A DNA stretch of 43,176 nt from Acidobacteriota bacterium (GTDB lineage: Bacteria > Acidobacteriota > Blastocatellia > Pyrinomonadales > Pyrinomonadaceae), in assembly GCA_020200155.1 (NCBI GenBank), contig JAIVJG010000009.1, forward strand, positions 1 through 43,176. Reading direction: 5' to 3'. Below the pieces are notes generated by a model, which had not been told where the DNA came from, ran no database searches, and saw only the letters and a list, made by a program, of their open reading frames with translations. This document shows positions 1 to 43,176 of the stretch, one piece after another. Positions within the stretch are counted from its first letter, which is position 1. Each line of letters starts with the position of its first letter. Position numbers and translations under genes: made by a program.

Positions 1-416
1 GGCTCGGTGCTCGTGACGGTCAGCTCCATGGACGGCGGGAGCGTGACGCCGATGGGCGCGCCCTCGTAGAACTCCGCCTGTATGCGGAGTCCGGGATTGA
101 GCCACTGCGCCATGTCGCCGAGGTCTTCCTCCGTCAGTGCCATCTGCTCGTAATTCTCTGTGTTCATAAAGTGGTGCTGCGAGCCGTCGGAGTAGAGATA
201 CTCCATCTCGTGCTGTTCGAGCGACGCGCGATCCACCGTGTCGGATGAGCGAAAGCGGTGCTCGAACGACGAGCCGCTCCTCAGATCGCGCAGTTTCGTC
301 TGCACCATGGCGCGCAGGTTGCCGGGCGTGTGATGGCGAAAATCCACGACCTTGCATAATTTGCCCTCGAACAGGATGACCATGCCGCGCCGAATTTGTG
401 TTGCCGCAATTGCCAT
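1..416 (-). CDS. efp: Elongation factor P (5' part, cut by window edge)
   Basis: EF-P binds the ribosome between the P and E sites and relieves stalling at polyproline stretches. The 138 visible codons cover the N-terminal KOW-like domain (about residues 1-62) and the OB domain that follows; the third domain lies outside the window. Recognisable family stretches are RRGMVILFEGKLCKVV near the start, FEHRFRSSDTVDRA and YLYSDGSQHHFMN. The ATG at 416 follows a GGAG about 9 bases upstream. At the tip of the loop between beta-strands 3 and 4, where E. coli EF-P carries the modified Lys34 in a PGKGQ context, this protein reads PGNLRA, so residue 33 is Asn. That excludes lysyl or rhamnosyl modification of the classical kind at this site. 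Family assignment is secure; the loop type is read directly from the sequence. Confidence 0.93.
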   Translation of the reverse strand, partial: MAIAATQIRRGMVILFEGKLCKVVDFRHHTPGNLRAMVQTKLRDLRSGSSFEHRFRSSDTVDRASLEQHEMEYLYSDGSQHHFMNTENYEQMALTEEDLGDMAQWLNPGLRIQAEFYEGAPIGVTLPPSMELTVTSTE

Positions 417-590
417 AAAATAAAGCTCCGAATCAGAAAGAAGTTGAAGATTTGCTTGTGATTGAAAGCCTGTGCGCGACAGCGTGCGTGCGGGCGTCCA
501 CCACAAACTGCGTAGTCTAACGAGCGACGCGGCGCTTTGTCCAGCCACTAATTCAAAGACGAAATGCGACGGCTCGGATGAGATCATCTG

Positions 591-629
591 GAATCTAAAA
601 CCCCGTATATGATCCAGAATTTTAGATTC
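591..629. repeat. Perfect 10-bp inverted repeat upstream of efp
   Basis: GAATCTAAAA (591-600) and its exact reverse complement TTTTAGATTC (620-629) flank a 19-base spacer. It lies about 175 bases upstream of the efp start. The AT-rich arms stand out from the GC-rich surroundings and could be an operator or simply a promoter-proximal hairpin. Function unknown. Confidence 0.6.
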
Positions 630-754
630 ACCTCGGATTCACAGTTGAATGGTGTTGATTGAAGAGCGGCGCGGAAGCTGTCAGGCGAATCAGGAAGGAA
701 GAGAAACGTGCAACAACGTAGACTTCACGGGAAAATCAGTGCGCTAAAACCTAA

Positions 755-819
755 AGAGCGGGTGGACGCCAGAGAAACGTCGGAGGGAATGACGTTTGCC
801 CATGATGTCCACCCGCTCT
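755..819 (-). terminator. Nested hairpin, possible terminator of the SprT-like gene
   Basis: The outer stem is a perfect 13-bp inverted repeat (755-767 with 807-819, core GAGCGGGTGGAC). Inside it sits a second perfect stem, AAACGTC (775-781) with GACGTTT (791-797) around a 9-base loop. On the minus strand only a short T-containing stretch follows the stem, so it is not a textbook rho-independent terminator. A structured RNA or a protein-binding site are alternatives. Confidence 0.45.
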
Positions 820-903
820 CTTCGGAGGAGCCCACCTTCCTGCCCGTTTAAACGTCGAGCGCGAATCAAAGTTTCGTAAAATTATTTGCGGCGGGAATTC
901 TTT

Positions 904-1470
904 TTACGCGGCGCGCGTGCGGGGCGTCCGACGCGGGCGCGCGATGCGTTCGAGCCACTGTTGCGCTTCTTCGTAGAAGGGGAAGCGCTGTTCTTCGGCG
1001 CGAAAGTCCTTTGTGTGGTAGTAGCGCCTGCCGTTGATAAGACGGGCAGGGTGCTTGATGTGGAGCATCTCGTGATAGAGGATGTACTCGACGAACCATT
1101 CGGGCACGTCCGAAGAGTCGAGCGTCTTGCTGATGACAATCGTGTCGTGAACGCCGTCGTGGTGGCCCAGGGTGGTACGCGTGCGGCGTTGCGACCATGT
1201 AAGTGTCGGTTGATCGAGTTGCCCGTCGAAGTAACGGCGGTTCAGGCGCGTGAAGATACGCGCGAGATCATAACAACTCCCGCGCGGCCCGGAGACAATT
1301 TTGCGTCCGCGGTGTCGGCGCGCGAAATCGGAATTGCGCTGAACTTCGGGCGTAAATGAGTAGTCCCGGTAGACCTTCTCATAAAAGCCGCGCGCACGCC
1401 GGCGCAGGAGTTTAGAGACGAGAATGTGCGCGAGCGCGCGATGCACGCCCATTGGAGCGTCTGACCACAT
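904..1470 (-). CDS. SprT-like zinc metallopeptidase-fold protein
   Basis: 188 residues. The centre carries a gluzincin-type motif, HEMLH at residues 133-137, followed by IKHP and a further His at 152 (YHTKDF), the layout of SprT-like/M48-related domains with two His of HExxH and a downstream His as zinc ligands. The N-terminal third is rich in Arg and Lys, which would suit nucleic-acid or chromatin contact, as known for SprT/Spartan relatives. Whether this small bacterial member is an active protease is not known. No signal peptide or membrane segment is visible, so it should be cytoplasmic. It starts 87 bases into the region upstream of hrcA and is transcribed divergently from that cluster. 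Confidence 0.75.
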   Translation of the reverse strand: MWSDAPMGVHRALAHILVSKLLRRRARGFYEKVYRDYSFTPEVQRNSDFARRHRGRKIVSGPRGSCYDLARIFTRLNRRYFDGQLDQPTLTWSQRRTRTTLGHHDGVHDTIVISKTLDSSDVPEWFVEYILYHEMLHIKHPARLINGRRYYHTKDFRAEEQRFPFYEEAQQWLERIARPRRTPRTRAA

Positions 1471-1712
1471 GTCTCGATATTAAGGGCCTTGTGGCGTGGC
1501 GTCAAATGAGAGGTTTGGAGCCGATGTTAGCTCCCTTTTACTTCCAACTCTGCATAGCCTTTGAATTAGACGTTCGCGGTAAACTGCCGAATTCGGGACG
1601 CAGCATTCCGTAAGCCTGTTTGCGCCGGTTTTCATCAATCCGTTATACTTCAAGCGAAACGCCGGCCCGGCGAAATTTCATCACCCGCGCGGGCGTGAGG
1701 AATAATAAGCTC

Positions 1713-1741
1713 TTGACAGCGTGTGGCGGGGGCTGTAAACA
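1713..1741 (+). promoter_or_regulatory. Sigma-70-type promoter candidate for hrcA
   Basis: A perfect -35 TTGACA (1713-1718) is followed after 17 bases by TAAACA (1736-1741), preceded by TG. The -10 is only partly consensus. It would give a leader of about 75 bases before the hrcA ATG. Confidence 0.5.
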
Positions 1742-1777
1742 ATTTAGGACGCGTGTGGCCGAACACTCGCGCACCCA

Positions 1778-1805
1778 CTTGAATCAACTTCCTGCCGCCC
1801 CGACG
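1778..1805 (+). promoter_or_regulatory. Heat-shock (RpoH-like) promoter candidate for hrcA
   Basis: CTTGAA (1778-1783), a 14-base spacer and CCCCGACG (1798-1805) resemble the sigma-32 pattern known from Proteobacteria. Whether this organism has such a sigma factor cannot be told from the window. Low confidence. Confidence 0.2.
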
Positions 1806-1822
1806 CCCGTTTACCAAACTTG

Positions 1823-2941
1823 ATGGCAAATCGCAGCCCGATCTCGACAACACAGGCAGACCGGAGACCCGACGCGCGCGGGCAGGCCGTGTTGTCGGCC
1901 ATCATCCGTGAACACCTGCGAACGGGTGAACCCATCGGCTCGCGCGTCATTTCGGAGCGTTTCGCGGGCGCTTCCGGTTGGAGTTCGGCCACGATCCGTA
2001 ACGTCATGGCCGAGTTGGAAGAGGCCGGCCTCGTCGAGCAGCCGCACACTTCCGCCGGGCGCGTCCCGACGGATAAAGGGTATCGCTTTTACGTTGACCA
2101 TCTAATCGGAGACACGCGTTTGTCGAGGGCCGACCTGACGGCGATTGACCGCTCGCTCGGCCTCTCTAATTCGGAAGCGGGCACGCCTCCCAACCGGCTG
2201 ATGGAGAGGGTCTCGCACCTGCTCTCCCAACTGTCCGAGAACGTCGGCATCGTGGTCTCGCCGCCGCACGTAGACAATCGCCTCCAGCACCTCGAATTCC
2301 TGCAACTGGCTGACGGGCGCATCCTCGTCGTGCTCGTCTTCGCGTCGAACGTGGTGCAGAACAAGATCATCCGCATTGACGAGCCGCTCAGCCAGGATGA
2401 ACTTGAGCGCACGGCGCGCTATTTGAACGCGGAGTTCAGCGGGAAGAGTCTACAGACGATTCGCGGCGAGCTTCTGGGGATGATGCGCGAGGAAAAGGCG
2501 CTCTACGATCAACTGCTGCGCAACGCCGTGCTGCTGTGCGAGATGAGCCTTGAAGGGGAAGACGCAGAGACGGGCGACGTGTACGTGGACGGCGCTTCCA
2601 ACATTCTGGCGAAGCCGGACTTCGGCGACATCGAGCGCCTGCGTGAGTTGTTCCGCACGTTCGAGGCGAAGTCGCGGCTCGTCAAAATCCTGAACGAGTG
2701 CATCGCGGGCGATCCGGTTTTCGCGGACGTGCACGTCGTCATCGGGCGCGAGAACAGCGCGCCTTCGCTGCAAGGCTGCGCGCTCATCACCGCGCCGTAC
2801 CGCATCGGAGAGTCGGGCCTGACGGGGTCGCTGAGCGTCGTCGGCCCGATGCGAATCGAGTACGCGCGCACGATGGCGATGGTCAATTACGTCGCGCACA
2901 TCGTCGAGCGTATGCTGCGCGAAGAGGTAACACGCACTTGA
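1823..2941 (+). CDS. hrcA: Heat-inducible transcription repressor HrcA
   Basis: HrcA is the repressor of chaperone genes that classically binds CIRCE. The first ~90 residues form the winged helix-turn-helix (IIREHLRTGEPIGSRVISER, then SATIRNVMAELEEAGLVEQP and the wing HTSAGRVPTDKGYRFYV, all strongly family-typical). The rest is the GAF-like dimerisation region ending in the signature PYRIGESGLTGSLSVVGPMR and IEYARTMAMVNYVA. At 372 residues it is slightly longer than the usual ~340. I chose the ATG at 1823; a TTG directly before it is also in frame. No clear Shine-Dalgarno precedes it. It heads the hrcA-grpE-dnaK-dnaJ cluster, so autoregulation of the cluster is expected, yet no CIRCE element is seen in this window. 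Confidence 0.96.
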   Translation: MANRSPISTTQADRRPDARGQAVLSAIIREHLRTGEPIGSRVISERFAGASGWSSATIRNVMAELEEAGLVEQPHTSAGRVPTDKGYRFYVDHLIGDTRLSRADLTAIDRSLGLSNSEAGTPPNRLMERVSHLLSQLSENVGIVVSPPHVDNRLQHLEFLQLADGRILVVLVFASNVVQNKIIRIDEPLSQDELERTARYLNAEFSGKSLQTIRGELLGMMREEKALYDQLLRNAVLLCEMSLEGEDAETGDVYVDGASNILAKPDFGDIERLRELFRTFEAKSRLVKILNECIAGDPVFADVHVVIGRENSAPSLQGCALITAPYRIGESGLTGSLSVVGPMRIEYARTMAMVNYVAHIVERMLREEVTRT

Positions 2942-2964
2942 ACGGGTCGTTAGGCTCAAACTAA

Positions 2965-2991
2965 AAAGCCCGAAGCGATAGCCGGGGCTTT
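2965..2991 (+). promoter_or_regulatory. Hairpin between hrcA and grpE
   Basis: AAAGCCC (2965-2971) pairs perfectly with GGGCTTT (2985-2991) around a 13-base loop. It sits just before the grpE start and has no T-run, so it is more likely a processing or attenuation hairpin in the polycistronic mRNA than a full terminator. Confidence 0.4.
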
Positions 2992-3003
2992 CGGACAGGA
3001 TGG

Positions 3004-3924
3004 ATGAACCAAACTGACATGGCTGACAATAACAAGCAGACGCCGAACCGCATCCCCGTGCGCTTTGTGAACGGCGAGGACGCGGACAAAGCGGAGCGCG
3101 GGCAAACGTCTGACGCGGGACGGGGCGGCGAGCTGACGCCTGACGAGATCGGGCGTGCCTCCGCCTATGACGACGCGACCGAAGTTCAGCGACGGATTGA
3201 TCGCGGGGCGGAGCAGGACAACGAAGAGGGCCGTGGGCGAGCCGACGACGCCGACGCCGCAGGCGGCCCAGACCCCTCGGAGTTGCCGAGGAGCCGCAAC
3301 GAGCAGGACACGACAGTCTCACACGCCGATGACGAGGCGAAAACCGAGCGGGGCGGCGACGATGAATCGTCCGAGCCGCTACGTTCCGCCGATCCCGCCG
3401 CCGGCCCTGTGATGGCTGAACTGGTGGCGACGCGCGCAGAATTGCGACGGGTGGAGGGTGAGTCGCGGAAGATGGCCGAAGAGCGGCAGGAGTTAGCGGA
3501 CATAGCCGCGCGCCGGCAGGCTGACTTCGAGAATTACCGCAAGCGCGTCGAGCGTGAGCGAGCGGAGACGTACCAGCGCGTCGTCGGCGATGTAGTCAAA
3601 CGCCTCTTTCCCGTGATGGACAACTTGCAGCGTGCGCTCGCCGCAGAGGCTTCTGTAGAAGCCACCGAGTCCGAAGAGTTCCGCCATTTCCTGCACGGCA
3701 TTGAACTCGTCAGAAAGCAACTGAACGACGCCGTCGAAGGTCTGGGAGTCGAGTCTGTCCCCACCGTGGGCCAGCCCTTCGACCCACACATTCACGAAGC
3801 CGTCGCCACCGAGGAGACGGACGAATTCCAACCTGACATGGTCACGGCGGAGATGCAGCGCGGCTATCGCCTCGGCGACAAACTCCTGCGTCCCGCTATG
3901 GTCAAAGTCGCAACAAGGCAGTGA
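3004..3924 (+). CDS. grpE: GrpE nucleotide exchange factor with long acidic N-terminus
   Basis: GrpE releases ADP from DnaK. The conserved part starts near residue 140: a long heptad-like coiled-coil helix, then ADFENYRKRVERER, LFPVMDNLQRAL and the C-terminal beta domain with GQPFDPHIHEAV and GYRLGDKLLRPAMVKV. All of these are diagnostic. At 306 residues it is over 100 longer than most GrpE proteins because of an N-terminal stretch very rich in Asp, Glu and Arg, predicted to be disordered. Start choice is uncertain: ATG 3004 has AGGA only 3 bases away, while the in-frame ATG at 3019 (MADNNKQ) is about 18 bases from it. The stop codon TGA is also the first three bases of heptad-repeat element A. 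Followed by dnaK after 81 bases. Confidence 0.95.
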   Translation: MNQTDMADNNKQTPNRIPVRFVNGEDADKAERGQTSDAGRGGELTPDEIGRASAYDDATEVQRRIDRGAEQDNEEGRGRADDADAAGGPDPSELPRSRNEQDTTVSHADDEAKTERGGDDESSEPLRSADPAAGPVMAELVATRAELRRVEGESRKMAEERQELADIAARRQADFENYRKRVERERAETYQRVVGDVVKRLFPVMDNLQRALAAEASVEATESEEFRHFLHGIELVRKQLNDAVEGLGVESVPTVGQPFDPHIHEAVATEETDEFQPDMVTAEMQRGYRLGDKLLRPAMVKVATRQ

Positions 3925-3990
3925 TGAGAGATAAGGGATAAGAGATAAGACATAAGGGATAGGAAAAAGCCTTTCTCTCATCACTCATCA
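3922..3990. repeat. Heptad-repeat hairpin element A (grpE-dnaK)
   Basis: The left arm is a run of degenerate 7-base words: GAGATAA, GGGATAA, GAGATAA, GACATAA, GGGATAG. The outer ends TGATGAGAGA (3922-3931) and TCTCTCATCA (3974-3983) are exact reverse complements, and AGG/CCT pairs close an inner loop. The element begins inside the grpE stop codon and ends 15 bases before dnaK. One of eight such elements in the window. Confidence 0.75.
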
Positions 3991-4005
3991 CCTTCTTAAA
4001 ACGTT

Positions 4006-5865
4006 ATGGCAAAGATTGTCGGAATAGATTTGGGTACGACGAATTGCTGCGTCGCGGTGCTCGAAGGCGGCGCGGTGCAGATCGTTCCGAACAAGGAAGG
4101 CGGGCGGACGACGCCGAGCGTGGTCGGCTTCACGGATAAAGGCGAGCGTCTGGTCGGCCAGATCGCCAAGCGCCAGGCCGTGACCAACGCCGCCAACACC
4201 GTCTATGCCGTCAAGCGCCTCATCGGGCGCAGGTACGAGGCGGCGGAGGTGGAGCGCGCGCGCCAGACCTCGCCCTTCGAGATCGCAGAGGCGTCGAACG
4301 GCGACGCGCGCATACAGGTGCAGGGTCGCGTCTACAGCCCGCAGGAGATTTCCGGCATCGTCTTGCAGCGCCTGAAGGCCGCCGCCGAAGATTTTCTGGG
4401 CGAGGCGGTTTCCGAGGCCATCGTCACTGTCCCGGCCTATTTCGACGACGCGCAACGGCAGGCGACGAAGGATGCGGGGCGCATCGCCGGCCTCAAGATC
4501 GAGCGTATCATCAACGAGCCGACCGCCGCCGCGCTCGCCTACGGCTTGGGCCGCTCCGGTTCGGAGCGCATCGCCGTCTACGACCTCGGCGGCGGCACGT
4601 TCGACATCTCGATTCTGGAATTGAACGATGGCGTGTTCGACGTGCTCGCCACGTCGGGCAACACCTTTCTCGGCGGCGAGGATTTCGACGAGCGTATCAT
4701 CAACTGGATGATCGAGCAGTTTCAACAGGAGACGACGATTGACCTGCGCCAGGATCGGCTCGCGCTGCAACGCTTGAAGGAGGCGGCGGAGCGCGCCAAG
4801 TGTGACCTCTCGTCGCTCACGGAGACGAACATCAACCTGCCTTTCATCGCGGCGGACGCCTCCGGCCCCAAGCACTTCAGCAAGACGCTGACGCGCGAAG
4901 TTTTTGAAAATCTTATCAGCGACCTCGTCGAGCAGACGGTCGAGCCTTGCCAGAAAGCCCTCTGGGACGCGAAGCTTCAGCCGAAGGACATTGATAAGGT
5001 GCTGCTCGTCGGCGGGCAGACGCGCTCGCCGATCATCACGCGGACGGTTAAAGAAATTTTCGGGCGCGAGCCATCTGTCGAGATTAATCCGGACGAGGTC
5101 GTCGCGATGGGCGCGGCGATTCAGGGCGGCGTGCTGACGGGCGACGTGAAAGACATCGTGCTGCTCGACGTGCTGCCCCTGAGCCTCGGGCTTGAGACGC
5201 GCGGCGGCCTCTTCGTCAGGATCATCGAGCGCAACTCGACGATCCCGCTGCGCAGCAGCCAGACGTTCACGACGGTGGTGGATAACCAGTCGTCCGTTGA
5301 GATTCACGTCTTGCAGGGCGAGCGCGAAGTTGCACAGGGCAACCGCTCGCTCGGCAAGTTCGAGTTGGTCGGCATTCCCCCGTCGCCGCGCGGCGGGCCG
5401 CAGATCGAGGTCTCGTTTGAAGTTGACGCCAACGGCATTCTCAACGTCTCGGCACAGGACAAAGTCAGCGGACTTCAGCAGCAGTTGAAAGTCACGCCGA
5501 CCTCCGGCCTTTCAGCGGACGAAATTGACCGGATGATCCTCGAAGCGGCCCACTCCGCCGACGCGGATAGCCGCCTTAAAGAAATTATCGCCCTGCGCAG
5601 CAAACTTGAAAGCCTGATCGCCAACACGGGGCGCTCGCTCAAGGAGTACGGCGGCGCGCTCTCGCCGGACGAGCGCCAGGATGCTCACGCCACGCTGTCT
5701 CAGGGCGAGGACGCGATCAAGTCGGAGGAACTCGAAGAAATTCAAAGTGCATTCCAGGCAGTCACGCGCCTCGCCACGCAGGTGACGCTCGCGATGCTGA
5801 ATCCGTCGGGCAACGGGGCAAGCGTCGCGCCGCCGGAGGTTCTCGATCCAAACGAAAGGCTGTAG
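4006..5865 (+). CDS. dnaK: Molecular chaperone DnaK (Hsp70)
   Basis: ATP-dependent Hsp70 chaperone of the cytosol, working with DnaJ and GrpE. The ATPase domain begins with [16 protein letters not shown] (phosphate 1 loop), followed by [47 protein letters not shown] (phosphate 2) and [11 protein letters not shown] (adenosine motif), to about residue 380. The linker [13 protein letters not shown] leads into the substrate domain and lid. 619 residues is normal to slightly short. Two departures from typical DnaK are [19 protein letters not shown] in place of the usual GG(V/M)xTxLIxRNTTIP stretch, and a C-terminus ending PNERL without the acidic EEVK/EEVD-like tail. The cognate grpE and dnaJ are adjacent, so this is probably the main or a co-main Hsp70. 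Confidence 0.96.
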
Positions 5866-5871
5866 AAAAAC

Positions 5872-5946
5872 CGTCAATCGTGAGTCGCGAATTGTGAATA
5901 GAGAAAGCCTTCTCCTCTGTTTACGATTCACGATTCACGATTGACG
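5872..5946. repeat. Heptad-repeat hairpin element B (dnaK-dnaJ)
   Basis: Left arm words: AATCGTG, AGTCGCG, AATTGTG, AATAGAG. Right arm words: GATTCAC, GATTCAC, GATTGAC. The arms 5872-5907 and 5909-5946 are near-perfect reverse complements over more than 30 bases, beginning with CGTCAATCGTGA. The hairpin fills almost the whole gap between the dnaK stop and the dnaJ start. Confidence 0.8.
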
Positions 5947-5956
5947 ATATTGAGTG

Positions 5957-7078
5957 ATGAGCAAACGCGATTACTACGAAGTGCTCGGCGTTAGCCGGAC
6001 TGCGACGGAGGCGGAAGTCAAGGGCGCATACCGGAAACTCGCCGTGCGTTACCACCCGGACAAGAATCCCGGCGACGCGGCGGCTGAAGAGAAATTCAAA
6101 GAGGCTGCGGAAGCTTACTCCGTGCTCTCCGACGCCGATCAGCGCGAGCGCTACGACCGCTTCGGCCACGCGGGCGTCTCAAGCGCCGGCGGCGCTAACT
6201 GGGGCGCGGCGGGCTTCGGCGGCATCGAAGACATCCTCGGCGAGTTCTTCGGCTTCGGCGATATGTTCGGCGGCGGACGCGGCGGAGGCGGCGCGCGACG
6301 CACAGCCGCGCAACGCGGCGCGGACTTGCGCTACGACCTCGAGATGACGCTCGAAGAGGCCGCTGCCGGGATGACTGCACAGTTACGCATCCCGCGCCTT
6401 GAGGCTTGCGACAACTGCAAGGGTTCGGGGGCCGCGACGGGGACGCAGCCCGAAAACTGCCCGACGTGCGCCGGGACGGGACAGGTGCGTTACCAGCAGG
6501 GCTTCTTCTCCGTGGCGCGTACCTGCGGAAATTGTCGCGGCGCGGGCCGCATCATCAAGTCGCCATGCGACTCGTGCAGGGGAACCGGGCGCGTCGAGCA
6601 CGAGAAGAGCATGGAAGTGAAAATACCTGCGGGTGTCGAAACCGGCTCGCGCCTGCGGATCACGGGCGAAGGCGAGGGCGGCACGCAGGGCGGCCCGGCG
6701 GGCGACCTCTACGTCGTCATCCACGTCAAAGAGCACGAACAATTCGAGCGGCAGGGAAGCAATCTCTACGCCTCTATGCCGGTCACGTTCGCGCAGGCCG
6801 CGCTCGGCTCGGAGATCACCGTCCCGACGCTCGAAGGCCAGGAGCAACTCAAAATCTCTGCGGGCACGCAGACCGGCACGGTCTTTCGTCTCAAGGGGCA
6901 CGGCATGCCCGTGCTGGGCGGTCGCGGTCGAGGCGATCTCTTTGTCTCCGTCACGGTCGTCACACCGACCACGCTCACGCGCGAGCAGCGTAAACTTCTT
7001 GAGCAACTGGCCGAGATCGAAGAAACAGACCTCGGAGACAAGGGACTGATGGACAAGGTGCGAGACATCTTCGGCTAA
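5957..7078 (+). CDS. dnaJ: Chaperone DnaJ (Hsp40, type I)
   Basis: Co-chaperone that stimulates DnaK ATPase and delivers substrates. The J domain is at residues 1-70 with the HPD motif at 33-35. A Gly/Phe-rich region spans about 76-116. The zinc-finger region (151-211) has all four repeats: [24 protein letters not shown] and CDSCRGTG. C-terminal substrate-binding domains I and II follow ([51 protein letters not shown]). 373 residues is the standard length. I chose ATG 5957; a GTG immediately before it is in frame. It is last in the hrcA-grpE-dnaK-dnaJ cluster, 91 bases after dnaK, with element B between. Confidence 0.96.
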
Positions 7079-7204
7079 GCCCACACGGGCGATAAAAGCC
7101 GCCCCCTCAGCTCCGGTCGCTCTCCGGCACATAGCTTGCCATCGTCCGGCACGATGGAATCAAACGCGCTCTACATTTCACCAGATACGACCGGGAGAAC
7201 AAAG

Positions 7205-7564
7205 ATGAGACGAATGCACCTCGCAGGCATCTTCGCCGCACTCTTGCTGGCAATGTTTTCGACCACGGCACTGGCCGCGAGCGGCGGAGACGCCGACACG
7301 GACACGCGCATGATTAATGCGAAAGTCGTGGAGGTCAACGACCAGCACATCTCTGTGATCGCGCGGACGGGCGTCGAGCACGTCATCGCGATTGACGACG
7401 TGAATACGAAGGTGAAGATTGAAGGCAAGCTCGTTTCTCTCAAAGACCTGCGCGAAGGCGACATGGTGACGGTCGAACTCGACACGCTCAACCCTCTCAA
7501 GTTCGCTAAGAGCATCGTCATCGCGATACAGGCCGACAGCCAGTTAGCGACTACGAAGCCCTAG
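7205..7564 (+). CDS. Small secreted protein, unknown function
   Basis: 119 residues. A clear signal peptide covers residues 1-24 (MRRMHL, a hydrophobic core rich in Ala and Leu, cleavage after ALAAS or nearby). The mature part is a small beta-rich domain (VVEVNDQHISVIARTG, then VKIEGKLVSLKDLREGDMVTVEL), a pattern of alternating strands typical of small OB- or SH3-like barrels such as those in DUF5666-type proteins. I do not recognise a specific family with certainty. The ATG at 7205 follows GGGAG at good spacing; longer in-frame starts upstream have no ribosome site. It is 126 bases after dnaJ and is followed by a strong terminator, which probably ends the chaperone transcript too. Confidence 0.7.
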   Translation: MRRMHLAGIFAALLLAMFSTTALAASGGDADTDTRMINAKVVEVNDQHISVIARTGVEHVIAIDDVNTKVKIEGKLVSLKDLREGDMVTVELDTLNPLKFAKSIVIAIQADSQLATTKP

Positions 7565-7646
7565 CCGCCAGCACACAAGATCACCTCTGTCGCTGAGTGC
7601 GGTGTCCGCTTTCGGGCGTCACACTGTAAGCTCAACGGCACGACAG

Positions 7647-7686
7647 AGCCGCTTTGCTTCCCTCGCAATGAAGCAAGGCGGCTTTT
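7647..7686 (+). terminator. Rho-independent terminator
   Basis: A 14-bp stem (7647-7660 with 7670-7683, one G-T pair) around a 9-base loop is followed by TTTT. It ends transcription from the dnaJ/secreted-protein side before the convergent tsaD gene. Confidence 0.85.
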
Positions 7687-7699
7687 GATTTAAACAATA

Positions 7700-7788
7700 A
7701 ATGCGGCAGTGACGGATGATGAATGAAGACAGTCTGCTTTTTATTCATCACTCATCACTGCCGCATTCATCATTCCGCATTCATCATT
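7700..7788. repeat. Heptad-repeat hairpin element C (upstream of tsaD 3' end)
   Basis: Left arm 7700-7724 and right arm 7743-7767 are near-perfect complements (AATGCGGCAGTGA shared, then a GATGAAT end). To the right a 14-base unit, two heptads CATTCAT and CATTCCG, is repeated in tandem up to 7788. It lies between convergent genes and ends 5 bases before the tsaD stop codon. Confidence 0.75.
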
Positions 7789-7792
7789 TCTC

Positions 7793-9094
7793 TTAAAGTC
7801 TGTAACGAACTTTGCTCCGGCGCAGGGCATCGTCTTCGACATCGAGGTTTTGGAGGCGGAGTGACACGTCGGCGTTGAGGTCGAGGCCGGCGCGCTCGCC
7901 CGCCTGTAATTTGACCGTGCCGGCGGCGGCAATCATCGCGGCGTTGTCTGTCGAGAGATGACGGGAGGGGAAGTAGACGGGTATGCCGAGACGCCCGCCC
8001 GCCTCGCTCGACGCTTCCCTGAGCGCGCCGTTGCAGGCCACGCCGCCGGCGACGATGAGCGTGCGCGGTCGGTGCTCCTGCGCCAGTCGCTCGGTCGTGC
8101 CGACGAGCGAGCGCACCACCACGTCCTGAAAACTCGCCGCCAAATCCCTGACGGCACGCGAAGGCTCCTCGCCTGTCGCGACGGCTTGCAGTCCCGTCTC
8201 GCGAACGTGCTTCGAGACCGCCGTCTTCAATCCGCTGAAGCTGAAATCGGGTCGCCCGTCGCCCATGCGCGGCACGCTGAAACGCACGGCGCGCGGGTCG
8301 CCTTCGCGCGCGAGTCGTTCGATGATGGGGCCGCCGGGGTAGCCGAGTCCGAGCATTTTCGCCACCTTGTCGAACGCCTCGCCCGCCGCGTCGTCGCGCG
8401 TCCGCGCCAGCACTTTGTACTTGCCGGGCGCGGGGATGAGGAACAGGTTGGTGTGGCCGCCGGAGACGACGAGCGCGAAGGCCGGGTACACAATCGGCGG
8501 ATTCTCGAAGACGACCGAGTAGACGTGGCCCTCGATGTGGTTGACGCCGACGAGCGGCTTGTCGAGCGCGTAGGCCATCGCCTTCGCGTATGAGATGCCG
8601 ACGAGCAGCGAGCCGACAAGGCCCGGCCCCTGCGTCACGGCGATGCCGTCAATCTCCTCCAGCGCGACGCCCGCGCGCGTGAAGGCTTCTTCGACGACGG
8701 GGACGATCTTGTCGAGGTGCTCGCGCGAAGCGAGTTCCGGCACGACGCCGCCGAAAAGTTTGTGCGTCTCGATTTGCGAAGAGATGACGGACGACAAAAT
8801 CTCGCGCCCATCGCGCACAATCGCCGCCGCCGTCTCGTCGCAGGAGCTTTCGATACCAAGTACGAGCATATGCATCATTCCTGAAAGTTTCAGCCGTGCG
8901 ACGATGCAATCGTAGCCGATGTAGATGGACGATACCGCGATGCCCAGACCAGATTCGCTCACGTCGCGAGTGTAGGCGTCGAGTCTCGCGCGTGGGAAAA
9001 GAATGCTCTCTTCTTCGAGTGGTAGAGAGATGAAACACGGAACGCGGACGCCGAATCTTGGTGAAAGCCGTCGCTCCCTTCCGGACGGATTCAT
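7793..9094 (-). CDS. tsaD: TsaD (t6A37 tRNA threonylcarbamoyltransferase) with PilZ-like N-terminal module
   Basis: TsaD, with TsaB and TsaE, transfers threonylcarbamoyl to A37 of ANN-decoding tRNAs. The TsaD core begins at the ATG at 8869 ([17 protein letters not shown]) and has the metal motif [54 protein letters not shown] and DNAAMIA; it is 358 residues, normal size. The same frame is open a further 75 codons upstream to an ATG at 9094 that has an excellent ribosome site (GGGAGG, 6-base spacing). This extension looks like the first ~70 residues of a PilZ domain. Either the product is a 433-residue PilZ-TsaD fusion, or a truncated pilZ remnant reads into tsaD, which could also start internally at 8869 behind AGGA. 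I give the full open frame; the core is certain, the fusion is inference. Confidence 0.93.
8873..9094 (-). other. PilZ-like segment fused in frame to TsaD
   Basis: Residues 1-74 of the fused frame. Both c-di-GMP contact motifs of PilZ are present: RxxxR at R9-R13 (RRLSPRF) and DxSxxG at D44-G49 (RDVSESGLG). The typical later strands of PilZ (about 40 residues) are missing; the TsaD start follows directly after [13 protein letters not shown]. Recognition rests on the motifs and their spacing, not on a database match. Confidence 0.65.
8879..8882 (-). promoter_or_regulatory. Internal ribosome binding site for TsaD core
   Basis: AGGA on the minus strand lies 9 bases before the ATG at 8869 where classical TsaD would begin. 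It makes separate translation of a standard-length TsaD possible. Confidence 0.4.
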
Positions 9095-9100
9095 GTATGT

Positions 9101-9106
9101 CCTCCC
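9101..9106 (-). promoter_or_regulatory. Strong Shine-Dalgarno of the PilZ-TsaD frame
   Basis: GGGAGG on the minus strand, 6 bases before the ATG at 9094. It is among the best ribosome sites in the window, which argues that the PilZ-like segment is translated. Confidence 0.65.
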
Positions 9107-9242
9107 GCCGATGCATTTGTTGAACGGACACTGCCCCGCCCGATCAATTCATCTTAACGTTTCAGGACGTGTGAGGATAATTTATTTTTTGCGCCACGAC
9201 CGGCGACGAAATAAACGTCGCGCCGGGCAGGCTTTTATCCTT

Positions 9243-9824
9243 CTACTCACACTCGTAGAAGCTCAGAGCCGAGTCGCCCTGCTTCAGGATACGCCAGCGG
9301 CGAATACCGCCGAACTCATCCCTGAGCGTGTTCTTGTGGTGGTGCTCGACGACGAGGATGCCGCCCTCGCGCAGCAGCGCGGCGGTGTGCTCGCCGAAAG
9401 CCTTGAGCACGGGAAGGTATTCGGTCGAGTAGGGCGGGTCGAAGAAAGCGATGTCCCAGGGTTGTGTGCCGCCGCGCCAGCCCTTGCCTTCGTCAACGGC
9501 GGTGTGGCGCAGGTATTCCGCCGCGTCGCTCTTGACCACTTCCGTCCGTTCTTCGGGGACGCCGCACAGGTCTAGATTGGCTTCGATGAGTCCGCACGCC
9601 TTGTGCACGCGGTCAACGAAGGTGACGAAAGACGCTCCACGCGAAAGGGCCTCGATGCCGATGGCACCCGTGCCCGCGCAGAGGTCGAGGACGCGCGAGT
9701 CGGCGATGCGCGGCGCGAGCACGTTAAAGAGCGTCTCGCGCAGGCGGTCGGAGGTCGGGCGAATCTGCATGGCGGGCGGGCTTTTCAGAACCCGCCCGCG
9801 ATAAAGGCCGGTGATGATACGCAT
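9243..9824 (-). CDS. rsmD: 16S rRNA (guanine966-N2)-methyltransferase RsmD
   Basis: Methylates G966 of 16S rRNA in the 30S subunit, using S-adenosylmethionine. The 193-residue protein starts MRIITGLYRGR and has the family landmarks RPTSDRLRETLFNVL, the SAM-binding motif VLDLCAGTGAIGIEALSRGA (about 45-64), DRVHKACGLIEANL, and the catalytic DPPY at 129-132. Length and order match the family. I chose the ATG at 9824; a GTG six codons upstream is in frame and neither has a clear ribosome site. It lies upstream of the pilZ-tsaD frame on the same strand, with 148 bases between. Confidence 0.93.
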   Translation of the reverse strand: MRIITGLYRGRVLKSPPAMQIRPTSDRLRETLFNVLAPRIADSRVLDLCAGTGAIGIEALSRGASFVTFVDRVHKACGLIEANLDLCGVPEERTEVVKSDAAEYLRHTAVDEGKGWRGGTQPWDIAFFDPPYSTEYLPVLKAFGEHTAALLREGGILVVEHHHKNTLRDEFGGIRRWRILKQGDSALSFYECE

Positions 9825-9920
9825 CGCCTTTGAATTTAACACGACGACGCGCGGAGATTCGAGTCGCCGACACGTTCGACGATGCGCGCGATGCTTGTTT
9901 GAAAGTTCCGACCAACGGAC

Positions 9921-10691
9921 TCATTTTTGATCGGGCGGGACTTCAATCTCGACAATTAATTGCACCTGCGACCTGACGTTGAGCGAACCTGCTTCGACCG
10001 GCGTGCGGGCTGACATCTTCTGCGCGGAATATGTGCCGAGGTTCATGTTGGCCTGGGTGTCAGCGCTATATTCCGCTCGCCTCTCGTCTACCGTCAGCGG
10101 GCGGTTCGTGAACCCACCCTCCTGTTCCTCAACTACGCGCACGATGCGCCCGCCGAGCGCCTGCGCCATCGCACGCGCCTTGTCCATCGCCTGCTTGGAG
10201 GCTTCGGCGAGCGTCTGGCCGCGCGCCGGGTTGCTCTCGCGCAGGACGAAAGAAACGCTCTCGACGCTGTTCGCGCCCGCCTGCGTCGCCGCGTCAATCA
10301 CCGCGCCGACGTTATCGAGCGCGCCGGTCTTCAACGTCACGCTGTTCTGCGCCTCGTAACCGACGATCTTCGGCATGCTCCCGTTCCAGTTGCGTTGCGG
10401 CTGGAGGCTGTAATCGCTCGTCTTAATCTCAGCATTTTCGCCCGCCGCTTCTTTGATGGCCTTGATGACGGCCTCAGTTTTGCGCGCGTTTTCCTGCTGC
10501 GCGGGCAGAGCCTTCTGGTTTTGCGTGACCACAGAGAGGACGATCAGAGCCGTGTCGGGCGGCGCTTTCAAGTCCGATTCGCCCGTCACCAGCACGCGCG
10601 ACACGCGCGTCTCCTTCTTCGCGCATGACGCGACGGAAAGCGCCATGATTAATGTCACGAGCGGCGTCGCGAGACGTAAAAAGTTCTTCAT
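9921..10691 (-). CDS. SIMPL-domain (DUF541) lipoprotein
   Basis: 256 residues. The N-terminus is a lipoprotein signal (hydrophobic stretch, then SVASC with the lipid-acceptor Cys near 24). The rest is a SIMPL domain: an opening VTGESDLKAPPDTALIVLSVVTQ, a central KTSDYSLQPQ and GYEAQNSVTLKTGALDNVGAVIDAA, and the C-terminal ASKQAMDKARAMAQALGG with closing VQLIVEIEV. SIMPL proteins are periplasmic or outer-membrane-anchored and related to Bp26/YggE; their exact function is poorly known, with links to oxidative stress in E. coli YggE. ATG 10691 follows AGGAGA at 6 bases. A longer frame to 10706 lacks support. It probably stands alone, since gaps on both sides exceed 95 bases. Confidence 0.85.
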   Translation of the reverse strand: MKNFLRLATPLVTLIMALSVASCAKKETRVSRVLVTGESDLKAPPDTALIVLSVVTQNQKALPAQQENARKTEAVIKAIKEAAGENAEIKTSDYSLQPQRNWNGSMPKIVGYEAQNSVTLKTGALDNVGAVIDAATQAGANSVESVSFVLRESNPARGQTLAEASKQAMDKARAMAQALGGRIVRVVEEQEGGFTNRPLTVDERRAEYSADTQANMNLGTYSAQKMSARTPVEAGSLNVRSQVQLIVEIEVPPDQK

Positions 10692-10951
10692 GGGAATCTC
10701 CTGCAATCGAATTTGAGCTGCACAGAGGTTGAACGTACAGGAAAATCAATTCTTGCCGGCGACGGAGGCATCCCCGCCGCCTTCCCGAATGTTCGACGTT
10801 CGCGTTTGAGAGTTTAGAGTCGCGGAAGACCTTTTTTGTTCCTTGCGGCGTGCAGGTTTAAGCCTACGACGGAAAGCCCGAAACGCGCGTCAGCGCGCAG
10901 TCGCTCAAATGAGGCGCGAGGTGTTTCGAGTCGCCGACATGTCGCACAGGC

Positions 10952-12085
10952 TTACTGCTTGTTCAACGCGAACTTGAACACCTGCGTGCGCGCGGCGATG
11001 AATAGCTCATTGTGGTCGTTGAAGACCATGCCGAAGGCCACGCCTTTGACTTTCATGAAGTTGAGGTAACGCCCGTTAGCGTCAAACACCTGCACGCCCT
11101 TGATGTCGCTGACATAGACGCGCCCCTGATTGTCCACGGCGATGGCTTGAGGCGCACGGAACTGTCCCGGCTCGTCGCCAGCACTGCCGAACTGCGTCAG
11201 GAAGCGACCATCGGGCGAGAACTTGAAGACGGCGTCATTGAAAGCGCCGAGCGCGTAGATTTGGCCGAGACCATCCGTGGCTACACGAATGGTTAGTTCA
11301 GACCTATCTGTCTGCCCGCTGATGGCCGAGCGGATTACTTTCGTGACCTCTCCAGACGAGTTGAAGCGGATGATGTCGTCGTGAGCATCGCTTGAGAAGG
11401 CGACGAGACCGCCCTCGGCTGTCACGGCCACATCGTCGAAGCCGCTGCGCCCGCTGTAGGCCACGTCGCCCTGCGTCCTGCCCGTCATCCCCTCGTGTCG
11501 CGTGATCTTGCCCTTCTGCACGACGTAGACCGTGCCGCGCCGGTCGGCAGCCATCCCGCGCAGAGGCATCTTCGCGTCAACCGTCCACTGCGTCAGAAAC
11601 TTGCCCGTCGAATCGAAGACCTGCACGCGCCCGCCGATGTACTCGCCGACGTAGATGTGCCCCTCTGCATCCACGGCGATGCTGCGCGCGTCCTTAAAAT
11701 AGCCCGCCCCCGTGCCTTCGCTCCCGAAGCTGAGGTTGGGTTGTGCTTCGCCCTCGCTAGTGTTCTTCAATGGCAGATTGATTCGCACATTCGGGGAACT
11801 GACGGGGCGCTTCACGTTCGTGGACGCACTGTAATACGAGTGAAGGGCGTAGAAGGCGACCAGCCCTGTGACGATCACGGCGACGAAGGCGACAATCACA
11901 CCGGCGATCACCGACGTGTTGTTAGACTTGTATTCGACGGCAGGCGGCTGCTCAACTGCGCGCCGCTCGCGCCGGGGCAGCATCACCGTACTTTCGCAAA
12001 ACGGGCACCGGACGGTATCGCGCTCGCCCCGCTCGTCGTAATCCACGGGTGCGCCGCAGGAAGGGCATCGTAATGTGTGTATCAT
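10952..12085 (-). CDS. Zinc-ribbon, single-span membrane protein with NHL/beta-propeller domain
   Basis: 377 residues. Two CxxC pairs (CPSC at 7-10, CPFC at 27-30) form an N-terminal zinc ribbon. A single membrane helix spans about 59-82, followed by a ~300-residue NHL-type six-bladed propeller outside the membrane: repeats such as GYFKDARSIAVDAEGHIYVGEYIGGRVQVFDS and GQFRAPQAIAVDNQGRVYVSDI are typical. NHL propellers usually bind proteins or ligands; no specific role is known for this architecture. The ATG at 12085 is preceded by AAGAGAG; a TTG start overlapping the recG stop is possible but unlikely. It follows recG by 32 bases and may be co-transcribed with it. Confidence 0.8.
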   Translation of the reverse strand: MIHTLRCPSCGAPVDYDERGERDTVRCPFCESTVMLPRRERRAVEQPPAVEYKSNNTSVIAGVIVAFVAVIVTGLVAFYALHSYYSASTNVKRPVSSPNVRINLPLKNTSEGEAQPNLSFGSEGTGAGYFKDARSIAVDAEGHIYVGEYIGGRVQVFDSTGKFLTQWTVDAKMPLRGMAADRRGTVYVVQKGKITRHEGMTGRTQGDVAYSGRSGFDDVAVTAEGGLVAFSSDAHDDIIRFNSSGEVTKVIRSAISGQTDRSELTIRVATDGLGQIYALGAFNDAVFKFSPDGRFLTQFGSAGDEPGQFRAPQAIAVDNQGRVYVSDIKGVQVFDANGRYLNFMKVKGVAFGMVFNDHNELFIAARTQVFKFALNKQ

Positions 12086-12117
12086 TGCACTGGCTCTCTT
12101 AACTTTCGCCGGACTTT

Positions 12118-14517
12118 TCAACCGACAGCGGCGAGGCCGAAGCGCGCGTCGGCACGCACGCGCTCGATCAGGCGTGAGGTCTCGCGTGTGCGCCCGCGCG
12201 TCGTCAGGTAGTAGTCGGCCTCGCGGCGTGCGTCTTCGAGAATCTGTATGTCGCGCACGAGATTGCCGACGCGGAAGGTGGGGACGCCGGACTGCCGGGT
12301 GCCCATCACTTCGCCGGGGCCGCGAAGCTCAAGGTCTTTTTCGGAGATGCGGAAGCCGTCGTTGGTTTCTTCCATGATGCCTAGACGCTCGCGCGCCACA
12401 GACGTTTGTTTCTCCGAGGCGAGCAGGATGCAGTAGGACTTCTCAGCGCCGCGCCCGACGCGCCCGCGCAACTGGTGGAGTTGCGAGAGGCCGAAGCGCT
12501 CGGCGTGCTCGATAATCATCACAGAGGCGTTCGCCACGTCAACGCCGACCTCGACGACGGTCGTCGCGACAAGTACGTGAATCTCCCCGGCGACGAAGCG
12601 GCGCATCACCTCCTCTTTGTCCGCAGTCTTCATCTTGCCGTGCAGCAGCCCGATGGAAAAGTGCGGGAAGACGCGGTCGCGCAGGTGCTCGAACATGCGC
12701 GTCGCATCCTTCAAGTCCATCTTCTCCGACTCCTCGACGAGCGGGTAGACGACGTAGACCTGACGCCCGCCGCGCACCTCGCGCTCGATTCCCTTGTAGA
12801 CGCCCGCGCGCTGGTCTTCGCCGACGACGACGGTCTTGATCGGCGTCCGTCCCGGCGGCAGTTCGTCAATCACAGACACGTCGAGGTCGCCGTAGACGGT
12901 CATCGCCAGGCTTCTGGGAATCGGCGTCGCCGTCATCACCAGCACGTCCGGGTTGAAGCCGCGCTCGCGCAGCGCCGCGCGTTGCATGACGCCGAAGCGG
13001 TGCTGCTCGTCAATCACGACAAGGCCGAGTTTGCTGAACGAGACTGCTTCCTGTATCACCGCGTGCGTCCCGACGCAGGCGTGAATCTCGCCCGACGCGA
13101 GGTCTTTGTGAAGGCGCTTTTTTTCGCTCGCGCGCAGCGAGCCGACGAGCAGTTCGACGCGATAGGGCGTCGGCGCAAGCAGGCGCTTGATGTTGCGCGC
13201 GTGCTGCTCTGCGAGGATTTCCGTGGGCACCATCAGCGCGGACTGGTAGCCGTTCTCCATCGCCGCCAGCATCGCCAAAAGCGCCACGGCGGTCTTGCCG
13301 CTGCCGACATCTCCTTGCAGCAGGCGATTCATCGGCACGTCCGATTGCATGTCGTCGAGAATGCGCTTGATGGCGCGTGCCTGCGCGCTCGTCAGCGTGA
13401 AGGGAAGCGTCGAGAGCATGCGCTCGTACATGCGCTCGGTGATTTCGATGAGCGCGCCCTTCGGTTCCTTCGTCCGCTCGCTCCGCCGCAGCGCAATCGC
13501 GAGCGCGACCCAGAAAAATTCCTCGAAGATGAGACGCAGGTGCGCCGGGCTGCGTGCGCGCTCGTACTCCGCAAGCGGCGCGTCTTCCGTCGGAAAGTGT
13601 ATACGACGGATGGCTTCGCCGCGATTGACGAGGTGTTGGCGCGCGATTAATTCGGCGGGCAGCGTTTCGTTGAAAGCCGCGTCATCAAGCAGCCCGATCA
13701 ACGCATGGATAATCTCGCGCAGTCGCTTCGTGCGAAACTCGCCGAGCTTGCGATAGACCGGCACGCGCCGGCCTGTGTGAATCGCGGCCAGCACCGGGTC
13801 AGTCGCTTCTTCATCCAACGCCACATCTTCGCCGGCACCTTCTTCGTCAACATCATTTCCCGTGCCGCGCGGCGCGTTCTGGCCGTCCGCGTCGTCGCTT
13901 TCCGCTGCACGCCCTCCGTTGTCGGAGTTGGCCTGCGCGTCTCCCTCTTCCGCGATGCGTATCAGCGCGTGCTCCGGCGGCGTCCATGTGCCGGGCAGCA
14001 TCTCCAACTCGTCGGGCTTGCCCAGATGCAGCGCGAAGGTGTTGCGCCGCGAGTCCCACTCCCACTTGCCGAAGGCGACGAAGCGCGCGCCGCGCGTGAA
14101 TCTTTGACGGTAGTAAGCGACGATGCGTTGAGCCTGTCGCCCGGACACGAACCACCACACGACGACCGGCTTGCCCGTCCGCTCCGGGTCGCTCGCCGTG
14201 ACCTCGAAGATAAACAGCGGCGGCGCTTTCGGCCCGCGATTCTTGCCCACCTGAAAGCCGCCCGCCACTCTGACGTATAACTCAAGCGACGCCTCGACCC
14301 CGTCGCGCAGTTCGGCCACGCGCGCGAGGTTCGAGCGATCCTCGTAACGCATCGGCAGGTAGTTCAGGAGGTCTTCGACCGACACCTCGCACGCGTCTCC
14401 CTTGCCCGACACGTTCGCCAGCGCCAGCGCCAGCTTGCGCGCCGTCGGCACACCGAGCCGCGAGACGCCGTACTTCGGCAGAGAGAGAATGGGCGTGGTC
14501 AGCGTGAGCTGAGACAT
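12118..14517 (-). CDS. recG: ATP-dependent DNA helicase RecG
   Basis: RecG remodels stalled replication forks and branch-migrates Holliday junctions. N-terminal wedge/OB region to about 190, then helicase domains: Walker A GDVGSGKTA at 402-410, PTEILAEQHA, DEQH box at 503-506, TATPIPRS (motif III) and in the second RecA-like domain LHGKM, ATTVVEVGVDVANAS and QLRGRVGRG. The C-terminus has the RecG signature GFRISEKDLELRGPGEVMGTRQSG. At 799 residues it is about 100 longer than E. coli RecG, partly from an acidic, Gly/Asp/Glu-rich insert at about residues 190-242 in the wedge-helicase linker. ATG 14517 is chosen; the open frame extends 16 codons more, but those codons are the heptad-repeat element D and are not family sequence. 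Confidence 0.95.
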   Translation of the reverse strand: MSQLTLTTPILSLPKYGVSRLGVPTARKLALALANVSGKGDACEVSVEDLLNYLPMRYEDRSNLARVAELRDGVEASLELYVRVAGGFQVGKNRGPKAPPLFIFEVTASDPERTGKPVVVWWFVSGRQAQRIVAYYRQRFTRGARFVAFGKWEWDSRRNTFALHLGKPDELEMLPGTWTPPEHALIRIAEEGDAQANSDNGGRAAESDDADGQNAPRGTGNDVDEEGAGEDVALDEEATDPVLAAIHTGRRVPVYRKLGEFRTKRLREIIHALIGLLDDAAFNETLPAELIARQHLVNRGEAIRRIHFPTEDAPLAEYERARSPAHLRLIFEEFFWVALAIALRRSERTKEPKGALIEITERMYERMLSTLPFTLTSAQARAIKRILDDMQSDVPMNRLLQGDVGSGKTAVALLAMLAAMENGYQSALMVPTEILAEQHARNIKRLLAPTPYRVELLVGSLRASEKKRLHKDLASGEIHACVGTHAVIQEAVSFSKLGLVVIDEQHRFGVMQRAALRERGFNPDVLVMTATPIPRSLAMTVYGDLDVSVIDELPPGRTPIKTVVVGEDQRAGVYKGIEREVRGGRQVYVVYPLVEESEKMDLKDATRMFEHLRDRVFPHFSIGLLHGKMKTADKEEVMRRFVAGEIHVLVATTVVEVGVDVANASVMIIEHAERFGLSQLHQLRGRVGRGAEKSYCILLASEKQTSVARERLGIMEETNDGFRISEKDLELRGPGEVMGTRQSGVPTFRVGNLVRDIQILEDARREADYYLTTRGRTRETSRLIERVRADARFGLAAVG

Positions 14518-14523
14518 GAGAAG

Positions 14524-14605
14524 AAGGGATGAGGGCGGAGGGATAAGGGATGAGTTGGAAGACAAGTGCGTCTTTTTTACTTCATCCCTCCGCCCACATC
14601 CTTTT
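14524..14605. repeat. Heptad-repeat hairpin element D (bacilliredoxin-recG)
   Basis: Left arm words in exact 7-base register: GGGATGA, GGGCGGA, GGGATAA, GGGATGA. Right arm 14584-14605 reads CATCCCT, CCGCCCA, CATCC and is the complement of 14524-14544 with two mismatches. It fills the gap between the bacilliredoxin stop and the recG start, both on minus, and spuriously extends the recG frame. Confidence 0.8.
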
Positions 14606-14608
14606 GTG

Positions 14609-15049
14609 CTATGCGGTTGCCGAATTGACCGGGGCGCAGAAGCGATTGAAGGCTTGCGTCAGTTCCTGCGCGATCTCTTCGGCGTACTTGTTCTCGATCT
14701 GCTGGCGCTCCAGCATGTAGATGAGTTGGCCGTCTTTGAAGAGGGCAATTTGCGGCGAGGATGGCGGGTAAGGCGCGAAGTGCGCGCGTGCCGTGGCCGT
14801 CGCCTCGATGTCGGCCCCTGCGAAGACCGTGACGGCGCGATCCGGACGCGCTTCGTTTTGCAGCGCCATCGCGACGCCGGGCCGCGCCTTGCCCGCCGCA
14901 CAGCCGCAGACAGAATTGACGATCACCATCAGCGTGCCTTTCGTGTTCCTGATCGCCTCCTCAACCTGCTCAGGCGTCCGCGTCTCTTCGACCCCGATGC
15001 GGGTCAGGTCTTCGCGCATCGGCTTAATCAAAATTTCGGAATAAGGCAT
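14609..15049 (-). CDS. BrxA/BrxB family bacilliredoxin
   Basis: 146 residues. The family (DUF1094, B. subtilis YphP/YqiW) reduces mixed disulfides between bacillithiol and proteins. The hallmark CGC motif is at residues 48-50 inside MVIVNSVCGCAAGKARPGV, and the N-terminus MPYSEILIKPMREDLTRIG and the PQIALFKDGQLIYMLER stretch are typical. Cytoplasmic, no signal. The ATG at 15049 follows GGAGAG at about 8 bases. Some Acidobacteriota are thought to make bacillithiol-type thiols, but biosynthetic genes are not in this window. It is upstream of recG on the same strand. Confidence 0.9.
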   Translation of the reverse strand: MPYSEILIKPMREDLTRIGVEETRTPEQVEEAIRNTKGTLMVIVNSVCGCAAGKARPGVAMALQNEARPDRAVTVFAGADIEATATARAHFAPYPPSSPQIALFKDGQLIYMLERQQIENKYAEEIAQELTQAFNRFCAPVNSATA

Positions 15050-15207
15050 TTTCTTTCTCTCCTTCAATAACTCGAATGATTGTTTCTACGGGTCTGAAAC
15101 GGCGAGACCTACGAGCCTCCGCGCCTGTTTCCGTAAGATCGTTATTCGCGCAATCATTTTAGCACGACGGCGACGTGCGGGCAGTCGCGGGTTATCGTGC
15201 GGGGCAC

Positions 15208-15672
15208 TCACTCGCTCGCGATTCTGATGTGGCGTGCGTCTTCGCCGTCGCCCGCAATCGAGACATGCCAGGCGGGCGAGGGAAGCCGGTAGCGTCCCAT
15301 GCGCTCAGCCCACTCGATGACGATCACGGCCTGTTCGTCCGCGAGCAGTTCTTCAAGGTCAACGGCGTGCGCGGCGCTCGCGCCTTCGTCGAGACGATAG
15401 AGGTCGAGATGATAGAGCGTCAGTCGCCCCTCGTGGTAAGGATTGACGAGCGTGAAAGACGGGCTGGTCACTTCGTCCGTGTCAATGTCGAGCGCGCCGG
15501 CGAGTCCTTTCACGAAGACCGTCTTGCCGGCTCCGAGCGCGCCGTGAAGCAGAAGTATCTCGCCGCCCGCGAGCCGCGAGCCGATTTGATGACCGACGGC
15601 GAAAGTCTCTTCCGGGCTGTGCGTGATCCACTCGCCCGTCAACATTTGTCCTTGAGTTGTCCCGGTGCTCAC
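15208..15672 (-). CDS. tsaE: tRNA threonylcarbamoyladenosine biosynthesis ATPase TsaE
   Basis: ATPase that regulates the TsaB-TsaD complex in t6A synthesis. The P-loop GALGAGKT is at 44-51, followed by TSPSFTLVNPYHEG and YHLDLYRLD, then VIVIEWAERMG, all diagnostic for TsaE. 154 residues is standard. The GTG start at 15672 overlaps the TGA stop of nnr by four bases (GTGA), indicating translational coupling; an in-frame ATG at 15645 is an alternative. Pairing with nnr is seen in many bacteria. TsaD is 6 kb downstream on the same strand; TsaB is not in the window. Confidence 0.94.
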   Translation of the reverse strand: MSTGTTQGQMLTGEWITHSPEETFAVGHQIGSRLAGGEILLLHGALGAGKTVFVKGLAGALDIDTDEVTSPSFTLVNPYHEGRLTLYHLDLYRLDEGASAAHAVDLEELLADEQAVIVIEWAERMGRYRLPSPAWHVSIAGDGEDARHIRIASE

Positions 15673-17342
15673 GGCTGCTCACCTCTGTAGTCGAGCGCAC
15701 GAATGGCCGCGCCGTAGTGTTCGTAGATGTCCTGCGCGACGAGAGAGCGCATGCCTCGTTCGCGCGCCGCGATGTCGCCCGCCAGTCCGCCCACGTAGAC
15801 GGCTGCCACGGTCGCGGCGACGGCATCCGCGTCGCCCTTCAGCGTGGCGAAGGCTTGCGCGTTGAAGCCGGCGACGAGGCCGGTCAGCGTGTCGCCCGCT
15901 CCGGCAGTGCCGAGTCCGGCGTTGCCGGTCGGGATGACATAGACGCGACCGTCCGGCGCGGCCACAAGCGTTCGCGTGCCCTTGAGGATGACTATTAATT
16001 CATGCGCGCTCGCAAATTCCGAGACGACACGCGCGCGATCCGCGAGTGCGTCGCGGTCGTCCGTCCCCAGCAGTCGCCGCATCTCGCCTTCGTGCGGCGT
16101 GAGAATGATCGGCGCTTCGCGCGTGCCGCGCAGTCCGGCGGGCCAAGGCGCGAGCGCGTTCAGCCCGTCGGCATCAACGACGACGGGGAGACGACGTTGC
16201 TCGACCACCTCGCGCACGAACCCGCGCGTCTCCTCCGACTCATGCGTGAGTCCGGGGCCGATGGCGATGACGGTCGCACGCCCGAACAAACTTGAAACCA
16301 CAGCGAAAGCCTCTGCGTTGACCGCGCCCCGCGCGTCCTCCGGCAGCGACGCCGTCATCACAGACGCCAGCACGCGAGTGGCGACGCTCGACAGCGCGGA
16401 GGCCGGAGTCGCCAGCGTGACCAGCCCCACGCCGGAGCGCATCGCCGCGTTCCCGCACAGCACAGCCGCCCCAGTCATCCCGCTTGAACCGGCGATGACG
16501 AGTACGTGGCCGTGCGTGTTCTTGTATGAGCCGTGCGCGTAGCGAGTCGCTTCCAGCCATTTGCGTGCGTCACTGTCTTCGACCAGAAACAGTTTTGAAG
16601 TAGTCGCTTCGAGAAGCGATGGCGGCGAGCCGATGTCTGCGATGGATAGCTCGCCGTTGAAGTGCGAAGCCGGCGGCAGCACGTTGGCGGGCTTGGGCGC
16701 GGTGAAGGTGACGGTCAAGTCCGCGCGGACGGCTGCGCCGTTGAATTCGGGCTTGTCGGCTTGGAGGCCGGACGGGAGATCGAGCGAGATAATGAATGGT
16801 CGCGACTGCTGAGCGTGCTCTCGCGTCGAGCGGAGAAGTTCCAGGTGCGCGACGACTTTCGTGTGGACGCCTTCGAGCGGGCGCGTCAGCCCCGTGCCGA
16901 AGAGTGCGTCAACGATGATGTCATAATTGTGCCGCGCGCTCGCGAGATTTTCCCAATCGGATAACTCAACGACTTCCACGAACGTCAGCGGCGAAGGAGA
17001 CTTCTTAGACCCCGCCTCGAAACTCGCCAGACGGCGCGCGATCTCGAAATTAACGCGCGCGTCTGCGTTTGTCTCTTCGACGCGACCGAACAGGACGACA
17101 TCCACGTGCGCGCCCTGCGTCCAGAGGACGCGTGCGAGGGCCGCCCCGTCGCCGCCGTTGTTGCCGCGACCGCACAGCACCTGCACCGTTTTACGCGTGA
17201 GATCGAAGGAGAAGTGTGCGGCAATGCTGCGGGCCGAGGCGTTGGCCGCCGTCTCCATCAGGAGCAGCGAGGGCGTCGCGTACCGCTCCGTGGTCAGGCG
17301 GTCAATCTCGCGCATCTCTGCTGCTAAAATGATTTTTCGCAC
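15669..17342 (-). CDS. nnr: Bifunctional NAD(P)HX epimerase / ADP-dependent NAD(P)HX dehydratase
   Basis: Repairs hydrated NADH and NADPH. The N-terminal half (about 1-240) is the epimerase (YjeF-N): EMREIDRLTTERY, VLCGRGNNGGDGAALARVL (NNGGDG at 61-66), DIIVDALFGTGLTRP and SLDLPSGL. The C-terminal half (about 270-545) is the dehydratase, a ribokinase-like fold: GHVLVIAGSSGMTGAA, VVVDADGLNAL, ILTPHEGEMRRLLG, and the GAGDTLTG motif near 481-488. 557 residues is the usual fused length. The GTG at 17342 gives the family-typical start RKIILAAEMREID. It overlaps tsaE by four bases and heads that pair. Confidence 0.94.
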   Translation of the reverse strand: MRKIILAAEMREIDRLTTERYATPSLLLMETAANASARSIAAHFSFDLTRKTVQVLCGRGNNGGDGAALARVLWTQGAHVDVVLFGRVEETNADARVNFEIARRLASFEAGSKKSPSPLTFVEVVELSDWENLASARHNYDIIVDALFGTGLTRPLEGVHTKVVAHLELLRSTREHAQQSRPFIISLDLPSGLQADKPEFNGAAVRADLTVTFTAPKPANVLPPASHFNGELSIADIGSPPSLLEATTSKLFLVEDSDARKWLEATRYAHGSYKNTHGHVLVIAGSSGMTGAAVLCGNAAMRSGVGLVTLATPASALSSVATRVLASVMTASLPEDARGAVNAEAFAVVSSLFGRATVIAIGPGLTHESEETRGFVREVVEQRRLPVVVDADGLNALAPWPAGLRGTREAPIILTPHEGEMRRLLGTDDRDALADRARVVSEFASAHELIVILKGTRTLVAAPDGRVYVIPTGNAGLGTAGAGDTLTGLVAGFNAQAFATLKGDADAVAATVAAVYVGGLAGDIAARERGMRSLVAQDIYEHYGAAIRALDYRGEQP

Positions 17343-17649
17343 GGGAGGGATGATAGAGAGAGAACCGTCAGCGGGTCAAACAGGAGGCGTCTGAGTTCGA
17401 GATGGCAGGATCGGAAAAGAGGCTCAAAAAAAGAAAAAGACGCTAATTGCGCCTACCCGCTACGCCTGCCGCCTCGCCGAGCCACCCTCTTTTCGTGTAA
17501 CCGAAGGAAATGTTCAATGAGTTTGTGCCTCCAGAAAAAAGCTCTATTCGGGGAAATTTTTTCTGTGCCCGCAAAAGGGAAAAGAGAAGCCGGACAGAAT
17601 TGCTTCTCATCCGGCTTCCCTTAAAGACGCTGTGGCTATGCTGCCCCGG
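17343..17649. other. Intergenic region between nnr and PEP-CTERM gene
   Basis: About 300 bases, AT-richer than the neighbours, with poly-A stretches. It must hold the nnr promoter on the minus strand. It contains the terminator hairpin of the PEP-CTERM gene (17586-17618). A possible 49-codon frame from an ATG near 17511 runs through that hairpin and is not credible as a gene. Confidence 0.5.
17586..17618 (-). terminator. Rho-independent terminator of the PEP-CTERM gene
   Basis: GAAGCCGGA (17586-17594) and TCCGGCTTC (17610-17618) form a perfect 9-bp stem. On the minus strand the stem is followed by a T-rich tail (TCTTTTCCCTTTT). Confidence 0.8.
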
Positions 17650-18366
17650 CTACTTTTGATTTCCTCTACGGCGTTTGCGAGCGGCTGCCGCCAGCCCCGT
17701 CAGACCCGTGCCAAGCAGGATCATCGTCGCCGGTTCTGGGACGGGATTCTGGTTCGCGCCGGTGATTCGTCCCGTAATCGAGACGGTCTGACCCGGATCA
17801 ATGGCCGTGTCAATGACGTTGAAGGAGAAACTACCGGAGCCGCAAGTGGTTTGTTGTCCGGGAACGCCGCCGGTCGGGTCGGGTTCGCAGTTAGTGTCGG
17901 TGAAAGTAAAGAGTTGCGGCGTGTTGTCAAAGTCAATAAAGACGCCGCCCTGATTGTCGGAGCGAACCGTACCTGTGACTAAAGCTGTAAAGGTCGCCGA
18001 GTTGGAGCCAGCGATGCCTTGTGGGGCTGTGAACGTCACTAGCAAGGTAAATGGCGTGTTATATGTGTTCGGGGCTGTGCTCAGGGAAAGTGAGCCAAGA
18101 TTGTTGACGTTGGCACCCGGATTCGGGTTTCCGCCGAGACTACGAGAGCCATTTGCCGTCGTACCGCTGAAGGTGGAGTTGCTATAGCTCAGTCCAAGAA
18201 AAGTAGCGCTGCTACCGGGCGTGCAACCTGCTCCAAAGCATCCGTTGGTAAAACCGGCGACGAAAACCTCATCGGCACGCGCTTCGCTCTGGCCGAGCGT
18301 GAAGATGGCTATTGCAAAAATGCTGAGTGCGAATGGTTTAACCATCGCGAGAAGGCGGCTGTTCAT
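17650..18366 (-). CDS. PEP-CTERM sorting-domain secreted protein
   Basis: 238 residues. An N-terminal signal peptide (about 1-31, ending SEARA-D) is followed by a Ser/Thr/Gly/Asn-rich beta domain with four Cys. The C-terminus has the complete PEP-CTERM layout: NPVPEPATM, a hydrophobic span ILLGTGLTGLAAAA and a basic tail RKRRR. In known systems exosortase (EpsH/XrtA) cleaves such tails to attach proteins to exopolysaccharide or the surface; no exosortase is in this window. ATG 18366 follows GGAGGG at about 9 bases. Own terminator downstream, so it is probably monocistronic. The function of the mature domain is unknown. Confidence 0.88.
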   Translation of the reverse strand: MNSRLLAMVKPFALSIFAIAIFTLGQSEARADEVFVAGFTNGCFGAGCTPGSSATFLGLSYSNSTFSGTTANGSRSLGGNPNPGANVNNLGSLSLSTAPNTYNTPFTLLVTFTAPQGIAGSNSATFTALVTGTVRSDNQGGVFIDFDNTPQLFTFTDTNCEPDPTGGVPGQQTTCGSGSFSFNVIDTAIDPGQTVSITGRITGANQNPVPEPATMILLGTGLTGLAAAARKRRRGNQK

Positions 18367-18710
18367 GTTCTGCTTCCCTCCGAAAATCCTTGTCAGGACT
18401 GCTGAAGATTATTTTTAGTGCACTCGTGCTTCTTTTTACTTCTGGACTTTTACAGGAGCGGGGCACGCTCACTGTCCTTCCAATTGCATGAGAGCGAAAC
18501 GCGAAACCGCACTTTCGACGCCGCCCAACCAAGCTAAAGAGACGAGACCACCAGCTTATTGTGCTGAACCGTGGACGTATTATGTCCACGCCGCACGAGC
18601 TTTTCAATATTTCAATGCACTGATATTGCTTGTAAAGACTTAAACCCTATTTGTTTTCAGAAAAGTGGAAGAGAATGTACAGGCTTCCAGAAAATTAGTA
18701 AAGCCTTTTT
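18367..18710. other. Intergenic region upstream of the PEP-CTERM gene
   Basis: About 340 bases with no credible gene. It should contain the PEP-CTERM gene promoter on minus. I checked for a sigma-54 GG-N10-GC pair, known for some PEP-CTERM genes, and did not find a good one. It contains a small palindrome at 18572-18592. Confidence 0.5.
18572..18592. repeat. 7-bp inverted repeat upstream of PEP-CTERM gene
   Basis: CGTGGAC (18572-18578) and GTCCACG (18586-18592) around GTATTAT. A possible operator about 205 bases upstream of the PEP-CTERM start. Its GTGGAC/GTCCAC core is also the inner part of the larger palindrome at 755-819. Confidence 0.45.
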
Positions 18711-19286
18711 TTAACAAAAGGCCGGAGTCGGTGAGATTTTCCCACCAACTCCGGCCTTGTTCAGTAGCGAAGCTCTCTCGTCGAGCCGTCCGCGCTCTTT
18801 AAGATTCCTGCTCTCCCGGCATTTTGCCGGAGGCTTTCCGCCGTTTACGCAGGCGGTGCCCTGATTGTCGTATGCGGTCAGGACTAAGGAAGTTCTCCCT
18901 TGAATTGTGAGCAGGTTGTCTTCGCCAGGCTCTACGATGTCAAGATAAATGCCGAGATCGGCGGCGTTCAGCACCCCGGCACCATTTTTCAGATCGGAGA
19001 ACAGAACGGTCGCGGAAATGGTCTTGGAATTGATGCCGCGTTTGGCATCGCCCTCAAGTACGTCGCGACCGCTGACGCGTCTAACCGCGCCCGACTCAAC
19101 GTAGTCTCTGTTGGGGACGGCGTTGTTCTCCTGAAGAGTGAGCACGGTTGGGACGACGCCCTGACCGGACGGCTGAACCACCCTCGGGCCGAGATAAACG
19201 ATGTCCGCGCGAGCTACGCTTCCATTGAAGCCGATAAAGAGAAGAGCGCCGGCAAGCAGCACAAGATTGGTGTAGAGTTTTTTCAT
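18711..19286 (-). CDS. Secreted protein, unknown function, reads through its own terminator
   Basis: 191 residues. Signal peptide at about 1-28 (MKKLYTNLVLLAGALLFIGFN, cleavage after ARA). The mature part is a short beta-rich region without recognisable domain (VPTVLTLQENNAVPNRDYVESG and LLTIQGRTSLVLTAYDNQG). There is no PEP-CTERM tail. The last 16 codons are the terminator hairpin itself, which is unusual. In the +1 frame a TGA stop lies exactly before the hairpin (about 18761-18763), so a frameshift in the last ~50 codons is possible. Neighbouring the PEP-CTERM gene suggests a surface-related role, which is weak inference. Confidence 0.6.
   Translation of the reverse strand: MKKLYTNLVLLAGALLFIGFNGSVARADIVYLGPRVVQPSGQGVVPTVLTLQENNAVPNRDYVESGAVRRVSGRDVLEGDAKRGINSKTISATVLFSDLKNGAGVLNAADLGIYLDIVEPGEDNLLTIQGRTSLVLTAYDNQGTACVNGGKPPAKCRESRNLKERGRLDERASLLNKAGVGGKISPTPAFC
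18718..18758 (-). terminator. Terminator overlapping the 3' end of the secreted-protein gene
   Basis: AAGGCCGGAGT (18718-18728) and ACTCCGGCCTT (18748-18758) form a perfect 11-bp stem, with GGTG/CACC pairs extending it toward the loop. On minus the stem is followed by TTTTG. It lies inside the open reading frame. Confidence 0.8.
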
Positions 19287-19515
19287 AATCTGGCCTTTCC
19301 TACGAAACTCTCTTCGCTTTTTACGTTGTCGCGAACGAGTCTGGGGTTTATTCTTTGGGACAAAAGAGGCATCAGCGTTAAAAGCACGCTTGAACCACGA
19401 TGGCTACATTTTCTGCCGCTGATTCTGTGAAAGTGGCAATTTAGGGAGATTTCCAAAAGATAGGAAAAAAGCCAGACGATAATTTATCCGCCCCGAATGA
19501 ATCCTGTGAAACGCC

Positions 19516-21354
19516 TCACCGGAAGCGGCCTGTGAGCAGTCGCGTGAAGCGCCCGACGACGGCGCGAGCTTCGGGCAGTCCCATCGCAGAGGTGATGGCG
19601 AAGTAAATAAGCCCGTAAGGTGTTAAGACCAAAGCCGCGACGATGATTGGATGGAGGCGAAACCGGGCGATGCCGAGCAGAATGGCCCAGCCGAGCGCCG
19701 CGCTCAGGCCAGCCGCCGTCCAGAGCTTGACGACGAAAGAAAAGGGTAGTCCCGTCTTGCCGATGCGCCGGTTAAGCTGGCGTCGCAGCAGGTAAAACTC
19801 AACCCATCCGGCAATGCCCGCCGAGACGGTCAGCCCGGCGGCCCCGTAGCCCCAATTTTGGTCGAGGCCAAGGGCGTGCGGCAGCGTGCGCGCGAAGAGA
19901 TATCCGAGCACCGTCGTCAGAAAGACGCGCACGACCGCGTAGCGCAAAGGCGTGCGCGTGTCGTGCAGCGCGTAGTAAGTGGATGCGTAGAGGCGTCCGA
20001 GCGTGGAGGCGAGCAAGCCGACCGCCGCCCCGGCCAGAATGCCCCACACGTAAGGCACGTCGGTTTCCTTAAACTCACCCGTCCGGTAGAGCGCCCCGAC
20101 CATGACGTTGCCGAGCGCGAGGAAGCCCATTGCGGAGGGCACGATGTAGACGGCGATCTGTCTGAGGCCTGCGTCGAGCCTGCGGCGCAGTTGTTCGGCG
20201 ACTGCCTCCTTCGTCCCCGTCGCGCTCGACATCTCCGGCAGTTCCGCCGCAGACACGGACATCCCGAACAGACTGACGGGCAGCGTGTAGAGGCTCTGCG
20301 TGTAGCCGAGCGCCTGCACCGCGCCGTCGCCGAGCAAACTCGCGAGCAGTGAATCAACGTAGGCGCTGATCTGCACGACGCCGCGACTGGTGAAGACGGG
20401 CATGAAGTTGCGTATGACCGTGCGGACGCTGGCGGAGACAAAGTCGAGCGAAGGGCGCAGGCGCTTGACGAGGCGCAGGACGGTCGGGAGTTGCACGGCG
20501 AACTGCAAGCCGCTGCCGATGACCGACGCCCACGCCAGAACTTCCGCCAGCGGAAACTTGTCCAGTCGCCAGCCGTAGACGCTGAGCGCCACGATCATCG
20601 CCACGTTCCAGATGACCGGCGCGGTGTAAGAGAGAAAGAAACGCCTGTGGCTGTTGAGTACGCCGAGGCACCATGCGGAGAGCACGAGCAGCCCCGCGCC
20701 GGGGAAGAGTATCTTCACCAGACGAATGGTCAGCTCGCGCTTCTCGTCGTGGAAGCCGGGCGCGATGACGGCAATCAGGTACGGCGCGGCAAGCACGCCG
20801 GCGAGGACGAGCAGCGACGTGACGAGCGCGAGGATGGTGAAGACCGCACCGGCAACGCGCCCGGCTTCCTCATTCTCGTCGCGCGACAGAAGACCGGCGT
20901 AGACGGGGATGAAGGAGGCCGAGAGTGCGCCTTCGCCGAAGACGTTTTGGAGGAAGTTGGGAATTCTGAAGGCGGCGGTGAAAGCGTCGCCGGCGGCGGA
21001 GAGTCCGAAGTATTGAGCGAAGATGCGCTGGCGTAGAAGGCCGATGATGCGGCTTAGAAGAATGCCCGCGCCGACGAAGAACGCTCCCCTCGTCGTGCTG
21101 GTCGCCTTGCGCTCGCGCTTCTCTGTTGCCTTCTCGACGGGGAACTCGCCGGTCGTCGCGCCGACGGGCGCGCTCTCTTCACCGGCGATGATGCCCGCCT
21201 CTTGATGCGCGCCGGTTTTCAAATCGCGCACGACTGCGCCGGCCTCTTCGCGCTCGCTTGCTTCCGCTTGCTCTTCCGGCGTTTGCTCCGCGCCGCCCGG
21301 TTGTGAATCACCGAGGGGTGGCCTCGCCTGCTCGTCCTCTTCGTCTCGACTCAT
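19516..21354 (-). CDS. murJ: Lipid II flippase MurJ (MviN)
   Basis: MurJ flips lipid-linked peptidoglycan precursors across the inner membrane; MviN/MATE-like superfamily with about 14 helices. Family landmarks are LLSRIIGLLRQRIFAQYFG, DAFTAAFRIPNFLQNVFGEGALSASFIPVY, GVVQISAYVDSLLASLLGDGAVQALGYTQSLYTLPVSLFGMSVSAAELPEMS and LASTLGRLYASTYYALHDTRTPLRYAVVRV. An N-terminal ~85-residue hydrophilic extension, rich in Glu, Ala and Gly, precedes the first helix and is absent from typical MurJ. ATG 21354 lies only 9 bases after the stop of the upstream regulator gene, so the two were probably one transcript. Confident assignment; the extension is probably cytoplasmic and disordered. Confidence 0.93.
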   Translation of the reverse strand: MSRDEEDEQARPPLGDSQPGGAEQTPEEQAEASEREEAGAVVRDLKTGAHQEAGIIAGEESAPVGATTGEFPVEKATEKRERKATSTTRGAFFVGAGILLSRIIGLLRQRIFAQYFGLSAAGDAFTAAFRIPNFLQNVFGEGALSASFIPVYAGLLSRDENEEAGRVAGAVFTILALVTSLLVLAGVLAAPYLIAVIAPGFHDEKRELTIRLVKILFPGAGLLVLSAWCLGVLNSHRRFFLSYTAPVIWNVAMIVALSVYGWRLDKFPLAEVLAWASVIGSGLQFAVQLPTVLRLVKRLRPSLDFVSASVRTVIRNFMPVFTSRGVVQISAYVDSLLASLLGDGAVQALGYTQSLYTLPVSLFGMSVSAAELPEMSSATGTKEAVAEQLRRRLDAGLRQIAVYIVPSAMGFLALGNVMVGALYRTGEFKETDVPYVWGILAGAAVGLLASTLGRLYASTYYALHDTRTPLRYAVVRVFLTTVLGYLFARTLPHALGLDQNWGYGAAGLTVSAGIAGWVEFYLLRRQLNRRIGKTGLPFSFVVKLWTAAGLSAALGWAILLGIARFRLHPIIVAALVLTPYGLIYFAITSAMGLPEARAVVGRFTRLLTGRFR

Positions 21355-21363
21355 CGTGTGTGC

Positions 21364-22514
21364 TTAGAGTTCGTACTCTTTAACTTTGGTCAGGAGTGTC
21401 TTGTAACTGACGCCCAACTCTTCTGCGGCGCGCGTCTTGTTGCCGCCGTGCGCGCGGAGTGCTTCGGCGATTTTGCGTCGCTCGACGGAGCTGACGGCGC
21501 GCTCGACCGCTTCGTTGAGCGTGCCCGTCAAATCCCAAGACGCGGGCGGCTCATCGCGCGGCGCGTCAACGCTACCCATCGCTATGCCGAGGTCGCGCGC
21601 TTCGAGCGTGAGCGTGTCGGCGAGGATGCAGGCGCGCTCGATGGCGTTCTCAAGCTCGCGGACGTTGCCGGGCCATGCGTGCGCGCGTAGCGCGGCGAGC
21701 GCCTCGTCGCTCAGGACGGCTTCGCGCTTGCGTAACTCTTTGCCGTACTGCGCCGCGAAATGACGCGCGAGGAGAGCCACGTCGTCGCCGCGTTCACGCA
21801 GAGGGGGCCGCCCGACGCCAACTCAAACTTGCCGGGGCGACGTTCGGTCGCGCCTGTGAAAGAGCCGCGCTCGTGGCCGAAGAGTTCGGATTCGATGAGC
21901 GTTTCGGGAATCGCCGCGCAGTTGATCGCGACGAAGGTTTTGTCGCGGCGCGGCGAGAGATGATGGACGGCACGCGCGAAGAGTTCCTTGCCCGTGCCCG
22001 ACTCGCCCAAAAGCAGGACGGTCGTGTCGGTCGTGGCGACGCGCTGCGTCTCTGAGACGGCGCGCTTGATTGTTTCAGACTCGCCGATGATGCGCGGGAA
22101 GCCGTAGCGTCGCGACCACTCTTCGCGCAGGAGAATGTTTTCCGTGCGGAGGCGTGCCTGTTCGAGCGCGCGTCCGATGAGCAGCAGCAGGTGGTTCGAG
22201 TCAACGGGCTTTTGCAGGAAGTCGTGCGCGCCGTCTTTCATCGCCTGCACGGCTTCGTCAATCGAGCCGTAGGCGGTCATCACGACGACGGGCACTTCCG
22301 GGTCAGCCGCCTTGGCCGCGCGCAGCACGTCCATGCCGGAGCCGTGCGGCATACGCAGGTCTGTCAGCACGAGACGGAAAGGCGCGCGGGCGACTTCCTG
22401 CATCGCCATGCGCGCGTCCTCGGCCTCGGCGACCGTGTAGCCGGCGCTCTCAAGCGTCAGGCGCAGCACGCGGCGCAGGCTCTCTTTGTCCTCGACCAGC
22501 AATACGTCAGGCAT
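21364..22514 (-). pseudogene. NtrC/PilR-type sigma-54 response regulator broken by internal deletion
   Basis: The 5' frame (ATG 22514) encodes a receiver domain with phospho-acceptor Asp52 (LVLTDLRMP), then the start of the AAA+ sigma-54 interaction domain with Walker A GESGTGKE at 170-177 and GSFTGA at 217-222, a variant of the GAFTGA loop that contacts sigma-54. At FELASGG (236) the frame leaves the family. In the next frame, from 21807, the sequence continues [17 protein letters not shown] and then the normal C-terminus with WPGNVRELENAIERA and a Fis-type helix-turn-helix ending NKTRAAEELGVSYKTLLTKV. The missing part, about 70-75 codons, contains Walker B, sensor I and the arginine fingers. 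The junction lies in a C-run at 21804-21809. The product cannot hydrolyse ATP normally. A sequencing or assembly error is the alternative. Confidence 0.85.
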
Positions 22515-22518
22515 ACAA

Positions 22519-22598
22519 GTAGAGGTCGGAGGCCAGTGGCAGAGAGGTCAGTGAAAACAGATTTCTACTAACCTCTGACCTCCAACCTCCGACCTCTG
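22519..22598. repeat. Heptad-repeat hairpin element E (upstream of the response regulator)
   Basis: Right arm (22571-22598) is in strict 7-base register: CCTCTGA, CCTCCAA, CCTCCGA, CCTCTG. The left arm (22519-22550) starts AGAGGTCGGAGG and is complementary with a few mismatches. It lies immediately upstream of the regulator ATG. The words match those of element G at 33344-33393. Confidence 0.8.
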
Positions 22599-22662
22599 TT
22601 CTTTCCGGGCGGATGGTAGCGACGGTGCGCCGTGCGTGTCAAGAACGACCCGAAAAGAGGAA

Positions 22663-22695
22663 GAGGGCACTGGCTTCGGTGAAGCGAGTGCCCTC
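22663..22695 (-). terminator. Terminator of the minor-pilin/TPR operon
   Basis: GAGGGCACT (22663-22671) pairs perfectly with AGTGCCCTC (22687-22695); GCTTC/GAAGC continue the stem to a 3-base loop. On minus it is followed by TTCCTCTTTTC. Located 48 bases past the TPR stop codon. Confidence 0.8.
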
Positions 22696-22742
22696 GTCAT
22701 AATAGTGGTGTGCAAACTGACTAAGCCTTTAGTCCCACGCTG

Positions 22743-23369
22743 TCATCTGCCAATCAGGCTCGACAGGTGCTCCGCCATTTCCGGGTCTAACTTCTGTAGA
22801 ATTCTGCACTCCTCACGCGCCTGTTCCTTCTCGCCCAGATCAACGTAAACGAGGCCCAGAGAATAGTGGGCTTGAGCGTAATCGGGCTTGAGCTTTAAGG
22901 CTTTCCTGCACGCTTTGACGGCCTCGGCGTAGCTGCCCCAGTTGAAATAGGCCATCGCCAGGTTGTTGTAAGCTTCGACGTAGCCGGGATCGAGACGGAT
23001 CGCCAGGTGACAGGCTTTAATGGCCTCGACGCCGCGCCCCATCCGACTATTAACCATGCCAAGATTGGAGTGTGCTTCGACGAACTCCGGGTCCAGGCGA
23101 ATCGCACGCTCGTAGCACGCCAGAGATTTATCGAGTTGTGAGAGCTGGTCATAGATGACGCCCATGTTGTAGTGCGTTTCGGCACAATTCGGCTCGACCC
23201 GCGCGGCGTTGCGAAACTCTTCCAGTGCCGGCTCGTACATGCCTTGCGACATCATCTCCAGCCCTGCGGCTTTATAGTCTTCCGCGTCGCCGGCCCGCAC
23301 GGCGCGACTCTTGTGTGAGGTCGCCGCGTGAGGCTCTTCACGCCCTTTGAGTCTGTCTATCAGCCACAT
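22743..23369 (-). CDS. TPR protein at the end of the minor-pilin operon
   Basis: 208 residues. Tandem tetratricopeptide repeats cover about residues 28-205 in five consecutive units (for example AETHYNMGVIYDQLSQLDKS, VEAHSNLGMVNSRMGRGVEA, VEAYNNLAMAYFNWGSYAEA, AQAHYSLGLVYVDLGEKEQA). TPR proteins are scaffolds; PilF/Tgl-like TPR proteins act as pilotins for the PilQ secretin, but this one has no lipoprotein signal, so that role is only a suggestion. The ATG at 23369 follows GGAGG at about 10 bases; GTG 23450 and ATG 23423 are possible longer starts. About 110 bases after pilX on the same strand, followed by a terminator. Confidence 0.8.
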   Translation of the reverse strand: MWLIDRLKGREEPHAATSHKSRAVRAGDAEDYKAAGLEMMSQGMYEPALEEFRNAARVEPNCAETHYNMGVIYDQLSQLDKSLACYERAIRLDPEFVEAHSNLGMVNSRMGRGVEAIKACHLAIRLDPGYVEAYNNLAMAYFNWGSYAEAVKACRKALKLKPDYAQAHYSLGLVYVDLGEKEQAREECRILQKLDPEMAEHLSSLIGR

Positions 23370-23479
23370 CGAAAGTATGCCTCCGTCCGAAATCCGAATG
23401 TCTGACTGCAACCCGGCGATCATGGTTTCAAGCAGAGTTTCTGCAATCACAAATCAAACAAACAGGCGTTAAGCCGTTC

Positions 23480-25252
23480 TTAGTATTCGCTCACGCTGAG
23501 GACAACCGGCCCACCCAGCGTCAACGCCCTCCGCACCCAGTCTGAATCGTACCGGATAGACGAATTACCGCTACCACTGGAATTGAAGATGGGGGCCGTA
23601 AAGTTCCCGGTAGAGCCGAAGCTGGCGACGACCATCGAACCCAGACTGTTACCATTTCCGCCGCCGGATCGATCTAAATTACCGCCGCCGAGCACCAGCA
23701 CCAGCCCATTGAAAGATGAGCTGCCGTTCATTGTGAGCTTGCCTGTCACGATGAGCATTCCCGCGCCGCCCCCGAGCGGGAGATCAACGTCACCGTCCAC
23801 GAAAGTGAGAAGCCCGTTCGGCTGCGTGGCCCCAAAATCGGAAGGCGTCTCGCCGGAGGCGAAGTACCTATCGCACTGAGTAGAAAGCCCGGTGCAGTTA
23901 AGCGGCCATTTCACTTTCATCGCAGATTTTCTGAGGAAGTCAACAGCGCTCCGTGCGCCATAGTAGCCGTCGGTCGTTTGCAGGAAGGATGCGAGGCTCG
24001 AAACACTCACCTTCTGTACCGCGGGATTACCGAGTACCTGGCCGGCAGGAAGCCCGGTCAGCAAATTGTAGTCGGGCGTGCTCGTGACGGTAAAAGCCGG
24101 AAGTGCCGTGCCGCCTGCCTTGTCGTTACCGTTATAGTCATACTGCACGCTGTTGCCGGCGTTGAAGGTCATGGCCGTGGTGTTGTCGTCGTGGCTGCGG
24201 ATGGTAATGGCTGCCGCAGGCGAATAATTGAAAGCATATCTGCCGAGCAGCATCTGCATTCTTTTAATCGCGCCGCGTGGTCCATAGCCTCTCACTTTCA
24301 CCAGAATTCGACGAGGCTCCGGAGCCGTGACCGTTGCACTCAGTGTTGTGCTGGTTGCCGTCAACGGTTGCGAGACGAGGGGAACCGTGTAGACCACACC
24401 CTCAATGTTATATTTCGGACTTGGGAGCGCCAGCGTGAGCGCGACGGTGGTGGTGGTGCCAGATTTCGTGACCGTCCCGGAGATGGTGCATTTGATGGTA
24501 GCCGTGCTGGCCCACGGAGTCGTCTGACTGACGACCAGATTGAAGGGGGCGTTGGTGAGCGTGTACGAACCGTTCGCCGCCGAGATAGTGAAGCCCCCAA
24601 GGTTGGTGCTAGAGACGCCGCCGCCGGTGTTGACCACCGTGGAGGCGAGATTGTTATACGTGATTGTAAATCCGTTGCTACTGTTACCATAACTTTTGAT
24701 GTATGAGTTATTGTCGAAGGTGCCGGAAGTAGAGTAGGTCACAATGCTCGAGAAATCCGGGTCGCCCACCGATTCAACCGCGTAGGCGATGCCCGAAAGA
24801 AGCGAGTAGCTTGGACTGAGAGTGACACGGTCTGTGTATGTTGCGTCGTAGGGGAGCCAACTGGAAAGGCGTATCGGGTAGGGGACCACAGACCCGTCCG
24901 GAAGCGTCATGGTTGACGGGTCGGTTGACTTGTTTGACCAAGACCGTGTGACAGCCTTGAGGAAGCTGATTTTGTTTGCGGCATCGGTCGTGGTGGCATT
25001 GAACAGCGGGTTGGGCGCGGCGTTCCCTCTGAGCACTCCGAGCACCGCCTGAGTTCCTGCCTCGGCGGCGTAATAAGCCTGCGATTCGGCGGTCGCGTCG
25101 GCGGCGTTGGCTGCCGACATGGAGGTCACCGCAATCAGCGAACCGCCCGCCATCAGGAGGAGCATGGAAATGAGCATCACTGTGATGAGCGCCGCGCCTC
25201 TTTCGCCAGAACGCGACTGCGCTACAAGTGTGTTTGCCGGAACTATCTGCAT
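23480..25252 (-). CDS. PilX-type minor pilin / type IV pilus assembly protein
   Basis: 590 residues. N-terminus GERGAALITVMLISMLLLMAGG is the PilX N-terminal hydrophobic helix, without the strict GF(S/T)LxE prepilin site but with the G-AALI pattern of PilX/GspK-like proteins; the helix continues to YYAAEAGTQAVLGVLRG, a typical PilX feature. The large remainder is Ser/Thr/Asn-rich, beta-type and without a recognised domain, much larger than PilX of Neisseria (~160 residues). Located outside the inner membrane as part of a tip or priming complex by analogy. ATG 25252 follows GAGG; TTG 25273 and GTG 25267 are upstream alternatives. Third from last in the operon order fimT-pilV-pilW-pilX-TPR. Confidence 0.8.
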   Translation of the reverse strand: MQIVPANTLVAQSRSGERGAALITVMLISMLLLMAGGSLIAVTSMSAANAADATAESQAYYAAEAGTQAVLGVLRGNAAPNPLFNATTTDAANKISFLKAVTRSWSNKSTDPSTMTLPDGSVVPYPIRLSSWLPYDATYTDRVTLSPSYSLLSGIAYAVESVGDPDFSSIVTYSTSGTFDNNSYIKSYGNSSNGFTITYNNLASTVVNTGGGVSSTNLGGFTISAANGSYTLTNAPFNLVVSQTTPWASTATIKCTISGTVTKSGTTTTVALTLALPSPKYNIEGVVYTVPLVSQPLTATSTTLSATVTAPEPRRILVKVRGYGPRGAIKRMQMLLGRYAFNYSPAAAITIRSHDDNTTAMTFNAGNSVQYDYNGNDKAGGTALPAFTVTSTPDYNLLTGLPAGQVLGNPAVQKVSVSSLASFLQTTDGYYGARSAVDFLRKSAMKVKWPLNCTGLSTQCDRYFASGETPSDFGATQPNGLLTFVDGDVDLPLGGGAGMLIVTGKLTMNGSSSFNGLVLVLGGGNLDRSGGGNGNSLGSMVVASFGSTGNFTAPIFNSSGSGNSSIRYDSDWVRRALTLGGPVVLSVSEY

Positions 25253-25305
25253 CGGAAGAAACCTCACGTTCAATTGGAACAGCCGCCCTTCGATACTCGA
25301 CTTGA

Positions 25306-25986
25306 TTAGTAGTTAATCAGGTCGGCGTTTCGCAGAGTGACATCGGAGATGAGTTGCAACTGTGACTGCGGTTGATAACCGGCACTACCAGCGGTGCCCT
25401 GAGCCGGAAGTTGCACGCAGAGTGCTATCACGACGTACTTCGCGTCGCTCTTTTGCGTTACTTCGGTGGTGCCGGAGGGGATTTGGATGTCGCAGTTGCC
25501 GGAGGTGTACGTCACCTTGTCGGCGAAGTAGCGAATGCGTAAAGAGTCAACGCGGTTGGCGAGGACTGTCGTTTTCGCACCGGTGTTTACGTCAAGGCGC
25601 AAGATGTAGCTGTCGCCGCCGCCCGTGTAAAGCAGGTACTTAACGTCCTCATCGTTATCGGAGACGGCGTTGCTTGTGGTCTGGCCCTCGAAGGCGTTGA
25701 GGTTGGCGCGCACGCGAATCGAGCTTAATCCTGAATCAACCGCCACAAGGCCGTTATTTGTCAGGCCGAACCCGGAATTGGCGATCTCACGCGACATCAC
25801 GTACATGGCGCGTTGCGCGTCGGCGAGCGCGTCGGACTTACGATTCTCACGCGCACGCGTATTCATGGAGCCGGCGAGCAATGAGGTGGCAAGCGATGCG
25901 AGCACAAGCGTCACCGCCATCGCGATCATCAACTCGAGGAGCGAAAAACCGGAGGCCGAAGAAGTGCGGTTAAACTGTTTCTGCAT
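25306..25986 (-). CDS. PilW-type minor pilin (prepilin)
   Basis: 226 residues. Class III prepilin signal with SGFSLLELMIAMAVTLVLASLATSLL at about 12-37: cleavage between Gly and Phe by prepilin peptidase, Glu at +5, then the hydrophobic helix. The region QRAMYVMSREIANSGFG is characteristic of PilW/ComGF-like minor pilins. The C-terminal globular part ends with ISDVTLRNADLINY. ATG 25986 follows AGAGAG. In the operon it sits between pilV and pilX (49 bases after pilV, 53 before pilX). Minor pilins prime assembly and sit at the pilus tip in known systems. Confidence 0.85.
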   Translation of the reverse strand: MQKQFNRTSSASGFSLLELMIAMAVTLVLASLATSLLAGSMNTRARENRKSDALADAQRAMYVMSREIANSGFGLTNNGLVAVDSGLSSIRVRANLNAFEGQTTSNAVSDNDEDVKYLLYTGGGDSYILRLDVNTGAKTTVLANRVDSLRIRYFADKVTYTSGNCDIQIPSGTTEVTQKSDAKYVVIALCVQLPAQGTAGSAGYQPQSQLQLISDVTLRNADLINY

Positions 25987-26035
25987 GATGTCTCTCTTCA
26001 CGAAATCAGAGCGGGTATGCTCCTACTGCTTCGCC

Positions 26036-26518
26036 TCACTGAAAGTATGCGCCGAGGGAGGTGTCTGCGCGGTATGAAATAAGCGACACCGAACTGCGTA
26101 CCCACGCACCCCCGGCGCTCTGCGGTGTGGCGACGACGGTGATTTTCTTCATGGTCGTGCTCCCTCCGCAGCCGGCGGTGCCGTCGTTACAGACGGTCGT
26201 CACGACTGTGAAGGAACGCCCCGCGCTCGTCACCGTCTGAGTTGAGGACGCAACCTGATCGAATGACGTTTTACGCAGCGACTCCATCTGCCTTTGCGCG
26301 AGGGTCTGCGCCAACGCACGGTCGTTCGCGCCGGAGTTGTAGTTCGTCGCGTAGACGAAGAGGGATGCCGCGCTGAGGGCTGCAACCAGCATGACGATGA
26401 GCGCAATCGAAGTCTCAATGAGCGTGAAACCGCTCTGTGAATGAGACCCGGTTGTCTCCCCGTCTGCGTGAGACTCAATTGGCTTTTCGCTTTGCATACT
26501 TGTTACATCTCGTGTCAT
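26036..26518 (-). CDS. PilV-type minor pilin (prepilin)
   Basis: 160 residues. The leader is long (about 29 residues, hydrophilic) and ends with the prepilin site SGFTLIETSIALIVMLVAAL (Glu at +5), as in PilV/GspI-like proteins. The following QTLAQRQMESLRKTSFDQV is typical of PilV/GspI after the helix. The small Cys-pair region (VCNDGTAGCGG) may form a disulfide loop. The ATG at 26518 follows directly after the TAA stop of fimT without a gap, so translation is coupled. Confidence 0.82.
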   Translation of the reverse strand: MTRDVTSMQSEKPIESHADGETTGSHSQSGFTLIETSIALIVMLVAALSAASLFVYATNYNSGANDRALAQTLAQRQMESLRKTSFDQVASSTQTVTSAGRSFTVVTTVCNDGTAGCGGSTTMKKITVVATPQSAGGAWVRSSVSLISYRADTSLGAYFQ

Positions 26519-27430
26519 TTAGTTAATCACTTTCACGTACACGGTCGCCGGGGTGCAGGTGGAAAAATTAAATGTGACAGGGAATGTTCCGCGCGTCCTG
26601 TCGGTTGAGGAGATCGTGAACGTACCCGTGCCTCCACTGGTTGAGGTCACGCCTCGTGTGGTCGGCGAGGACGAGAGGTTGGAAGGCACTCCTGCCGTGA
26701 TTGTGCCTGCCGAGGTTACCGACATGATGAAGTTGCCTGTGCTCCCGCCGTTTCTCCTGATCGTGATCATTCCGACGTTCGGAGTCATCGAACATCCTCC
26801 CGGCCCGGTGGTGGTGGTCGGCGGAACCACTGCGGCGCTACCAGTACTGCACGGAGATAGATTGAGACGTGTGGCTGTTCCGGTGATGGTGCTTCCAGAG
26901 ACAATATCGGATGTCGCGTTCACGGTGGTGTAAGTCACCGTCGGTAAAGTCGTGATGCTGTTATTAACCGTCACGTCGCCGGAGCCGGCCACCTGAACCG
27001 CCATCCGGTTATTGTTGCCGTCCTTCATGTTGAAAAGCATGCTGCATTCGGAAGTTCGGCCACGCCAGTCAAAGTCTGCATACGGAAACGGCGAGGTGGT
27101 CATGGTCGTGCCTGAATCATTCGTCAGCACAATGCCGCTTTCCAGTGCATAGGTTCTTGTCTCGCTCGCCTCCACAACCCCGTTCCCGTTGAAGTCCATC
27201 GAGACCTGATAGGATGTGGAGCTGGTAAATTCCACGTTCGTCGTGCCGTGACGGCGGATGGCATCGAGGCGAGCCTTCTCGACGGTTTGCGCGAAGCTGC
27301 GCGCCGAGGTTTGTAATCGCATAGCGCCGCGTGCCGATTGGACGCCGAGAACGGCAAATACCGATACGATGCCGACGACGGCCAGCGTCACCAGCATCTG
27401 CAATAAACTGAAGCCACGTTTGTCACTCAT
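26519..27430 (-). CDS. FimT/GspH-type pseudopilin with atypical +5 residue
   Basis: 303 residues, first gene of the minor-pilin operon. The start MSDKRGFSLLQMLVTLAVVGIVSVFAVLG places a prepilin peptidase site between Gly7 and Phe8; residue +5 is Gln, where nearly all type IV pilins and pseudopilins have Glu. The part after the helix (ARSFAQTVEKARLDAIRRHGTTNVEF, then DFNGNGVVE) is typical of FimT/GspH. The C-terminal ~110 residues are an added Ser/Thr/Gly-rich beta segment, making it about twice the usual length. ATG 27430 follows GGGAG at about 8 bases. A candidate sigma-54 promoter lies about 120 bases upstream. Confidence 0.84.
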   Translation of the reverse strand: MSDKRGFSLLQMLVTLAVVGIVSVFAVLGVQSARGAMRLQTSARSFAQTVEKARLDAIRRHGTTNVEFTSSTSYQVSMDFNGNGVVEASETRTYALESGIVLTNDSGTTMTTSPFPYADFDWRGRTSECSMLFNMKDGNNNRMAVQVAGSGDVTVNNSITTLPTVTYTTVNATSDIVSGSTITGTATRLNLSPCSTGSAAVVPPTTTTGPGGCSMTPNVGMITIRRNGGSTGNFIMSVTSAGTITAGVPSNLSSSPTTRGVTSTSGGTGTFTISSTDRTRGTFPVTFNFSTCTPATVYVKVIN

Positions 27431-27547
27431 CTCTATTTCTCCCACGCCACTTGTGCGCGAACACTTCCACCTCATCTCACAAACCCGACCGGAAATCTCT
27501 GCGGCGCGTCCAAACTTGAGAAGGCCCGCGCACGCGAGCTAGGGAAG

Positions 27548-27563
27548 AGCAACCATCATGCCG
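27548..27563 (-). promoter_or_regulatory. Sigma-54 promoter candidate for the minor-pilin operon
   Basis: On the minus strand the sequence CGGCATGATGGTTGCT matches the -24/-12 pattern: GG and GC separated by exactly ten bases, with TTGCT at -12. Predicted leader to the fimT ATG is about 105 bases. Pilin genes of type IV pili are often sigma-54 dependent through PilR. Confidence 0.55.
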
Positions 27564-28080
27564 CTTCCTCAAGTTGGAAAACGCAGGGGAAAACTGTTTT
27601 CGGGGAACAGTCGCGCGACGAGCTTGTTACTTTGCGTAACGACATAGGAACGTCGTTTCACATCATGCTCGGCAGATTAACCCTACGAAGCGGAAGAGAC
27701 GTGCGTTACATACTCGTGTCACCAACAGAAACATTCGGGGGCACGAGTCGTGAATTGTGAAGACTCGGCGTGCAGTAGGCCGTGAGTCTGAGTTGTAGGC
27801 GTAGAAAGGTTTAGGCAGGTCAGAGTCGTGACGACACAAGAGCGGCGTGCGAATTGCTCCGAAGCGCCAACGGCCACGCGCGTTCGTGTCGTGCTCCTCG
27901 AAGCCTCTGGCCGCGAGGGAGACGACAAAGCGCGAACGGGCCAGACGCAAGTTGCTATTGAAGGATGCGGTGCGGCGCTTTTTTTCAGGCGAACCTTCCC
28001 TGGCATCTCCTCCAAACGGAAACCAACAGCATCGTCCCCACGCGCGTTGTGCCGCACACAGCGCACGCACGGGACGAAAA

Positions 28081-28112
28081 GCGCCCCGGCGACTCTCAGG
28101 CCGCCGGGGCGC
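28081..28112 (-). terminator. Terminator of dacB (bidirectional-looking)
   Basis: GCGCCCCGGC (28081-28090) and GCCGGGGCGC (28103-28112) form a perfect 10-bp stem. On minus it is followed by TTTTC; on plus by AACTTTTT, so it may work in both directions. It lies 80 bases past the dacB stop. Confidence 0.8.
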
Positions 28113-28123
28113 AACTTTTTAAC

Positions 28124-28187
28124 GGATGAAGGCGGAGGGTGAAGGACGAATAGAAAGCACATGACTTTCTTCATCCTTCTGACCTCT
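28124..28187. repeat. Heptad-repeat hairpin element F (3' of dacB)
   Basis: Left arm words: GGATGAA, GGCGGAG, GGTGAAG, GACGAAT. Right arm words: TTCATCC, TTCTGAC. AAGGACGAATAGAAAG and CTTTCTTCATCCTT pair with one bulge. It lies between dacB and its terminator, so it would be in the dacB mRNA 3' region. Confidence 0.65.
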
Positions 28188-28192
28188 ATGCC

Positions 28193-29608
28193 TTAGTTTG
28201 GCGGTTCGTATTCGTCCGTGCCGGCGGGCTTCGCCCCGTCGAATTCGGAGGTGGCGAGGCGCATGGCAAGCGTATGCGGCGTGTAGGTGAAAGGGGCCGG
28301 GCCGCCGCGCGCGTTCTGTAGATCGGAAATGAGCATGTCCTGCGAGTCGCGGAAGCGGCGCACGCTGCCGCGCTGGTTGAAGATGACGAAGAGGAGCGTC
28401 TCGCCGTCGCGTGTGCGAAATTGCCCGACGAGCGCGCTCGCGCCGCCGTCTGTGTGCGGCAGTGTGCCGGTCTTGCCAATCACGCTCCCGCGTGCCGCGC
28501 TGTCGGCGTAGCGCTTCTGTAGAGTGCCGGGGTCAACGCCTGCGACGGGCAGGATGTCCGCCGCCTTCAGATTATTCTTTTTCAACTCGGCGAGCAGTGC
28601 GCGGTAAACCTTCAACATCTGGCGCGGCGTCAGGCGGTTGACGCCGAGGCCGCTTGTGGAGGCGAGGCGAATCGAGTCGGGCGCGAAGCCGAGTTCCGTC
28701 GTCAGTAAACGCTTCACTCCCTGCGGGCCGCCGAGCGCGTCGCCGAGGCGTTCGGCCATGAAGTTGTTCGAGTAACAGAGCAGGACTTTCAACACGTCCA
28801 CGAGCGGCGACGAGTAATGCGTGAGCACGACACGCGCGCCCTTCGGCACAGAGTCAACGTAGACCGCGCCCATCACGGCGACGCTCGGCGTGGCCTGCAA
28901 ACCCGCCGCATCGCCGAGCGCGAGGCGCATGTCGTACCACGCTCGCGTCGCCGCCGCCGGTCGTCTGGTCGCGTCGAGCGTGTCGTAGAAGACCTCGCCT
29001 GAGCGCAGCGAAGACGCGCTGAAATTCATCGTGAAGCGAGGCGCGACGATCAGATCGCCCGTGACCGTGCGGATGCCGAGGCCGTTGAGTTCGCGCGCCA
29101 CAGCCACCGCGTGTTCGTAGTGGAAGGAAGGGTCGCGCCCCGCGACGACGAGGTCGCCGTTAACAGTGCCGGTCGCTTTATCAAAAGTGCCGTTGATCCA
29201 GATGGCCGTCGCGAAGCGGTGCTTCGCCCCGAACGTGCGCAGCGCAGCGAGCGCCGTCGTCAGCTTGACGGCGGACGCCGGGTTGAAAGACTGATCGGAA
29301 GCCTGATCCAACACCACTTCGCCGGCGAGCTTTTCCACGAGGACGCCCTGCCTTGAAAAGATTGGCTTCTCATCAAACGCCTGCGGCAAAAAGTCTTCGG
29401 GCGCGGCGGGAACAACAGGCTCAGCGGTGGGCACAACAATAGGCGTCGTCAGGACTGGCCGTGTGATCGGGGTTCGAGGTGAAGGGGTGGACTGTTGCTG
29501 CTGTGTCGTCGGCGCGACGGGGCGCACGTCCTGCGCGCGCGCACCGGCGAGCGACGACAGAAAGATGCCGAGGGCAAGAATTACACGACTCGTCTTTAAA
29601 CTTCCCAT
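28193..29608 (-). CDS. dacB: D-alanyl-D-alanine carboxypeptidase/endopeptidase (PBP4, peptidase S13)
   Basis: Periplasmic low-molecular-weight penicillin-binding protein that trims or opens peptidoglycan cross-links. Signal peptide at about 1-25, then a Pro/Thr/Gln-rich linker to about residue 70. Catalytic motifs are in order: SxxK at 112-115 (NPASAVKL), SxN at 280-282 (YSNNFMAE) and KTG at 379-381 (GKTGTL). 471 residues is typical for PBP4 types; the large insert between SxxK and SxN characteristic of S13 is present. ATG 29608 follows GAGG at about 8 bases. Stand-alone gene with its own terminator; divergent from the ogg gene. Confidence 0.92.
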   Translation of the reverse strand: MGSLKTSRVILALGIFLSSLAGARAQDVRPVAPTTQQQQSTPSPRTPITRPVLTTPIVVPTAEPVVPAAPEDFLPQAFDEKPIFSRQGVLVEKLAGEVVLDQASDQSFNPASAVKLTTALAALRTFGAKHRFATAIWINGTFDKATGTVNGDLVVAGRDPSFHYEHAVAVARELNGLGIRTVTGDLIVAPRFTMNFSASSLRSGEVFYDTLDATRRPAAATRAWYDMRLALGDAAGLQATPSVAVMGAVYVDSVPKGARVVLTHYSSPLVDVLKVLLCYSNNFMAERLGDALGGPQGVKRLLTTELGFAPDSIRLASTSGLGVNRLTPRQMLKVYRALLAELKKNNLKAADILPVAGVDPGTLQKRYADSAARGSVIGKTGTLPHTDGGASALVGQFRTRDGETLLFVIFNQRGSVRRFRDSQDMLISDLQNARGGPAPFTYTPHTLAMRLATSEFDGAKPAGTDEYEPPN

Positions 29609-29729
29609 TGCTTGTCCTCTAACTTTAACGCTGCCGGAGCGCGCGCATCATAACATGCCGGTGCTGATAAACGTCGCCCGCCGAAAAAAATACGGGGAGT
29701 GCCTGTCCGGGCTAGACGTTCTGATGCCC

Positions 29730-29757
29730 GCGCGCATCGTACGAGATGCATGCGCGC
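29730..29757. repeat. Inverted repeat in the dacB-ogg divergent region
   Basis: GCGCGCAT (29730-29737) and ATGCGCGC (29750-29757) pair perfectly; CATC/GATG pairs continue inside. It lies between the divergent dacB and ogg promoters and could be a shared operator. No known regulator site is matched. Confidence 0.4.
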
Positions 29758-29808
29758 AGCTAATTTCCATAAATGCATAAGCAATCTGTGTTCCCGCAAA
29801 AGAGTTCG

Positions 29809-29838
29809 TTGACAAGTCCGAGAACGCGCTCCTAGAAT
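29809..29838 (+). promoter_or_regulatory. Sigma-70 promoter of the ogg gene
   Basis: TTGACA (29809-29814), an 18-base spacer and TAGAAT (29833-29838). It is the best sigma-70 promoter match in the window and lies 40 bases before the GTG start. Confidence 0.75.
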
Positions 29839-29877
29839 CCGACGTGTTATCGGAGACCGCGCTTTTGACAAACGTTT

Positions 29878-30540
29878 GTGCCGCGAATCAAAGAACCCGT
29901 CACCGTCGAAAGCATACGCGCCACGCACCGCGCGCGTGCGCGTGAGATTCGCGCGCGGCTCGCGGAGTTCAGTGAAGTGTGGCGACAGTCTTCAGACGCG
30001 AGGCTCTGGGAAGAGTTGGTCTTCTGCATCTTCACCGCCGGTGCTTCGGCGCGCATGGGCCTGCGTTCCATTGAGGCGATCAGGCCATTGCTCGCGCGCG
30101 GCACGCATGAAGAACTGGCCGGTGCGCTGACGAGCGTTCACCGTTACCCGCGTGCGCGTTCGGGCTACGTCGTCGTGACGCGCGACTTTCTACGGCAGGA
30201 TTGCGGCATGCGTCTGCGCGAGCGGCTGGAGAATTTTACAGACCCGCTGGAACGGCGCGACTGGCTCGCGCGCGAGCGCGGCATCAAGGGCCTCGGTTAC
30301 AAAGAGGCGAGCCACTTTTTACGCAACGTCGGCTTTCGCGGCTACGCGATTTTGGATAAGCACGTCCTACGTAGCCTCGCGGAACTCGGACGTATTGATT
30401 CGCCGCAGCCTCCGACGACACGCGCACGCTATCTCGCCGCCGAAGAGCGCCTCCGCGAATTCGCGAGCGACACAGGGATCAACTTCGACGAACTCGACCT
30501 CGTACTCTGGTCAATGAAGACCGGCGAAATTTTGAAATGA
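29878..30540 (+). CDS. N-glycosylase/DNA lyase, Ogg2-type 8-oxoguanine glycosylase
   Basis: 220 residues. Base-excision repair enzyme that removes 8-oxoguanine and cleaves the AP site. The helix-hairpin-helix and catalytic segment is GIKGLGYKEASHFLRNVGF (about 138-156), with the catalytic Lys in GYKEAS, followed by the catalytic Asp in YAILDKHVLR; this arrangement is that of the Ogg2 (MjaOgg-like) branch, found in archaea and some bacteria. The earlier EELVFCIFTAGASARMG helps the assignment. GTG at 29878 is the only reasonable start and has a weak ribosome site. The C-terminal LVLWSMKTGEILK is typical of the branch. Followed by element H and the TPR-retropepsin gene. Confidence 0.87.
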   Translation: MPRIKEPVTVESIRATHRARAREIRARLAEFSEVWRQSSDARLWEELVFCIFTAGASARMGLRSIEAIRPLLARGTHEELAGALTSVHRYPRARSGYVVVTRDFLRQDCGMRLRERLENFTDPLERRDWLARERGIKGLGYKEASHFLRNVGFRGYAILDKHVLRSLAELGRIDSPQPPTTRARYLAAEERLREFASDTGINFDELDLVLWSMKTGEILK

Positions 30541-30543
30541 AGG

Positions 30544-30616
30544 TTTGCGACTTTTGATTCACGCTTGGGGAGAGGCCGGCAAGTTCCCCCTTGTCTCCAA
30601 TCGCAAATCAAAAATT
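30544..30616. repeat. Heptad-repeat hairpin element H (ogg-TPR/retropepsin)
   Basis: Left arm words: TTTGCGA, CTTTTGA, TTCACGC, TTGGGGA. Right arm words: TCTCCAA, TCGCAAA, TCAAAAA. Arms are complementary with slippage by one word (TTTTGATT with AATCAAAA, TTGG with CCAA). It starts 4 bases after the ogg stop and ends 14 bases before the next ATG. Confidence 0.7.
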
Positions 30617-30630
30617 CTGTGGGAGTTGTT

Positions 30631-32238
30631 ATGAAAAGACTTCGACGCCCGGCGGTCGGCAGTTTGGCCGCCTTCGTTTTTTGCGCCGCGCTCGGTGCGA
30701 CGAACGTGACGTTCGGGGCGGTGGCGTCCGCTACGGCTCCCGCCGGCGAGGGCGACAAGACGCGCGGGCGCGCCGATCATGCGTTGCGCGCGGGCGATTT
30801 CGAGGATGCAGAGAAAATTTATCGCGAATTGCTCGCCAAACACCCGCAGGACGTGGCTGTACGTCTGGGCCTGAGCCACGCGCTGCTCAAGCAGCGGAAG
30901 ATTCAGGACGCCTTCGATCAGGCGGCGCGCGTCGTCGCCGTCGAGCCGATGAGCGCGCGAGCGCACGCGCTGATCGGCGCGGCCCTGCTGGCCGCAGGCG
31001 ACTTCCGCGTCTCGGTCGAAGAGTTCCGCACAGCACTCAGCTTCAAGGATGACGAGGCCATCGCGGTTGCGGGGCTGGCGATGATTGACTTCTATGAGAA
31101 CCGCCTCACGTCGAGCATGGAGGGCCTGCGCCGCGCGGCGTTCCTCGATCCTGACGAGCCGGACTACTACTACAATCTCGGCCAGGTTTCCGCGCGCTCC
31201 GAGCGATACGCGGAAGCCGCCAGAGCCTATGAGCGTTTCCTGCGTATCGCCCCGCGTACGGACGCCGACCGCCGGGCGCGCATCCGCGGCCTGATAGACT
31301 TCCTCCGTTACCTCGGCACGCAGGGCGATCTTCTGCGCGTCGGCGGCGCATCGCGCAACGTCATCTCCTTCGACCTCACGAACAACCGTCCGATTGTCAC
31401 CGTCCGCATCAACAACTCGAAAGAGCCGCTCCGCTTCGTCGTAGACACGGGCGCGGGGATGACCGTCATCTCGACGAACGCGGCTGAACGACTGGGGCTG
31501 AGTCCGGTCGCGCGCGGTGGGATGGCGCGGGCCATCGGCGGCGGCGGGCGCTTCGAGATCGTCTACGGCTTCATCCAGTCGCTGCACATAGGCGACGCGC
31601 ACGTCGAGCGCGTGCCCGTCTACATTCGCCCGTTCTTCAACGCACAGGAGCCGGTTGACGGCTACGTCGGACTCTCGATTCTCTCGAAATTTCTCTCCTC
31701 GGTTGATTACGGGGCGTGCACACTTCAGTTGCTGCGTGACGACGCTATCCCGGCCTACAACCCCGTCGCCCCGCCGCCCGGCATCGAAATCCCGATTCGC
31801 GTTACCTCCAGCGGCTTCTGGAGCGGCGAGATAAAAATCGAAGGCATTGAGAAGCCCGTCAACTTCATCATTGACACGGGCGCGAGCATCTCCGTTATCT
31901 CTGAGGCGCTGGCCGCGCGCGAAGATATGGGACGCTTCGCGCAAAAGTCGCGCATCCAGATTTACGGCGCAGCCGGACTGACTGAAAATGTCCAGACGCT
32001 GATGCTGCCCGCGATGTTTCTCGGCTCGCACACCCGCAAGAACGTGCCCGCCGCCGTCCTCGACCTCGGCTCGATCAACGAGACTGCCGGGTTCGAGCAG
32101 ACCGGCATCGTCGGCGGAAACGTCCTCCGCAATTTCCGTGTGACCTTCGACTTCGCGCACGGTGTCGTCCGTCTCGAACCCATCAGGAACGCGCCCGCCG
32201 ACGACGCCAAAACGCCCATCGTCACCAGCCAAACATGA
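30631..32238 (+). CDS. Secreted TPR protein with two retropepsin-like aspartyl protease domains
   Basis: 535 residues. Signal peptide at about 1-31. TPR repeats span about 43-235 (AGDFEDAEKIYRELLAKHPQ, EPMSARAHALIGAALLAAGD, DYYYNLGQVSARSERYAEAA). Two tandem retropepsin-like domains follow, each with the catalytic triad motif: FVVDTGAGMTVIS (Asp272) and FIIDTGASISVIS (Asp415), with the hydrophobic-GLSI and VGGNVLRNF flap-end counterparts. Since retropepsins work as dimers, the two domains could form a single-chain active site. The ATG at 30631 follows GGGAG at 5 bases, an ideal ribosome site; the longer open frame is element H. Last four bases overlap the PIN gene (ATGA), so the two are coupled. 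Confidence 0.85.
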   Translation: MKRLRRPAVGSLAAFVFCAALGATNVTFGAVASATAPAGEGDKTRGRADHALRAGDFEDAEKIYRELLAKHPQDVAVRLGLSHALLKQRKIQDAFDQAARVVAVEPMSARAHALIGAALLAAGDFRVSVEEFRTALSFKDDEAIAVAGLAMIDFYENRLTSSMEGLRRAAFLDPDEPDYYYNLGQVSARSERYAEAARAYERFLRIAPRTDADRRARIRGLIDFLRYLGTQGDLLRVGGASRNVISFDLTNNRPIVTVRINNSKEPLRFVVDTGAGMTVISTNAAERLGLSPVARGGMARAIGGGGRFEIVYGFIQSLHIGDAHVERVPVYIRPFFNAQEPVDGYVGLSILSKFLSSVDYGACTLQLLRDDAIPAYNPVAPPPGIEIPIRVTSSGFWSGEIKIEGIEKPVNFIIDTGASISVISEALAAREDMGRFAQKSRIQIYGAAGLTENVQTLMLPAMFLGSHTRKNVPAAVLDLGSINETAGFEQTGIVGGNVLRNFRVTFDFAHGVVRLEPIRNAPADDAKTPIVTSQT

Positions 32239-32714
32239 AGCAGAGCATTTATCTTGAAACCTCCGTCGTCGGCGCGTATCTCGACAACGGCGAGCCGTTC
32301 CGCCGCGATCTGACGATCCGTTGGTGGGAGCACGAAATGTCGGAGTACCACGCCGTCATTTCGCCGCTCGTCGTGCGCGAACTTGAGCGCGTGCCGGAGC
32401 CGCACCGCACGGGCTATCTCAAACTCGTCGAACCGCTCGCACGCGTCGAGCTGACGGACGAGGCCACGATTCTCGCCGAAGGGTACATCGCGCGCGGCAT
32501 CTTTCACCGCAAGTACATCGGCGACGCGATGCACGTTGCAGTCGCCTCGTTCCACAAGATAGACTATCTCGTGACGTGGAACTTCGGACATCTCGCGAAC
32601 GTGCGCAGGCAGGCACGCATCCGGCTCTTCAACACGACCGCCGGCTTCTTCGTCCCGCAGATCGTCACGCCGGAGTTTCTGGTTTCCGAGTTGACGGAGA
32701 AGAGTGATAGATAA
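32235..32714 (+). CDS. PIN-domain protein (putative toxin RNase)
   Basis: 159 residues. The start SIYLETSVVGAYLD is the first PIN acidic site (Glu8 in the YLETS form used by one branch of PIN proteins), with a second acid in VVRELERV (Glu49) and a third in YIGDAMHVAVA (Asp97), and TWNFGHLAN near 114-122. These positions fit the metal-binding pocket of PIN nucleases, which in VapC toxins cleave RNA. The ATG overlaps the TGA of the preceding gene by ATGA, indicating coupling to the TPR-retropepsin gene. A short antitoxin-like gene lies 400 bases downstream after an unrelated membrane ORF. Confidence 0.85.
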   Translation: MKQSIYLETSVVGAYLDNGEPFRRDLTIRWWEHEMSEYHAVISPLVVRELERVPEPHRTGYLKLVEPLARVELTDEATILAEGYIARGIFHRKYIGDAMHVAVASFHKIDYLVTWNFGHLANVRRQARIRLFNTTAGFFVPQIVTPEFLVSELTEKSDR

Positions 32715-32755
32715 TGAGTCCTGTTTTTCATACTTAAGTGCCTAAACACCAACGG

Positions 32756-33097
32756 ATGAAATTATCTAGTCTCGCAAACAAATTCGATGACGCATTAGTC
32801 GGGAGCACCCGGTTCCGGCTGGCGATGATTTTCATCATCGTGCCTTCGACAATTTTTCTCCTCGACATTCTGTTGGGAGAGGGATTGATTCTCGGAGGAA
32901 TGGTAATAATCGGTTCGTATTGCATCGCACTCCTGATTGGCGCGCTCTCGTCTGCGCTCGACGATCAAGGAATATTTAGAATCTGCCGAACCTTCATCGC
33001 TCTTACCAGTCCGTTTGTGCTTGGTAGTTTAGTCTTTCTAGTTTACGTGGGTCTTTGGATTGTTTATCTTTTGTTCGTTGGCCGGTTAGATTTCTGA
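32756..33097 (+). CDS. Small low-GC membrane protein, no recognised family
   Basis: 113 residues from ATG 32756 (a GTG at 32738 gives 119). Three hydrophobic spans: FRLAMIFIIVPSTIFLLDILL, LILGGMVIIGSYCIALLIGAL and PFVLGSLVFLVYVGLWIVYLLF. No family recognised. Counting three 60-base lines by eye gives about 47 % GC, well below the 60 % of the surroundings, and codon use differs (many AT-ending codons), suggesting recent acquisition. No Shine-Dalgarno is seen at either start. It lies between the PIN gene and the antitoxin-like gene. It might be a real integral membrane protein of an accessory element. Confidence 0.6.
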   Translation: MKLSSLANKFDDALVGSTRFRLAMIFIIVPSTIFLLDILLGEGLILGGMVIIGSYCIALLIGALSSALDDQGIFRICRTFIALTSPFVLGSLVFLVYVGLWIVYLLFVGRLDF

Positions 33098-33113
33098 ATT
33101 AATGTATTGAGTT

Positions 33114-33338
33114 ATGTACCGTAAGCCGAAATTCCTCGAAGAGCTGCACGCCATCCGCGAAGAGATGTCGCGTGAGGCCGATTACGATGTCGAGTTGTTC
33201 GCCGAGATGACGCGCACAGGCCAGCGCCCGACCCACGGCCCGGTGCACAACATCAGGGGCTTGAAGAGTCGCGCACCGCGTGCCGACGAACGGACGGGCG
33301 CGGCGACGAAACCCGCGCGCCGGAAAATCAGTGGTTAA
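33114..33338 (+). CDS. Putative antitoxin partner of the PIN protein
   Basis: 74 residues. The N-terminal half, KFLEELHAIREEMSREADYDVELFAE, has the pattern (E-(I/L)HxIRExx..Y-D) seen in small proteins that neighbour PIN-domain toxins as antitoxins. The C-terminal half is basic and low in hydrophobics. It lies in the same direction as the PIN gene but with the membrane ORF between, whereas normally such partners are directly adjacent. ATG 33114 has no strong ribosome site. Family assignment rests on the pattern only. Confidence 0.6.
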   Translation: MYRKPKFLEELHAIREEMSREADYDVELFAEMTRTGQRPTHGPVHNIRGLKSRAPRADERTGAATKPARRKISG

Positions 33339-33343
33339 TTGCG

Positions 33344-33393
33344 AGAGGTCGGAGGTTGGAGAGGATTTTATCGCCAACTAACCTTCAACCTCT
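33344..33393. repeat. Heptad-repeat hairpin element G
   Basis: Left arm words: GAGGTCG, GAGGTTG, GAGAGG. Right arm words: AACCTTC, AACCTCT. AGAGGTCGGAGGTTGGAG pairs with CTAACCTTCAACCTCT with few mismatches. It lies 6 bases past the antitoxin-like stop and 20 bases before the next start. Word set shared with element E. Confidence 0.7.
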
Positions 33394-33412
33394 TATTTCT
33401 ATTCGAGTGGTT

Positions 33413-34204
33413 ATGGACGAAACGTTTGCCGCCATCGGGTTGGAAGTGCCGAGCGAGAAGGATTTCAACTATCTCGCGGAGCGGGCCGGCGACCACGGCG
33501 AGCCGACGCAGCTTTCGCGACGCGGCGCGGTGCTGCACGGGCGGTGCTGGAAACTCGGCGAGGGGCTGGAAGTCTGGACGGTGCTCTACGAGTCGGGCAC
33601 GGGCGAGGTTTTCTACGCCGACTGCCGCCCCGGTTTCCGCGCGCGCTACACGCAGCGCATCACGCCGTGGGCGCTGACCGAGTATGACGAGGACGGCGAG
33701 GCCATCGTGCACGGCTTCTGCGACGGCACGGAGACGGAGGTGCTCTTCGAGTTGCAGAACCTGACTGAGGTCGGCCCCGAAGGATTTCGCGCGCAGGAAT
33801 TGCAGGTCGGCCTGTGCGGGCTGGCGTACCGCGCGAGGGTGTCGAAGACGAAGCCCGAACACATGCGTTGGGAGCCGCTCGAAAAAGCCGCGCCGTCGCG
33901 CGCCGCGCATGAAAACGATTGGAGCCTGACGGGGCGCGTCCTCTCTTTCAAATCCTTACGCAATCCTCTGTCGGGGAGCGAACTGCACTGGGTCTATCTC
34001 GACCTCGAACAATTAAGGCTCGAAGTGCTCGTCAATCGTCGTGCGCTGCGTGGCGGCGCGCTCGCGCTCGGCGCGACTCTCTCGGCGGAGGTCTGGTTGC
34101 AGGGCCACATCCTCGACCGCCGCGCGCTCCTCTCGCGCTACGAAGGCGCGGATACCTCCTGTTCGATGGCCGACCTGTGGACGCACCTGAAACGGCGAAA
34201 CTGA
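33413..34204 (+). CDS. Conserved-looking cytoplasmic protein, unknown function
   Basis: 263 residues, no signal peptide or membrane helix. The protein looks globular and mixed alpha/beta with two halves: an N-terminal half rich in aromatic and charged residues (VLHGRCWKLGEGLEVWTVLYE, ADCRPGFRARYTQRI) and a C-terminal half with WSLTGRVLSFKSLRNPLSGSELHWVYLDLEQLRLEVLVNRRAL, like an OB-type barrel. I do not recognise the family. ATG 33413 is preceded by GAGTGG; element G and the upstream open frame (to 33356) precede it. The base composition matches the neighbourhood, so it is probably a normal gene of the organism. Confidence 0.7.
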   Translation: MDETFAAIGLEVPSEKDFNYLAERAGDHGEPTQLSRRGAVLHGRCWKLGEGLEVWTVLYESGTGEVFYADCRPGFRARYTQRITPWALTEYDEDGEAIVHGFCDGTETEVLFELQNLTEVGPEGFRAQELQVGLCGLAYRARVSKTKPEHMRWEPLEKAAPSRAAHENDWSLTGRVLSFKSLRNPLSGSELHWVYLDLEQLRLEVLVNRRALRGGALALGATLSAEVWLQGHILDRRALLSRYEGADTSCSMADLWTHLKRRN

Positions 34205-34382
34205 CGCCCGGAAAATTCAGGCATCGAGGCGAGATAGAATCAAGGCAAGCAGTCGTTAATCTGCCGAACGACTCACATTCGTTAACATCTGAAATCAGCG
34301 CCCGGAACTCTGGCGCGCGAATACCGGGTGCGCCCGCCGTGCATTGAGTAGTTCTAAAAGTGAACAGGGATTGAGGGGTTGA

Positions 34383-37300
34383 ATGACGATAAGACCTCGC
34401 ATCTGGCTCATCCACTGTATCTGTTTCCTCTACATTCTATTTATCGGCGGCGTCGCGCCGGAAGCAGCGAGGGCCGTGGACGCGCCCGTGCTGATTAGCG
34501 AACCGGCTTCGACGCGGGCGATTGCCGTCTCCGCTCCGACATTCCTGCGCGAGCCGTTCACGCCTGCATGTACGCTCGCGCTGTGTCTGGGGCAGCGCAC
34601 GCGCGTGATGCTCTTCGCCATGAACCTGACGCTCCAGACAGGCGAGGACGTGTCCGTCGTCACGGCGGAAGCCGAGGATGAGGCGCATGGTGTTTTTAAT
34701 CTTCAGGTCGAGTACGTCGGGAAGGTTCCGGGTTTTGATTGGATGAGCGCCGTCGTCGTGAAACTGCACGACGATATGGGCGATGCAGGCGACGTGTTGG
34801 TGCGAATCGCGTATCGAGGCGCGGGCAGCAATCGCGTGCGCGTTGGAATCGGCCACGTCGGCGGCGGCCTCGCGGACGACAGCGGAGCACTCCCGACACC
34901 CGCGCCTCCGTTCGTCATCAGCGGTCTTGTGACTGAAGGGCCGTCCGCGCTCGCAGGCGTGACGCTGGCGTTGAGCGGCGGGCGCAGCGCGGCGTTAACG
35001 ACGGGCTTGGACGGCAAATTCTCATTCGGAGACCTTCTGGCCGGAGATAGCTACACCGTCACGGCGTCGAAACCCTGCTACAGCTTTAGCCCCGCGAGCC
35101 TCTCTTTCGACAAACTTTTCAGCAATCCCTTTGTCGGCTTCAAGGGCGAAGTAAATAAAATCGAAGGCCGTTTGCAGGATACCGGCGGGCAGGCGATCAG
35201 CGGCGCAACAATCACGCTGGCCGGCGCGCAGCCCGCGACAACGCAAACAGGCGGCGACGGGAAGTATTCTTTCGATTGCTTGACTCCGGGCAGTTACACC
35301 GTCACGCCGTCGCACGTCCACTACAATTTCAACCCCGCGAGCCAGATTTTCGTCGGGCTGGCCGGGAGCCGGACGGCAAACTTTACCGGCACGCTGAAGA
35401 CCTTCACGATTCGCGGGCACGCCTCTAAGTCTGATGGGACGAACCTCGCCGGCGTTACGATCACGCTCGGCGGTGCTCAGACGGGTTCCGTCAACAGCGA
35501 CGACAATGGCGACTACGCTTTTGCTGTTGCCGCGCGCGGCAGCTACACCGTGTCAGCCGGCAAGCTACAGTTCGACTTCACGCCGCAGACTCAGACCTTC
35601 AACAATCTCAGCGCGGATCAGACGGCCAACTTCACGGGCGCGTTGAAGAACTACACGATCAGCGGGCGCGCGGCGACCCCGGAAGGCGCGAGCATCAGGG
35701 GCGCGTCCGTTTCTCTCGGCGGCTCACAGACTCGCGCGACGACCACGGACGAGAATGGCGACTACTCGTTCGTGAACGTCACCGCGACGGGCAATTACAC
35801 CGTCGCGGTGAGCAGGATTCACTACAGTTTCGCCACCGCCGTCATGGTCTTCAACAATCTCACGTCGAACCAGACGGCCAACTTCACGGGCGTCGCTGAG
35901 CGTTTCAACATCGCCGGCCAGATCGTCGGCGAAGGCCGTCCGCTGGGCGGCCTGACCGTCGGACTGAGCGGCTCGCAAACCTCTTCAACCTCCACCGACG
36001 TGAATGGCGCGTACCAATTCAGCGTGGCCGCCGAAGGCGACTATACGATTACGCCATCGGAGAAGAATTACTATGCCTTCGCGCCGCAGGGCCGTAGTTT
36101 CGTCAACGTGGTTGCCGACCAGACGGCGAGCTTCGCCGCGACCCGCTCGCAGATTCCGAGTCCGCAGAAGGTGTTGGAGTTCGACGGCTCGCCGAAGACT
36201 GTTGATTACAATTTCTACTTCGAGCCGGACATAGACCTCGGCCATTTTTTCTGGGAGTTCTGGGCCGTGCCCCGCGAGAATGCAAGCGGGACGTACCTGC
36301 TCTCCGATGGCTACGGCGGGGCGCACGCGCTGCTCTTCGGCTTCGGCTTCCTCGGCGGCAGCGAGCCGGGGCGTTACCAGTTGACCGGCAATGTCTGGAC
36401 TGGCTCGGCGGCCATCACCTTCAGCAGCGATGAAGGCCCGGCGGTCGGCGAGTGGGGGCATTACTCCATCGGTTGGGACGGGCACGAGATCGTCACGTAC
36501 TTCGACGGCGTGCCGGTTGGCAAGACGGCGTTCGCCGGCCCGCGCCGCTCCGGCGGGTTCATCAACGGAGGCGGAAGGCTGCTCATCGGCGGCTCCGACC
36601 ACAGCAACCTGATCGGCAGGATTGCGCAGCTACGCGGCTTCGAGGGCAGCAACCCGCGTGAAAACACGAGCGCCGCCGGCAACGATTCGACGCACGCGTC
36701 CTTCGCGCCGGAGACGGTCTTCAGACTGGGCGGTAACGTGTTGAGCAACTTCTTCCGTCCGATACAGACGGTTGACGACCTTTCAAACGGGCTGAACGGC
36801 AGCCTCCATCCGGGACGCCTGCGCGGCACGCCTTCGCCCTTCGGCCTGCTCACGTTTTGCGAAGAGTGCCCGCGCCCGCAATACGTCTCTGACCCGACGG
36901 CCCCGGACTTCGCGACGGCGACTGACCCGGCGCAACGTCAATTCACTCCACCGCCCACGCCGGGCGCGGCGCTCGTCTTCGACTCCTTCTCGCGCAAAAA
37001 CTCCACCTACCTGCTCGAAGGCAACGGCGGCCTCGGCTCAACCGAAGGAGGTTCGCTGGGGGCGCAGCAGTGGCGCACCTCTGTCCCGTCATTATCGAGA
37101 CAGCCCTTCGGCATTCTGAATGAGCGCGCGGTCTTGCTCGCCAACGACAGGGCGCTGGCGTGGGTATCCATCGAGTCGCCCGCGACGAATTTCGACATCC
37201 TCGCTGACCGGCATCCCGGCAGGTGGGGCGGCGGCCTCGACACGGGACTCAGTTTCCGCGTCGAGGATGCGGACAACTATTTCTTCGCCTACACTGGCGA

Positions 37301-37574
37301 AAGCAATCAGGATGCCGGCGTGCGTGCGCTGGCCGTCGGCTACTACAAGGGAGGCCGGCGCACAGACCTCGCGGCGGGAGTGTTGATGCCGCGAGGGTGG
37401 ACGACGCTGCAAGTGGTGACGAACGCAACCGGCGCGATCAACGTCTTCGCGGACGGGACGCTTGTTTATTCCACCACGAACACACTGTTGGCCTCAGCCA
37501 CGGGCGCGGGATTGTATAACGACCGGCCCGGCCTCGGTCTCTCGAATCGCTGGGATAACTTCACCGTCTACTAA
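34383..37574 (+). CDS. Large secreted protein: five carboxypeptidase-regulatory-like repeats plus concanavalin-like domains
   Basis: 1063 residues. N-terminal signal/hydrophobic stretch to about residue 30. A beta domain (about 50-170) follows. Residues 177-590 form five ~83-residue repeats starting near 177, 260, 341, 424 and 508. Each carries (I/V)SGxV..(L/I)AGVTVxLGG..TTTDxxGxYSF..xxGxYTVTxSxxxYxFxPxxxxFxNLxxDQTANFTG, i.e. the CarboxypepD_reg/SpaA-like beta-sandwich. Residues ~600-760 (VLEFDGSPKTVDYNF..., FYFEPDIDLGHFFWEFW, YFDGVPVGKTAFAG) look like a LamG/ConA lectin domain, and a second similar jelly roll follows near 860-1063 (ALVFDSFSRKNS, GLSFRVEDADNYFFAYTG, WDNFTVY). No sorting tail is seen. 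ATG 34383 follows GAGGGG. Probably a surface or extracellular carbohydrate-interacting protein. Confidence 0.82.
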   Translation: MTIRPRIWLIHCICFLYILFIGGVAPEAARAVDAPVLISEPASTRAIAVSAPTFLREPFTPACTLALCLGQRTRVMLFAMNLTLQTGEDVSVVTAEAEDEAHGVFNLQVEYVGKVPGFDWMSAVVVKLHDDMGDAGDVLVRIAYRGAGSNRVRVGIGHVGGGLADDSGALPTPAPPFVISGLVTEGPSALAGVTLALSGGRSAALTTGLDGKFSFGDLLAGDSYTVTASKPCYSFSPASLSFDKLFSNPFVGFKGEVNKIEGRLQDTGGQAISGATITLAGAQPATTQTGGDGKYSFDCLTPGSYTVTPSHVHYNFNPASQIFVGLAGSRTANFTGTLKTFTIRGHASKSDGTNLAGVTITLGGAQTGSVNSDDNGDYAFAVAARGSYTVSAGKLQFDFTPQTQTFNNLSADQTANFTGALKNYTISGRAATPEGASIRGASVSLGGSQTRATTTDENGDYSFVNVTATGNYTVAVSRIHYSFATAVMVFNNLTSNQTANFTGVAERFNIAGQIVGEGRPLGGLTVGLSGSQTSSTSTDVNGAYQFSVAAEGDYTITPSEKNYYAFAPQGRSFVNVVADQTASFAATRSQIPSPQKVLEFDGSPKTVDYNFYFEPDIDLGHFFWEFWAVPRENASGTYLLSDGYGGAHALLFGFGFLGGSEPGRYQLTGNVWTGSAAITFSSDEGPAVGEWGHYSIGWDGHEIVTYFDGVPVGKTAFAGPRRSGGFINGGGRLLIGGSDHSNLIGRIAQLRGFEGSNPRENTSAAGNDSTHASFAPETVFRLGGNVLSNFFRPIQTVDDLSNGLNGSLHPGRLRGTPSPFGLLTFCEECPRPQYVSDPTAPDFATATDPAQRQFTPPPTPGAALVFDSFSRKNSTYLLEGNGGLGSTEGGSLGAQQWRTSVPSLSRQPFGILNERAVLLANDRALAWVSIESPATNFDILADRHPGRWGGGLDTGLSFRVEDADNYFFAYTGESNQDAGVRALAVGYYKGGRRTDLAAGVLMPRGWTTLQVVTNATGAINVFADGTLVYSTTNTLLASATGAGLYNDRPGLGLSNRWDNFTVY
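34911..36150 (+). repeat. Five tandem ~250-bp coding repeats
   Basis: Start points near 34911, 35160, 35403, 35652 and 35904. The DNA has drifted, but CAGACGGCCAACTTCACGGG is identical in the junctions after repeats three and four. This suggests duplication within the gene. Confidence 0.65.
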
Positions 37575-37703
37575 CGCCGCGACGGAGGTTGTCAGGGTGG
37601 CATGCCATTGAGAGGGAAAGCGTGCGAGCCGCGCCGCGCCGCTGTCTTCCGTGGGGAGTAGTGGAGTAAAATGTGGTTTCACAAAGAGGACGCTGACCAC
37701 TGA

Positions 37704-38291
37704 ATGTCTGTTCCCAAACGCCTTGCGCTCTCCGCGCTCATCTTTATCCTCCTCTGCGCCGCAGGACTCTATTTCTTCAACCAGTACTGGATTCACCGCT
37801 ACGACGCTTTGATCTCGAAGCAGGCGGGCATCTACCGGCTCGACCCCGATCTGGTCTGGAGCATCATCTACGAGGAGACGTATTTCAGCCCGTGGAAAAA
37901 GGGCGAGGCGGGCGAGATCGGATTGATGCAGGTGACGCCGACTGTCGGGCGCGAGTGGGCCGCCGAGACAGGTATGCGCGAGTTTGGCGGGCGCATGCGG
38001 AGCGACCCCGAAGGCGTCCTGCGCGACCCGGAGCGCAACGTCCAGATCGGCTGCTGGTATCTGGAAAAAATCTCGAAGGACTACCGCGACACGCCGGGCG
38101 CGGAGGCGCGCATCGTCGCGGCTTACAACGCCGGGCCGAGCCGCGCCGTCGAGTGGAATAAGATCGCGCCGGGGCAGCGTTCGCTCACCGCCGAACAATT
38201 CGTCGCGCGCATTGACATCGCCTCGACGCGCGCCTACGTCTCAAACATTCTCGAACGCTACCGGAAAGTGAAAGCGAGCGGCAAGCGTTGA
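37704..38291 (+). CDS. Lytic transglycosylase (SLT domain), membrane-anchored
   Basis: 195 residues. An N-terminal membrane anchor/signal at about 6-29 (LALSALIFILLCAAGLYFF). The SLT (lysozyme-like) domain follows: IYRLDPDLVWSIIYEETYFSPW with the probable catalytic Glu58 in EETYF, GEIGLMQVTP, then NVQIGCWYLEKI, RIVAAYNAGPSRAVEW and the C-terminal STRAYVSNILERYRK. Slt-type enzymes cleave the MurNAc-GlcNAc bond, forming 1,6-anhydro ends. ATG 37704 has AGAGG about 15 bases upstream, which is distant. It overlaps the following MFS gene by four bases (TTGA). Confidence 0.87.
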   Translation: MSVPKRLALSALIFILLCAAGLYFFNQYWIHRYDALISKQAGIYRLDPDLVWSIIYEETYFSPWKKGEAGEIGLMQVTPTVGREWAAETGMREFGGRMRSDPEGVLRDPERNVQIGCWYLEKISKDYRDTPGAEARIVAAYNAGPSRAVEWNKIAPGQRSLTAEQFVARIDIASTRAYVSNILERYRKVKASGKR

Positions 38292-39622
38292 CGTACAGGC
38301 AACTGCTCGCGGGCAACGCGGACTTCCGGCGACTGTGGGCGGGGCAGGTCATCTCGGAGATCGGCGACTGGCTCAACAACATCGCCGTGCTCGCGCTGAC
38401 CATCGAACTCGCGGGAGCGGGACGCGTCGGGCTGGCGATTGCCGTCTACGCCATCGCGCGCCACCTGCCGCTGTTCGTCTTCGGCCCGCTGGCGGGCGTC
38501 GTGGTTGACCGCGCCGACAGGCGGCGTGTGATGATCGCGGCTGACCTGTTGCGCGCCTTTCTCGCGCTCGGCTTCATCCTCGCCAACGTCTTTCAATCGC
38601 TGCCGGTCATCTACGCCGTGGGCGCGTCGCTCTTCTCCGTCTCGGCTTTCTTCAACGCAGCCAAGCGCGCCTCCATCCCGAACCTCGTGCGCGACACGGA
38701 CGAACTGCTGAGCGCCAACTCGCTCTCCGCCTCGACGACCGCCGCCACCATCGCCGTCGGCTCCGCGCTCGGCGGCGTCATCGCCGCGCTCGTCGGGCGT
38801 AACCTCGTCTTCGTCATCAACGCGCTGACCTTCCTCGCCTCGGCAGAGATGATTCGCCGCGTCCGCGCGCACACGAGAAAACAGAAAGCAGGCGCGACGC
38901 AGGCGGCACGCGACAAACAGCCGCCGGTCTTCGTGCCTTCGACCGTCTTCCGCGTGCTGCGACGCGTGGCGATTGATTTTCGGGAGGGCTTGCGCTACGT
39001 GCGCGGCGACGCGTTGCTGTCGGCGATCTTCGTCGTGGCCGCCGGGTGGGGGTTGGGGAACGGGGCGGCGCGTGCGCTCTACAGCATCTTCGGGGCGCGC
39101 ATGGGCGAGGGGGTGGTCGCGGGTTGGGGGCCGTCGGCGCGTGAGTGGATTGCGCGCCCGACGGACTTCGGCATCTCCGTGCTGTTCGTCGCGATGGGTT
39201 TGGGCGGCGTGTTGGGAGCGCCGCTGGCGAAGCGTTTCAACCGCGCGCCGGGCGACAGGCTGGGCGCGCGGATGGGACGCTCGCTGACGCTCGACGGATT
39301 TGGACTCGCGCTCTTCAGCCTGATGCCGAACATCTGGGTCGCGGCGCTCGTGCTCGTGGCGCGCGAGATGAACTTCGCGATCTGGTGGACGGCGCAGCAA
39401 ACAATCGTCATGCAGCGCACAGACGACGCATACGCGGGCCGCGTCTTCGCTTCCTACGAGACGCTGACGACGCTGATGATGGTCGGCTCGATGCTGGTCT
39501 CAGGCGCGGCTGCCGACCGCGTAGGGATTCGCCCCGTCGGCGCGAGCGCAGGATTGATCGTCGCCATGTCCGGCCTGCTCTGGTTCATACTGCGCCGCCG
39601 ACGCGCGAGCGCGCTGGCATGA
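38288..39622 (+). CDS. Major facilitator superfamily transporter (EntS/MFS_3-like)
   Basis: 444 residues, 12 predicted membrane helices. The N-terminal FRRLWAGQVISEIGDWLNNIAVLAL and ARHLPLFVFGPLAGVVVDRADRRRVMIAADLLRAFLALGF (the loop 2-3 MFS motif DRxDRRRV) are typical of the enterobactin-exporter-like MFS_3 branch. It also has NAAKRASIPNLVRDTDELLSANSLSA and AGRVFASYETLTTLMMVGSMLVSGAAADRVGIRPV. The substrate is unknown. Start is a TTG at 38288 overlapping the TGA of the transglycosylase, as TTGA; no other start fits the conserved N-terminus, so a coupled translation is likely. Confidence 0.88.
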   Translation: MTYRQLLAGNADFRRLWAGQVISEIGDWLNNIAVLALTIELAGAGRVGLAIAVYAIARHLPLFVFGPLAGVVVDRADRRRVMIAADLLRAFLALGFILANVFQSLPVIYAVGASLFSVSAFFNAAKRASIPNLVRDTDELLSANSLSASTTAATIAVGSALGGVIAALVGRNLVFVINALTFLASAEMIRRVRAHTRKQKAGATQAARDKQPPVFVPSTVFRVLRRVAIDFREGLRYVRGDALLSAIFVVAAGWGLGNGAARALYSIFGARMGEGVVAGWGPSAREWIARPTDFGISVLFVAMGLGGVLGAPLAKRFNRAPGDRLGARMGRSLTLDGFGLALFSLMPNIWVAALVLVAREMNFAIWWTAQQTIVMQRTDDAYAGRVFASYETLTTLMMVGSMLVSGAAADRVGIRPVGASAGLIVAMSGLLWFILRRRRASALA

Positions 39623-39668
39623 AGTCGGCAAAAGATTTATGTTTGGGTGCGCCGGTACTGACCCGGTA

Positions 39669-39697
39669 GTCGCACGCAATTTGTTAATCGCTATAAT
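39669..39697 (+). promoter_or_regulatory. Promoter of the amidohydrolase gene, leaderless
   Basis: GTCGCA (39669-39674), a 17-base spacer beginning CGC and ending ATCGC, then TATAAT (39692-39697). The ATG at 39707 is only 9 bases past the -10, so transcription should start at or within a few bases of the start codon. The cassette is repeated at 41084-41112. Confidence 0.7.
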
Positions 39698-39706
39698 GGC
39701 AAACGC

Positions 39707-41068
39707 ATGACAAAGCTTTACCGCGCACGCTGGGTGCTGCCGATTTCGTCGCCGGCGATAGAGGACGGCGGGGTTGCCGTTGTGGGCACGCGCATCTCCG
39801 GCGTCGGGCGTAGCGACGAACTTGTCGAGAGATTCCCCGGCGCGTCGGTGTGCGACTTCGGCGAGGCGGCGCTCCTGCCCGGCTTCGTCAACTGCCACTC
39901 GCATCTTGAACTGACGGCGATGCGCGGCTTTCTCGAACGCGAGGAAGGCGACTTCTTCGCGTGGCTGAAAAGGCTGACGCTGGCGCGCAACGAGCGGATG
40001 ACGGCGGCGGACCTTTACGTCTCGGCGGCGTGGGGCGCGGTTGAAGCGGCGCGTGCGGGTGTGACGTGCGTGGGCGACGCGAGCGACGCGGGTGCGTCGC
40101 CGTTGAGGGCGCTCGGCGACGTGGGACTGCGCGGCATCGTCTATCAGGAGGCGTTCGGCCCGGACCCGCGCGTGGCGCAGGGGCAGTTCGACAAACTACG
40201 CGCGAAGGTCGAGAGCCTGCGCGCGGGCGAGAGCAAGCTTGTGACGCTCGGCATCTCGCCGCACTCGCCCTACACCATCAGCGCGCCGCTGCTTGAATTG
40301 CTCACGGAGTACGCCGTTCGGGAACGCCTGCCAATGATGATTCACGCGGCGGAGTCGCGGTTCGAGGAGATGCTTTTGAAGGAGGGGCGCGGGCCGTTCG
40401 TCGAGGAATACAGGCGGCGCGGCTTCGAGTGGGTCACGCCCGGCGTCTCGACGATTCAATACCTGAACTCGCTCGGCGTTTTGCGTGCGCGCCCTTTGCT
40501 CGCGCATTGCATTCGCGTGGACGAGCGAGACATCGAGACGATTAAAGACGCGGGCGCACGCGTCGCGCACTGCCCGAAGTCGAACGCCAAGCTCGGACAC
40601 GGTCGCGCTCCGTTCGCGGCCTTCCTGCGCGCGAAGTTGGATGTCGGCCTGGGGAGCGATTCGGTGGCGAGCAACAACGCCTGCGACCTGCTCGAAGAAT
40701 CGCGCTTCGCCACGCTGCTCTCGCGCTCCGCAGGCGATCTTCTGGAAGACGGGCGCGCGGTCAACTGCGACGACGCGCTTCGCACGGCGACTCAGGGCGG
40801 CGCGCGTGCTCTCGGCTTCGAGCTTCAGACCGGCGCACTCGCCGAAGGTCTGGAGGCTGACCTCGTCGCCGTCTCTCTACGGGGCGTGCATCAAGTTCCG
40901 GCTTACGACGTTTCGGCGTCGCTCGTCTTCTCGTCTTCGGGCCGCGACGTGTTGATGACGACGGTGGCAGGCCGGGAAGTCTTCCGCGACGGGCGCATGA
41001 CGACCGTGGACGAAGAAAAACTGCGCTTGCGTATGAATGAGATTGCGCGCCGCCTCGCGTTGCCGTGA
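39707..41068 (+). CDS. Amidohydrolase, MtaD/SsnA-like deaminase family
   Basis: 453 residues. Metal-dependent amidohydrolase fold: the first metal motif HSH at 64-66 (PGFVNCHSHLELTAMRG), His213 in MMIHAAESRFEE with Glu216, His267 in LLAHCIRVDE, and Asp318 in GLGSDSVASNN, in the order expected for a deaminase of the 5-methylthioadenosine/S-adenosylhomocysteine, guanine or aminofutalosine type. HCPKSNAKLGHGRAP is also typical of that group. It might be an aminofutalosine deaminase for menaquinone synthesis or a nucleoside deaminase; the window does not decide. Cytoplasmic. Probably leaderless mRNA. ATG 39707 chosen for its fit to the promoter and family start. Confidence 0.85.
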   Translation: MTKLYRARWVLPISSPAIEDGGVAVVGTRISGVGRSDELVERFPGASVCDFGEAALLPGFVNCHSHLELTAMRGFLEREEGDFFAWLKRLTLARNERMTAADLYVSAAWGAVEAARAGVTCVGDASDAGASPLRALGDVGLRGIVYQEAFGPDPRVAQGQFDKLRAKVESLRAGESKLVTLGISPHSPYTISAPLLELLTEYAVRERLPMMIHAAESRFEEMLLKEGRGPFVEEYRRRGFEWVTPGVSTIQYLNSLGVLRARPLLAHCIRVDERDIETIKDAGARVAHCPKSNAKLGHGRAPFAAFLRAKLDVGLGSDSVASNNACDLLEESRFATLLSRSAGDLLEDGRAVNCDDALRTATQGGARALGFELQTGALAEGLEADLVAVSLRGVHQVPAYDVSASLVFSSSGRDVLMTTVAGREVFRDGRMTTVDEEKLRLRMNEIARRLALP

Positions 41069-41083
41069 GGTTCTGACAGGCGG

Positions 41084-41112
41084 GTCGCACGCTGGTCGCA
41101 CATCGCTATAAT
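41084..41112 (+). promoter_or_regulatory. Promoter of the PrcB-domain gene
   Basis: GTCGCA (41084-41089), a 17-base spacer beginning CGC and ending ATCGC, then TATAAT (41107-41112). The same -35, spacing and flanks occur at 39669-39697. Here a ribosome site (AAAGGGA) lies between promoter and ATG. Confidence 0.7.
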
Positions 41113-41129
41113 GCAGAAAGGGATTACGC

Positions 41130-42029
41130 ATGTTGAGCATCAGAACGAACTTCATCGTCGCGCTTATCCTGTTGGCGACGAACGGCGCGGGCGCGGCTGC
41201 CTGCGGGGCGAAGGGCGGCGGCGACGCGCAGCATACTACGCAGAAGAACGTGGCGCAGGGCGGCTACGGGAAGGTGAGCGAGCCGTTCGTCGTGGTGGCG
41301 CGCGATAGGGCTGTCTACGGCGAGTTGCGAAAGCTGGCCGGGGAATTGCCGGATGTGGGCGCGGATTTCTTCAAGTCGAACTTGGTCGTCGCGGCCTTCC
41401 TCGGCGAGCGCAACACGGGCGGCTACTCCGTCGGCATCACGCGCGAGGCGGGCGGGGCGCTCGTCGTCTCCGAACAGACGCCGCCGGAGGGCGCGATGTT
41501 GACGCAGGCTCTGACCAATCCGTTCAGAATCGTGTCCGTGCCCATCGCCGACGAGGAAGGCGTCGAACTGCAATTGCAGGGAAGTTGGACGAAGGCATTG
41601 CTGCGACCTTATCGCGTCGTGTCGGGCGAGTTCCTGTCGGGCGGCGGCTTCGCCGGGCGCATGGAAAAGTTCGCGCTCGAAGGCGGCCTGAGCGTGGCTC
41701 GACACGAAGGTCTCGCGACGCTGTTGTTCGATCTGCGGGGCGTGGAGTCGAAGCGTCCACGCGCGCTGAAAGGCGCGGCGACGGGCATGGTCGGGAAGGA
41801 CGGAAAGTTAGAGATCGCGTCCACGGACGCCGGTGCGCTCGTCCAGAAGCCGCGCAGCCCGCTCCGCGTGACGGGACAGTTTACGAACGACGGCGGCAAC
41901 CTCGCGCTCAGGTTCGAGTCGCTGCCGCCCAGACTCGCGGACGGCTACGGCGGCAGCGGCCAACTCGAAGCCGCAGCGAGCGCGCCCACGAAAAATAAAC
42001 CGTTGACAGGAAAGCCTGCGAAACACTAA
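41130..42029 (+). CDS. Secreted protein with PrcB_C-like domain
   Basis: 299 residues. A signal peptide at about 1-24, with a weak lipobox candidate (GAAAC, Cys at 25). The region at about 84-140, NLVVAAFLGERNTGGYSVGITRE, VVSEQTPPEGAMLTQALTNPFRIVSVP, is the PrcB C-terminal-like domain, first described in the Treponema dentilisin complex. The second half is a beta-rich region without known domain. The C-terminus ends in a basic, disordered stretch. ATG 41130 follows AAAGGGA at 7 bases. It probably lies outside the inner membrane; function unknown. It is the last plus-strand gene before the convergent STAND gene. Confidence 0.78.
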   Translation: MLSIRTNFIVALILLATNGAGAAACGAKGGGDAQHTTQKNVAQGGYGKVSEPFVVVARDRAVYGELRKLAGELPDVGADFFKSNLVVAAFLGERNTGGYSVGITREAGGALVVSEQTPPEGAMLTQALTNPFRIVSVPIADEEGVELQLQGSWTKALLRPYRVVSGEFLSGGGFAGRMEKFALEGGLSVARHEGLATLLFDLRGVESKRPRALKGAATGMVGKDGKLEIASTDAGALVQKPRSPLRVTGQFTNDGGNLALRFESLPPRLADGYGGSGQLEAAASAPTKNKPLTGKPAKH

Positions 42030-42121
42030 AAACGCCATTTCCACGCCCGGAAATCTCATTTCCCGCAACGACATCTCCCTACCCGTCAATGCCGTCTCCC
42101 TTCACCGGAGCATCGTCCCCG

Positions 42122-43176
42122 CTACGAAGATTGACCCTCCACCCGCTCCAAATTCCGCAGCGCTATTTCTGCATTGGGTGACTTGAGCTTTTCAAAGATA
42201 CTCAACGACTCACGAAACAGCCTCATGGCCTCTGCCTTGTCACCCTCCTGCTCTGTTAACAGCCCCAGGTTATAGAAAATCAAGGCAAGATTACCTTTAT
42301 CGCCAAGTTTCCCGGTAATCTCTAAGCTCTGATTGTAAAGTAGTCGCGCTTCCGTTAAATCTCCTTTATTACTAGCGAGATTTGCCAACGCATGTAAGGT
42401 GAGGGCGATGCCGCTCTGGTCGCTGAGCCTCTTGCTGATTTCCAAGCTCTCCTCGTAGAGCCGCCGCGCCTCTTCCATCTCGCCTTGAGCTTGCGCGAGC
42501 CTCCCCAACTCATGCAGGGTAGCAGCTAGTCCTTGTTTTGTATCTATTTGCCTCGCAATCTCCACAGACAGTTCATAATGGTTCTTTGCCGAAGCATAAT
42601 CCCCGCGATTTGCAAACATGGTTCCTAATCCATTTGCGAATGCACCAATATTCCACGTACTCTCAGACATCTTGGCTGCTTTTAATGCCTGCTCGCCGTG
42701 CCGTATCGCTTCATCCCAGTAGCCGTGTAAATCTAAAAACTGTTGCAGCGCATAGCGAGTCCGCCCGATACTTTCCCAATCCTCCATCTCGAACGCCACA
42801 TCCATCGCTCTCAACAAATTGTCTTTCTCCGTCTCAAGCAAGGCGAAATCTTCCGGCGTCTCTTGTGCGTGCGCCTCGGCGTAATCCACGAAGTAACTAA
42901 CAAAGCGGCGGCGAAACTCTCCCGCTCGTGCATCCTCAGACAGTCGCACGCCAGAGCGCGTCCGCGTCAACCCTTCCACCGTGAAGCGGCTGTTCTCTTC
43001 CATTCCTTTAATCAGCCACAACGCGCGCAGTCTCTTGATCGCTCCGTCGCTACGCCCCGCTTCCCTGCCCAACCCGACGACGGCGGCCAGCGCCTCCCGC
43101 GAGGCGCTCGGCACGAAGAGCGCCAGCGCGAGCAGCGCGTCGCGCCCGTCGTCGCCCAGAGACTCAAGGTTGAAGG
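42122..43176 (-). CDS. STAND/NB-ARC-type ATPase with TPR domain, C-terminal part (cut by window edge)
   Basis: 351 codons visible, continuing beyond the window. The first residues (ESLGDDGRDALLALALFVPSASREALAAVVG) match the helical/winged-helix region that follows the nucleotide-binding domain in STAND proteins. From about the 130th visible residue the protein is TPR: SIGRTRYALQQFLDLHGYWDEAI, GAFANGLGTMFANRGDYASA, AATLHELGRLAQAQGEMEEA, ALTLHALANLASNKGDLTEA, ALIFYNLGLLTEQEGDKAEA. STAND proteins act as signal-transduction scaffolds, in bacteria often in regulation or defence. No function can be set from this part. The ATPase core and any effector domain are outside the window. Confidence 0.82.
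   Translation of the reverse strand, partial: FNLESLGDDGRDALLALALFVPSASREALAAVVGLGREAGRSDGAIKRLRALWLIKGMEENSRFTVEGLTRTRSGVRLSEDARAGEFRRRFVSYFVDYAEAHAQETPEDFALLETEKDNLLRAMDVAFEMEDWESIGRTRYALQQFLDLHGYWDEAIRHGEQALKAAKMSESTWNIGAFANGLGTMFANRGDYASAKNHYELSVEIARQIDTKQGLAATLHELGRLAQAQGEMEEARRLYEESLEISKRLSDQSGIALTLHALANLASNKGDLTEARLLYNQSLEITGKLGDKGNLALIFYNLGLLTEQEGDKAEAMRLFRESLSIFEKLKSPNAEIALRNLERVEGQSS

Follow-up and report, generated by a model that had tools for sequence, protein, structure and literature searches.

Heptamers arranged in tandem between genes have been described in several bacteria. Specifically, the GGGAATC / GGGGA(T/C)T heptamers of Xanthomonas and Nostoc are tandem and intergenic (Rehm et al., 2015, PMC4692102); they lie nearer to the upstream gene (28 nt on average), are fewer between divergent genes, and form convergent inverted pairs, of which 70 and 75 are present in two Xanthomonas genomes (PMC4692102). 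Cyanobacteria carry short tandemly repeated repetitive (STRR) heptamers, described for the most part as direct repeats, as well as TAACTGA repeats, which are mostly located just upstream of starts, and heptamers are in excess in bacteria (MacGregor, 2015, PMC4679880). Heptamer satellites, such as the (GATAGRA)n of Chloroflexus, have also been reported (Subirana and Messeguer, 2019, PMC6749651). Lastly, REP/REPIN sequences, which are associated with RAYT transposases, are small multicopy palindromes between unidirectional or convergent genes (PMC3733652, PMC3116915) and reportedly display frequent GT pairing (PMC3733652).

The elements characterized here share with the Xanthomonas and Nostoc heptamers a tandem heptad structure, an intergenic location on the side of the upstream gene, scarcity in divergent gaps, and the occurrence of inverted pairs; since such pairs are published for Xanthomonas, an inverted heptad pair just past a gene is known in kind. 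The Xanthomonas and Nostoc genomes, however, each contain one G-rich word family, discussed as G-quadruplexes, whereas many families, nesting, and word replacement are observed here. A period of 7, an intergenic location, several words, and dispersal are held in common with STRR and TAACTGA repeats, while the occurrence of inverted pairs past stop codons, and in Acidobacteriota, sets the present elements apart. The initial annotation of this DNA invoked STRR, a likeness that is fair in style; here, as for the Xanthomonas and Nostoc repeats, the resemblance is drawn from published descriptions and style. Heptamer satellites likewise have a heptad unit and several loci per genome, but are single tandem arrays, as opposed to paired inverted arrays of degenerate units. 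Similarly, REP/REPIN sequences are short, multicopy palindromes of unidirectional or convergent gaps, but the arms described here are periodic and word-variable and have no sense-strand G-U bias. A literature search, mostly excluding subscription papers, returned no genomes with many word families, no dialect replacement at conserved sites, and no nested layers, and the replacement of words in situ provisionally appears to be new.

The window, meaning the entire 43,176-nt stretch of DNA analysed, corresponds to contig C271 in a genome of 4.25 Mb and 312 contigs. Its host is a Pyrinomonadaceae MAG (Acidobacteriota), and the nearest kin of the hrcA-grpE-dnaK-dnaJ cluster that the window contains are found among MAGs of Acidobacteriota that carry the label Pyrinomonadaceae or group 4. 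The Pyrinomonadaceae host is a soil bacterium. Eight intergenic hairpins composed of 7-nt words had been proposed in this DNA, and each was evaluated using its best-scoring lag-7 run (k7), 1000 dinucleotide shuffles, and a fold z-score (Table 1). A, B, C, D, E, and G are upheld as period-7 hairpins that far exceed their shuffles (all p<=0.002 for k7), while F and H are weak. No signal at lags 6 and 8 was detected in any of the eight elements by the shuffle test, and a scan of the other gaps of the window revealed no additional strong element.

Table 1. Elements of the window, with the best-scoring lag-7 run (k7), its p value against dinucleotide shuffles, and the fold z-score.
Element	Coordinates	Strand	Location	Words and form	k7	p	Fold z
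A	3922..3990	.	grpE/dnaK gap	GATAAGA/GGATAAG	20	<0.001	-2.3
B	5872..5946	.	dnaK/dnaJ gap	GTGAATC/GTCAATC; near-perfect hairpin	16	<0.001	-12.2 (MFE -46.2)
C	7700..7788	.	convergent gap	GATGAAT/GATGCGG and additional 3' units	11	0.002	-6.6
D	14524..14605	.	upstream of recG	GGGATGA/GGGCGGA	11	<0.001	-6.6
E	22519..22598	.		GAGGTCG/GAGGTCA	14	<0.001	-5.6
F	28124..28187	.		weak, degenerate GGATGAA/GGCGGAG copy	6	0.03	-2.5
G	33344..33393	.		short hairpin, GAGGTCG/GAGGTTG	8	0.001	-3.6
H	30544..30616	.		hairpin with little period-7 signal	7	0.011	-2.1

Several attributes originally assigned to the whole set require qualification. Firstly, self-complementary arms are found in most elements, but A, with a long left arm and a short right arm, is by itself a poor hairpin. 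Secondly, the elements lie outside of genes except that the first bases of A are the grpE stop codon (TGA 3922-3924) and that D and H run into ORFs called too long from TTG, within which the real starts probably lie. Thirdly, the words are not unrelated throughout: a GATGA/GCGGA framework is shared by C, D, and F, and GAGGTCN by E and G. Lastly, a purine-rich 5' arm paired with a pyrimidine-rich 3' arm is present in every element but H, in which purine asymmetry is almost nil and which probably falls outside the family.

The host sample totals 824 kb and consists of the window, 40 stretches picked blind, and 20 stretches that are biased because they were picked mostly on a prior motif match; because gene calling relied on a simple codon-usage method, the edges of some gaps are misplaced. 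Among the 344 intergenic gaps of 40-400 nt, 67 contain strong period-7 repeats (lag-7 run score of at least 9) compared with 1.7 in shuffles, an intergenic enrichment of 7-nt tandem units like that of heptameric intergenic repeats of the STRR or Xanthomonas-Nostoc type, and 43 contain such a repeat together with a hairpin compared with 0.1 in shuffles. Other periods from 4 to 12 are each found in just 3-14 of the 344 gaps. Intergenic DNA, including that of the unbiased part of the sample, matches itself more often than expected at lags 7, 14, and 21, while coding DNA has no such excess at lags 7 and 14, and in the arms of intergenic hairpins identity is 0.55 at lag 7 versus roughly 0.25-0.3 at most other lags. 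A like enrichment is obtained in seven relatives, mostly incomplete MAGs, in which the elements are found again. Together these data bear out the earlier proposal of a self-complementary, period-7 family that extends genome-wide, recurs in relatives, and far exceeds its frequency in shuffled intergenic sequence.

The anatomy of the family is defined by 215 elements from eight genomes. Between co-directional genes the 5' arm begins a median of 3 nt past the upstream stop and the 3' arm terminates a median of 10 nt ahead of the next start, and divergent gaps are avoided (elements in 11/142, versus 200/762 of the others; p=2.5e-7). The 5' arm is mostly purine in 191 elements and mostly pyrimidine in 21, and across 14 word families a word and its complement occupy that arm in a ratio of 187:0; one arm polarity inside a family is what copying gives, while the purine bias across families is less trivial. 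Inner boundaries are common within families, as in GTGAATAGA...TCTATTCAC or GACAAGTTAAA...TTTAACTTGTC, and flank a short core that is A-rich and then T-rich. Elements with GATGA-type words share the order GATGA, GCGGA, GATGA, GATGA and carry a 2-nt prefix (AT, AC, GG, AG, or GT) that is usually uniform within one element. The order of units often differs between the two arms of an element, and a perfect mirror order, being often broken, was discarded as a rule. A conserved core with swapped arms, seen by eye, was also set aside, the test result (p=0.02 forward) being driven by related-word pairs. With regard to stop codons, TGA/TCA is present in 27/60 words versus 14 expected, and stops in all frames are found in 62% of elements versus 46% of shuffles; as words without a stop triplet also occur (AAAGGGG, GGCAAAA), this excess is suggestive only, and the provision of stop codons in three frames was rejected as the purpose of the elements.

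Comparison of orthologous gaps reveals that sites are kept while words are replaced. The many-site comparison concerns the congeners G020 and G040 (median protein identity 88%), and G010, G034, and G048 give a concordant picture over fewer sites. Across 99 orthologous gaps, an element is present in both genomes at 31, in one at 7, and in neither at 61 (p=6e-18); when only gaps of 40 nt or more are considered, the counts are 28/1/4/37 (p=3e-14). Most nominally single-occupied sites are threshold cases, and among them no clean pair of empty and filled sites with a target duplication was seen. At 19 of the 31 doubly occupied gaps, the two elements have no 7-mer in common. Presence/absence polymorphism, which had been proposed as support for a mobile or generated family, is therefore not the main pattern, as sites persist and their words are swapped. 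Alignment exceeds the 95th percentile of random comparisons for 33/34 gaps free of an element and for 18/27 gaps that contain one, and among short gaps those with an element align less well than those lacking one (p=0.004). Between the two congeners ordinary intergenic DNA is unsaturated, and thus the elements change faster than it does.

The same pattern extends beyond this pair. At the sites of window elements A, B, and D, relatives have hairpins composed of different words; specifically, the recG site of element D holds ACGATGA, AGGATGA, or GTGATGA hairpins in G020, G025, G043, and G040, where the GATGA/GCGGA order is held across genera and the 2-nt prefix is altered in every unit. One junction followed through eight genomes contains GTGACRA with GTGAATC inside (G040), GTTTCAG (G020), GTACTGA (G043), a CCCCCAT array at a contig end (G025), GTCTRGA (G015), GATGAAT/GCGGA (G010), GTGATGA (G034), and GTGAACC-like words (G048).

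That a site should outlast its sequence would be expected if an RNA hairpin were kept by selection, for mRNA 3'-end protection, processing, or attenuation, while its sequence drifted freely. Support for this explanation can be found in the scarcity of elements in divergent gaps and in the specificity of junctions, elements being present at 1/42 hrcA-grpE, 14/47 grpE-dnaK, and 18/40 dnaK-dnaJ junctions; the dnaK junctions of Pyrinomonas methylaliphatogenes are without an element. This specificity hints at a role in the mRNA, at 3' ends or between cistrons, for some of the sites. Sense-strand G-U pairs, however, are not in excess among arm mismatches (191 versus 179, p=0.57), and drift alone gives no genome-wide dialects. 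As the explanation of the conserved sites, selection on RNA is considered rather unlikely, although it is not exclusive of the insertion process set out below.

Dialects are what the genomes display, in that words follow the genome. Doublets of ACGATGA number 213 in G020, 200 in G025, 44 in G001, and 2 in G000, and those of GTGACRA number 914 in G040 but 9 in the congeneric G020; in a first sample, 7-mer sharing was 0.315 within G040, 0.037 between G020 and G040, and 0.030 at orthologous sites. Dialect words present at hundreds of places require copying between sites, and for this reason slippage followed by inversion, offered initially as a possible origin, is not supported as a complete account. 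Mobilisation in trans, the other origin offered then, may still apply. A related explanation holds that mutation is purely local, with slippage making the heptads, quasi-palindrome template switching converting one arm into a copy of the other, each site evolving independently and none passing sequence to another. Consistent with this, slippage in bacteria is known to favour a period of 7 (PMC4679880), and the two arms of one element are more alike than arms taken from different members of its family (on average 0.733 versus 0.646, a difference inflated by element selection). Opposing it are the recurrence of the same words at hundreds of unlinked places and their near absence from a congener, the inner boundaries shared within families, and the often unequal order of units in the two arms, all of which render independent local origins improbable.

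Hairpins of one word family are also found within hairpins of another in G000, G040, and G015. In G000, five period-11 shells (GGATGGACAGGATG) enclose other, mostly heptad, hairpins; in G040, GTGACRA lies outside and GTRAATC inside; and in G015, where nested loci were selected for wide spacing of the arms, GTGACRA encloses ATTAAAG-type words and, in one case (L264), a GC-rich palindrome is innermost. The order of layers could be polarised at a single site (site 2). There, GTGACRA forms the outer layer in G040, G043, and G025 and survives as remnants in G020 and G015; GTRAATC occupies the inside in G040, G020, and G015, and only G015 has a further, innermost layer of GTRAATG. The inner part thus looks younger, and the wider sharing of the outer layer suggests insertion into a resident loop followed by decay of the old arms. 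At a second locus (L203:16491), the inner layer is common to G020 and G040 and the outer is found only in G040, a pattern that fits either outer-arm loss in G020 or gain in G040. The addition of new arms outside an old hairpin, suggested by this locus, is opposed by site 2 and was not adopted. With the shared layer of L203:16491 being the inner one, loop insertion requires outer-arm loss in G020; also contrary to loop insertion, similar word families could re-arise by concerted change, as in the prefix pattern at recG.

Taken together, there is about an even chance that the elements are non-autonomous palindromes held at tolerated 3' positions and overwritten by whichever family is spreading. 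According to this model, short palindromic repeats, REP- or MITE-like in behaviour and with arms of tandem heptads, would settle at tolerated places just past stop codons, in gaps whose flanking genes are co-directional or convergent. The heptad family currently spreading in a lineage would then copy into the site of a resident hairpin, most likely its loop, and the former outer arms would decay, such that position is kept and words are replaced. Loop insertion as the usual route is proposed from the one polarised site; copying may be carried out by host replication or repair, through template switching at a stalled hairpin, or by another factor, and heptads may grow by polymerase slippage.

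Two further explanations fare worse than those above. Ordinary intrinsic terminators with decorated stems would account for the 3' location and the A-rich then T-rich cores, yet a canonical hairpin (a GC-rich stem followed by a T-run) occurs within just 10/202 elements and many elements lie inside operons such as grpE-dnaK-dnaJ, making this explanation very unlikely. An apparent mutual exclusion of elements and terminators disappeared after length control (convergent gaps of 150-400 nt: 4/9 with an element, 3/22 without). Least credible is a dedicated enzyme of known type, either a Y1/RAYT transposase acting as on REPs or a reverse transcriptase of telomerase type that extends both ends of a break with heptads: palindromes, 3' location, and copy number are REP-like, and head-to-head arrays of single polarity look like the product of templated extension from a pair of broken ends, but PF01797 (the usual REP mobiliser, with 2 matches in G000 and G020) has no match in the element- or heptad-bearing G040, G034, G010, and G030, nor PF00078 (RVT_1) in G040, G010, G030, G020, and G025, assemblies that are 71-91% complete, so that one gene could be missed but missing all is unlikely. 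The elements differ in this respect from REP/REPIN systems, and no GTAG or CGTC tag is evident at an end of the elements displayed. Of the attributes of a MITE they possess inverted repeats, with neither a matched transposase nor a clean unoccupied site at which a target duplication could be sought.

Bacterial heptad repeats have long been reported without an accepted account of the unit of seven or of their spread. With many word families, paired genomes that use different dialects at matching sites, and nested intermediates that record order, the elements provide a tractable system for both questions. A bolder and more tentative proposal than the insertion model itself is that hairpin repeats are long-term occupants of set gene junctions, at which rival families overwrite each other by loop insertion; they would spread with no known type of transposase or reverse transcriptase, and their 7-nt unit would mirror some feature of the machinery that copies them. 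Should loop insertion prove correct, it would be a way for small palindromes to stay at chosen junctions with no transposase of a recognised kind; should the hairpins be maintained by selection, shape would be conserved through complete replacement of sequence.

Period 7 is dominant among the hairpins yet is not the sole period, since a hairpin of period 8 is found in the related genome G034. In five sampled stretches of the own genome, other hairpins are enclosed by hairpin shells of period 11, which constitute a second repeat family differing in period from the heptads. A separate, REP-like family is formed by a GC-rich palindrome; it is common to different genera, and at times it and the heptad hairpins are nested together. 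Additionally, in the congeneric pair G020 and G040, the G040 gap orthologous to position 18671 of stretch L202 measures 362 nt and is composed of an imperfect, longer tandem repeat (units like GCGAAAGTTCAAATCCGCAGAGT), while G020 has a short gap at that place.

Repeat features and a protein of the window (L, sampled stretch; number after colon, position)
Feature	Genome	Location	Sequence or match
Protein, C-terminal PEP-CTERM sorting motif	own	window 17653-18366	PF07589
Period-8 hairpin	G034	L189, gap near 12670	GGGGAGAC
Period-11 shell	own	L014, L030, L039, L050, L129	arms TTTACACGGATGGACAGGATGNACAGGATAAAAG and its complement
GC-rich palindrome	own; G015; G025	L030:19511, L041:1276, L042:12284; L264; L173	ACCGCCTGCGGTAGCGGGCGGGT

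Among the word families of the 215 elements, TGA or TCA is over-represented, occurring in 27 of 60 heptad words (14 expected), and this excess, combined with the period of seven, places stop codons in all frames of many elements.
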